Below, in pieces: positions 1 to 64,000 of a DNA stretch of 64,000 nt. The DNA comes from Mya arenaria (Eukaryota > Mollusca > Bivalvia > Myida > Myidae). The notes below the pieces were generated by a model. That model had not been told where the DNA came from. It ran no database searches and saw only the letters and a list, made by a program, of their open reading frames with translations. The first letter of the stretch is position 1. Every line of letters begins with the position of its first letter. A program made the translations under genes and the position numbers. The stretch is taken from positions 496,001-560,000 of the forward strand of contig NC_069135.1 of the NCBI RefSeq assembly GCF_026914265.1, written 5' to 3'.

Positions 1-1606
1 TGTAGGTCGGCTGGGCTACAATCGCCTATAAAAGTAACGGAAACTGTAGCTGTTTTGGCCAGGTAATCTTTTATAAATGTCTTGTAAGTAATTTTAGTAT
101 ATGTTCTTCACATTGGAAGAAAAACATAAATCTATCAAGCACAAAAATCACACAATATAAAGGAAGCAAGCAAGTTCATAATGAGCAAATTTATATACGT
201 TGTATTTGTACAAACCGTATGACTTCGTTCCCTAAAATGAATAACTATGATATAATGCATTGCACAAGTGTTCAAATTTTCTTGTGCTTGCTTTTATTGT
301 AGGAAGGAATTTAGCTTACCTTCGGAGAAATGCACGAGGATGTTGCCTGGTCATAGAGCTCTCCAGTGGGACACTGGACAACATACATTCGTTCGTACAG
401 TCCGCATTGGAGAAACTTTGATGCGTCGCTCGGGTGGGGGAAATTCAGGGCCTGCAGAGCGTTGTTTACGCAAGGGTTGGTCGCAACCTGCCATTGGCCT
501 GTGTGGTTCATGAATAGTAGTTGTATATATTAGTGATATTCTAAGATTTAAATTGAAACGTGTCAATATGTTGGTTGCACTTTTATAATATAATATTAGC
601 AGTTAAGGGCTCAGTTGGGTAAATGATTGCAAATGCCAAAATTATATAAGTATACCAGAAATGCATTATTCGTGAAATGTAACCATACTCATTTTTTCTG
701 AGCATGTAAAGATAATTCAGCTCCCATCGTTCACATATAATAAAACAATGAACATACATAATTATGGACGACATCCCTTTGGTGTATTACAATCCTATAA
801 TATAGTAGTGTATACTTACAAGATGTGCGGGTGAGCGTTGATCCAGGCAGGACGATGCTTCGGTCCGCATGCTCTATTACAAGGAAAAGGATTCAAATTA
901 AACACTTGCATATATTCATAAATAAGTCAGATAAATCCAACACGGCAGGTCAATAAATTTTGGTACTGTTTTAATAAAAGATTGAATTTCAATTCTTTTA
1001 AATGAACTTAATTTAAGACATCTGATTGTGTACAGTATGTTCTTACTGGATTAAATAGTGTTTTACAGTGTGACTTCCACGTAAGTAAATCAGTCAAATG
1101 TTCTAAAGGCACACTGGTGAAAACCAAGCATCCACTAAGCGAGACACAGGACGCCACAAGATAACAGTGAAAGAAACAAATTAGAGTTATTCATCAAAAT
1201 TAGGTTTACATTGTAAATGTTTATTTGTTTTTCACAATATCTCGATCTTACACGTTTTACAACAATTATCACAAAGCCCAATTTAAATATGTCAGCCGCA
1301 TTGGAACTAGCACAGCTTCAAATAAAACTAACATATCAAACCTAATAACGATGTTAACCTAAATTAACTGTACATGCAACAACCAGATACAGACAACACA
1401 ATGAAATAATAAAAAATAAAGCTGAACAACAGACGTATATTGTAAGATACACTAATACACGGACATCTATCATACACAACCGAAATACTAGCTATAATTA
1501 TGTTTATATGTTTTATACTCTTACCCTGATCAGTGTCCGGCACGGTGGCAGCCTGCACAAGACCACACAAGACTCCTACACACGTGAGAAACAAGACAGA
1601 ATTCAT
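1..1606 (-). CDS. G1: secreted triple-CBM14 (peritrophin-A) protein, A type, 3' part outside window
   Basis: Exons on the minus strand: exon 1 1525-1606 (ATG at 1606-1604), exon 2 820-873, exon 3 320-498, and the first 25 bases of exon 4 at 1-25. The rest of exon 4 and exon 5 lie beyond the left edge. Exon 1 encodes a signal peptide, MNSVLFLTCVGVLCGLVQA, then ATVPDTDQ. Exon 2 adds EHADRSIVLPGSTLTRTS. Exon 3 encodes the first CBM14 domain, with four cysteines spaced C-x21-C-x10-C-x12-C. Donors are GTAAGA, GTAAGT and GTAAGC; acceptors all end in AG; phases are 1, 1, 0. A longer reading frame from 1630 starts at TTG, so the ATG at 1606, with A at -3, is the better start. No disruption is visible in the part shown. 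Confidence 0.78.
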
Positions 1607-1677
1607 TCTGGAGAGGAAGAATTGGATCAAGATGTCCTGTTTTAAACAAGTGTAGCAGGCAGAACCGTACGCAGCTA

Positions 1678-1684
1678 TTTTATA
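1678..1684 (-). promoter_or_regulatory. TATA box of G1
   Basis: TATAAAA on the minus strand, 72-78 bp upstream of the ATG. Transcription would be expected to start about 30 bp downstream, near 1650, giving a leader of roughly 45 nt. The motif and its spacing are the same in all seven copies. Confidence 0.75.
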
Positions 1685-4600
1685 CCTACCGTTAAGGAAG
1701 CAATGTTGATGAAGGTAAGGGTGGACTCACGATTGTTGTGGAAACCTTTTAAAATTGTGCCTTTGGTCATAGACATTTCCGTATTTCATTCCCAGCTTTG
1801 TTTACCTTGTCAAAACAAATGTCTGTCATTTCTGTTGGAAACGAGTTGCTGAGTGAAAACCACAAAAGGTTGTATCCTTTTAGTTGTTTGAAATACAAAT
1901 AACCAAATCGTTTAATGGAAGTCCGCTTTTTATTTGATTGTTAAAACAAAGGGTTTTGCGGTAGCAACAGGTTCAAAAACAAACAATATAAAGGCGTTAG
2001 TGGTTTTATCCTGATATTTAAAATGAATGACTCAAACATTAACGGAACACCTCAGACATGTAAATTTTGTACAATGCATTTATGTCACGAAAAGGCTATT
2101 TGGAAATCACTTGATAACCAATTTCTTTAGGGTTTAATAGTTTTATTAGGCATGTTTCAAGAACATCAGTGAACGAAAAACATTTTTAAGGCGATCAGGA
2201 GTAGACTTAGAATACTGACTTAATTTGTCAAACCTTCAACGAATCCTGCCATGGACTCCATGCCTCTTTTAAGACCAATTAAAAATCTTAACGAACTAAA
2301 TACAATGTTTGCTTTTAATTAAGTAATTTTGCTTTATTCGGAAATAATGATACAGCCACCAGCCTTCTATACGCTGGATTCAATTTGTATATTTTTCTTT
2401 CCTATAGCAGGAGCTCAAAATGGATATTATGTCGTATACACAGAAACACAGCTTGTTATCAACAGTTATATACTTTTCTAATTTGGAAAATGGGCATTAT
2501 AACCAAACACCTAACCTCTGAAAATAACTTCCTACAAATCAACGGTATGTTTTATGTCTTTGGCGTTTACACTGTGCTATTAAACGAGGTTTATGTTTAA
2601 ACTTTTGGCTATAAAGCTTGTTTCTGAAGCTTTTCATATACATATTTGTATTGAAATCATTTGATGCAAGTAGCAATATACCTGATACTTACTTGTATCA
2701 AATCGGACGTTTGACAGTTAATTAAACGTTATAAAACGCTTCACCCAACCATTAACGAGAAGTAAACACCTTACTTGCTGCTTAAAAATATGTTCTTACA
2801 ATTCATAAAGAGGTCATTCAAACAGAAAGGTAGTTCAATTATCAATCATATACTTGTCCATATTCTATTGAAATTATGTATACACAAAGCAATCTCCCAC
2901 GACTGTAGCTTACTTGTGGGCCATTTTAACAAGTATAGTTGTATAAGGCATTAGCGCCAGTTTTAAGTACAATATTGCTAATGTGCAAGTCCGCGGAGAA
3001 ATTCCGGACAAAAAAGTCTATTGAATAATCAAGCACTATTATTTATTTCTAATAAGGCCTCGAGTACCACTGAAAATAAATCTTTCATTTTTCATTCGCT
3101 TGAAATAACAGTTTAATCGGCTTGGAGGTGCGGCTTATTGTAAGGATTCGATGAATTGCACTGATACTCCATGTGCTTTCGCTAACCGAGCAAGTTACCA
3201 GATTGTTATATCCTGATTTTGAAGTTTCGAAATAAAGTCTGTGTTTATACAAAGGTTCAATAACAATTATATTTCCATTTCATCAATCTCGACCCTGTCC
3301 GATGTATGTTTCTAGTGAAATTACATAGCGCCTCTGCACATTATGAACAATAACATTATTGTTTTTGTTCGACATGTTGCATTTAATAAAGTAATAAATG
3401 TTTAAACGTTTCTTAAGCTTGAAGATCGAAAGAAAAGTTTGCTTTATTTGAACGGTTGTATTCCTTTTCTTTATTGATGAAAAATCTTAGAAAAAAAATA
3501 ATTCCTGAAAAAATGAAATGCAAGGCGATTGCAATTTCAATGACATTTGAAAGAAAACAGTTAACGAGATGTCAAAAATGGTAAAACCTACGATTTGGTA
3601 CAGCGTTTGCATTTGTCATGATGATATTCCTATTTGTCCTAAATAAGAGTTTTACAAGACTGTTATGACCAAAATAGGTCAAACAATGCTGACATTAGAT
3701 GATATAGAGTTTTATACTAATCCACTGTTTTCAATGCATAACAAGAGCGATATTTATTGTATAAACTGATTTTGAGTAATAGGACTTTGCTAAACTCTGA
3801 GTGGATTCAGGAAATGGCTAGACAAATCTGACTTTCATATATGCACTGTAATCACATTGCTTTATGGGCCTATTATGCATTCTTGTACGGTACGATGCTT
3901 TCAATGAAGAGGACATTCAGTTGTTTGTTCAAGTACTTCCGGACTATTATTGAACTTTTTAATTGTTAGAGTCTATCCGTCAGAGTCGTTGTGTAATATA
4001 TAAACTCATTATTACTTAATACATGATAATATAAGATGAACTGGTGTTCATGTTCTTTTAACGTGATCGACCTAGCTGATCGCCATATGGGACTCGGGTA
4101 AATGATCATTCAACGGTTTGAGTCGGACATAATACAATTATTTCAGTTTCAATTGTTTTTCTGTATAAAATTTCCTCTAAAGGTATTGATTTTCAATGTT
4201 TGTCAAAAAATGAGCAGAAACACATAGCATTACACATGTTTTTTTTATCTCTTAAACATTTTATAGAGGCATACTAAAAAAAGAATTAATTATTATTGAA
4301 TTTTTGAATGTTTGTCCGAAGCCTTATTCTAGGCTAGCCGCTTATACGCGTTTCTTCTGGTATAACTGTTGGCCAGGGAGTACAACTTGCACCTTGTACC
4401 CCCATGACTACTTAATACCACAGCTGATTTCTGTCTTCCTCGGCATCTTAGTTTGTAGACACACGCTTGTTTTGAACAGTTGTCACTGTTCGTAAAATTA
4501 AAAGGTGGTTCACTTCTGTGTTATCATTACTTCACAGGAGTGTTTTGCTAATGCTTTCTTTTCATGAATCTTTGGAAAGAAAATTAATGTGTGGCGTCAT

Positions 4601-5110
4601 TTTGTTAAATTATACAGAAAGTAAATATAAGTTTGATGTTTATTGTCGAAATGTATGTTATATGGCAAAGAAAGGGTTAGAGGATTGCATGCATAATGTA
4701 ATTTCCGTACATATGTCGAATACTTTTTCAAATGTTAGAAAATAACTTTTCGTCAAATTATGTGTTTTGGTGGACAGTGACAGCGGAAATAATTTGCAAG
4801 AAAACTGACATACACATGCGTCATATAAGGCGTCTTAGTATGAGGGTGCACAAAATGGCTATTTCTCAATACATGTTGGTGAACTCACGCCCTCACGTTG
4901 TGTCCTGTTGATTTCAAGTTTTAAAAATATTTTACTAGGAGGTTAAGGCGTTCCAGTGAATAACTATTTCTAATTTTACAGCTTTATCAGTTTGGGTTTA
5001 CCTATTGCTCATTGGTAAACGTATGTCTGGTGTATTTTTGCATTGTTTATCTGTATTTAAACGGATTTTATCTTGTTTCAAGGACGAGTAACATCATTGG
5101 AGAATTTTAT

Positions 5111-5284
5111 ATGTCAGCAGTTCAGCTCTTTGTGTTTCTTATTTTTATCAAGATCATATCACCATATACAAAGGTACGCTCTTCCGGGCGGATCACAGGC
5201 CCTATGGACCTGATAAAACATGTACTACGGTCCTCATTCGCAACTTATGGCCTTGGTAGCTTTGTTGGAACAATGCATCTTTAA
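5111..5284 (+). other. A-only reading frame, copy 1 (frameshifted version)
   Basis: First ATG reading frame in the segment that only A spacers contain. It matches the frames at 21784-21969 and 38751-38936 for its first half. A 5-bp deletion near 5219 relative to them then changes the frame and the C-terminus. The family is not recognised and coding status is doubtful. Confidence 0.2.
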
Positions 5285-6243
5285 AATATAATGAAACATT
5301 CAACTTAATACAACGATCTTAGCCTAGTATTTGTTTATTGCAATGTATGTATTATGATATTCGGGAATTTTTAAATGTAATTTTAAGAAAATGTCCCCGT
5401 GGTGTATTCCGACTGGATTTTTCTTAACTCTTTAGGTCTTTTTGTATCCATCTGATACCTTTATTGACATTTTGCTACTTCATTTGAATAATGTCGAAAC
5501 CTCACTTTTGCATACACTTTGGTACTAGCTTCTTAAAGATTGATTTTGCAATAAAGCGTTTTCCAAAAGTGTTTTGAATAATGTGAAACTATATTTTTGC
5601 ACGAAAGGTATAACAAAACGCATGTTTCGGGTCCCGATTTTTTTGCAATAAAATTGCATTTGATTATCGTTTACTGCAGGATAACTTTTTTAGCAAATGA
5701 TATTTAAGAGTTTATAAACAAAGTAACTTTTTATGTAATATAACGATCAAATGTATGATGAAACTCGCATCTGAAGTGTTATGCACGTGTTTGTGTTCAA
5801 AGATTGAACTTAAAAGCATGAATAAATGGAAAACATTTTGATTAGTTGTTTGCTGTCAAATTGTTCGATTGGGGAATATAACACAATTTTTCAATTAAAA
5901 ATCGTGTACGTGGATTTGGAAAACTGTATAAAAATTGTTTTCTTAAAGTATCAAATTAAGACTTTATTGTTTCCAATAATAGCGAAATTACACCGTTTCT
6001 TGTGCTTCAAAAACCCATAAAAACGTTAAAATAGCATTCTAAAAAAGGGGTTTCCTAACAAGGGAAACCCTTATAAAAAGAGTTGAAGCATCTTGTCAAC
6101 ATCTAATAAACACGTATATCTATCAAAAGGAAAGGGCCTAAAGAAATATTGTTTACGTTGTATATGTATACAAAACGTACGACTTGCTCCTTTTCATATA
6201 CATTGTACAAATGTTCATTTACTCGTGCGGTTTGGGGTAAAGC

Positions 6244-6428
6244 TTGGAATTCGTGTAAGGCAGGATGTTGTTGCCTGATTGAAGAGTGCTCCAGCGGGAC
6301 ACTGGATGATGAACAAATCCGTACAGTCCGCACTAGAGGCACTAGGCGGCGAAGCTCGTTTGGCGCCCGGAGGTTCAGGCCTTGCAAAGCGTTGTTTACG
6401 TAAGGGTAAGTCGCTACCTGCCACTGAC
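6244..6428 (-). pseudogene. Relic of CBM14 exon 3 (A spacer, copy 1)
   Basis: The minus strand still aligns with the gene's exon 3: QWQVAT, then VNNALQ, and in a different frame an intact CBM14 tail with C-x12-C spacing (QCPAGALFNQATTSC). The frame changes mid-domain, the first domain cysteine is tyrosine, and no GT donor remains at the 3' side. The flanking intron sequences on both sides are also recognisable, so this is the remnant of a gene copy, not a retrocopy. No signal exon or later domain exon was found next to it. Confidence 0.75.
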
Positions 6429-8042
6429 CTGTGAGAGTCACTCACATGGTAATTTTAAACATTGGTATTATAAGATTTCCCTGTTAACGTGTATGTATGA
6501 TGCTTGCATGCACATGGTTTTAGCAGTAACGGGTTCAGCTGGAAAAAAGACTTCAGATACCGAATGAATCAACCAGAAATGCCTTATTCATAACATATAA
6601 CATTGTAAACATATAATTGACTTTACATGTACGTAGAGATTGAGGATATTAATTATGTTTATAACCACTCAATGCTACAGAACTGGTGATACATGATGTA
6701 CGGAAGAGAGTGGCCACAGGCATGTCGATATTTCACCTGGTGTCATTATAACTATGAAAGAAATAGCTTGTTTCCATACCGCATTATATTATAATAGAAT
6801 TGCTAGTAACCAAATGATATACTTCTGTTTACAAACAAAACAAAACAAACTCAAGCACCCGCTGTATTGCTACCGATAATATACAGTAGATCGTTATCTT
6901 TCTAGTTAATTAATAATACTTTTGCTGAACATGGAGTTTGGATGATAATTGCCCCAGTGGGAATACTAATTACCTGAGGGCTTTATCCTCAATAATACAT
7001 ATGTTATGTCATTTGTCAATGATAGTCAAATAATACCGTGCAACATTATTTGAAATAAAAACAGCAAACTTTTTCTCACGTGTTGTCGGAATAAGACGGC
7101 AATAGTTCCTATCTTCAATTATTTCTAGTTTTTACATCGTCTGATTTTGCCGTTCATTTCAGTATGTGAGCACAATGTTATTAAGTGTGTTCTCATCACG
7201 TCTGCTTCACACAACGGCTTATTTACATCTCTCCGCACACAGGCAAGTGACGTCAGCCCTTGATGCTCACACAGGTCAAATAATGCACTCGCACCCACCC
7301 CCTGTTTCTTCTGTTTGTCTGAATAATACATATGTGTCTATGAAAAAGTTGAAATACTCGATGAGTTCTTACTCAATTTTTCAATGACCACGCAAAGGTG
7401 AAAAGCCCAATACTACTTATGATTATATTTTGATGGTTGTTAAATAGTATAATGACTTAAAGTAGTATCTTCATGATTAAGTTTTTACTTCAGGTCATCT
7501 TACTGACCTAGATTACAACCTCATTGACACATTATCAACGCAAACTCTGACACACGAAATGTGTATCGTTAGAGTTGTATAAGGTGGACTTTTCTCAAAA
7601 AGCGACATTCTTAATAAAAGCCATTTCATTGGAGGAAATGTAGGTATCGTTCTAAGTAGTGTTCTTGTCCTGTAGCACTGAAGACAAATAGTAGCAGCAT
7701 TCTATAAATTCAATGAGGGTATCTTTACGGTAAAATGTTTATATGAAAAAAAAAATGAATTTCTGAAGAGAAACAATATATGCAGTGAATCGGACGAACG
7801 GGATATTTATGAAGTGTGGCCATTTCTGTGTGTTTGTCTCTCGTTAATTGTGTGTTGAACCATGTGATGTAACACAAACTCACATTAACCTTTACATTGT
7901 TCTGCATACTAGACTTCTTGCACCTGTTACAGATTGGCTTAAGTTGATAGTAGATGTGTTCAGCTATTTATTAGAATAATGAAGAACTTTAAGGATAACC
8001 AATCAATGTATTTAATAATAAGACTAAAGCTTTAAGCATGCA

Positions 8043-8048
8043 TTTATT
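8043..8048 (-). terminator. Polyadenylation signal AATAAA of G2
   Basis: AATAAA on the minus strand, 81 bp downstream of the G2 stop codon. The same signal lies at the same place in every copy whose 3' end is visible. Confidence 0.65.
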
Positions 8049-8128
8049 GTAACCAAATATTGATGGTTCAAGAAAGTGTTCATTGGTCATTGTTCGGTTT
8101 AGGGTCACAAATGTCGATGACTTCTCAT

Positions 8129-10423
8129 CTATCCTGAAAAGTTTGTCTGTCCATTGAGTGTGATTGAGGCGAGCTGGGAAGCGCACGTCTCCAAGTACTG
8201 GTTCCACACGAGACCAGAGGGGCACCTCTGGACGAAAGCGTTTCCTTGTAGGTCACACTGGATGAACTTGGTTGGATCGGGGTGGGAGAAAAACAGGGCC
8301 TGAGCGCTTATGGCTTGAGCGGTACACGGGTTAGCACCGTTCAAAAACCCTGCAAATACGCAGTCATTTTCGTTCTTTAATACAAATTGACATAATCTGA
8401 TGATTTTTTTTTTTAATTTAACTGAAATGTATGTAAATAAAGTTGTTTTAAGTAAAATGATATTTCTATAAAAAAAGTTTGACGTCCGCACCGCTTATGC
8501 TACTTTATTTAGGATAGCAAATCTGTTTTATCGGATTTAAACCTTTGAGAGTCCAGTTACTTATTTCCCTTTGTTCTTAAAACTTGCTTTTAGAAACTAC
8601 CTGTGACTGCAGCCAAATAACCAGGGTTCGCCACACCGCCTTGTAGTGTGTACACACACGATTGCCTGTTCTGGTCCCAGATGAGCTGATCAGGGCAGGT
8701 GATCACGCGAGCATTTCCGGCAGCGTCGCACTGGATGAATTGTTTGTTGCTATTCGCAACAGAGAAGAATATCCGGCCTGCTTGGAGGCTCTGAGCTGTG
8801 CATGGACTCGGAATGCCGAGAGAGGCGATGTAGGTCGGCTGGGCTACAATTGCCTATAAAAGTAACGGAAGCTGTACGGTGTGTATGTTTTGGCCAGGTA
8901 AACTTTAATACATGTCTTGTAAGTAATTTTAGTATATGTTCTTCACATTGGAACAAGAACATAAATCTATCAAGCACAAAAGTCACACGAAATAAAAGAA
9001 GAAAGCAGGTTCATAATGAGCAAATTTAAGTACGTTGATTTTTTACAAACCGTATTACTTCGTTCCCGAAAATGAATAGCTATGATATATTGCATTGCAC
9101 AAGTGTTCAAATTTTGTTGGCTTTTATTGTAGGAATGAGTTTAGCTTGCCTTTGGAGTAATGCATGAGGATGTTGCCTGGTCATAGAGCTCTCCATTGGG
9201 ACACTGGACAACATACATTCGTTCGTACAGTCCGCATTGGAGAAACTTTGATGCGTCGCTCGGGTGGGGGAAATTCAGGGCCTGCAGAGCGTTGTTTACG
9301 CAAGGGTTGGTCTCCACCTGCCACTGGCCTATGAGGTTCATGAATGGTAATTGTATATATTTGTGACATTCTAAGATTTAAATTAAAACGTGTAAATACG
9401 CTGGTTCCACTCATAGAATATTAGCAGATAGGGGCTCATAAGATTGCAAATACCAAAATAATACTAGTATACCAGAAATGCATTATTCGTGAAATCTAAC
9501 CATACTCATATGTTTCAAGTATGTAAAGAAAATTCAGCGTCCATTGTACACATATAATAAAACAATAAACATACATATTTATGGACGACATTGTTTAAGT
9601 GTATTACAATCCTATAATACAATACCGTATACTTACAAGATGTGCGGTAGTGGGTTGATCCAGGCAGGATGATGCTTCGGTCCGCGTGCTCTATTTCAAA
9701 GAAAAGGATTCAAATTAAACACTTGCATGTAATCATAAATAAGTCAGATAAACCCAACACGGCAGAGCATTTCATATTGGTACTGTTTTAATAAAAGATT
9801 GAATATTCCTTTTTGAACAAAATTAATTTAATTGAAGACTTCTGATTTTGTACAGTATGTTACTAAAGTAAATGATATAGTACAGTATTACTTTCACGTA
9901 AGGACTATTCATTCAGTCAAATGTTCTAAAGGCACACCAAAAAAACAAGCATCCACTAAGGGAGACACAGGACGCCACAAGATAACAGTGAAAGAAACAA
10001 ATTAGCGTTATTCATCAAAATTAGGTTTACTTTGTAAATCTGTGTTATTTTTTTTCAAAATATCTCAATCTTTCACGTGTTACAACATTTATCCAGACCG
10101 CAAAATGGAATGTGTCAGCCTTATTAGAGCAAGCACAGCTTGAAAAAACGGAATCAAACCTAATAACCATGTTAAACTAAATTGAATGTATATGCAACGA
10201 CCAAATACAGACAACACAAGGAAATAAATAAATGAAAACTGAACAACAGACGTATGATGTAAGATGCACCTATACACAGACATGTATCATACACAGCCGA
10301 AATACTAGCTATAATTATGTTTATATGTTTTATACTCTTACCCTGATCATTGTCCGGCACGGTGGCAGCCTGCACAAGACCACACAGGACTCCTACACAC
10401 GTGAGAAACAAGACAGAATTCAT
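8129..10423 (-). CDS. G2: secreted triple-CBM14 (peritrophin-A) protein, B type, intact
   Basis: Exons: 10342-10423, 9637-9690, 9150-9328, 8601-8853 and 8129-8349, with stop TAG at 8131-8129. The coding length is 789 bp (262 residues) and intron phases are 1, 1, 0, 1. The product has a 19-residue signal peptide, an 8-residue spacer, an 18-residue linker and three CBM14 domains, one per exon 3, 4 and 5. Cysteine spacing is C-x21-C-x10-C-x12-C, C-x23-C-x10-C-x12-C and C-x22-C-x10-C-x12-C. Tyr or Trp sits in the LxYD/LIWD/LVWN position where the family has its chitin-contacting aromatic. CBM14 proteins bind chitin outside the cell, as in peritrophic matrix, cuticle or shell matrix; which applies here is unknown. 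Intron 3 has a GC donor (AAG|GCAAGC). The C-terminus TNFSG includes a possible N-glycosylation site. It also encodes NDQ where the other copies have TDQ. Confidence 0.87.
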
Positions 10424-10494
10424 TCTCGAAAGGAGGAAATCGAGCAAGATGTCCCGTGTAAAACGAGTGTAGCAGGCTTAACCATTTGCAGATC

Positions 10495-10501
10495 TTTTAT
10501 A
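10495..10501 (-). promoter_or_regulatory. TATA box of G2
   Basis: TATAAAA followed by G on the minus strand, 72 bp upstream of the ATG at 10423, in the same setting as the other copies. Confidence 0.75.
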
Positions 10502-12192
10502 CCTACCGTTAAGGAAGCGATGTTGATGAAGGTAAGGGTGGAATCACGATTATTGTGGAAACCTTTTAAAATGGCGCATTTGATCATAGACATTTCCGTA
10601 TTTTCATTACCAGCCTTTTCTACCATGTCAAAATATGTCTGTCATTTCTCTGTTAGAAAACTACAAAAGGCTGTATCCTTTTTGTTGTTTGCAATACAAC
10701 TAACCAAATCGTTTAATGGATGTCCGTTTTTATTTGATTGTTGAAACAAAAGTTTTTGCGTAGCAACAGGTTCAAAAGCAAAGAATTTGAAGGCGTTAGT
10801 GTTTTTTATCCTACTCGTGATATGTATACTAAATGACTCAAACATTAAAGGAACACCTAAGACATGTAATATTTGTTCAATGCAATTATATCACGAAAAG
10901 GCTATTCCTAAATCACTTAAACCAATTTCTTCAGGATTAAATAGTTTTATTAGGCATGTTTCAAGTAAATTCAGTGAACGATCAGGAGTAAAATTACAAT
11001 GCTGACTTAATTTGTCAAAGCCTTCCAAAAATCCTGCCATGGATTCCATGCCTCTTTAAAGACTAATTAACGAACTCAATTCTATGTTTTCCTTTTAGTT
11101 AAGTATTTTAATTTTGCTTTATTCGGAAATAATAGTACCGCCAAAACCCTTCTATACGCTGGATTCGTTGTATAGTTTTCTTTCCTACAAAAGGGTTAGA
11201 CATTATTTCATATACACAGCATCGCAGCTTGTTGTCAACAGTAATAAACCTTAACTTTTCGGAAAAAGGGCATTAAAACCAAACACATTACCGCTGAACA
11301 TAACTTCCTACAAAACAACGGTATGTTTTAAGTCTTTGGCGTTTACACTGTGCAATTAAACGGCGTTTTTTAACTTTTGGCTACTGAGCTTGTTTCTGAA
11401 GCTTTTCATAGAAATATTTGTACTGAAATTATTTTGTTGCAAGTAGCAATATACCCGATGCTTACTAGTAACAAACGGACGTTTAACAGTTATTTAGACT
11501 CTATAAAAATCTTCATCTAATCATTTAGGACAAGTAAATATCTAAGTTGCTTCTCAAAAATATGTTCTTACACTCCATAAAGAGGTCATTTAAACAGAAA
11601 GGTAGTTCAATTATCAAACATATACTTGTCCATATTCTATTGGAATTATGTATACACAAAGCAAGCTCCTATGACCGTAGCTTACTGGTTGGCCTGTTTA
11701 ACAAGTATAGTTGTATAAGGCATTAGCGCCAGTGTTAAGGACAAAAATGCTAATGTGCAAGTCCGCGGAGAAATGCCGGACAAAAAAGTATATTGAATAA
11801 TCAAGCTCTATTATTTATTTCTAATAAGGCCTCGAGTACCACTGAAAAACAATCTTTCTTTTTTCTTACGCTGGGTATAACAGTAAAATCGGCTTGGAGG
11901 TTCGGCTTATTGTAAGGATTCGATAAATTGCACTGTTACTCCATGTGCTTTCACTAACCGAGCAAGTAACCAGAATATTTATATACTGATTTTGAAGTTT
12001 CAAAATAAATTCTGTGTTTATCTATAGGTTCAATAAGAATTATATTTCCATTTCATCAATCTCGTCCCAGTCTGATGTATGTTTCTAGTGAAATTGCATT
12101 ACGCCTCTGCACATTATGAACAACAACAGTATTGTTTTCGTTCGACATTCGTGTTGCATTTAATAAAGTTTTAAATGTTTAAACGTTTATTA

Positions 12193-12493
12193 AAGCTGCA
12201 CTCTCACAGATTGAACGTTTTGACAACTTTTTTTTGTCTTGGAACGAGTCAATTTATGCAAAAAATGCATATAAACCAGTCATATAAGACTGCTGACAAA
12301 AAATTAGATCGCAGATTTTTATATTAAAGTTTAGAAAAATGGTGTGTTATGCATAAAACCTTAATTCTGGAACGGATATATGAAATCTGCGATATAATCT
12401 TTTGTCAGCAGTCTTTCATCACTGGTTTGCAGGTATTTACGCAAAAATTTGCTCTTTCCAAGACAAAAAAGGTAAATCTGTGAGAGTGCAGCT
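12193..12493. mobile_element. Foldback MITE with TTAA flanks (B spacer, copy 1)
   Basis: 301 bp with termini AGCTGCACTCTCACAGATT and its inverse, flanked on both sides by TTAA (12189-12192 and 12494-12497). Imperfect inverted homology continues inward well over 100 bp, so most of the element would fold on itself. The A spacer has the empty site with a single TTAA at 3413-3416, which shows the insertion directly. TTAA duplication is typical of piggyBac-type MITEs; because TTAA contains TA, a Tc1/mariner-type origin is also possible. It has no coding capacity. Confidence 0.85.
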
Positions 12494-14582
12494 TTAAGCT
12501 TGAAGATCGGTAGAAAAGTTTGCTTTATTTGAACGGTTTAATGAATTATTCCTTTTTCCTCTTATTCCTTTTATATCAAAAATCTTAGAAAAGCTTAATT
12601 CATTAAAAAAATGAAATAAAAGGCGCATGCAATCGCAATGAAATTGGAAAATGAAAAAGATATCGAGATTTAAAAAAAAAATATTAAAACATACAATTTG
12701 GTACATAGTTTGTATGTGTCACGATGATATTCCTATCAAAATGAGTAAAATTTAGCTCTATTTCGAAAGTCATTCACAAAAAACACATGAACATTTAGTG
12801 CTTACTGTGAGTTTTACAAGACCTTTATGACTAAAAGTAGGTTAAACAAAAATTAATGCTGACATCATATGATATAGAGTGTTATGCTAATCCACTGTTT
12901 TCAATGCATAACAAAGGCCATGTTTATTGTATAAACTGATTTTGAGTAATCAGGTCTTTGCTAAACTCTGAGTGGATTCAGGAAATGTCTAGACGGTACG
13001 ATGCTTTCAATGAAGAGGACATTCAGTTTGTTCAAGTACTTCCGGAATATTATAGAACTTTTTTAATTGTTAGAGTCTATCCGTCAGAGTCGTTGTGTAA
13101 TATATAAACTCATGATTACATAACACATGCATGATTAAGTGAGATAAACTGGTAAATAGTCAGATACACATTACTATATAGGTGTAAATGTTCTCATAAG
13201 GTGGTCATTCTAGCAGATCGCCATATGGGACTCAGGTAAATGATCATTCAACGGTCCGAGTCGGACACATATGTCTATACAACAGGTTAAGTTTCCATAT
13301 TTTTTTGTATATGGTTTCCTCTTAAGTATTAATTTTGAATTTGTCAAGCAATCAAATGAAACACAGCATTAATTATGCTCATTCGTATCGTGTAAATAAA
13401 TTATAAAGGCATACTAAAACAAAAAAAGATATTAATTAATATTGGCTTTATTTTAGTCCGAAAACATACTCTACAACTACGGCAGAACTGTTTGTTGGTC
13501 AGGCAGTACAATTTGCGCTTTGCATCTTTTTACATGACTTCTAAATACCACATCTAAATTATTTCTTAAACGGCTGCTGAAATCAGAGTGTGTAGACATA
13601 CGATTGTATTGAACAGTTGTAACTATTTATCGAATAAAAAGGGGGTTCACTTCTGTGTTTCCTAACTTTACATTAGTGTTTTGCGAATACATGTACTTAC
13701 TTTTCATTTAATCTCTGGAATGAAAATATATGTTTGGCGTCTTGTTATTAAATTATACAGAAAGTGAACATAACTTTCATGTTTATTGTTGAAAGGGTGT
13801 GCTATATTGCAAAGAAATTGAAAATGATAATAATTGTATTTGCACACAATCATACATTCCTCACATCTGCATACACTCTAATGTTAGAAAATAAATCTTT
13901 TCGTCGAATTAGGTGATTTGGGTCGAGAGTAACAGAGGAAATAATTTGCAAGAAGACTGCCGTGTTCACCTATTCATATTGTTTATAAGCAGAAGCTATA
14001 TAACAAGTCTTAGTATGAGAGTGCTCAAAAATGACTCCTTTTAAAATCATGTTGGTGAACTTTCAAGGGAAGTTTTTAGAATATTTTACTAGGAGGTTAA
14101 GGCGTTTCAGTGAACGAGATGGTGGTTTAATTAAGTCCATCAATCATCTACACTAATACACATTTAGTTTAAGAACTATTTATAACATCCACTTAATTGG
14201 TATAAGTCAAACTGTTTACAAAACCCTGTTATGATGCCCTGTCATTTAAGTGTTTATAAACACAATACTTTAAATGTAATATAACGATCAAATACATTAT
14301 GAAACTCGCATCTAATGAAGTGTTATGCATGTGTTTGTGTTCAAAGATTGAACTCAAAGGCATGAACAAATGGAAAACATTTTGATAGTTGTTTGCTGTC
14401 AAAGTGTTCAATTGGAGAATACAACACAATTTATCAAATTAAAAATTGTATGTGTGGATTATGAAAAGTGTATAAAAATACACCGTTTCGTGGAGTTCAA
14501 AAATCAATAAAAAAACTTTAAAACAGCATTCTAAAAAATAGGGATATCCTGACAGGGAAAACACTTAAAAAATACTTGAAGT

Positions 14583-14638
14583 CAATCGGACAGGGCCAAG
14601 AGAGATTGGACTGGATTGTAGGTTAGTTGGGCTATATT
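14583..14638 (-). pseudogene. Relic of the 5' end of CBM14 exon 4 (B spacer, copy 1)
   Basis: About 55 bp aligning with the start of exon 4 and its acceptor (gccaagagagatt... gtaggttagttgggcta against gccgagagaggcgatgtaggtcggctgggcta). It lies about 260 bp beyond the exon 3 relic in the order expected of the gene. The rest of the domain is missing. Confidence 0.6.
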
Positions 14639-14898
14639 ATAAACCAAAAAGGTAAAGGATGTTGTACGGGATGTATGTTCTAGATGTACGTGTTCATATA
14701 TAGTCAATGATTTATGTTTGTAAGTAATTTCATGGCATCTTTTCAACATCTAATAAACACGTATATCTTTTAAACACAAAAAGAAAGGGCCTAAGGAACA
14801 TTGTTTATGTTGTATATGTACACAAAACGTATCACTTATTCTCTTTCATATGCTAATGTTCATTTTCTCACGCGGCTTCGAATTGCTATAAGTAAAGC

Positions 14899-15081
14899 TA
14901 GCCATTGGTATAAGGCAGGATGTTGTTGCTGATTGCAGAGTGCTCCAGCGGGACACTGGATAATGAACAAATCCGTACAGTCCGCACTGGAGGAACTAGG
15001 CGGCGAAGCTTGTTTGGCGTCCGGACGTTCAGGCATTGCAAAACGTTGTTCACGCAAGGGTAGTCGCTACCTGTCACTAAC
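14899..15081 (-). pseudogene. Relic of CBM14 exon 3 (B spacer, copy 1)
   Basis: Homologous to the relic in A spacers and to exon 3. Residues QCPAGALCNQ remain in one frame and PCVNNVLQCLN in another, so the domain is frame-broken. It also differs from the two other B relics by a one-base deletion near its 5' end. Confidence 0.72.
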
Positions 15082-16068
15082 CTGTGAGATTCACTCACAT
15101 TGTAATTTTAAATATTGGGATTCTAAGATTTCCCTTTGTATGTGTATGTACGCTGCTTGCATGTACATGGTATTGGCAGTAACGGGTTCAGCTGGGAATA
15201 AGATTTTACATACCGAATGAATTAACCAGAAATGCCTTTTTCATAACTCATAACAATAGTCAACTCTTTGCATGGTTATGAGTATATTAGCTACCATTGC
15301 ACACAAATAATTGACTATTAATGTACATAGAGATTGAGGAAATCAAGTGTGTTTATTAAAATTCAAATGTACAGAACTGGTGTTACATGATGTACGGACT
15401 AGAGTGGCTCCAGTCATGTTGATATTTCACCCAGTCTTTATAACTATGAAAGAAATAACTTGTTTCCATATCGCTTTCCATTTTAGGCCCAATACTACTT
15501 ATGATTATATTTTGATGACTGTTAAATAGTATAAATGACTTAAATTAATATCTTCATGATTAAGTTTTTACTTCAGGTCATCTAACAGACTAAATATTAC
15601 AATCCTCACTGACACATTATCAACGCAAACTCTGATACACGGAGTGTTTATCGAGTGAGTGGTATAAGGTGGACCTTTGTCAAAAAGTGACATTCTTAAT
15701 AAAAGCCATTTCATCTGAGGAAATGTAGGTATCGTTCTAAGTAATGATCTTGTCCTGTAGTACTGAAGACAAACAGTAGTGGCATTCTATAAATACAATG
15801 AGGGTATCTTTACGATAAAATGTTTAAATGAAAGAAAAATGAATTTCTGAAGAAGAAACAATGTGTGCAGTGAATCGGACGAACGAGATATCTATAAGAT
15901 ATGGCCATTTCTACGTTTAAAGTTGTTATCCTTACTAGTCTTCTTGCACATGTTACAGAATGGCTCAAATTGATATTTGATGTGTTCAGCTATTTATTAG
16001 AATATTGAAAAACTTTAAAGATAACCAATCAATTTATTTTATAATAAGACTAAAGGTTTAAGTATGCA

Positions 16069-16074
16069 TTTATT
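16069..16074 (-). terminator. Polyadenylation signal AATAAA of G3
   Basis: AATAAA on the minus strand, 89 bp past the stop codon of G3. Confidence 0.62.
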
Positions 16075-16162
16075 GTAAACCAAATGTTGATGGTACAAGA
16101 AAGTGTTCTTTGGTCGTTGTCCGGTTTAGGGCCACAAATGTCTATAACTTTTCAAGAACCAC

Positions 16163-18469
16163 CTATCCCGATAAGTTTGTCTGTCCAGTGAGTGTGAATG
16201 AGGCCAGCTGGGAAGCGCACGTCTCCAAGTACTGGTTCCACACGAGACCAGACGGGCACCTCTGGACGAAAGCGTTCCCTTGCAGGTCACACTGGATGAA
16301 CTTGGTTGGATCGGGGTGCGAGAAGAACAGGGCCTGAGCGCTGATGGCCTGGGCGGTACACGGATTAGCGCCGTTCAAAAAACCTGCAAAAACGCAGTCA
16401 TTTTGTTCTTTAATACAAATTGACATAAACTGTTGATGTTTTGAATTTAACTGAAATGTATGTAAACGGGGCTATTAAAAGCAAAATGATATTTCTATAA
16501 AAGTTTGACGACCGCACCGCTTATTCTCCTTTATTTAGATAACAAATCTGTCTTATCGGATAAAGACCTCTAAGAGTCCAATAACTTATTTCCATTTTTT
16601 CGTAAAACTTGGCTTCAGAAGCTACCTGTGTACTGCAAGAAGATAACCAGGGTTCGCCACACCGCCTTGAAGTGTGTACACACACGATTGCCTGTTCTGG
16701 TCCCAGATGAGCTGGTCAGGGCAGGTGATCACGCGGGCAATACCGGCAGCGTCGCACTGGATGAATTGTTTGTTGCTATTCGCAACGGAGAAGAATATCC
16801 GGCCTGCTTGGAGGTTCTGAGCTGTGCATGGGCTCGGAATGCCGAGAGAGGCGATGTAGGTCGGCTGGGCTACAATCGCCTATAAAAGTAACGGAAACTG
16901 TAGCTGTTTTGGCCAGGTAATCTTTTATACATGTCTTGTAAGTAATTTTAGTATATGTTCTTCACATTGGAAGAAAAACATAAATCTATCAAGCACAAAA
17001 ATCACACAATATAAAGGAAGCAAGCAAGGTTCATAATGAGCAAATTTATATACGTTGTATTTGTACAAACCGTATGACTTCGTTCCCGAAAATGAATAAT
17101 TATGATATAATGCATTGCACAAGTGTTCAATTTTCTTGTGCTTGCTTATTATTGTAGGAAGGAATTTAGCTTACCTTCGGAGAAATGCACGAGGATGTTG
17201 CCTGGTCGATAGAGCTCTCCAGTGGGACACTGGACAACAGTACATTCGTTCGTACAGTCCCGCATTGGAGAAACTTTGATGCGTCGCTCGGGTGGGGGAA
17301 ATTCAGGGCCTGCAGAGCGTTGTTTACGCAAGGGTTGGTCGCAACCTGCCATTGGCCTGTGTGGTTCATGAATAGGTAGTTGTATATATTAGTGATATTC
17401 TAAGATTTAAATTGAAACGTGTCAATATGTTGGTTGCACTTTTATAATATAATATTAGCAGTAAGGGGCTCAGTTGGGTAAATGATTGCAAATAGCCAAA
17501 ATTATATAAGTATACCAGAAATGCATTATTCGTGAAATGTAACCATACTCATTTTTTCTGAGCATGTAAAGATAATTCAGCTCCCATCGTTCACATATAA
17601 TAAAACAATGAACATACATAATTATGGACGACATCCCTTTGGTGTATTACAATCCTATAATACAGTAGTGTATACTTACAAGATGTGCGGGTGAGCGTTG
17701 ATCCAGGCAGGACGATGCTTCGGTCCGCATGCTCTATTACAAGGAAAATGATTCAAATTAAACACTTGCATGTATTCATAAATGAAGTCAGATAAATCCA
17801 ACACGGCAGGTCAATAAATTTTGGTACTGTTTTAATAAAAGATTGAATTTTAATTCTTTTAAATGAACTTAATTTAAGACATCTGATTGTGTACAGTATG
17901 TTCTTACTGGATTAAATAGTGTTATACAGTAGTGACTTCCACGTAAGTAAATCAAGTCAAATGTTCTAAAGGCACACTGGTGAAAACCAAGCATCCACTA
18001 AGCGAGACACAGGACGCCACAAGATAACAGTGAAAGAAACAAATTAGAGTTATTCATCAAAATTAGGTTTACATTGTAAATGTTTATTTGTTTTTCACAA
18101 TATCTCGATCTTACACGTTTTACAACAATTATCACAAAGCCCAATTTAAATATGTCAGCCGCATTGGAGCTAGCACAGCTTGAAAAAAACTAACATATCA
18201 AACCTAATAACTATGTTAACCTAAATTAACTGTACATGCAACAACCAGATACAGACAACACAAGGAAATAAAAAAAATCGAAGCTGAACAACAGACGTAT
18301 ATTGTAAGGATACACTAATACATGGACATCTATCATACACAACCGAAATACTAGCTATAATTATGTTTATATGTTTAATACTCTTACCCTGATCAGTGTC
18401 CGGCACGGTGGCAGCCTGCACAAAACCACACAAGACTCCTACACACGTGAGAAACAAGACAGAATTCAT
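16163..18469 (-). CDS. G3: triple-CBM14 protein, A type, with single-base insertions
   Basis: Exons: 18388-18469, 17680-17733, 17175-17356, 16626-16879 and 16163-16383. Exons 1, 2 and 5 are normal. Exon 3 is 182 bp instead of 179 because of three separate one-base insertions (near 17209, 17240 and 17261). They restore the frame overall but replace about 18 residues in the middle of domain 1 and remove its third cysteine. Exon 4 has one extra base beside its donor (near 16629), which puts exon 5 out of frame. Many more one-base insertions occur in the introns of this copy, so consensus errors are as likely as true gene decay. The signal peptide has GF where others have GL. Intron 3 has a normal GT donor. 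G3 is either a young pseudogene or an intact gene read badly. Confidence 0.68.
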
Positions 18470-18540
18470 TCTAGAGAGGAAGAATTGGATCAAGATGTCC
18501 TGTTTTAAACAAGTGTAGCAGGCAGAACCGTACGCAGCTA

Positions 18541-18547
18541 TTTTATA
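18541..18547 (-). promoter_or_regulatory. TATA box of G3
   Basis: TATAAAA on the minus strand, 72 bp upstream of the ATG at 18469. Confidence 0.73.
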
Positions 18548-21500
18548 CCTACCGTTAAGGAAGCAATGTTGATGAAGGTAAGGGTGGACTCACGATTGTT
18601 GTGGAAACCTTTTAAAATTGTGCATTTGGTCATAGACATTTCCGTATTTCATTCCCAGCTTTGTTTACCTTGTCAAAACAAATGTCTGTCATTTCTCTGT
18701 TGGAAACGCGTTGCTGAGTGAAAACCACAAAATGTTGTATCCTTTTAGTTGTTTGAAATACAATTAACCAAATCGTTTAATGGAAGTCCGCTTTTTATTT
18801 GATTGTTAAAACAAAGGGTTTTGCGGTAGCAACAGGTTCAAAAACAAACAATATAAAGGCGTTAGTGGTTTTTATCCTGATATTTAAAATGAATGACTCA
18901 AACATTAACGGAACACCTCAGACATGTAAATTTTGTACAATGCATTTATGTCACGAAAAGGATATTTCGAAATCACTTGATGACCAATTTCTTCAGGGTT
19001 TATTAGTTTTATTAGGCATGTTTCAAGAAAATTCAGTTAACGAAAAACATTTTTAAGGCGATCAGGAGTAGACATAGAATACTGACTTAATTTGTCAACC
19101 TTCAACGAATCCTGCCATGGATTCCAGGCCTCTTTTAAGACCAATTAAAAATCTTAACGAACTAAATACAATGTTTGCTTTTAATTAAGTAATTTTGCTT
19201 TATTCGGAAATAATAATACAGCAACCAGCCTTCTATACGCTGGATTTAATTTGTATATTTTTCTTTCCTATAGCAGGAGCTCAAAATGGATATTATGTCG
19301 TATACACAGAAACAAAGCTTGTTATCAACAGTAATAAACTTTTCCTTTTTGGAAAATGGGCATTATAACCTAACACCTAACCTCTGAAAATAACTTCCTA
19401 CAAAACAACGGTATGTTTTATGTCTTTGGCGTTTACACTGTGCAATTAAACGAGGTTTATGTTTAAACTTTTGGCTACTGAAGCTTGTTTCTGAAGCTTT
19501 TCATATACATATTTGTACTGAAATCATTTGATGCAAGTAGCAATATACCTGATACTTACTAGTAACATATCGGAAGTTTGACAGATAATTAAACGTTATA
19601 AAACGCTTCACCCAACCATTAACGAGAAGTAAACACCTTACTTGCTTCTTAAAAATATGTTCTTACACTCCATAAAGAGGTCATTCAAACAGAAAGGTAG
19701 TTCAATTATCAATCATATACTTGTCCATATTCTATTGAAATTATGTATGCACAAAGGAATCACCCACGACTGTAGCTTACTTGTGGGCCAAGTATAGTTG
19801 TATAAGGCATTAGCGCCAGTGTTAAGTACAATATTGCTAATGTGCAAGTCCGCGGAGAAATGCCGGACAAAAATGTCTAGTGAATAATCAAGCACTATTA
19901 TTTATTTCTAATAAGGCCTCGAGTACCACTGAAAATAAATCTTTCAATAACAATTATATTTCCATTTCATCAATCTCGACCCTGTTTGACGTATGTTTCT
20001 AGTAAAATTACATAGCGCCTCTGCACATTATGAACAATAACATTAATGTTTTTGTTCGACATTCGTGTTGCATTTAATAAAGTAATAAATGTTTAAACGT
20101 TTCTGAAGCTTGAAGATCGAAAGAAAAGTTTGCTTTATTTGAACGGTTTTATTCCTTTTCTTTATTTATGAAAAATCTTAGAAAAAAATTAATTCCTGAA
20201 AAAATGAAATGCAAGGCGATTGCAATTTCAATGATATTTGAAAGAAAACAGTTAACGAGATGTCAAAAATGGTAAAACCTATGATTTGGTACAGCGTTTG
20301 TATTTGTCATGATGATATTCCTATTTGTCCTAAATAAGAGTTTTACAAGACTGTTATGACCAAAATAGGTTAAACAATGCTGCCATTAGATGATATAGAG
20401 TTTTATGCTAATCCACTGTTTTCAATGCATAACAAGAGCGATATTTATTGTATAAACTGATTTTGAGTAATCAGGACTTTGCTAAACTCTGAGTGGATTC
20501 AGAAAATGTCTAGACAAATCTGACTTTCATATATGCACTGTAATCACATTGCTTTATGGGCCTTTTATGCGTCCTTGTACGGTACGATGCTTTCAATGAA
20601 GAGGACATTCAGTTATTTGTTCAAGTACTTCCGGGCTAGTATAAAACTACTAATTGTTAAAGGCTATCCGTCAGAGTCGTCGTGTAATATATAAATCATT
20701 ATTACTTAATACATGATAATATAAGATGAACTGGTAAATATTCCGATACACATTAATAATAAGGTGTTCATGTTCTTTTAACGTGATCGTCCTAGCAGAT
20801 CGCCATATTGGACTCAGTTTCAATTGTTTTTCTGTATAAAAAGTCCTCTAAAGGTATTGATTTTGAAAGTTTGTCAAAAAATGAGCAGAAACACATAGCA
20901 TTACACATGCTTTTTTATCTCTTAAACATTTAATAGAGGCATACTAAAAAAAGAAATTCATTATTATTAAATTTTTGTCCGAAACCTTATTCTAGGCTAG
21001 CCGCTTATACGTGTTTCTTCTGGTATAACTGTTGGCCAGGGAGTACAACTTGCACTTTGTTCAAGCTTTCCCATGACTACTAAATACCACAGCTGATTTC
21101 TGTCTTCCTCGGCATCTTAGTTTGTAGACATACGCTTGTTTTGAACAGTTGTCACTGTTTGTAAAATTAAAAGGTGGTTCACTTCTGTGTTATCATTACT
21201 TCACAGGAGTGTTTTGCTAATGCTTTCTTTTCATGAATCTTTGGAAACAAAATTAATGTGTGGCGTCATTTTGTTAAATTATACAGAAAGTAAATATAAG
21301 TTTGATGTTTATTGTTGAAATGTATCTTATATGGCAAAGAAATTGGGGTTAAGGGATTGCATGCATAATGCAATTTCCGTACATATGTCGAATACTTTTT
21401 CAAAATGTTAGAAAATAACTTTTCGTCAAATTATGTGTTTTGGTGGACAGTGACAGCGGAAATAATTTGCAAGAAGACTGACATACACATGCGTCATATA

Positions 21501-21783
21501 AGGCGTCTTAGTATGAGGGTGCACAAAATGGCTATTTCTCAATACATGTTGGTGAATTCACGCCCTCACGTTGTGTCCTGTTGATTTCAGGTTTTAAAAA
21601 TATTTTACTAGGAGGTTAAGGCGTTCCAGTGAATAACTATTTCTAATTTTACAGCTTTATCAGTCTGGGTTTACCTATTGCTCATTGGTAAACGTATGTC
21701 TGGTGTATTTTTGCATTGTTTATCTGTATTTAAACGGATTTTATCTTGTTTCAAGGACGAGTAACATCATTGGAGAATTTTAT

Positions 21784-21969
21784 ATGTCAGCAGTTCAGCT
21801 CTTTGTGGTTCTTATTTTTATCAAGATCGTATCACCATATACAAAGGTACGCTCTTCCGGGCGGATCACAGGCCCTATGGACCTGATAAATCATTACCTG
21901 TACTACGGTCCTCATTCGCAACTTATGGCCTTGGTCGCTTTGTTGGAACAATGCATCTTTAAAATATAA
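21784..21969 (+). other. A-only open reading frame, 61 residues, function unknown
   Basis: An ATG-led frame of 61 codons; without a start codon it is open upstream to about 21,655, just after a possible 3' splice site (ttctaattttacag). It begins with a hydrophobic stretch (VQLFVVLIFIKIV) and ends with PHSQLMALVALLEQCIFKI. The same frame is open in copy 3 (38751-38936) but shifted in copy 1. The opposite strand is also open here, so coding direction is uncertain. No family recognised; it may be chance or a fragment of an inserted element. Confidence 0.25.
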
Positions 21970-22950
21970 TGAAACTTTCAACTTAATACAACGATCTTAG
22001 CCTAGTATTTGTTTGTTGCAATGTATGTATTATGATATTCGGGAATTTTTAAATGTAATTTTAAGAAAATGTCCCCGTGGTGTATTCCGACTGGATTTTT
22101 CTTAACTCTTTAGGTCTTTTTGGATCCATCTGATAGCTTTATTGACATTTTGCTACTTAATTTGAATAATGTCGAAACCTCACTTTTGCATACAATTTGG
22201 TACTAGTTTCTCAAAGATTGATTTGGCAACAAAACGTTTTCCAAAAATTATAAATTACATATATTGATATTTTGTTAAGTGTTTTGAATAATGTGAAACC
22301 ATATTTTTGCACAAAAGGTATAACAAAACGCATGTTTCTGGTCACGATTTTTTTGCAATAAAATTGCATTTGATTATCATTTACTGCAGGATAACTTTTT
22401 TAGCAAATGATATTTCAGAGTTTATAAACAAAGTTAACTTTTAATGTAATGTAATGATCAAATGTATGATGAAACTCACATCTGAAGTGTTATGCATGTG
22501 TTTGTGTTCAACGATTGAACTTAAAAGCATGAATAAATGGAAAACATTTTGATTAGTTGTATGCTGTCAAATTGTTCGATTGGGGAATATAACACAATTT
22601 ATCAAATTAAAAATCGTGTACGTGGATTTGGAAAACTGTATAAATCTTTTTTTTTCTTAAAGAATCAAATTAAGACTTTATTGTCTCCAATGATAGCGAA
22701 ATTACACCGTTTCTTGTGCTTCAAAAACCCATAAACACGCTAAAATAGCATTCTAAAAAAGGGGTTTCCTAACAAGGGAAACCCTTATAAAAAGAGTTGA
22801 AGCATCTTGTCAACATCTAATAAACACGTATATCTATCAAAAGGAAAGGGCATAAAGAAATATTGTTAATGTTGTATATGTATACAAAACGTATGACTTA
22901 TTTCTTTTCATATACAAATGTTCATTTTCTCGTGCGGTTTGGGGTAAAGC

Positions 22951-23138
22951 TAGGAATTGGTGTAAGGCAGGATGTTGTTGCCTGATTGAAGAATGCTCCA
23001 GCGGGACACTGGAGGTTGATGAACAAATCCATACAGTCCGCACTAGAGGCACTAGGCGGCGAAGCTCGTTTGGCGCCAGGGGGTTCGGGCCTTGCAAAGC
23101 GTTGTTCACGTAAGGGCAAGTCGCTACTTGCCACTGAC
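22951..23138 (-). pseudogene. Relic of CBM14 exon 3 (A spacer, copy 2)
   Basis: Same relic as at 6244-6428, with extra changes: a 3-bp insertion near 23013 and CPYVNN where copy 1 has YPYVNN. The C-x12-C tail (QCPAGAFFNQATTSC) is still readable in one frame. Confidence 0.72.
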
Positions 23139-24807
23139 CTGTGAGATTCACTCACATGGTAATTTTAAACATTGGTATTATAAGATTTCCCTGTTAACGT
23201 GTATGTATGATGCTTGCATGCACATGGTTTTAGCAGTAACGGGTTCAGATGGAAATAAGACTTTAGATACCGAATGAATCAACCAGAAATGCCTTATTCA
23301 TAACATATAACATTGTAAACATATAATTGACTATAAATGTACATAGAGATTGAGGATATTAATTATGTTTAAAACCACTCAATGCTACAGAACTGGTGGT
23401 TACATGATGTACGGAAGAGAGTGGCCACAGGCATGTTGATATTGCACCTGGTGTCTTTATAACTATGAAAGAAATAGCTTGTTTCCATACCGCTTTCCAT
23501 TTTAAGGGAAGTTAATAGAATTGCTAGTAACCAAATTATATACTTCTATTTACCAACAAAATAAAACAAACTCAAGCACCCGCTGCATTGCTACCGATTA
23601 TATACAGTAGATCGTTATCTTTTTAGTTAATTAATAATACTTTTGCTGACCATGGAGTTTGGATGATAATTGCCCTAGTGGGAATACTAATTACCTGAGG
23701 GCTTTATCCTGAATAATACATATGTTTTGTCATTTGTCAATGATAGTCAATTATCGTGCAACATAGGAATTCTGTAAGGTTATATAAGAGACATAACAAA
23801 ATGGTTTCGAATTGCATTATTTGAAATAAAAACAGCAAACTTATTCTCACGTGTTGTCGGAATAAGACGGCAATATTTCCTATCTTCAATTATTTCTAGT
23901 TTTTACATCGTCTGATTTTGCCGTTCATTTCAGTATGTGAGCACAATGTTATTAAGTGTGTTCTCATCACGTCCGCTTCACACAACGGCTTATTTACATC
24001 ATTCCGTACACAGGCAAGTGACGTCAGCACTTCACACAGGTCAAATAATGCACTCGCACCCACCCCCTGTTTCTTCTGTTGGTCTGAATAATACATATGT
24101 GTCTATGAAAGAGTTAAAATACTCGATGAGTTCTTACTCAATTTTTCAATGACCACGCAAAGGTGAAAAGCCCAATACTACTTATGATTATATTTTGATG
24201 GTTGTTAAATAGTATAATGACTTAAAGTAGTATCTTCATGATTAAGTTTTTACTTCAGGTCATCTTACTGACTTAGTAGATTACAACCTCATTGACACAT
24301 TTTCAACGCAAACTCTGATACACAGAATGTGTATCGATAGAGTGGTATAAGGTGGACTTTTGTCAAAAAGTGACATTCTTAATAAAAGCCATTTCATTGG
24401 AGGAAATGTAGGTATCGTTCTAAGTAGTGTTCTTGTCCTGTAGCACTGAAGACAAATAGTAGCAGCATTCTATAAATTCAATAAGGGTATCTTTACGACA
24501 AAATGTTTATATGAAAAAAAATGAATTTCTGAAGAGAAACAATATATGCAGTGAATCGGACGAACGGGATATTTATAAAGTGTGGCCATTTCTGTGTGTT
24601 TGTCTCTCGTTAATTGTGTGTTGAACCATGTGATGTAACACAAACTCACATTAAACTTTACGTTGTTGTGCTTACTAGCCTTCTTGCACCTGTTACAGAT
24701 TGGCTCAAGTTGATAGTTGATGTGTTCAGCTATTTATTAGAATAATGAAGAACTTTAAGGATTACAAACAATGTATTTAATAATAAAACAAAAGGTTTAA
24801 GTATGCA

Positions 24808-24813
24808 TTTATT
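24808..24813 (-). terminator. Polyadenylation signal AATAAA of G4
   Basis: AATAAA on the minus strand, 81 bp past the stop codon of G4. Confidence 0.65.
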
Positions 24814-24893
24814 GTAACCAAATGTTGATGGTTCAAGAAAGTGTTCTTTGGTCATTGTTCGATTTAGGGTCACAATTGTCGATGACTTCTCAT

Positions 24894-27174
24894 CTATCCT
24901 GAAAAGTTTGTCTGTCCAGTGAGTGTGAATGAGGCGAGCTGGGAAGCGCACGTCTCCAAGTACTGGTTCCACACGAGACCAGACGGGCACCTCTGGACGA
25001 AAGCGTTTCCTTGCAGGTCACACTGGATGAACTTGGTTGGATCGGGGTGCGAGAAGAACAGGGCCTGAGCGCTGATGGCTTGAGCAGTACACGGGTTAGC
25101 ACCGTTCAAAAACCCTGAAAATTCGCAGTCATTTTCGTTCTTTAATACAAATTGACATAATCTGATGATTTTTTTTAATTTAACTGAAATGTATGTAAAT
25201 AAAGTTGTTTTAAGCCAAATGATATTTCTATAAACAAGTTTGACGTCCGCACCGCTTATGCTACTTTATTTAGGATAGCAAATCTGTCTTATCGGATTCA
25301 GACCTTTGAGAGTCCATTTACTTATTTCCCTTTGTTCTTAAAACTTGCTTTTAGAAACTACCTGTGACTGCAGCCAGATAACCAGGGTTCGCCACACCGC
25401 CTTGTAGTGTGTACACACACGATTGCCTGTTCTGGTCCCAGATGAGCTGATCAGGGCAGGTGATCACGCGAGCATTTCCGGCAGCGTCGCACTGGATGAA
25501 TTGTTTGTTGCTATTCGCAACAGAGAAGAATATCCGGCCTGCTTGGAGGCTCTGTGCTGTGCATGGACTCGGAATGCCGAGAGAGGCGATGTAGGTCGGC
25601 TGGGCTACAATCGCCTATAGAAGTAACGGAAACTGTAGCTGTTTTTGCCAGGTAATCTTTTATACATGTCTTGTAAGTAATTTTAGTATATGTTCTTCAC
25701 ATTGGAAGAAAAACATAAATCTATCAAGCACAAAAATCACACAATATAAAGGAAGCAAGCAGGTTCATAATGAGCAAATTTATATACGTTGTATTTGTAC
25801 AAACCGTATGACTTCGTTCCCGAAAATGAATAGCTATGATATATTGCATTGCACAAGTGTTCAAATTTTGCTGGCTTTTATTGTAGGAAGGAAGTTAGCT
25901 TGCCTTTTGAGTAATGCATGAGGATGTTGCCTGGTCATAGAGCTCTCCAGTGGGACACTGGACAACATACATTCGTTCGTACAGTCCGCATTGGAGAAAC
26001 TTTGATGCGTCGCTCGGGTGGGGGAAATTCAGGGCCTGCAGAGCGTTGTTTACGCAAGGGTTGGTCGCCACCTGCAACTGGCCTATGAGGTTCATGAATG
26101 GTAATTGTATATATTTGTGACATTCTAAGATTTAAATTGAAACGTGTAAATACGCTGGTTCCACTCATATAATATTAGCAGATAGGGGCTCATAAGATTG
26201 CAAATACCAAAATAATACTAGTATACCAGAAATGCATTATTCGTGAAATCTAACCATACTCATATGTTTCAAGCATGTAAACAAAATCAGCTTCCATTGT
26301 ACACATATAATAAAACAATAAACATACATATTTATGGACGACATTGTTTAAGTTTATTACAATCCTATAATACAGTACCGTACACTTACAAGATGTGCGG
26401 GTGAGCGTTGATCCAGGCAGGACGATGCTTCGGTCCGCATGCTCTATTTCAAAAATAAGGATTCAAATTAAACACTTGCATGTAATCATAAATAAGTCAG
26501 ATAAACCCAACACGGCAGGGCATTTAATATTGGTACTGTTTTAATAAAAGATTGAATATTCTTTTTTGAACAAAATTAATTTAATTGAAGACTTCTGATT
26601 TTGTACAGTATGTTACTAAAGTAAATAATATAGTACAGTATTACTTCCACGTAAGGACTATTCAATCAACCAAATGTTCTAAAGGCACGCCAAAAAAAAC
26701 AAGCATCCACTAAGGGAGACACAGGACGCCACAAGATAACAGTGAAAGAAACAAATTAGCGTTATTCATCAAAATTAGGTTTACTTTGTAAACCTGTGTT
26801 ATTTGTTTTCAAAATATCTCAATCTTTCACGTGTTACCACATTTATCCAGAGCGCAAAATGGAATGTGTCAGCCTTATTAGAGCAAGCACAGCTTGAAAA
26901 AAACGGAATCAAACCTAATAACCATGTTAAACTAGATTGAATGTATAGGCAACGACCAGATACAGACAACACAAGGAAATCAATGAAAACTGAACAACAG
27001 ACGTATGATGTAAGATGCACCTATACACAGACATATATCATACACAGCCGAAATACTAGCTATAATTATGTTTATATGTTTTATACTCTTACCCTGATCA
27101 GTGTCCAGCACGGTGACAGCCTGCACAAGACCACACAGGACTCCTACACACGTGAGAAACAAGACAGAATTCAT
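24894..27174 (-). CDS. G4: secreted triple-CBM14 (peritrophin-A) protein, B type, intact
   Basis: Exons: 27093-27174, 26390-26443, 25904-26082, 25362-25614 and 24894-25114; every length matches G2, giving 262 residues with no break. The signal region reads VQAVTVLDTDQ, two residues different from other copies, which may shift the signal peptidase site slightly. Domain 1 ends SSCITQK. Intron 3 uses the GC donor (AAG|GCAAGC) as in G2 and G6. The acceptor before exon 5 is TTTTCAG where other copies have TTTGCAG. In domain 2 it has AGNARV, the B-type variant, against AGIARV in A genes. All twelve domain cysteines and the additional one at the exon 2/3 junction are present. Confidence 0.87.
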
Positions 27175-27245
27175 TCTGGAGAGGAGGAAATCGAGCAAGA
27201 TGTCCCGTGTAAAACGAGTGTAGCAGGCTTAACCGTTTGCAGATC

Positions 27246-27252
27246 TTTTATA
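27246..27252 (-). promoter_or_regulatory. TATA box of G4
   Basis: TATAAAA on the minus strand, 72 bp upstream of the ATG at 27174. Confidence 0.75.
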
Positions 27253-28980
27253 CCTACCGTTAAGGAAGCGATGTTGATGAAGGTAAGGGTGGAATCACGA
27301 TTATTGTGGAAACCTTTTAAAATGGCGCATTTGATCATAGACATTTCCGTATTTTCATTACCAGCCTTTTCTACCATGTCAAAATATGTCTGTCATTTCT
27401 CTGTTAAAAAAGCATTGCTGAGTGAAAACTACAAAAGGCTGTATCCTTTTTGTTGTTTGAAATACAACTAACCAAATCGTTTAATGGATGTCCGTTTTTA
27501 TTTGATTGTTGAAACAAAGGTTTTTGCGGTAGCAACAGGTTCAAAAACAAAGAATTTGAAGGCGTTAGTGTTTTTTATCCTACTCGTGATATTTATACTG
27601 TATGACTCGAACATTAAAGGAACATCTCAGACATGTAATATTTGTTCATTGCAATTATGTCACGAAAACGCTATTCCTAAACCACTTAAACCAGTTTCTT
27701 CAGGGTTAAATAGTTTTATTATGCATGTTTCAAGTAAATTCAGTGAACGAAAAACATTTTTTAAGGCGATCAGGGGTAGAATTACAATACTGACTTAATT
27801 TGTCAAAGCCTTCCAGAAATCCTGCCATGGATTCCATGCCTCTTAAAAGACTAATTAACGAACTCAATACTATGGTTGCCTTTAGTTAAGTATTTTAATT
27901 TTGCTTTATTCGGAAATAATAGTACCGCCAAAACCCTTCTAAACGCTGGATTCGTTGTATAGTTTTCTTTCCTACAAAAGGGTTAGACATTATTTCATAT
28001 ACACAGAATCGCAGCTTGTTGTCAACAGTAATAAACCTTACCTTTTCGGGAAAAGGGAATTAAAACCAAACACATTACCGTTGAACATAACTTCCTACAA
28101 AACAACGATATGTTTTATGTCTTTGGCGTTTACACTGTGCAATTAAACGGCGTTTTTTAACTTTTGGCTACTAAGCTTGTTTCTGAAGCTTTTCATAGAA
28201 ATATTTGTACTGAAATCATTTTGTTGCAAGTAGCAATATACCCGATGCTTACTAGTAACAAACGGACGTTTGACAGTTATTTAGACTCGATAAAAAGCTT
28301 CATCGTACCATTTAGGACAAGTAAATATCTAAGTTGCTTCTTAAAAATATGTTCTTACACTCCATAAAGAGGTCATTCAAACAGAAAGGTAGTTCAATTA
28401 TCAAACATATACTTGTCCATATTCTATTGGAATTATGTATACTAAAAGCAAGCTCCTATGACCGTAGCTTACTGGTTGGCCTGTTTAACAAGTATAGTTG
28501 TATAAGGCATTAGCGCCAGTGTTAAGGACAAAAATGCTAATGTGCAAGTCCGCGGAGAAATGCCGGACAAAAAAGTCTATTGAATAATCAAGCTCTATTA
28601 TTTATTTCTAATAAGGCCTCGAGTACCACTGAAAAACAATCTTTCTTTTTTCTTACGCTGGGTATAACAGTAAAATCGGCTTGGAGGTTCGGCTTATTGT
28701 AAGGATTCGATAAATTGCACTGTTACTCCATGTGCTTTCACTAACCAAGCAAGTAACCAGAATATTTATATCCTGATTTTGAAGTTTCAAAATAAAGTCT
28801 GTGTTTATCTATAGGTTCAATAAGAATTATATTTCCATTTCATCAATCTCGTCCCAGTCTGATGTATGTTTCTAGTGAAATTGCATTACGCCTCTGCACA
28901 TTATGAACAACAACAGTATTGTTTTCGTTCGACATTCGTGTTGCATTTAATAAAGTTTTAAATGTTTAAACGTTTATTAA

Positions 28981-29279
28981 AGCTGCACTCTCACAGATTG
29001 AACGTTTTGACAACTTTTTTTGTCTTGGAACGAGTCAATTTATGCGAAAAATGCATATAAACCAGTCATATAAGACTGCTGACAAAAATTTAGATCGCAG
29101 ATTTTTATATTAAAGTTTAGAAAAATGGTGTGTTATGCATAAAACCTTAATTCTGGAACGGAAATATGAAATCTGCGATATGATCTTTTGTCAGCAGTCT
29201 TTTATCACTGGTTTGCAGGTATTTACGCAAAAATTTGCTCTTTCCAAGACAAAAAAGGTAAATCTGTGAGAGTGCAGCT
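28981..29279. mobile_element. Foldback MITE with TTAA flanks (B spacer, copy 2)
   Basis: The same insertion as at 12193-12493, at the same site, flanked by TTAA at 28977-28980 and 29280-29283. It is 299 bp, two bases shorter than copy 1, in A or T runs. Its presence in every B spacer places the insertion before the dimer multiplied. Confidence 0.85.
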
Positions 29280-31362
29280 TTAAGCTTGAAGATCGGTAGA
29301 AAAGTTTGCTTTATTTGAACGGTTTAATGAATTATTCCTTTTTCCTCTTATTCCTTTTATATCAAAAATCTTAGAAAAGCTTAATTCATTAAAAAAATGA
29401 AATAAAAGGCGCATGCAATCGCAATGAAATTGGAAAATGAAAAAGTTAACGAGATTTTAAAAAAATATATTAAAACATACAATTTGGTACATAGAGTGTA
29501 TGTGTCACGATGATATTCCTATCAAAATGAGTAAAATTTAGCTCTATTTCGAAAGTCATTCACAAAAAAACACATGAACATTTAGTGCTTACTGTGAGTT
29601 TTACAAGACCTTTATGACTAAAAGTAGGTTAAACAAATGCTGACATCATATGATATAGAGTGTTATGCTAATCCACTGTTTTCAATGCATAACAAAGGCC
29701 ATGTTTATTGTATAAACTGATTTTGAGTAATCAGGTCTTTACTAAACTCTGAGTGGATTCAGGAAATGTCTAGACGGTACGATGCTTTCAATGAAGAGGA
29801 CATTCAGTTTGTTCAAGTACTTCCGGAATATTATAGAACTTTTTTAATTGTTAGAGTCTATCCGTCAGAGTCGTTGTGTAATATATAAACTCATGATTAC
29901 ATAACACATGCATGATTAAGTGACATAAACTGGTAAATAGTCAGATACACATTACTATATAGGTGTAAATGTTCTCATAAGGTGGTCATTCTAGCAGATC
30001 GCCATATGGGACTCAGGTAAATGATCATTCAACGGTCCGAGTCGGACACATATGTCTATACAACAGGTTAAGTTTCCATATTTTTTTGTATATGGTTTCC
30101 TCTTAAGTATTAATTTTGAATTTGTCAAGCAATCAAATGAAACACAGCATTAATTATGCTCATTCGTATCGTGTAAATAAATTATAAAGGCATACTAAAA
30201 CAAAAAAAGATATTAATTAATATTGGCTTTATTTTAGTCCGAAAACTTACTCTACAACTACGGCAGAACTGTTTGTTGGTCAGGCAGTACAATTTGCGCT
30301 TTGCATCTTTTTACATGACTTCTAAATACCACATCTAAATTATTTCTTAAACGGCTGCTGAAATCAGAGTGTGTAGACATACGATTGTATTGAACAGTTG
30401 TAACTATTTATCGAATAAAAAGGGGGTTCACTTCTGTGTTTCCTAACTTTACATTAGTGTTTTGCGAATACATGTACTTACTTTTCATTTAATCTCTGGA
30501 ATGAAAATTTATGTTTGGCGTCTTGTTATTAAATTATACAGAAAGTGAACATAACTTTCATGTTTATTGTTGAAAGGGTGTGCTATATTGCAAAGAAATT
30601 GAAAATGATAATAATTGTATTTGCACACAATCATACATTCCTCACATCTGCATACACTCTAATGTTAGAAAATAAACATTTCGTCGAATTAGGTGATTTG
30701 GGTCGAGAGTAACAGAGGAAATAATTTGCAAGAAGACTGCCGTGTTCACCTATTCATATTGTTTATAAGCAGAAGCTATATAACAAGTCTTAGTATGAGA
30801 GTGCTCAAAAATGACTCCTTTTAAAATCATGTTGGTGAACTTTCAGGGAAGTTTTTAGAATATTTTACTAGGAGGTTAAGGCGTTTCAGTGAACGAGATG
30901 GTGGTTTAATTAAGTCCATCAATCATCTACACTAATACACATTTAGTTTAAGAACTATTTATAACATCCACTTAATTGGTATAAGTCAAACTGTTTACAA
31001 AACCCTGTTATGATGCCCTGTCATTTAAGTGTTTATAAACACAATACTTTAAATGTAATATAACGATCAAATACATTATGAAACTCGCATCTAATGAAGT
31101 GTTATGCATGTGTTTGTGTTCAAAGATTGAACTCAAAGGCATGAACAAATGGAAAACATTTTGATAGTTGTTTGCTGTCAAAGTGTTCAATTGGAGAATA
31201 CAACACAATTTATCAAATTAAAAATTGTATGTGTGGATTATGAAAAGTGTATAAAAAAACACCGTTTCGTGGGGTTCAAAAATCAATAAAAAAAACTTTA
31301 AAACAGCATTCTAAAAAATAGGGATATCCTGACAGGGAAAACACTTAAAAAAATACTTGAAG

Positions 31363-31420
31363 TCAATCGGACAGGGCCAAGAGAGATTGGCTGGATTGTA
31401 GGTTAGTTGGGCTATATTAT
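31363..31420 (-). pseudogene. Relic of the 5' end of CBM14 exon 4 (B spacer, copy 2)
   Basis: Same fragment as at 14583-14638, with one small deletion (gattggctgg instead of gattggactgg). Confidence 0.58.
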
Positions 31421-31680
31421 AAACCAAAAAGGTAAAGGATGTTGTACGGGATGTATGTTCTAGATGTACGTGTTCATATATAGTCAATGATTTATGTTTG
31501 TAAGTAATTTCATGGCATCTTTTCAACATCTAATAAACACGTATATCTTTTAAACACAAAAAGAAAGGGCCTAAGGAACATTGTTTATGTTGTATATGTA
31601 CACAAAACGTATCACTTATTCTCTTTCATATGCTAATGTTCATTTTCTCACGCGGCTTCGAATTGCTATAAGTAAAGCTA

Positions 31681-31862
31681 GCCATTGGTATAAGGCAGGA
31701 TGTTGTTGCTGATTGCAGAGTGCTCCAGCGGGACACTGGATAATGAACAAATCCGTACAGTCCGCACTGGAGGAACTAGGCGGCGAAGCTTGTTTGGCGT
31801 CCGGAAGTTCAGGCATTGCAAAACGTTGTTCACGCAAGGGTAAGTCGCTACCTGTCACTAAC
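31681..31862 (-). pseudogene. Relic of CBM14 exon 3 (B spacer, copy 2)
   Basis: Frame-broken exon 3 homologue with QCPAGALCNQ in one frame. Exon 3 is followed here by the exon 4 relic, as the gene order predicts. Confidence 0.72.
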
Positions 31863-32845
31863 CTGTGAGATTCACTCACATTGTAATTTTAAATATTGGG
31901 ATTCTAAGATTTCCCTTTGTATGTGTATGTATGCTGCTTGCATGTACATGGTATTGGCAGTAAGGGGTTCAGCTGGGAATAAGATTTTACATACCGAATG
32001 AATTAACCAGAAATGCCTTTTTCATAACTCATAACAATAGTCAACTCTTTGCATGGTTATGAGTATATTTAGCTACCATTGCACACAATAATTGACTATT
32101 AATGTACATAGAGATTGAGGAAATCAAGTGTGTTTATTAAAATTCAAATGTACAGAACTGGTGTTACATGATGTACGGACTAGAGTGGCTCCAGTCATGT
32201 TGATATTTCACCCAGTCTTTATAACTATGAAAGAAATAACTTGTTTCCATATCGCTTTCCATTTTAGGCCCAATACTACTTATGATTATATTTTGATGAT
32301 TGTTAAATAGTATAATGACTTAAATTAATATATTCATGATTAAGTTTTTACTTCAGGTCATCTAACAGACTAAAATTACAACCTCACTGACACATTATCA
32401 ACGCAAACTCTGATACACGGAGTGTTTATCGAGTGAGTGGTATAAGGTGGACCTTTGTCAAAAAGTGACATTCTTAATAAAAGCCATTTCATTGGAGGAA
32501 ATGTAGGTATCGTTCTAAGTAATGATCTTGTCCTGTAGTACTGAAGACAAACAGTAGTGGCATTCTATAAATACAATGAGGGTATCTTTACGATAAAATG
32601 TTTAAATGAAAGAAAAATGAATTTCTGAAGAAGAAACAATGTGTGCAGTGAATCGGACGAACGATATATCTGTAAGATATGGCCATTTCTACGTTTAAAG
32701 TTGTTATCCTTACTAGTCTTCTTGCACATGTTACAGATTGGCTCAAATTGATATTTGATGTGTTCAGCTATTTATTAGAATATTGAAAAACTTTAAAGAT
32801 AACCAATCAATTTATTTTATAATAAGACTAAGGTTTAAGCATGCA

Positions 32846-32851
32846 TTTATT
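32846..32851 (-). terminator. Polyadenylation signal AATAAA of G5
   Basis: AATAAA on the minus strand, 88 bp past the G5 stop codon. Confidence 0.63.
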
Positions 32852-32938
32852 GTAACCAAATGTTGATGGTACAAGAAAGTGTTCTTTGGTCGTTGTCCGG
32901 TTTAGGGCCACAAATGTCTATAACTTTTCAAGAACCAC

Positions 32939-35235
32939 CTATCCCGATAAGTTTGTCTGTCCAGTGAGTGTGAATGAGGCCAGCTGGGAAGCGCACGTCT
33001 CCAAGTACTGGTTCCACACGAGACCAGACGGACACCTCTGGACGAAAGCGTTCCCTTGCAGGTCACACTGGATGAACTTGGTTGGATCGGGGTGCGAGAA
33101 GAACAGGGCCTGAGCGCTGATGGCCTGGGCGGTACACGGATTAGCGCCGTTCAAAAAACCTGCAAAAACGCAGTCATTTTGTTCTTTAATACAAATTGAC
33201 ATAAACTGTTGATGTTTTGAATTTAACTGAAATGTATGTAAACGGGGCTATTAAAAGCAAAATGATATTTCTATAAAAGTTTGACGACCGCACCGCTTAT
33301 TCTCCTTTATTTAGGATAACAAATCTGTCTTATCGGATAAAGACCTCTAAGAGTCCAATAACTTATTTCCATTTTTTCGTAAAACTTGGCTTCAGAAGCT
33401 ACCTGTGACTGCAAGAAGATAACCAGGGTTCGCCACACCGCCTTGAAGTGTGTACACACACGATTGCCTGTTCTGGTCCCAGATGAGCTGGTCAGGGCAG
33501 GTGATCACGCGGGCAATACCGGCAGCGTCGCACTGGATGAATTGTTTGTTGCTATTCGCAACGGAGAAGAATATCCGGCCTGCTTGGAGGCTCTGAGCTG
33601 TGCATGGGCTCGGAATGCCGAGAGAGGCGATGTAGGTCGGCTGGGCTACAATCGCCTATAAAAGTAACGGAAACTGTAGCTGTTTTGGCCAGGTAATCTT
33701 TTATAAATGTCTTGTAAGTAATTTTAGTATATGTTCTTCACATTGGAAGAAAAACATAAATCTATCAAGCACAAAAATCACACAATATAAAGGAAGCAAG
33801 CAAGTTCATAATGAGCAAATTTATATACGTTGTATTTGTACAAACCGTATGACTTCGTTCCCGAAAATGAATAACTATGATATAATGCATTGCACAAGTG
33901 TTCAAATTTTCTTGTGCTTCCTATTATTGTAGGAAGGAATTTAGCTTACCTTTGGAGAAATGCACGAGGATGTTGCCTGGTCGTAGAGCTCTCCAGTGGG
34001 ACACTGGACAACGTACATTCGTTCGTACAGCCCGCATTGGAGAAACTTTGATGCGTCGCTCGGGTGGGGGAAATTCAGGGCCTGCAGAGCGTTGTTTACG
34101 CAAGGGTTGGTCGCAACCTGCCATTGGCCTGTGTGGTTCATGAATAGTAGTTGTATATATTAGTGATATTCTAAGATTTAAATTGAAACGTGTCAATATG
34201 TTGGTTGCACTTTTATAATATAATATTAGCAGTTAAGGGCTCAGTTGGGTAAATGATTGCAAATGCCAAAATTATATAAGTATACCAGAAATGCATTATT
34301 CGTGAAATGTAACCATACTCATTTTTTCCGAGCATGTAAAGATAATTCAGCTCCCATCGTTCACATATAATAAAACAATGAACATACATAATTATGGACG
34401 ACATCCCTTTGGTGTATTACAATCCTATAATACAGTAATGTATACTTACAAGATGTGCGGGTGAGCGTTGATCCAGGCAGGACGATGCTTCGGTCCGCAT
34501 GCTCTATTACAAGGAAAATGATTCAAATCAAACACTTGCATATATTCATAAATAAGTCAGATAAATCCAACACGGCAGGTCAATAAATTTTGGTACCGTT
34601 TTAATAAAAGATTGAATTTTAATTCTTTTAAATGAACTTAATTTAAGACATCTGATTGTGTACAGTATGTTCTTACTGGATTAAATAGTGTTATACAGTG
34701 TGACTTCCACGTAAGTAAATCAGTCAAATGTTCTAAAGGCACACTGGTGAAAACCAAGCATCCACTAAGCGAGACACAGGACGCCACAAGATAACAGTGA
34801 AAGAAACAAATTAGAGTTATTCATCAAAATTAGGTTTACATTGTAAATGTTTATTTGTTTTTCACAATATCTCGATCTTACACGTTTTACAACAATTATC
34901 ACAAAGCCCAATTTAAATATGTCAGCCGCATTGGAACTAGCACAGCTTCAAATAAAACTAACATATCAAACCTAATAACGATGTTAACCTAAATTAACTG
35001 TACATGCAACAACCAGATACAGACAACACAACGAAATAAAAAAAATAAAGCTGAACAACAGACGTATATTGTAAGATACACTAATACACGGACATCTATC
35101 ATACACAACCGAAATACTAGCTATAATTATGTTTATATGTTTTATACTCTTACCCTGATCAGTGTCCGGCACGGTGGCAGCCTGCACAAGACCACACAAG
35201 ACTCCTACACACGTGAGAAACAAGACAGAATTCAT
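32939..35235 (-). CDS. G5: secreted triple-CBM14 (peritrophin-A) protein, A type, intact
   Basis: Exons: 35154-35235, 34450-34503, 33950-34128, 33403-33655 and 32939-33159; 789 coding bases, phases 1, 1, 0, 1. Introns are 650, 321, 294 and 243 bp, all with GT donors. Domain 2 has the A-type AGIARV and ends GYLLAVTG; the C-terminus is QTNLSG, again with a possible N-glycosylation site (NLS). The gene straddles dimers 2 and 3: exons 4 and 5 lie mostly in the B half of copy 2 and exons 1-3 in the A half of copy 3. Its exons and introns are essentially identical to those of G7. Confidence 0.87.
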
Positions 35236-35306
35236 TCTGGAGAGGAAGAATTGGATCAAGATGTCCTGTTTTAAACAAGTGTAGCAGGCAGAACCGTACG
35301 CAGCTA

Positions 35307-35313
35307 TTTTATA
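35307..35313 (-). promoter_or_regulatory. TATA box of G5
   Basis: TATAAAA on the minus strand, 72 bp upstream of the ATG at 35235. Confidence 0.75.
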
Positions 35314-38300
35314 CCTACCGTTAAGGAAGCAATGTTGATGAAGGTAAGGGTGGACTCACGATTGTTGTGGAAACCTTTTAAAATTGTGCCTTTGGTCATA
35401 GACATTTCCGTATTTCATTCCCAGCTTTGTTTACCTTGTCAAAACAAATGTCTGTCATTTCTGTTGGAAACGAGTTTGCTGAGTGAAAACCACAAAAGGT
35501 TGTATCCTTTTAGTTGTTTTAAATACAATTAACCAAATCGTTTAATGGAAGTCCGCTTTTTATTTGATTGTTAAAACAAAGGGTTTTTGCGGGTAGCAAC
35601 AGGTTCAAAAACAAACAATATAAAGGCGTTAGTGGTTTTATCCTGATATTTAAAATGAATGACTCAAACATTAACGGAACACCTCAGACATGTAAATTTT
35701 GTACAATGCATTTATGTCACGAAAAGGCTATTTGGAAATCACTTGATAACCAATTTCTTTAGGGTTTAATAGTTTTATTAGGCATGTTTCAAGAACATCA
35801 GTGAACGAAAAACATTTTAAGGCGATCAGGAGTAGACTTAGAATACTGACTTAATTTGTCAAACCTTCAACGAATCCTGCCATGGACTCCATGCCTCTTT
35901 TAAGACCAATTAAAAATCTTAACGAACTAAATACAATGTTTGCTTTTAATTAAGTAATTTTGCTTTATTCGGAAATAATGATACAGCCACCAGCCTTCTA
36001 TACGCTGGATTCAATTTGTATATTTTTCTTTCCTATAGCAGGAGCTCAAACTGGATATTATGTCGTATACACAGAAACACAGCTTGTTATCAACAGTTAT
36101 AAACTTTTCTAATTTGGAAAATGGGCATTATAACCAAACACCTAACCTCTGAAAATAACTTCCTACAAATCAACGGTATGTTTTATGTCTTTGGCGTTTA
36201 CACTGTGCAATTAAACAAGGTTTATGTTTAAACTTTTGGCTATAAAGCTTGTTTCTGAAGCTTTTCATATACATATTTGTATTGAAATCATTTGATGCAA
36301 GTAGCAATATACCTGATACTTACTTGTATCAAATCGGACGTTTGACAGTTAATTGAACGTTATAAAACGCTTCACCCAACCAACGAGAAGTAAACACCTT
36401 ACTTGCTTCTTAAAAATATGTTCTTACAATTCATAAAGAGGTCATTCAAACAGAAAGGTAGTTCACTTATCAATCATATACTTGTCCATATTCTATTGAA
36501 ATTATGTATACACAAAGCAATCACCCACGACTGTAGCTTACTTGTGGGCCATTTTAACAAGTATAGTTGTAAAAGGCATGAGCGCCAGTGTTAAGTACAA
36601 TATTGCTAATGTGCAAGTCCGCGGAGAAATTCCGGACAAAAAAGTCTATTGAATAATCAAGCACTATTATTTATTTCTAATAAGGTCTCGAGTACCACTG
36701 AAAATAAATCTTTCTTTTTTCTTTCGCTGGAAATAACAGTTTAATCGGCTTGGAGGTTCGGCTTATTGTAAGGATTCGATGAATTGCACTGTTACTCCAT
36801 GTGCTTTCGCTAACCGAGCAAGTTACCAGATTGTTATATCCTGATTTTGAAGTTTCGAAATAAAGTCTGTGTTTATACAAAGGTTCAATAAGAAATTATA
36901 TTTCCATTTCATCAATCTCGACCCTGTCTGATGTATGTTTCTAGTGAAATTACATAGCGCCTCTGCACATTATGAACAATAACATTATTGTTTTGTTCGA
37001 CATGTTGCATTTAATAAAGTAATAAATGTTTAAACGTTCCTTAATCTTGAAGATTGAAAGAAAAGTTTGCTTTATTTGAACGGTTTTATTCCTTTTCTTT
37101 ATTGATGAAAAATCTTAGAAAAAAAATAATTCCTGAAAAAATGAAATGCAAGGCGATTGCAATTTCAATGACATTTGAAAGAAAACAGTTAACGAGATGT
37201 CAAAAATGGTAAAACCTACGGTTTGGTACAGCGTTTGCATTTGTCATGATGATATTCCTATTTGTCCTAAATAAGAGTTTTACAAGACTGTTATGACCAA
37301 AATAGGTCAGAAAATGCTGACATTAGATGATAAGAGTTTTATACTAATCCACAGTTTTCAATGCATAACAAGAGCGATATCTATTGTATAAACTGATTTT
37401 GAGTAATAGGACTTTGCTAAACTCTGAATGGATTCAGGAAATGGCTAGACAAATCTGACTTTCATATATGCACTGTAATCACATTGCTTTATGGGCCTAT
37501 TATGCATTCTTGTACCGTACGATGCTTACAACGAAGAGGACATTCAGTTGTTTGTTCAAGTACTTCCGGACTATTATTGAACTTTTAATTGTTAGAGTCT
37601 ATCCGTCAGAGTCGTTGTGTAATATATAAACTCATTATTACTTAATACATGATAATATAAGATGAACTGGTAAATATTCCGATACACATTAATAATAAGG
37701 TGTTCATGTTCTTTTAATGTTCCATATGGGACTCGGGTAAATGATCATTCAACGGTTTGAGTCGGACACTTAATACAATAATTTCAGTTTCAATTGTTTT
37801 TCTGTATAAAATTTCCTCTAAAGGTATTGATTTTGAATGTTTGTCAAAAAATGAGCAGAAACACATAGCATTACACATGTTTTTTATCTCTTAAACATTT
37901 TATAGAGGCATACTAAAAAAAGAAATTAATTATTATTGAATTTTGAATGTTTGTACGAAACCTTATTCTAGGCTAGCCGCTTATACGTGTTTCTTCTGGT
38001 ATAACTGTTGGCCAGGGAGTACAACTTGCACCTTGTACCCCCCCATGACTACTTAATACCACAGCTGATTTCTGTCTTCCTCGGCATCTTAGTTTGTAGA
38101 CACACGCTTGTTTGAACAGTTGTCACTGTTTGTAAAATTAAAAGGTGGTTCACTTCTGTGTTATCATTACTTCACAGGAGTGTTTTGCTAATGCTTTCTT
38201 TTCATGAATCTTTGGAAAAAAAATAATGTGTGGCGTCATTTTGTTAAATTATACAGAAAGTAAATATAAGTTTGATGTTTATTGTTGAAATGTATGTTAT

Positions 38301-38750
38301 ATGGCAAAGAAATGGGTTAGAGGATTGCATGCATAATGTAATTTCCGTACATATGTCGAATACTTTTTCAAAATGTTAGAAAATAACTTTTCGTCAAATT
38401 ATGTGTTTTGGTGGACAGTGACAGCGGAAATAATTTGCAAGAAAACTGACATACACATGCGTCATATAAGGCGTCTTAGTATGAGGGTGCACAAAATGGC
38501 TATTTCTCAATACATGTTGGTAACCTCACGCCCTCACGTTGTGTCCTGTTGATTTCAAGTTTTAAAAATATTTTACTAGGAGGTTAGGCGTTCCAGTGAA
38601 TAACTATTTCTAATTTTACAGCTTTATCAGTTTGGGTTTACCTATTGCTCATTGGTAAACGTATGTATGGTGTATTTTTGCATTGTTTATCTGTATTTAA
38701 ACGGATTTTATCTTGTTTCAAGGACGAATAACATCATTGGAGCATTTTAT

Positions 38751-38936
38751 ATGTCAGCAGTTCAGCTCTTTGTGTTTCTTATTTTTATCAAGATCATATC
38801 ACCATATACAAAGGTACGCTCTTCCGGGCGAATCACAGGCCCTATGGACCTGATAAAACATTACTTGTACTTCGGTCCTCATTCGCAACTTATGGCCTTG
38901 GTAGCTTTGTTGGAACAATGCATCTTTAAAATATAA
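38751..38936 (+). other. A-only open reading frame, 61 residues, function unknown
   Basis: Same frame as 21784-21969, open to the same stop (QCIFKI), with several substitutions. That two of three copies stay open is weak evidence for coding, because the copies are young. Confidence 0.25.
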
Positions 38937-39884
38937 TGAAACATTCAACTTAATACAACGATCTTAGCCTAGTATTTGTTTATTGCAATGTATGTATTAT
39001 GATATTCGGGAATTTTTAAATGTAATTTTAAGAAAATGTCCCGTGGTGTATTCCGACTGGATTTTTCTTAACTCTTTAGGTCTTTTTGTATCAATCTGAT
39101 ACCTTTATTGACATTTTGCTACTTAATTTGAATAATGTCGAAACCTCACTTTTGCATACACTTTGGTACTAGCTTCTTAAAGATTGATTTGGCAACAAAA
39201 CGTTTTCCAAAAGTGTTTTGAATAATGTGAAACTATATTTTTGCACAAAAGGTATAACAAAACGCATGTTTCGAGTCCCGATTTTTTGAAATAAAATTGC
39301 ATTTGATTATCGTTTACTGCAGGATAACGTTTTTAGAAAATGATATTTCAGAGTTTATAAACAAAGTAACTTTTATGTAATATAACGATCAAATGTATGA
39401 TGAAACTCGCATCTGAAGTGTTATGCACGTGTTTGTGTTCAAAGATTGAACTTAAAAGCATGAATAAATGGAAAACATTTTGATTAGTTGTATGCTGTCA
39501 AATTGTTCGATTGGGGAATATAACACAATTTTTAAATTAAAAATCGTGTACGTGGATTTAAAAAACTGTATAAAAATTGTTTTCTTAAAGAATCAAATTA
39601 AGACTTTATTGTTTCCAATAATAGCGAAATTACACCGTTTCTTGTGCTTCAAAAACCCATAAACACGTTAAAATAGCATTCTAAAAAAGGGGTTTCCTAA
39701 CAAGGGAAACCCTTATAAAAAGAGTTCAAGCATCTTGTCAACATCTAATAAACACGTATATCTATCAAAAGGAAAGGGCATAAAGAAATATTGTTTATGT
39801 TGTATATGTATACAAAACGTATGACTTATTCCTTTTCATATACATTGTACAAATGTTTATTTTCTCGTGCGGTTTGGGTAAAGC

Positions 39885-40069
39885 TTGGAATTCGTGCAAG
39901 GCAGGATGTTGTTGCCTGATTGAAGAGTGCTCCAGCGGGACACTGGATGATGAACAAATCCATACAGTCCGCACTAGAGGCACTAGGCGGCGAAGCTCGT
40001 TTGGCGCCCGGAGGTTCAGGCCTTGCAAAGCGTTGTTCACGTAAGGGTAAGTCGCTACCTGCCACTGAC
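39885..40069 (-). pseudogene. Relic of CBM14 exon 3 (A spacer, copy 3)
   Basis: As at 6244-6428, which it resembles more than the copy 2 relic does. The domain is frame-broken and lacks a donor. Confidence 0.72.
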
Positions 40070-41692
40070 CTGTGAGAGTCACTCACATGGTAACTTTAAA
40101 CATTGGTATTATAAGATTTCCCTGTTAACGTGTATGTATGATGCTTGCATGCACATGGTTTTAGCAGTAACGGGTTCAGCTGGAAAAAAGACTTCAGATA
40201 CCGAATGAATCAACCAGAAATGCCTTATTCATAACATATAACATTGTAAACATATAATTGACTTTAAATGTACATAGAGATTGAGGATATTAATTATGTT
40301 TATAATCACTCAATGCTACAGAAATGGTGTTACATGATGTACGGAAGAGAGTGGCCACAGGCATGTCGATATTTCACCTGGTGTCTTTATAACTATGAAA
40401 GAAATAGCTTGTTTCCATACCGCTTTCCATTTTAAGGTAAGTTAATAGAATTGCTAGTAACCAAATGATATACTTCTATTTACCAACAAAATAAAACAAA
40501 CTCAAGCACCCGCTGCATTGCTGCCGATTATATACAGTAAATCGTTATCTTTCTAGTTAATTAATAATACTTTTGCTGAACATGGAGTTTGGATGATAAT
40601 TGCCCCAGTGGGAATACTAATTACCTGAGGGCTTTATCCTCAATAAAACATATGTTTTGTCATTTGTCAATGATAGTCAAATAATATCGTGCAACATTAT
40701 TTGAAATAAAAACAGCAAACTTTTTCTCACGTGTTGTCGGAATAAGACGGCAATAGTTCCTGTCTTCAATTATTTCTAGTTTTTACATCGTCTGATTTTG
40801 CCGTTCATTTCAGTATGTGAGCACAATGTTATTAAGTGTGTTCTCATCACGTCCTGCTTCACACAACGGCTTATTTACATCTCTCCGCACACAGGCAAAT
40901 GACGTCAGCACTTGATGTTCACACAGGTCAAATAATGTACTCGCACCCACCCCCTGTTTCTTCTGTTTGTCTGAATAATACATATGTGTCTATGAAAAAG
41001 TTGAAATACTCGATGAGTTCTTACTCAATTTTTCAATGACCACGCAAAGGTGAAAAGCCCAATACTACTAATGATTATATTTTGATGGTTGTTAAATAGT
41101 ATAATGACTTAAAGTAGTATCTTCATGATTAAGTTTTTACTTCAGGTCATCTTACTGACCTAGATTACAACCTCATTGACACATTATCAACGCAAACTCT
41201 GACACACGAAATGTGTATCGTTAGAGTTGTATAAGGTGGACTTTTCTCAAAAAGCGACATTCTTAATAAAAGCCATTTCATTGGAGGAAATGTAGGTATC
41301 GTTCTAAGTAGTGTTCTTGTCCTGTAGCACTGAAGACAAATAGTAGCAGCATTCTATAAATTCAATGAGGGTATCTTTACGGTAAAATGTTTATATGAAA
41401 AAAAAATGAATTTCTGAAGAGAAACAATATATGCAGTGAATCGGACGAACGGGATATTTATGAAGTGTGGCCATTTCTGTATGTTTGTCTCTCGTTAATT
41501 GTGTGTTGAACCATGTGATGTAACACAAACTCACATTAACCTTTACGTTGTTGTGCTTACTAGACTTCTTGCACATGTTACAGATTGGCTTAAGTTGATA
41601 GTAGATGTGTTCAGCTATTTATTAGAATAATGAAGAACTTTAAGGATACCAATCAATGTATTTAATAATAAGACTAAAGCTTTAAGCATGCA

Positions 41693-41698
41693 TTTATT
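41693..41698 (-). terminator. Polyadenylation signal AATAAA of G6
   Basis: AATAAA on the minus strand, 81 bp past the G6 stop codon. Confidence 0.63.
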
Positions 41699-41778
41699 GT
41701 AACCAAATATTGATGGTTCAAGAAAGTGTTCATTGGTCATTGTTCGGTTTAGGGTCACAAATGTCGATGACTTCTCAT

Positions 41779-44058
41779 CTATCCCGAAAAGTTTGTCTGT
41801 CCAGTGAGTGTGATTGAGGCGAGCTGGGAAGCGCACGTCTCCAAGTACTGGTTCCACACGAGACCAGACGGGCACCTCTGGACGAAAGCGTTTCCTTGCA
41901 GGTCACACTGGATGAACTTGGTTGGATCGGGGTGCGAGAAGAACAGGGCCTGAGCGCTGATGGCTTGAGCAGTACACGGGTTAGCACCGTTCAAAAACCC
42001 TGCAAATTCGCAGTCATTTTCGTTCTTTAATACAAATTGACATAATCTGATGATTTTTTTTAATTTAACTGAAATGTATGTAAATAAACTTGTTTTAAGC
42101 CAAATGATATTTCTATAAACAAGTTTGACGTCCGCACCGCTTATGCTACTTTATTTAGGATAGCAAATCTCTTATCGGATTCAGACCTTTGAGAGTCCAT
42201 TTACTTATTTCCCTTTGTTCTTAAAACTTGCTTTTAGAAACTACCTGTGACTGCAGCCAGATAACCAGGGTTCGCCACACCGCCTTGTAGTGTGTACACA
42301 CACGATTGCCTGTTCTGGTCCCAGATGAGCTGATCAGGGCAGGTGATCACGCGAGCATTTCCGGCAGCGTCGCACTGGATGAATTGTTTGTTGCTATTCG
42401 CAACAGAGAAGAATATCCGGCCTGCTTGGAGGCTCTGTGCTGTGCATGGACTCGGAATGCCGAGAGAGGCGATGTAGGTCGGCTGGGCTAACAATCGCCT
42501 ATAGAAGTAACGGAAACTGTAGCTGTTTTTGCCAGGTAATCTTTTATACATGTCTTGTAAGTAATTTTAGTATATGTTCTTCACATTGGAAGAAAACATA
42601 AATCTATCAAGCACAAAAATCACACAATATAAAGGAAGCAAGCAGGTTCATAATGAGCAATTTATATACGTTGTATTTGTACAAACCGTATGACTTCGTT
42701 CCCGAAAATGAATAGCTATGATATATTGCATTGCACAAGTGTTCAAATTTTGCTGGCTTTTATTGTAGGAAGGAAGTTTAGCTTGCCTTTTGAGTAATGC
42801 ATGAGGATGTTGCCTGGTCATAGAGCTCTCCAGTGGGACACTGGACAACATACATTCGTTCGTACAGTCCGCATTGGAGAAACTTTGATGCGTCGCTCGG
42901 GTGAGGGAAATTCAGGGCCTGCAGAGCGTTGTTTACGCAAGGGTTGGTCGCCACCTGCAACTGGCCTATGAGGTTCATGAATGGTAATTGTATATATTTG
43001 TGACATTCTAAGATTTAAATTGAAACGTGTAAATACGCTGGTTCCACTCATATAATATTAGCAGATAGGGGCTCATAAGATTGCAAATACCAAAATAATA
43101 CTAGTATACCAGAAATGCATTATTCGTGAAATCTAACCATACTCATATGTTTCAAGCATGTAAACAAAATCAGCTTCCATTGTACACATATAATAAAACA
43201 ATAAACATACATATTTATGGACGACATTGTTTAAGTTTATTACAATCCTATAATACAGTACCGTACTACTTACAAGATGTGCGGGTGAGCGTTGATCCAG
43301 GCAGGACGATGCTTCGGTCCGCATGCTCTATTTCAAAAATAAGGATTCAAATTAAACACTTGCATGTAATCATAAATAAGTCAGATAAACCCAACACGGC
43401 AGGGCATTTAATATTGGTACTGTTTTAATAAAAGATTGAATATTCTTTTTTGAACAAAATTAATTTAATTGAAGACTTCTGATTTTGTACAGTATGTTAC
43501 TAAAGTAAATAATATAGTACAGTATTACTTCCACGTAAGGACTATTCAATCAACCAAATGTTCTAAAGGCACGCCAAAAAAAACAAGCATCCACTAAGGG
43601 AGACACAGGACGCCACAAGATAACAGTGAAAGAAACAAATTAGCGTTATTCATCAAAATTAGGTTTACTTTGTAAACCTGTGTTATTTGTTTTCAAAATA
43701 TCTCAATCTTTCACGTGTTACCACATTTATCCAGAGCGCAAAATGGAATGTGTCAGCCTTATTAGAGCAAGCACAGCTTGAAAAAAACGGAATCAAACCT
43801 AATAACCATGTTAAACTAGATTGAATGTATAGGCAACGACCAGATACAGACAACACAAGGAAATCAATGAAAACTGAACAACAGACGTATGATGTAAGAT
43901 GCACCTATACACAGACATATATCATACACAGCCGAAATACTAGCTATAATTATGTTTATATGTTTTATACTCTTACCCTGATCAGTGTCCAGCACGGTGA
44001 CAGCCTGCACAAGACCACACAGGACTCCTACACACGTGAGAAACAAGACAGAATTCAT
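41779..44058 (-). CDS. G6: triple-CBM14 protein, B type, with a one-base insertion in exon 4
   Basis: Exons: 43977-44058, 43274-43327, 42787-42965, 42245-42498 and 41779-41999. Exon 4 is 254 bp instead of 253: one extra base at about 42490 (ctaacaatc where others have ctacaatc) shifts the frame within its first codons, and a stop would follow inside domain 2. All other exons are normal, and the sequence around is nearly identical to G4. It may be a real null allele or an assembly error. Intron 3 has the GC donor. Exon 5 joins two lineages: its 3' end carries copy 1-like variants and its 5' end copy 2-like variants, switching between about 41,815 and 41,860. Confidence 0.72.
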
Positions 44059-44129
44059 TCTGGAGAGGAGGAAATCGAGCAAGATGTCCCGTGTAAAACG
44101 AGTGTAGCAGGCTTAACCGTTTGCAGATC

Positions 44130-44136
44130 TTTTATA
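44130..44136 (-). promoter_or_regulatory. TATA box of G6
   Basis: TATAAAA on the minus strand, 72 bp upstream of the ATG at 44058. Confidence 0.74.
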
Positions 44137-45864
44137 CCTACCGTTAAGGAAGCGATGTTGATGAAGGTAAGGGTGGAATCACGATTATTGTGGAAACCTT
44201 TTAAAATGGCGCATTTGATCATAGACATTTCCGTATTTTCATTACCAGCCTTTTCTACCATGTCAAAATATGTCTGTCATTTCTCTGTTAAAAAAGCATT
44301 GCTGAGTGAAAACTACAAAAGGCTGTATCCTTTTTGTTGTTTGAAATACAACTAACCAAATCGTTTAATGGATGTCCGTTTTTATTTGATTGTTGAAACA
44401 AAGGTTTTTTGCGGTAGCAACAGGTTCAAAAACAAAGAATTTGAAGGCGTTAGTGTTTTTTATCCTACTCGTGATATTTATACTGTATGACTCGAACATT
44501 AAAGGAACATCTCAGACATGTAATATTTGTTCATTGCAATTATGTCACGAAAACGCTATTCCTAAACCACTTAAACCAGTTTCTTCAGGGTTAAATAGTT
44601 TTATTATGCATGTTTCAAGTAAATTCAGTGAACGAAAAACATTTTTTAAGGCGATCAGGGGTAGAATTACAATACTGACTTAATTTGTCAAAGCCTTCCA
44701 GAAATCCTGCCATGGATTCCATGCCTCTTAAAAGACTAATTAACGAACTCAATACTATGGTTGCCTTTAGTTAAGTATTTTAATTTTGCTTTATTCGGAA
44801 ATAATAGTACCGCCAAAACCCTTCTAAACGCTGGATTCGTTGTATAGTTTTCTTTCCTACAAAAGGGTTAGACATTATTTCATATACACAGAATCGCAGC
44901 TTGTTGTCAACAGTAATAAACCTTACCTTTTCGGGAAAAGGGAATTAAAACCAAACACATTACCGTTGAACATAACTTCCTACAAAACAACGATATGTTT
45001 TATGTCTTTGGCGTTTACACTGTGCAATTAAACGGCGTTTTTTAACTTTTGGCTACTAAGCTTGTTTCTGAAGCTTTTCATAGAAATATTTGTACTGAAA
45101 TCATTTTGTTGCAAGTAGCAATATACCCGATGCTTACTAGTAACAAACGGACGTTTGACAGTTATTTAGACTCGATAAAAGCTTCATCGTACCATTTAGG
45201 ACAAGTAAATATCTAAGTTGCTTCTTAAAAATATGTTCTTACACTCCATAAAGAGGTCATTCAAACAGAAAGGTAGTTCAATTATCAAACATATACTTGT
45301 CCATATTCTATTGGAATTATGTATACTAAAAGCAAGCTCCTATGACCGTAGCTTACTGGTTGGCCTGTTTAACAAGTATAGTTGTATAAGGCATTAGCGC
45401 CAGTGTTAAGGACAAAAATGCTAATGTGCAAGTCCGCGGAGAAATGCCGGACAAAAAAGTCTATTGAATAATCAAGCTCTATTATTTATTTCTAATAAGG
45501 CCTCGAGTACCACTGAAAAACAATCTTTCTTTTTTCTTACGCTGGGTATAACAGTAAAATCGGCTTGGAGGTTCGGCTTATTGTAAGGATTCGATAAATT
45601 GCACTGTTACTCCATGTGCTTTCACTAACCAAGCAAGTAACCAGAATATTTATATCCTGATTTTGAAGTTTCAAAATAAAGTCTGTGTTTATCTATAGGT
45701 TCAATAAGAATTATATTTCCATTTCATCAATCTCGTCCCAGTCTGATGTATGTTTCTAGTGAAATTGCATTACGCCTCTGCACATTATGAACAACAACAG
45801 TATTGTTTTCGTTCGACATTCGTGTTGCATTTAATAAAGTTTTAAATGTTTAAACGTTTATTAA

Positions 45865-46163
45865 AGCTGCACTCTCACAGATTGAACGTTTTGACAACTT
45901 TTTTTGTCTTGGAACGAGTCAATTTATGCGAAAAATGCATATAAACCAGTCATATAAGACTGCTGACAAAAATTTAGATCGCAGATTTTTATATTAAAGT
46001 TTAGAAAAATGGTGTGTTATGCATAAAACCTTAATTCTGGAACGGAAATATGAAATCTGCGATATGATCTTTTGTCAGCAGTCTTTTATCACTGGTTTGC
46101 AGGTATTTACGCAAAAATTTGCTCTTTCCAAGACAAAAAAGGTAAATCTGTGAGAGTGCAGCT
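45865..46163. mobile_element. Foldback MITE with TTAA flanks (B spacer, copy 3)
   Basis: Third copy of the same insertion, 299 bp, flanked by TTAA at 45861-45864 and 46164-46167. Essentially identical to the copy at 28981-29279. Confidence 0.85.
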
Positions 46164-48245
46164 TTAAGCTTGAAGATCGGTAGAAAAGTTTGCTTTATTT
46201 GAACGGTTTAATGAATTATTCCTTTTTCCTCTTATTCCTTTTATATCAAAAATCTTAGAAAAGCTTAATTCATTAAAAAAATGAAATAAAAGGCGCATGC
46301 AATCGCAATGAAATTGGAAAATGAAAAAGTTAACGAGATTTTAAAAAAATATATTAAAACATACAATTTGGTACATAGAGTGTATGTGTCACGATGATAT
46401 TCCTATCAAAATGAGTAAAATTTAGCTCTATTTCGAAAGTCATTCACAAAAAACACATGAACATTTAGTGCTTACTGTGAGTTTTACAAGACCTTTATGA
46501 CTAAAAGTAGGTTAAACAAATGCTGACATCATATGATATAGAGTGTTATGCTAATCCACTGTTTTCAATGCATAACAAAGGCCATGTTTATTGTATAAAC
46601 TGATTTTGAGTAATCAGGTCTTTACTAAACTCTGAGTGGATTCAGGAAATGTCTAGACGGTACGATGCTTTCAATGAAGAGGACATTCAGTTTGTTCAAG
46701 TACTTCCGGAATATTATAGAACTTTTTTAATTGTTAGAGTCTATCCGTCAGAGTCGTTGTGTAATATATAAACTCATGATTACATAACACATGCATGATT
46801 AAGTGACATAAACTGGTAAATAGTCAGATACACATTACTATATAGGTGTAAATGTTCTCATAAGGTGGTCATTCTAGCAGATCGCCATATGGGACTCAGG
46901 TAAATGATCATTCAACGGTCCGAGTCGGACACATATGTCTATACAACAGGTTAAGTTTCCATATTTTTTTGTATATGGTTTCCTCTTAAGTATTAATTTT
47001 GAATTTGTCAAGCAATCAAATGAAACACAGCATTAATTATGCTCATTCGTATCGTGTAAATAAATTATAAAGGCATACTAAAACAAAAAAAGATATTAAT
47101 TAATATTGGCTTTATTTTAGTCCGAAAACTTACTCTACAACTACGGCAGAACTGTTTGTTGGTCAGGCAGTACAATTTGCGCTTTGCATCTTTTTACATG
47201 ACTTCTAAATACCACATCTAAATTATTTCTTAAACGGCTGCTGAAATCAGAGTGTGTAGACATACGATTGTATTGAACAGTTGTAACTATTTATCGAATA
47301 AAAAGGGGGTTCACTTCTGTGTTTCCTAACTTTACATTAGTGTTTTGCGAATACATGTACTTACTTTTCATTTAATCTCTGGAATGAAAATTTATGTTTG
47401 GCGTCTTGTTATTAAATTATACAGAAAGTGAACATAACTTTCATGTTTATTGTTGAAAGGGTGTGCTATATTGCAAAGAAATTGAAAATGATAATAATTG
47501 TATTTGCACACAATCATACATTCCTCACATCTGCATACACTCTAATGTTAGAAAATAAACATTTCGTCGAATTAGGTGATTTGGGTCGAGAGTAACAGAG
47601 GAAATAATTTGCAAGAAGACTGCCGTGTTCACCTATTCATATTGTTTATAAGCAGAAGCTATATAACAAGTCTTAGTATGAGAGTGCTCAAAAATGACTC
47701 CTTTTAAAATCATGTTGGTGAACTTTCAGGGAAGTTTTTAGAATATTTTACTAGGAGGTTAAGGCGTTTCAGTGAACGAGATGGTGGTTTAATTAAGTCC
47801 ATCAATCATCTACACTAATACACATTTAGTTTAAGAACTATTTATAACATCCACTTAATTGGTATAAGTCAAACTGTTTACAAAACCCTGTTATGATGCC
47901 CTGTCATTTAAGTGTTTATAAACACAATACTTTAAATGTAATATAACGATCAAATACATTATGAAACTCGCATCTAATGAAGTGTTATGCATGTGTTTGT
48001 GTTCAAAGATTGAACTCAAAGGCATGAACAAATGGAAAACATTTTGATAGTTGTTTGCTGTCAAAGTGTTCAATTGGAGAATACAACACAATTTATCAAA
48101 TTAAAAATTGTATGTGTGGATTATGAAAAGTGTATAAAAAAACACCGTTTCGTGGGGTTCAAAAATCAATAAAAAAAACTTTAAAACAGCATTCTAAAAA
48201 ATAGGGATATCCTGACAGGGAAAACACTTAAAAAAATACTTGAAG

Positions 48246-48302
48246 TCAATCGGACAGGGCCAAGAGAGATTGGCTGGATTGTAGGTTAGTTGGGCTATAT
48301 TA
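48246..48302 (-). pseudogene. Relic of the 5' end of CBM14 exon 4 (B spacer, copy 3)
   Basis: Identical in form to the fragment at 31363-31420. Confidence 0.58.
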
Positions 48303-48562
48303 TAAACCAAAAAGGTAAAGGATGTTGTACGGGATGTATGTTCTAGATGTACGTGTTCATATATAGTCAATGATTTATGTTTGTAAGTAATTTCATGGCA
48401 TCTTTTCAACATCTAATAAACACGTATATCTTTTAAACACAAAAAGAAAGGGCCTAAGGAACATTGTTTATGTTGTATATGTACACAAAACGTATCACTT
48501 ATTCTCTTTCATATGCTAATGTTCATTTTCTCACGCGGCTTCGAATTGCTATAAGTAAAGCT

Positions 48563-48745
48563 AGCCATTGGTATAAGGCAGGATGTTGTTGCTGATTGCA
48601 GAGTGCTCCAGCGGGACACTGGATAATGAACAAATCCGTACAGTCCGCACTGGAGGAACTAGGCGGCGAAGCTTGTTTGGCGTCCGGAAGTTCAGGCATT
48701 GCAAAACGTTGTTCACGCAAGGGTAAGTCGCTACCTGTCACTAAC
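48563..48745 (-). pseudogene. Relic of CBM14 exon 3 (B spacer, copy 3)
   Basis: Identical in form to the relic at 31681-31862; frame-broken exon 3 homologue. Confidence 0.72.
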
Positions 48746-49729
48746 CTGTGAGATTCACTCACATTGTAATTTTAAATATTGGGATTCTAAGATTTCCCTT
48801 TGTATGTGTATGTATGCTGCTTGCATGTACATGGTATTGGCAGTAAGGGGTTCAGCTGGGAATAAGATTTTACATACCGAATGAATTAACCAGAAATGCC
48901 TTTTTCATAACTCATAACAATAGTCAACTCTTTGCATGGTTATGAGTATATTTAGCTACCATTGCACACAATAATTGACTATTAATGTACATAGAGATTG
49001 AGGAAATCAAGTGTGTTTATTAAAATTCAAATGTACAGAACTGGTGTTACATGATGTACGGACTAGAGTGGCTCCAGTCATGTTGATATTTCACCCAGTC
49101 TTTATAACTATGAAAGAAATAACTTGTTTCCATATCGCTTTCCATTTTAGGCCCAATACTACTTATGATTATATTTTGATGATTGTTAAATAGTATAATG
49201 ACTTAAATTAATATATTCATGATTAAGTTTTTACTTCAGGTCATCTAACAGACTAAAATTACAACCTCACTGACACATTATCAACGCAAACTCTGATACA
49301 CGGAGTGTTTATCGAGTGAGTGGTATAAGGTGGACCTTTGTCAAAAAGTGACATTCTTAATAAAAGCCATTTCATTGGAGGAAATGTAGGTATCGTTCTA
49401 AGTAATGATCTTGTCCTGTAGTACTGAAGACAAACAGTAGTGGCATTCTATAAATACAATGAGGGTATCTTTACGATAAAATGTTTAAATGAAAGAAAAA
49501 TGAATTTCTGAAGAAGAAACAATGTGTGCAGTGAATCGGACGAACGATATATCTGTAAGATATGGCCATTTCTACGTTTAAAGTTGTTATCCTTACTAGT
49601 CTTCTTGCACATGTTACAGATTGGCTCAAATTGATATTTGATGTGTTCAGCTATTTATTAGAATATTGAAAAACTTTAAAGATAACCAATCAATTTATTT
49701 TATAATAAGACTAAAGGTTTAAGCATGCA

Positions 49730-49735
49730 TTTATT
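49730..49735 (-). terminator. Polyadenylation signal AATAAA of G7
   Basis: AATAAA on the minus strand, 88 bp past the G7 stop codon. Confidence 0.65.
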
Positions 49736-49822
49736 GTAACCAAATGTTGATGGTACAAGAAAGTGTTCTTTGGTCGTTGTCCGGTTTAGGGCCACAAATG
49801 TCTATAACTTTTCAAGAACCAC

Positions 49823-52119
49823 CTATCCCGATAAGTTTGTCTGTCCAGTGAGTGTGAATGAGGCCAGCTGGGAAGCGCACGTCTCCAAGTACTGGTTCCA
49901 CACGAGACCAGACGGACACCTCTGGACGAAAGCGTTCCCTTGCAGGTCACACTGGATGAACTTGGTTGGATCGGGGTGCGAGAAGAACAGGGCCTGAGCG
50001 CTGATGGCCTGGGCGGTACACGGATTAGCGCCGTTCAAAAAACCTGCAAAAACGCAGTCATTTTGTTCTTTAATACAAATTGACATAAACTGTTGATGTT
50101 TTGAATTTAACTGAAATGTATGTAAACGGGGCTATTAAAAGCAAAATGATATTTCTATAAAAGTTTGACGACCGCACCGCTTATTCTCCTTTATTTAGGA
50201 TAACAAATCTGTCTTATCGGATAAAGACCTCTAAGAGTCCAATAACTTATTTCCATTTTTTCGTAAAACTTGGCTTCAGAAGCTACCTGTGACTGCAAGA
50301 AGATAACCAGGGTTCGCCACACCGCCTTGAAGTGTGTACACACACGATTGCCTGTTCTGGTCCCAGATGAGCTGGTCAGGGCAGGTGATCACGCGGGCAA
50401 TACCGGCAGCGTCGCACTGGATGAATTGTTTGTTGCTATTCGCAACGGAGAAGAATATCCGGCCTGCTTGGAGGCTCTGAGCTGTGCATGGGCTCGGAAT
50501 GCCGAGAGAGGCGATGTAGGTCGGCTGGGCTACAATCGCCTATAAAAGTAACGGAAACTGTAGCTGTTTTGGCCAGGTAATCTTTTATAAATGTCTTGTA
50601 AGTAATTTTAGTATATGTTCTTCACATTGGAAGAAAAACATAAATCTATCAAGCACAAAAATCACACAATATAAAGGAAGCAAGCAAGTTCATAATGAGC
50701 AAATTTATATACGTTGTATTTGTACAAACCGTATGACTTCGTTCCCGAAAATGAATAACTATGATATAATGCATTGCACAAGTGTTCAAATTTTCTTGTG
50801 CTTCCTATTATTGTAGGAAGGAATTTAGCTTACCTTTGGAGAAATGCACGAGGATGTTGCCTGGTCGTAGAGCTCTCCAGTGGGACACTGGACAACGTAC
50901 ATTCGTTCGTACAGCCCGCATTGGAGAAACTTTGATGCGTCGCTCGGGTGGGGGAAATTCAGGGCCTGCAGAGCGTTGTTTACGCAAGGGTTGGTCGCAA
51001 CCTGCCATTGGCCTGTGTGGTTCATGAATAGTAGTTGTATATATTAGTGATATTCTAAGATTTAAATTGAAACGTGTCAATATGTTGGTTGCACTTTTAT
51101 AATATAATATTAGCAGTTAAGGGCTCAGTTGGGTAAATGATTGCAAATGCCAAAATTATATAAGTATACCAGAAATGCATTATTCGTGAAATGTAACCAT
51201 ACTCATTTTTTCCGAGCATGTAAAGATAATTCAGCTCCCATCGTTCACATATAATAAAACAATGAACATACATAATTATGGACGACATCCCTTTGGTGTA
51301 TTACAATCCTATAATACAGTAATGTATACTTACAAGATGTGCGGGTGAGCGTTGATCCAGGCAGGACGATGCTTCGGTCCGCATGCTCTATTACAAGGAA
51401 AATGATTCAAATCAAACACTTGCATATATTCATAAATAAGTCAGATAAATCCAACACGGCAGGTCAATAAATTTTGGTACCGTTTTAATAAAAGATTGAA
51501 TTTTAATTCTTTTAAATGAACTTAATTTAAGACATCTGATTGTGTACAGTATGTTCTTACTGGATTAAATAGTGTTATACAGTGTGACTTCCACGTAAGT
51601 AAATCAGTCAAATGTTCTAAAGGCACACTGGTGAAAACCAAGCATCCACTAAGCGAGACACAGGACGCCACAAGATAACAGTGAAAGAAACAAATTAGAG
51701 TTATTCATCAAAATTAGGTTTACATTGTAAATGTTTATTTGTTTTTCACAATATCTCGATCTTACACGTTTTACAACAATTATCACAAAGCCCAATTTAA
51801 ATATGTCAGCCGCATTGGAACTAGCACAGCTTCAAATAAAACTAACATATCAAACCTAATAACGATGTTAACCTAAATTAACTGTACATGCAACAACCAG
51901 ATACAGACAACACAACGAAATAAAAAAAATAAAGCTGAACAACAGACGTATATTGTAAGATACACTAATACACGGACATCTATCATACACAACCGAAATA
52001 CTAGCTATAATTATGTTTATATGTTTTATACTCTTACCCTGATCAGTGTCCGGCACGGTGGCAGCCTGCACAAGACCACACAAGACTCCTACACACGTGA
52101 GAAACAAGACAGAATTCAT
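49823..52119 (-). CDS. G7: secreted triple-CBM14 (peritrophin-A) protein, A type, intact; last gene of the array
   Basis: Exons: 52038-52119, 51334-51387, 50834-51012, 50287-50539 and 49823-50043; 262 residues with no break. Sequence and splice sites match G5 almost base for base. This is the gene nearest the right end of the array: about 3.1 kb of normal A-type upstream sequence remains beyond its TATA box before the array stops at about 55,254. Any enhancer beyond that point would differ from those of the internal copies. All donors are GT. Confidence 0.87.
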
Positions 52120-52190
52120 TCTGGAGAGGAAGAATTGGATCAAGATGTCCTGTTTTAAACAAGTGTAGCAGGCAGAACCGTACGCAGCTA

Positions 52191-52197
52191 TTTTATA
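52191..52197 (-). promoter_or_regulatory. TATA box of G7
   Basis: TATAAAA on the minus strand, 72 bp upstream of the ATG at 52119. Confidence 0.75.
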
Positions 52198-55100
52198 CCT
52201 ACCGTTAAGGAAGCAATGTTGATGAAGGTAAGGGTGGACTCACGATTGTTGTGGAAACCTTTTAAAATTGTGCCTTTGGTCATAGACATTTCCGTATTTC
52301 ATTCCCAGCTTTGTTTACCTTGTCAAAACAAATGTCTGTCATTTCTGTTGGAAACGAGTTGCTGAGTGAAAACCACAAAAGGTTGTATCCTTTTAGTTGT
52401 TTTAAATACAATTAACCAAATCGTTTAATGGAAGTCCGCTTTTTATTTGATTGTTAAAACAAAGGGTTTTGCGGTAGCAACAGGTTCAAAAACAAACAAT
52501 ATAAAGGCGTTAGTGGTTTTATCCTGATATTTAAAATGAATGACTCAAACATTAACGGAACACCTCAGACATGTAAATTTTGTACAATGCATTTATGTCA
52601 CGAAAAGGCTATTTGGAAATCACTTGATAACCAATTTCTTTAGGGTTTAATAGTTTTATTAGGCATGTTTCAAGAACATCAGTGAACGAAAAACATTTTT
52701 AAGGCGATCAGGAGTAGACTTAGAATACTGACTTAATTTGTCAAACCTTCAACGAATCCTGCCATGGACTCCATGCCTCTTTTAAGACCAATTAAAAATC
52801 TTAACGAACTAAATACAATGTTTGCTTTTAATTAAGTAATTTTGCTTTATTCGGAAATAATGATACAGCCACCAGCCTTCTATACGCTGGATTCAATTTG
52901 TATATTTTTCTTTCCTATAGCAGGAGCTCAAACTGGATATTATGTCGTATACACAGAAACACAGCTTGTTATCAACAGTTATAAACTTTTCTAATTTGGA
53001 AAATGGGCATTATAACCAAACACCTAACCTCTGAAAATAACTTCCTACAAATCAACGGTATGTTTTATGTCTTTGGCGTTTACACTGTGCAATTAAACAA
53101 GGTTTATGTTTAAACTTTTGGCTATAAAGCTTGTTTCTGAAGCTTTTCATATACATATTTGTATTGAAATCATTTGATGCAAGTAGCAATATACCTGATA
53201 CTTACTTGTATCAAATCGGACGTTTGACAGTTAATTGAACGTTATAAAACGCTTCACCCAACCAACGAGAAGTAAACACCTTACTTGCTTCTTAAAAATA
53301 TGTTCTTACAATTCATAAAGAGGTCATTCAAACAGAAAGGTAGTTCACTTATCAATCATATACTTGTCCATATTCTATTGAAATTATGTATACACAAAGC
53401 AATCACCCACGACTGTAGCTTACTTGTGGGCCATTTTAACAAGTATAGTTGTAAAAGGCATGAGCGCCAGTGTTAAGTACAATATTGCTAATGTGCAAGT
53501 CCGCGGAGAAATTCCGGACAAAAAAGTCTATTGAATAATCAAGCACTATTATTTATTTCTAATAAGGTCTCGAGTACCACTGAAAATAAATCTTTCTTTT
53601 TTCTTTCGCTGGAAATAACAGTTTAATCGGCTTGGAGGTTCGGCTTATTGTAAGGATTCGATGAATTGCACTGTTACTCCATGTGCTTTCGCTAACCGAG
53701 CAAGTTACCAGATTGTTATATCCTGATTTTGAAGTTTCGAAATAAAGTCTGTGTTTATACAAAGGTTCAATAAGAATTATATTTCCATTTCATCAATCTC
53801 GACCCTGTCTGATGTATGTTTCTAGTGAAATTACATAGCGCCTCTGCACATTATGAACAATAACATTATTGTTTTTGTTCGACATGTTGCATTTAATAAA
53901 GTAATAAATGTTTAAACGTTCCTTAATCTTGAAGATTGAAAGAAAAGTTTGCTTTATTTGAACGGTTTTATTCCTTTTCTTTATTGATGAAAAATCTTAG
54001 AAAAAAAATAATTCCTGAAAAAATGAAATGCAAGGCGATTGCAATTTCAATGACATTTGAAAGAAAACAGTTAACGAGATGTCAAAAATGGTAAAACCTA
54101 CGGTTTGGTACAGCGTTTGCATTTGTCATGATGATATTCCTATTTGTCCTAAATAAGAGTTTTACAAGACTGTTATGACCAAAATAGGTCAGAAAATGCT
54201 GACATTAGATGATAAGAGTTTTATACTAATCCACAGTTTTCAATGCATAACAAGAGCGATATCTATTGTATAAACTGATTTTGAGTAATAGGACTTTGCT
54301 AAACTCTGAATGGATTCAGGAAATGGCTAGACAAATCTGACTTTCATATATGCACTGTAATCACATTGCTTTATGGGCCTATTATGCATTCTTGTACCGT
54401 ACGATGCTTACAACGAAGAGGACATTCAGTTGTTTGTTCAAGTACTTCCGGACTATTATTGAACTTTTTAATTGTTAGAGTCTATCCGTCAGAGTCGTTG
54501 TGTAATATATAAACTCATTATTACTTAATACATGATAATATAAGATGAACTGGTAAATATTCCGATACACATTAATAATAAGGTGTTCATGTTCTTTTAA
54601 TGTTCCATATGGGACTCGGGTAAATGATCATTCAACGGTTTGAGTCGGACACTTAATACAATAATTTCAGTTTCAATTGTTTTTCTGTATAAAATTTCCT
54701 CTAAAGGTATTGATTTTGAATGTTTGTCAAAAAATGAGCAGAAACACATAGCATTACACATGTTTTTTATCTCTTAAACATTTTATAGAGGCATACTAAA
54801 AAAAGAAATTAATTATTATTGAATTTTTGAATGTTTGTACGAAACCTTATTCTAGGCTAGCCGCTTATACGTGTTTCTTCTGGTATAACTGTTGGCCAGG
54901 GAGTACAACTTGCACCTTGTACCCCCCATGACTACTTAATACCACAGCTGATTTCTGTCTTCCTCGGCATCTTAGTTTGTAGACACACGCTTGTTTTGAA
55001 CAGTTGTCACTGTTTGTAAAATTAAAAGGTGGTTCACTTCTGTGTTATCATTACTTCACAGGAGTGTTTTGCTAATGCTTTCTTTTCATGAATCTTTGGA

Positions 55101-55254
55101 AAAAAAATAATGTGTGGCGTCATTTTGTTAAATTATACAGAAAGTAAATATAAGTTTGATGTTTATTGTTGAAATGTATGTTATATGGCAAAGAAAGGGT
55201 TAGAGGATTGCATGCATAATGTAATTTCCGTACATATGTCGAATACTTTTTCAA
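52198..55254. other. Truncated A-type spacer upstream of G7
   Basis: Follows 35,314-38,369 with very few differences, then ends. It stops before the A-only segment and the exon 3 relic would occur. No gene recognised. Confidence 0.72.
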
Positions 55255-55847
55255 TTTGGTTTGTATTTGTAGATCTCAGTTGAAATTGATTGCCAGTGAA
55301 GTGTATTATTCCAAACGTATTAAGATTCCCAACAGTTAATCCATAAAGTTTAACTGCTAAATTGAAATTACTACGCGATCTACTTTCAGTGTAGATACAG
55401 TGTACCGATTTATGACATTGTAAACCGTCTATTTACATCCGAGGTTGTTTGCGATAAAAATGGCCGAGGAGCTCCAAATGGTATTTTATATGAATGACTA
55501 ACACGCCTGTGGTCAGATATTTATGGCTGTAGTGGCGACCGCTTGACCTTAATTTCATTTCCAAATATTGTTTGGTTCGTAATAAGGCACGAATATAACT
55601 GCATTCTGCAAACAATAAGTGATATTAACTTATCAATTGGTTTTGCAAGTAGTAGACTGAATTGTTGCTTGAAAGCAATGCATCTATATGGAAGAAGATG
55701 TTGCAGCATATAAATATGTATAAATGTTGAGGCACATTTCATCATGCACCATGACAAGCTAATTTCTTTACACATGGATATTTAAAAATCGACGAAGGCT
55801 GATGGCGATAATTTATCTAATCTGCAACAGAAGCCTAAATTATATAA
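55255..55847. other. Single-copy sequence between the array end and the inverted-repeat element
   Basis: AT-rich sequence with no homology to the array units that I could see. Only short reading frames without supporting features. Confidence 0.5.
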
Positions 55848-56105
55848 CCTGTAGTTTTTGAGAACATTCAAAAACAAATTTGAAATCGGCGATGCAGACG
55901 ACCACACTTTTTGTTTATCTTGCAAAAAAACAATGATAAATCGGCTAGTTTCAACTGGTTCTTTGCAAAAAGATATATAAACAGTAAATATATACCATTA
56001 ACAATATATTTTTAAGGCGAAATGTTGTTTTTGAAAGAAATCGTACAATATTAAATTATGCGAACGACCACACTCGAGAATTTTAGGCGAACGACCACAC
56101 TTTTT
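55848..56105 (+). repeat. Left inverted repeat of the 2.3-kb element
   Basis: About 258 bp, inverse of 57,866-58,154 with scattered differences and small gaps. It contains three cgaccacac motifs. Confidence 0.7.
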
Positions 56106-56180
56106 TTATCTAATTTTGATTAAGAGTGCGAATAAAGCTTCAAATACTTTATTTGTTAATATGTATGGTATATCTTTTAG

Positions 56181-56426
56181 ATGGAGAGTCGACAACCACA
56201 GGTCTGCAGATACTGTGGCAAGGTCCTTTCGAACATTTCAACATTGCGGCAGCATGAAACAACACATATATTATTTGAAAACTTATTGTATTTTCTAACA
56301 ATATTTTTGTATTTGAAAAGTAATCGCCGTATGTACATAACCAGGGAGGCATTTTTCAGAACTGTTTTAGTAAATTCTTGCTTTTGTTTGAGGCGATGGT
56401 TTTTAGCTCGATTATTCGAAGACTAA
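56181..56426 (+). CDS. Reading frame with one C2H2 zinc finger inside the inverted-repeat element
   Basis: ATG-led frame of 81 codons. Residues 9-29 make a textbook C2H2 finger: C-x2-C-x12-H-x3-H with CRYCGK at its start and HETTH at its end. A 3' splice site (atatcttttag) directly precedes the ATG, so this may be an exon and the ATG internal. After residue 29 the protein becomes hydrophobic and unlike a finger, and a GT (aaaagtaatc near 56,318) could be a donor. A single finger in a transposon could belong to a DNA-binding transposase or a captured host exon. Product not identified. Confidence 0.4.
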   Translation: MESRQPQVCRYCGKVLSNISTLRQHETTHILFENLLYFLTIFLYLKSNRRMYITREAFFRTVLVNSCFCLRRWFLARLFED

Positions 56427-57307
56427 CGAGAGCTATCCTACTCACCCTAGCGTCAAACCTTGATTAAGGTTTTGCATGTAAGCACTTTTAATTCATTATC
56501 TTAGCAAATACATGTATTGCATTGAAACTTCAGACAGGCGTTTTCAACTATCCAACATACTTAATTTATCAAGTAGACTAGCTCCATTTTGCATAAAATT
56601 TAAATTATGGCCCTTTATTATTCGAATAAAAGATTCTGGTTAAGGTTTTGCATAAATACCAAAACTTTGCAATCTAAACTTAAATGTGACGGAACAGTTG
56701 AGCGCGCTGTCTCTGTGACAGCTTTTATTATAAAAGATCATTGTACTGTGATTAATTTCATTTTTTGTGATTTTTGTTTTTCCGAACTTTATTAGTAAAT
56801 TCTTGTATTATTTTGTGTCGATAGGTTTGCATAAAAGATTATTGTAGGTGATTAATTTCACTTTTTGTGATTTGATCTGTGATTACATTTGTATGTTTAA
56901 GTTTTGCATGTAAACAGCCTGATCAGTATTAAATGCTATATCAATCTTATAAATGCGTTTGTTTCACAAACAAATAAGGACATTTTTTGTTTCATATTGA
57001 TGTGATTTATACTCAGTGTTTACTGTGATTCGTTTGTATTTTTAAAATAAAAACAATAAACGTTATCAAAGATCACGTCTTATTTTATGAATCTTCACTA
57101 CTATTTTCATATAATAACACTGACTATTGCCATATAAGTGACGTGTCAATGAAGAATAATGGCACAACACATATTTAATTAGAAACAACTCTGTAATTGA
57201 GTAATGACTACACATGTCAATCGCCGGCTATAAATGAACTACCCAGTAGCATTAGAAGTTCCATATGATCATATCGATAGTCAACATTGAATGTTTAGGA
57301 GTCCCAT

Positions 57308-57451
57308 TTATGATGTAACTAACGTGTTTGAATCATTTCTCCTCGCCTTTTCCCTTCTGACACTCAATGCCCCTTTTTTAATGAGTTTCGATTCAAACAT
57401 ACTGTACCACTCTTCTTCCTTTTCGTCGAACGTATATCGAACATACGGTTC
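57308..57451 (-). other. Possible minus-strand terminal exon inside the inverted-repeat element
   Basis: A good acceptor (ccacacaatttcag) is followed by 47 codons rich in charged residues (FDEKEEEWYSMFESKLIKK, then SVRREKARRN) ending in TAA. A second candidate exon lies upstream at 57,684-57,804, with acceptor ttttttctattcgcag and donor GTAAGA; it contains ECAAC and HLYTHRTH. The two do not join in the frame written here, so either the pairing or one exon is wrong. Confidence 0.25.
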
Positions 57452-57865
57452 CTGAAATTGTGTGGATGAGATAAAAGAAATGTATGTTTTCTTCATTTTA
57501 TAATACAAAAATTGGTGTTTGAACAAGTTGAATGATTGACATACTAAAAGATATAGGTGTCATGGGATTTGGGTGGGTTTTAGCCCTATCAAATGAACGT
57601 TAGATCTTGGCATCCGAAAATTGCCCTAGTACTTCTTTTCATTCTAGAAACACATCCTAAAGTGACTTCTATCAGCATCTTACTTGACAATAATCTCCTT
57701 TACAATGGTCGAATGCCAGGAAACGCATGCCGCACATTCTGGTGTTGACATGTCGGATTTGTCAAGAAGATTACGTGTGTGCGTCCTGTGCGTATACAAA
57801 TGTCCTGCGAATAGAAAAAACATTGACATCACGGAGACTTTATTCGCACCCCTTCCTATTTAATT

Positions 57866-58154
57866 TAAAAAGAGTGGTCGTTCGCCTAAAATTATCAAGT
57901 GTGGTCGTTCGCATAATTTGATATTTTAATCAAGTGTGGTCGTTCGCATAATTTGATATTTTAATATTGTCTTCAAAAACATCAATACCCCTTGCAAAGG
58001 TACTCTAAATGGTATATATTTGGTTTAATAAGTGTTTTTCGTAAATACCAGGTGAAACTAACCGTTTTATCATTGTATTTGCAAGATATACAAAATGTGT
58101 GGTCGTCTGCATCCTCGATTCCAAATTTGTTATTGAATGTTCTCAGAAACTACG
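57866..58154 (-). repeat. Right inverted repeat of the 2.3-kb element
   Basis: About 289 bp, inverse of the left repeat. Longer because of a tandem copy of the 35-bp unit with gtggtcgttcgc at 57,901-57,965. Confidence 0.7.
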
Positions 58155-59200
58155 ACACCAAGAATATCAGACAGTATACCACATGAAAGCGGATATTATG
58201 TGGCGTACCATGGGCTAGTTCTTGTTTTATTTCGATTCAAGATAATAAAGAAAACATCAAAAACATACGTTTTGTTGTCTCAATTTCTCCGTGGTCGTTC
58301 GCATTTGTGGTCACGTGATTGTTTTTGCTCCCTCACAGTGTAATTATTAAGTAGCATTTTAATACGTCAAAACAGTGTGTTAAAATTGTAATACTAAATG
58401 GCTATTTCAGTACAGTTTAGATATATCTTTGATAATGTGATCAATAATATATTTTTGTTTTAGAAACCAAATATATTCTTTGTGACCCTGATACCAAATA
58501 TTTTAATAAAATGTAAAAAAAAAATGAAATAAAGATTTTTTTGTTTCAGTGTGATATCGTTTTTATAAAAACAATCTAAAATTGGGTAGGGTAAATCAAA
58601 TTTAAATGAAATTGTTATTTAACGGTAAATCTCTTTTAAACTTTGTTTTTGAAACCAGACAATGATACACATTAAGAAATTATTAAGCTGATCATAGTTT
58701 GAAATGATGACCATTTTGGGTGTGCTTCCTTAAGTGAAGTACTTCATGATTGCCTTTCTGCAATTTCATTGACTTTAAATGTAGGTTGTTTTCTTGTATA
58801 ATTTAGAAGCTGAATTGTTATGACACAGAAAAAATTATTGTTTTCTCTGACCCCATTACAATTTACTAACAAAAACAAAAACAAAGGTATGAAGAAAACA
58901 ACTTCGGTCTTTACGAGTGGGCATTTCAAGCACTCGCAATAACTATTAGTACAATGTTGTTTTTTTCTAAATTCAAGCCCTGATAGCAATAAACACAGCC
59001 ACTTAAATTCTATGTAATGCCAATATATGGTTATAGGCAATAAAGAACATTTCGATTTTTAATTCAAATAACTGTGTGGCATAAATCATCTTCAAGCATT
59101 GTGCGTTTTGTGTATTAAGTCATTGGAAACAAATTATCTGGTATTATTCAGCTACCAATCCATACACGAGTAACCTTTTTGCCTTTTGTTGGCAGTTTCC
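58155..59200. other. Single-copy sequence, no gene seen
   Basis: AT-rich with runs of A and T around 58,500-58,560. Holds one isolated gtggtcgttcgca motif near 58,292, matching the inverted repeats to the left. A minus-strand frame at 58,744-59,040 begins at TTG and shows no coding features. Confidence 0.45.
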
Positions 59201-59220
59201 ATGTAAGCGTATGGGTATGA

Positions 59221-59427
59221 CACAGATTCAGCGGCCCAGCAATGCATTACATGATAGGATTGAACGGTGAAGCCTACAAAATGATCCTGACAAAAGAATC
59301 TGTAAACATTGCGGATACTTGGACAGGAATTTTCTCGGACACGAGGACTGATGATCTTCGAAACTTAACCGGATCTATATATTTTATCAGATTTGTCCAA
59401 GATCTGATGGTCTTTTGCAATGACTGA
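59221..59427 (+). CDS. Possible hypothetical exon or small reading frame
   Basis: Open from 59,221; the first ATG is at 59,242. The peptide (MHYMIGLNGEAYKM... ending VQDLMVFCND) has balanced, protein-like composition and codon mix, unlike the AT-driven frames around it. A possible acceptor (gtatgacacag) lies at about 59,224. No domain recognised and no partner exon found; it may be the end of an old gene or of a mobile element. Confidence 0.25.
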   Translation, partial: HRFSGPAMHYMIGLNGEAYKMILTKESVNIADTWTGIFSDTRTDDLRNLTGSIYFIRFVQDLMVFCND

Positions 59428-59929
59428 ACCCTGTCAATACAGACAGTATTTCGTCATATACTCTCAACTTGTAAACAAATGCCTTTGCGACATTTCTTCC
59501 TCAGTCTGTGAAACCTCACGATACCAAAACACCTAGGCGATCATGTGTTTTACAAGAAGTCTTGCTTGTTAAACGAAATTATCAATTAAAGCAAGGTAAA
59601 TTTTATATTCTGGATATGAACAAGTGTGTAGCATTTATATATTGTTTTTCATTCAACAAAATAAAAGAAGAAAATGACAATTGCCACCTACGGGCGTTTA
59701 CATCATGTTACAAGGGTGACAGCAAATTAGCAAAAACAGCCAATACGTATAGCCAATAATGAACCTAGTACCACGAAACAAGAAATGCTAAAGATAATAA
59801 TAATATAGCAGCCTGTAGGTCAATTTCTACCAGATACTGGCCACATTCAATAGGCTGATCATTATTGCTAGATAATGAAAAGAAATAAAATACTTGGTTA
59901 AACATTGAAAGCTGACAATCGGACCCCAA

Positions 59930-60420
59930 CATGGAAGTCATTGAGCGTTGTTAGATGAAAGCCGCATACATGCCAAGATTTAGTTGTTGGTGGTTAAATC
60001 GTCTCCTTCTGGCCGTACCAGCCAGCTAAAGTAGTTCAATGTGCTTGTTTTACCCATATAGAAGGCCCTAGTCAACCTGGCTCAAAGATGGACGTTACAG
60101 GGCGGTACAAGGTGATAGCCCTGGATGTCCCCTCCATACCAGTCATGAACCGGTTTATTTCGGGTCGCATCGCCTCCTTCTAGCCGTACCAGCCAACACA
60201 AAAGAAGTAAATGTCCTTATTATATCCATAAAAGGGGTCCTAAATGGCGGGGATCAATTTTGGTCAAGCGTACCCCAATATTAAAGTTATTTGGCGGTGC
60301 ATGGTGCAAAATATGTCACCTACATGACAGTATGCGGTCTTTGGGGATTATATCGCCTCCCTCTGACCGTAGTAGCTACTCAAGATCTTATACACTTTGG
60401 GGGTCAATGGGCCTGGATGA
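59930..60420. repeat. Degenerate tandem repeat, about 170-185 bp period, three copies
   Basis: A shared core, atcgcctccttctagccgta with changes, appears at about 59,997, 60,168 and 60,351, so spacings are 171 and 183 bp. Other parts of the unit also recur, such as accccaa-atggaagtcattgagcg against accccaatattaaagttatttggcg. Two further related blocks (cgtccagcc/ttcagcgttc) at about 60,508 and 60,648 may be decayed extensions. Confidence 0.6.
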
Positions 60421-61257
60421 CCTCGGTATCAAACCAAACATTGATCATGGATGCGTTATTCAAATAGTTATACTTCCGATATTTCATATATTGCATTAAA
60501 CAGAATCACGTCCAAGCCTTCTTCAGCGTTCGTCAATATATTAGTTAAGATGCTGGATGTCAAACCAATCTTTGACCAAGTATATATAATTTCCTTCAAT
60601 CGATATTCTTTCAATATTATATTTATTGTAAAACGACATAATTTCGTCCAGTCCTCGTTCAGCGTTCACCAATGCATATGTTATTGTTTAAGTCCGTTTG
60701 TTTATACATTCTGGTACTTTACAAAAAACATTTTCTCTGCTTATATTTATAATGTCATTCTAACAATTATGATACTAGTAAATCTCCATATTGACTGTTT
60801 AATATTGTGTTTGTTTTTGTCTCGTCGTATCTTTTTCAGTCCGTATACTTTTTGGCTGCTAACTTGCTATAATGGCAGTTAATTGTTTCTTTACACATTG
60901 ATCCACTTCAATAATGTTTACTAAGTGCCTTTTTGTTCGTATTACAGATTTATAGGTAAAATTCATCAAAACGCACAAACCAAGACGTAAACGCAAAATG
61001 TTGTAATTTCATTTCATGACATTTCGATTTCGACTACAGGCATTTGCGAATGTTAACCTCATCAAATGAAATTATATGGATACCATATGTTCATTAAATG
61101 AACATTTCCTGAAAAAAGCCATCAATTCATATGCTTAAAACCACTGATTATTTTTCGACTTTCGAAACCAAACACTCAATTCGGACATTTTTGGTCATAC
61201 CTAAAGACTGGGGATTCCCCGAGTCTAACCAGACCAAGATTCTATATTAAGTATTAA
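60421..61257. other. Single-copy AT-rich sequence, no gene seen
   Basis: Includes the two blocks related to the tandem repeat on its left. A 143-codon frame from 60,451 crosses those blocks, is dominated by I, F, Y and S, and looks like chance. Confidence 0.45.
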
Positions 61258-61524
61258 TCATTCAGTAACAGAGTTTTGGACATTTTGAACTTATTACCAG
61301 ACCTTCTCGTAAATGCAAATGATTTAATCACCTTTGAAACAAGGCTTGACAAATATTGGAAGTCCCAAAACATAGTGTATGATTTTGAGCCAACAATTGC
61401 AAGCGGAAAGGACCAAAGAAATGAAGAGCTGGTGGAAGAGGCTGGTGATAGCTTTCTTCTAGAAAAAGGATTTGCGCTTATTTCTACCATTGAACACGGA
61501 TGCCCCATTTCTCGCCTCACATAA
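61258..61524 (+). mobile_element. 3' end of a LINE reverse-transcriptase ORF (CR1/Jockey-like), 5'-truncated
   Basis: The frame begins just after a stop at 61,255-61,257 and reads SFSNRVLDILNLLPD, then VNANDLITFETRLDKYW. This matches the well-known C-terminal block of CR1/Jockey-type LINE proteins (FxxRvvxxWNxLPdxvVnAxsvxxFkxrLDkyW). Leucine stands where the family has Trp. About 89 codons are open, ending at TAA 61,522-61,524. Everything upstream, including the catalytic reverse transcriptase domain, is absent, as is usual after incomplete reverse transcription. The stretch after YDFEP is not recognised. Clade assignment is tentative. Confidence 0.65.
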
Positions 61525-62054
61525 ACACAGACTATTATTCCACTTATAGTGGATTACTGTGCATTAACATTGCTAGTTGCACAACAACCCGGAGGGGCAT
61601 AAAAAGGCAGTACAAAACTTCCCTCCTCGAAAGAAACCTACATACCATATTTTAACAGAATCGTTTAATACGAAGTAAAAACCTTTTTATTCTATTTTAG
61701 TAGCGGTCACTTTGACCTTCAACCCATGTGCGCTACTACATATGCAGTCTAACACCAAATGCAGATAAACGTCTTTGTATAAGTTTATGACTCTTTCTCA
61801 AATACTTTTGTGTTACATGTTCTATATGCTGAATATTAATTTAGACAACTTAAACAAACGTGGGAACCTGTCTACCTATACAAATATCACAACTTTTAAT
61901 TTTTGTAGTGCATGTAGAAGTGTGAATAATGTTTTATGAGATACCACAAAGTACAAAAAAGGTTACATCATCGAGACGTACACAAATAGAATTGCTTGTC
62001 CATGTATTTATACTAAGCCAAGCATGTATACATACATGAATAAGTATTACGGAA
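61525..62054. other. Single-copy sequence after the LINE fragment, no gene seen
   Basis: No reading frame or repeat of note recognised. Confidence 0.4.
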
Positions 62055-62086
62055 ATGATGATGATGATGATGTTGATGATGATGAT
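62055..62086. repeat. GAT microsatellite
   Basis: About ten ATG/GAT triplets with one interruption (gatgttgatg). Confidence 0.85.
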
Positions 62087-62164
62087 TGTTTCCATATCCT
62101 TCACCAAGTTTACCTCTCTGGTCGGCAATAACGCTTTTATTGCACCCTTGTCATAATTATCACT

Positions 62165-62430
62165 CCACAGGCGCTCGTTGTTACCCCTCCCGACGCCGAA
62201 GCTACTGATTCAGTCGTCATTGTTGCCCCACCCATCTTTGTTATTAATTGCTTTCCCTCTCAATGCCATTGCTTCCACTCCAGTCGCCTTTGTTATCGCC
62301 CCCGTCTTCAATGTTGTTCCACTCTCGCCGTCACCACTCATATGTGTTTACCTTTGTTGTATTTCCGTCGTTGGTATTACCCATCATGTCGTCGTCCGGT
62401 CTTTGTCATCGCCACCCCATTCACTATGCA
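62165..62430. repeat. Degenerate pyrimidine-rich repeat tract
   Basis: Recurring short blocks such as gttgttac, cgtcattgttgcc, tttgttatcgccccc and cgtcgtccgg on the plus strand, with strong C+T bias. The open frame across it (62,178-62,531) starts at a non-ATG codon and follows from the lack of A-rich stops, so it is not called as a gene. Confidence 0.45.
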
Positions 62431-62443
62431 AATGTCTTGTTTC

Positions 62444-63402
62444 TAGGGATGGAAGCGAATATCCGAGTATCCTGATATCACGCAAGTATTCGGATATCAA
62501 AATGGGTATTCGAATATTAGTTAAGAATTGAAATTTCAATGAAATAGCTTAGCAGAGACATAGCAATTGTTATAAAACTTTTCAGATGAAATATTTCAGG
62601 TCATCAACAGTGTCTGTCGCGAAGCGGGTATGTGTCACAAATCGTCTGCTAATTGGGTGTTTGCACAAGGCGTGATATTGTGTCCTTGTGCAGCACCCTG
62701 TGAAGATCTATGACCTTTGTTACAATGACAAGTGTTGTTTTATGATCTCAGATGTGCTTAATTGGCACTAGTTGATATTAAACGGATTGATCATTAATCC
62801 GTAGGAATTGATCGTCCAATCACAAGATAAGGGTCGTGCAATAAAAGCTATTAATGACCAATCGTATTTTTGATGAATATGCATGAATAAATTATTGCTA
62901 TCTGAACAATAAATACAAAAACAAATTTGTTTATCTTTTTACTTTTCAATCAAATTTCCATAATTGTGTTTTTAAATACGTGAATAAATACTAAATAGGA
63001 ATTAAATCATTTATATATTTGATAAATAAAAACAGTACACGCATGTAAATAAAGAAAAATCAGATCGTCTTTTTGTCTTCTTATCTTTTCTGCAATTATA
63101 TCCTTCATTACAAAACACCGCAGAAATTGTAGGTATTGCATTAAATCAAACAATGTAATGAAATAAAATTACAATCGACTATCAAATAATCAAAGCGTCA
63201 TTTAACATGAAACCTGCTGATAAATAACAAACTCGAAAGCACCAAGCAACCACCTCGGCCGAAGTGACTATCAAATTCGCGAGGTGGGTGACATATCATA
63301 GGAAATTTACTTATTATGAAAACAATTTGGAGTATCCGGATAGTATTCGAATACTTGATACGAATATCCGGATACCGATTTGGTATCCGGTTTCCATCCC
63401 AA
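62444..63402. mobile_element. Non-autonomous hAT-like element with 8-bp target duplication
   Basis: 959 bp. Left end tagggatggaag and right end ttccatcccaa are inverted copies of one another apart from one base. Subterminal parts rich in gaatatccg and gtattcgaata are also inverted between the ends. Flanks are cttgtttc (62,436-62,443) and gttgtttc (63,403-63,410), 7 of 8 identical, the duplication length expected for hAT. No transposase frame inside. Confidence 0.7.
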
Positions 63403-63410
63403 GTTGTTTC

Positions 63411-64000
63411 ATTTAAATAAGTTCTTAACATGGATTAAAATTTAAATGTAATCGGTAAATAAATGATATAAATATAATAAATAAGGTTTTTATCGGTCTT
63501 TATTGGTTCCATCGACTAGTAGCTACTTATCAATCAAACAAACATTTGACAAATCACAAACTTATATTCTTATCAATAAGTAAAAGATAACATGTTTGCA
63601 TTATCTAATGGATTAAATAAAAAATCTCGCTAAATAAGCTCAACAAGCAGCAGTTATTTCTTTGGCGACTGGTCAATAGGTTATTGTATTTGTCTATATT
63701 GGTTCAATGACGGTATGTACTGTAGGACGTTTGCGACCAGACAATCCACATCGACGCGCAAAAGAAATTTGAGCTTTTGAAAATGTCTTAAAATACGACG
63801 AAAAAATACAAATTAATTATTTTTTTGAGGATTGTTTTTCTTTCCAAATTATTTAAAACTGTTTTATACATAATACTCGTCAAGTCGATTCTTCCATTAT
63901 CGGTAGAGTATGAATGTTTATGAGGAACACTTTGACATTTCAAACAAAATAAAATGGTTAGATCAATAAATTTGATGTCATTTCATACGAGTGTTTAGTA
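63411..64000. other. Single-copy AT-rich sequence at the right edge
   Basis: No gene, repeat or regulatory site recognised. Confidence 0.4.

Follow-up and report, generated by a model that had tools for sequence, protein, structure and literature searches.

The closest described counterpart of the locus analysed here is found in the antifreeze-protein arrays of fishes, where, in the available part of the source (PMC13032017), a gene for a small protein is amplified in tandem, the amplification is read as a copy-number adaptation, and uncertainty of assembly affects the copy counts. For the protein itself, the nearest described systems all carry the CBM14 domain: EHEP of the sea hare Aplysia kurodai (PDB 8IN3), according to the available portions of PMC10619976 and PMC5271319 a secreted protein of ~25 kDa with three such domains; Der p 23 (PDB 4ZCE), a short protein from a mite, whose chain has 48-50 residues and whose single CBM14 domain lacks the second cysteine; and Pif/BMSP, shell matrix proteins of molluscs with CBM14 domains (PMC11291548, in the part available). 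The locus lies in a 64,000-nucleotide stretch of the genome of the bivalve Mya arenaria (NC_069135.1, positions 496,001 to 560,000), hereafter the window, and is a further example of this known type of gene amplification, differing from the fish arrays in its unrelated protein and in an explicit two-type A/B dimer, known here from sequence alone. Among the papers found in a search for CBM14 or peritrophin expansions in molluscs, judged by titles and the beginnings of abstracts, none describes the array.

Positions 1-55254 of the window hold seven copies of a five-exon gene, all on the minus strand, head to tail, with types A and B alternating. The first, A1 (1..1606; exons 1606-1525, 873-820, 498-320, and 25 to beyond the window edge), has most of exon 4 and the whole of exon 5 left of the window, and its 789-nt frame is open once the left flank is added. 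Frames of 262 aa are open in B1 (8129..10423; exons 10423-10342, 9690-9637, 9328-9150, 8853-8601, 8349-8129; intron 3 GC-AG), B2 (24894..27174; exons 27174-27093, 26443-26390, 26082-25904, 25614-25362, 25114-24894), and A3 (32939..35235; exons 35235-35154, 34503-34450, 34128-33950, 33655-33403, 33159-32939), and A4 (49823..52119; exons 52119-52038, 51387-51334, 51012-50834, 50539-50287, 50043-49823) is likewise open, with zero coding differences from A3. The frame is interrupted, as assembled, in B3 (41779..44058; exons 44058-43977, 43327-43274, 42965-42787, 42498-42245, 41999-41779), by a one-base insertion in exon 4, and in A2 (16163..18469; exons 18469-18388, 17733-17680, 17356-17175, 16879-16626, 16383-16163), by one-base insertions. 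Since the single-base insertions in A2 are scattered through coding and noncoding DNA alike and private substitutions are few, its frame breaks are probably sequence error, resembling unpolished sequence. The frame is thus open in 5 of the 7 window copies and in 12 of the 17 copies aligned in all, the 12 being the 11 compared in the dN/dS analysis (among them RB1, whose usual stop is lost) plus c475, at 795 nt.

All seven window copies have the splice sites that the five-exon model calls for, GT-AG except that the donor following exon 3 is GC in the B copies. Of the 17 aligned copies, 16 match the model, every acceptor being AG and every donor GT or GC; the exception is c455, with two broken acceptors. 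In 7/7 window copies TATAAA stands at -78, and AATAAA or ATTAAA lies no more than 170 bases from the stop. The preservation implied by the earlier note therefore holds for the TATA and poly(A) signals but fails for the frames of A2 and B3. A listing of open frames had raised the possibility of read-through of intron 4 in the A copies; this was ruled out by stops in intron 4 of A1, A3, A4, and RA2.

The geometry is that of a two-level repeat. Start codons of the window copies fall at 1606, 10423, 18469, 27174, 35235, 44058, and 52119, with spacings of 8817, 8046, 8705, 8061, 8823, and 8061, so that the dimer measures 16.75-16.88 kb. In a self-BLAST of the window, dimers are 95.5-97.9% identical (1-19945 vs 33631-53596, 97.3%; 3256-19945 vs 19943-36714, 95.5%; 19943-38371 vs 36884-55254, 97.9%), and A is 85-88% identical to B across ~3.4-4.4 kb around each gene. 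Taken as assembled, these positions and matches bear out the earlier proposals that at least seven five-exon copies lie head to tail within 55 kb and that A and B monomers were amplified as dimers of ~16.8 kb. On the right, the repeat stops at 55254, 3.1 kb upstream of the A4 start codon. On the left, the array continues past the window, as had been anticipated, where a further A-B pair (c482 of type A, c489 of type B) is shorter, at ~6.9-kb spacing. Older copies are found on that side too, and 0.5 Mb off, at C14:1055-1087 kb, stand four genes in an inverted A-B-A-B array. No telomere repeat was seen in the first 1500 bases of C14, and the window gave no Rfam match at gathering thresholds. Elsewhere in the genome, three exons combined into a muscle-myosin query had their best matches in eight PDB sequences (3i5f, 2ec6, 1dfk, 1dfl, 1b7t, 1kk7, 1qvi, 2os8) of squid and scallop, in line with a mollusc, whereas a Lymnaea acetylcholine-binding protein reached at best 31% identity, so that Lymnaea is an improbable source; egg-lysin and molluscan haemocyanin families had no match either here or in 14 control genomes.

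In a tree built from noncoding columns, A and B form separate clades, each with bootstrap 100, and c482 and c489 branch basally, each in the clade of its own type, which is the pattern that amplification of dimers would give. Copies of one type in different dimers resemble each other more than the A and the B of a single dimer do, the mark of a higher-order repeat, and the two clades sustain the two-level A/B structure claimed at the outset. The coding tree places c489 outside A+B (support 88); c482 is ~95% identical to the A copies, and c489 is 91-93% identical to the B copies and 86% to the A copies. The types are also mixed in places. Exon 2 of B2, B3, and RB2 is A-type at 6/6 informative sites, and intron 3 of B2 and B3, which has 19 informative sites, carries A-type bases at the final 12 of them, in each case amid B-type sequence. 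Such mixed tracts in B copies are plausibly short tracts of gene conversion between the types. Identity of A4 to B1 and B2 runs at 84-87% in introns 1, 2, and 4, 90-96% in intron 3, and 89-100% in the exons.

Seven is the copy number as assembled, and the exact number may be in part an assembly effect. The tract 26022..36882 is nearly identical between dimers 2 and 3 (2 substitutions and 9 indel columns in 10.9 kb), and the B3 + A4 tract, which nearly matches the B2 + A3 tract, may be an assembly duplicate or the product of a very recent exchange; over the aligned gene region, B3 differs from B2 by 20 mismatches and 9 indels. A second haplotype, or reads used twice, could thus have lengthened the array, the true haploid version being shorter, with, for example, five copies in the window instead of seven and no separate inverted array. 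An assembler could produce two dimers with 2 substitutions in 10.9 kb, and the same explanation would cover the burst in A2 (bins 17000-17999), where 10 one-base insertions and 2 substitutions are private to that copy, and the myosin-head and receptor-like exons, whose near-equal-score pairs share a chromosome at distances of ~0.3-14 Mb. It fares worse with dimer 1, which differs by 2.7% from dimer 2 and by 2.0% from dimer 3, with the 12-15% separating A from B, and with the assembly of the array as one contiguous stretch. Moreover, a comparison of flanking samples, 29 kb left and 32.5 kb right of the inverted array, with those of the left array gave 84 match rows; 76 of them fell in a satellite (563.0-567.5 kb) and were left out, with 8 kept. 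The sampled flanks have in common no more than one 120-base repeat and a repeat that carries a satellite, unlike what a plain haplotig would give, and the notion that the inverted array is one finds no support in these flanks. We regard a partial assembly artefact as a serious possibility, though a minority one.

Between types, the protein has changed little. The A version is 95% identical to the B version; A4 and B1 are separated by 31 synonymous and 15 replacement differences (dS 0.189, dN 0.025), A4 and B2 by 25 and 9 (dS 0.147, dN 0.015), with dN below dS in each exon group of both comparisons, and A1 and A4 by 7 synonymous differences and no replacement. These comparisons support purifying selection on the protein between A and B. 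Constraint appears weaker among the B copies, since between B1 and B2 (11 synonymous, 13 replacement; dS 0.062, dN 0.022) dN exceeds dS in exons 1-2 and also in exon 3, where there is zero synonymous change, and the same is true of c489 against B2 in exons 1-2. The same 95% identity, together with dN below dS in all exon groups of A4-B1 and A4-B2, argues against the view that A and B are distinct products with divided roles, the dimer being retained since both are needed. That view draws on two type-specific features, a fixed donor difference after exon 3 (GC in 6/6 B-type copies, GT in 7/7 A-type) and a leader downstream of the TATA box that differs between A and B, and we consider it improbable. 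The GC donor might also reduce the output of B copies, which would run counter to simple dosage.

Every spacer in the window (6/6) contains one dead copy of exon 3, which encodes the first CBM14 domain, again on the minus strand: 6254..6435 (frameshifted), 14906..15059 (with a stop), 22958..23145, 31686..31869 (with stops), 39898..40076, and 48569..48752 (with stops). The older neighbours are decayed as well, c455 having several stops and c462 one, with a fragment at 469 kb. Such remains are what a neutral tandem array would leave, in which unequal crossing-over adds and removes units, the young copies are under ordinary constraint, and the number itself is unselected; the weaker constraint among B copies and the near-identity of dimers 2 and 3 point the same way, and neutral birth-and-death with ordinary constraint would be expected to yield the same dN/dS. 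Against this, the absence of replacement changes between A1 and A4 and the intact TATA and poly(A) signals in all seven copies fit working copies, but they are not proof that the number is selected. We consider a purely neutral array rather unlikely, and selection for dosage a plausible and, on present sequence, the best reading.

The predicted product, of 262 aa, probably begins with a signal peptide; its CBM14 domains number three, each encoded by a separate exon, and its mature mass, calculated with an assumed cleavage site, is 26.1 kDa. In size and domain number it resembles EHEP. Pfam CBM_14 (PF01607) scores 76.1 bits across the three stretches, with a gathering cut-off of 22.1, and single exons score 30.4-33 bits. 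No other domain was found in the protein at E <= 1, and so neither VWA nor laminin-G, which sets it apart from Pif/BMSP, and there was no NCBIfam match. For the exon-5 domain, the only one submitted to Foldseek, the predicted structure (mean pLDDT 77.5, from a 6-row alignment) has a CBM14 fold: the best 12 PDB matches are all of that fold, at E 0.00085 to 0.19 (one at E <= 0.001), Der p 23 being the second best. The classical six-cysteine peritrophin-A motif is given in the part of PMC10619976 available as CX15CX5CX9CX12CX5-9C. None of the three domains fits it: each has four cysteines, lacking cysteines 2 and 6, which pair as a disulfide in EHEP. Family membership does not imply chitin binding, because EHEP and Der p 23 are themselves reported in PMC10619976 as not binding chitin. 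The chitin-binding protein of the earlier note was thus correctly placed in family and fold, but its domains are a four-cysteine variant and their binding is putative.

The likeness to EHEP suggests a further alternative, a polyphenol-binding digestive protein that acts as EHEP does, in which three CBM14 domains surround a tannin pocket, and that was amplified for tannin-rich food. EHEP is the top PDB match in phmmer, co-linear over residues 48-246 (E 0.003), the three-domain layout is common to both, and EHEP is reported at more than 4.4 micromolar in digestive fluid (PMC10619976, part available). But the match is weak, the EHEP stretch alone giving E 0.29 and a chitinase CBM14 following close behind at E 0.0062; EHEP is absent from the profile-search matches, and its domains have six cysteines to the four found here. 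This is the least probable of the readings weighed. A related candidate, scarcely better placed and very unlikely, is a secreted family with three four-cysteine CBM14 domains that, like EHEP, has moved past chitin binding and was A/B-amplified for bulk capture of polyphenols or glycans; an unpaired extra cysteine could join two molecules.

The reading that we prefer, at a probability of about 0.6, is that a secreted CBM14 gene was amplified as A/B dimers with its protein conserved, giving more of one extracellular product. The gene and a neighbouring dead exon would have been duplicated together as an 8-kb monomer; two monomers would have diverged, one into type A and the other into type B; and amplification of the A+B dimer, presumably through unequal crossing-over, would have been accompanied by gene conversion between the types in short tracts. 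Each window copy, having a TATA box and a poly(A) signal to itself, is potentially a separate transcription unit, and because purifying selection keeps the A and B proteins nearly alike, the likeliest effect would be greater output of one product. A general caution follows, that some units of a perfectly regular-looking array can be owed to assembly. The value of the locus is that nested levels of duplication (gene with dead exon, A/B dimer, and inverted second array) can be read at one place, in copies young enough for purifying selection to be distinguished from homogenisation. Were the bulk-capture candidate true, copy number would be a countable trait linked to diet or surface secretion; and, given expression of the copies, their number could be tested as a dosage trait.

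A self-comparison of the window, C14:496001-560000, places the tandem repeat at positions 1-55254, within an assembly of 1.216 Gb in 18 contigs. The earlier note had proposed at least seven head-to-tail five-exon genes in 55 kb, arranged as a two-level repeat, and this is borne out: start codons lie on the minus strand at window 1606, 10423, 18469, 27174, 35235, 44058 and 52119, the types run A B A B A B A (genes A1-A4 and B1-B3), and the monomers and A+B dimers, put at about 8.0-8.8 and 16.8 kb, measure 8.05-8.82 and 16.75-16.88 kb. The array also runs out of the window as claimed, with six further copies aligned from the left side. Five coding exons make up each gene (in B1 their lengths are 82, 54, 179, 253 and 221 nt), and the intron phases are 1, 1, 0, 1. 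Among 17 aligned copies, comprising the 7 in the window, the 6 to its left (named by kb position on C14, the contig that holds the window) and 4 in an inverted array (RA1, RA2, RB1, RB2), the frame is open in 12, including c475 (795 nt) and RB1, counted as open although its usual stop codon is absent; it is closed in c455, c462, A2, B3 and RB2. Intron borders are intact in 16 of the 17, the exception being c455, where two acceptors are broken. Two dispersed repeats lie close by: one of ~100 bases at window 2549-2647, ~1 kb upstream of A1 and present on many chromosomes at 86-92%, and an element of ~2 kb at 55850-57800, 600 bases past the array end, with inverted ends of ~290 bases and dozens of genome-wide copies, mostly at 87-93%.

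Copy number and frame have to be read with the assembly in mind. Tandem amplification is familiar for genes encoding small abundant proteins. For antifreeze arrays, the abstract of PMC13032017 describes assembly uncertainty as ubiquitous. Over the 10.9 kb of 26022-36882, dimers 2 and 3 are set apart by 2 substitutions and 9 indel columns, against several percent outside that tract; the near-identity reflects either very recent exchange or one sequence assembled twice. A2 carries many private one-base insertions, coding and non-coding, and few substitutions (10 versus 2 in bins 17000-17999), an excess that covers its surroundings as well (15500-19500). This looks like unpolished sequence, and the broken A2 frame is therefore no proof of a pseudogene; the single insertion in B3 is doubtful in the same way. 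Elsewhere, myosin-head exons fall in same-chromosome pairs of near-equal score on C1, C2, C3, C4 and C7 (for example, C7 46.57-46.76 and 60.72-60.90 Mb), as do receptor-like exons on C12, C15 and C1. A muscle-myosin query from this genome matches squid and scallop entries of the PDB best, and its source is probably a mollusc. Judging from scores and positions, retained haplotypes are one likely cause, and large segmental duplications are another that suggests itself. Set against a retained-haplotype origin of the inverted array is that its sampled flanks and those of the left array have in common one satellite-bearing repeat and one 120-base repeat, and nothing else. Short-period local satellite arrays occur at C14:563.5-567.0 kb and 1037.0-1043.0 kb, the former inside a repeat found again at 1113.7-1120 kb.

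The inverted array, with four genes in the order A, B, A, B as well as a decayed edge, occupies C14 1049-1087.5 kb, 0.5 Mb from the window array. Its right end adjoins a dispersed repeat at 1087.7-1089.9 kb (L025:7700-9900) with at least 31 other near-full-length copies at 95-99% among 40 candidates scored, 29 of those listed being at 98-99%; this repeat appears young. A tree built from the non-coding columns across the gene region splits the copies into two clades at bootstrap 100, one of A type (c482, A1-A4, RA1, RA2) and one of B type (c489, B1-B3, RB1, RB2); c482 and c489, the pair adjoining the window on the left, are basal in their respective clades. The coding tree places c489 outside A+B (support 88), which may be explained by the mixed A/B sites that it carries. 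Exon 2 is A-type at all six informative sites in B2, B3 and RB2, and intron 3 of B2 and B3 ends with an A-type run of 12. The donor after exon 3 is GC in 6/6 B-type copies (e.g., window 9148-9149) and GT in 7/7 A-type copies; of the older copies farther left, c455, c462 and c475 have GC and c447 has GT. In these, c447 and c475 are open, c462 has one stop and c455 is decayed, and a further copy lies on the plus strand at C14 437 kb. Since a decayed exon 3 lies 1.1-1.8 kb downstream of a gene in all six window spacers, of both kinds, the ancestral monomer probably already had one.

The preservation of promoters and poly(A) signals, also claimed earlier, holds for 7/7 window copies, each with a TATA at -78 and a poly(A) signal; c455 and c462 are without the TATAAA hexamer. 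A4 differs from B1 by 31 synonymous and 15 replacement changes (dS 0.189, dN 0.025) and from B2 by 25 and 9 (dS 0.147, dN 0.015); A1 and A4 differ by 7 and 0. When A4 is compared with B1 or B2, introns 1, 2 and 4 diverge by 13-16%, near dS, and thus the likeness of A and B proteins is, on these alignments, due to selection rather than exon homogenisation. The B1-B2 counts (11 synonymous, 13 replacement; dS 0.062, dN 0.022) weigh against a simple selection picture; exons 1-3 hold 11 of these 13 replacements.

The protein has a likely signal peptide, recognised by eye, which a short spacer separates from three CBM14 domains; exons 3, 4 and 5 encode one domain apiece. A structure model and structure search predict a CBM14 fold for the exon-5 domain. 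Classical CBM14 has six cysteines, by the motif excerpted from PMC10619976; all three domains here have four, and the absent two are those bonded together in EHEP, a sea-hare protein with three CBM14 domains. This absence looks like a family trait, because the readable domains of paralogues at C14:344 kb, 17.596 Mb and 51.93 Mb share it, one domain at 344 kb having an additional cysteine at another place. With a thirteenth cysteine, located where exons 2 and 3 join, the mature total is odd, and the protein could be a disulfide-linked dimer. In alignment, the mite protein Der p 23 likewise lacks the second cysteine of its domain. Given four-cysteine domains, and since chitin binding is reported absent for both Der p 23 and EHEP in the pertinent section of PMC10619976, "chitin-binding" is here the name of a family and not a result on binding. 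Unlike the shell matrix proteins Pif/BMSP, which combine CBM14 with VWA according to an extract of PMC11291548, the array protein gave no VWA match in a domain search.

EHEP is the top PDB match (E 0.003), followed by a chitinase CBM14 (E 0.0062), and by analogy suggests a polyphenol-binding role; a profile search with this family did not support the match, and the cysteine pattern of EHEP is unlike that of the array protein. Candidate roles lie in the gut (its lining or the digestive fluid), in a matrix of shell or mucus, and in defence. From constraint we infer dosage: judged from sequence, the most likely effect of the extra copies would be a higher dosage of one secreted protein.
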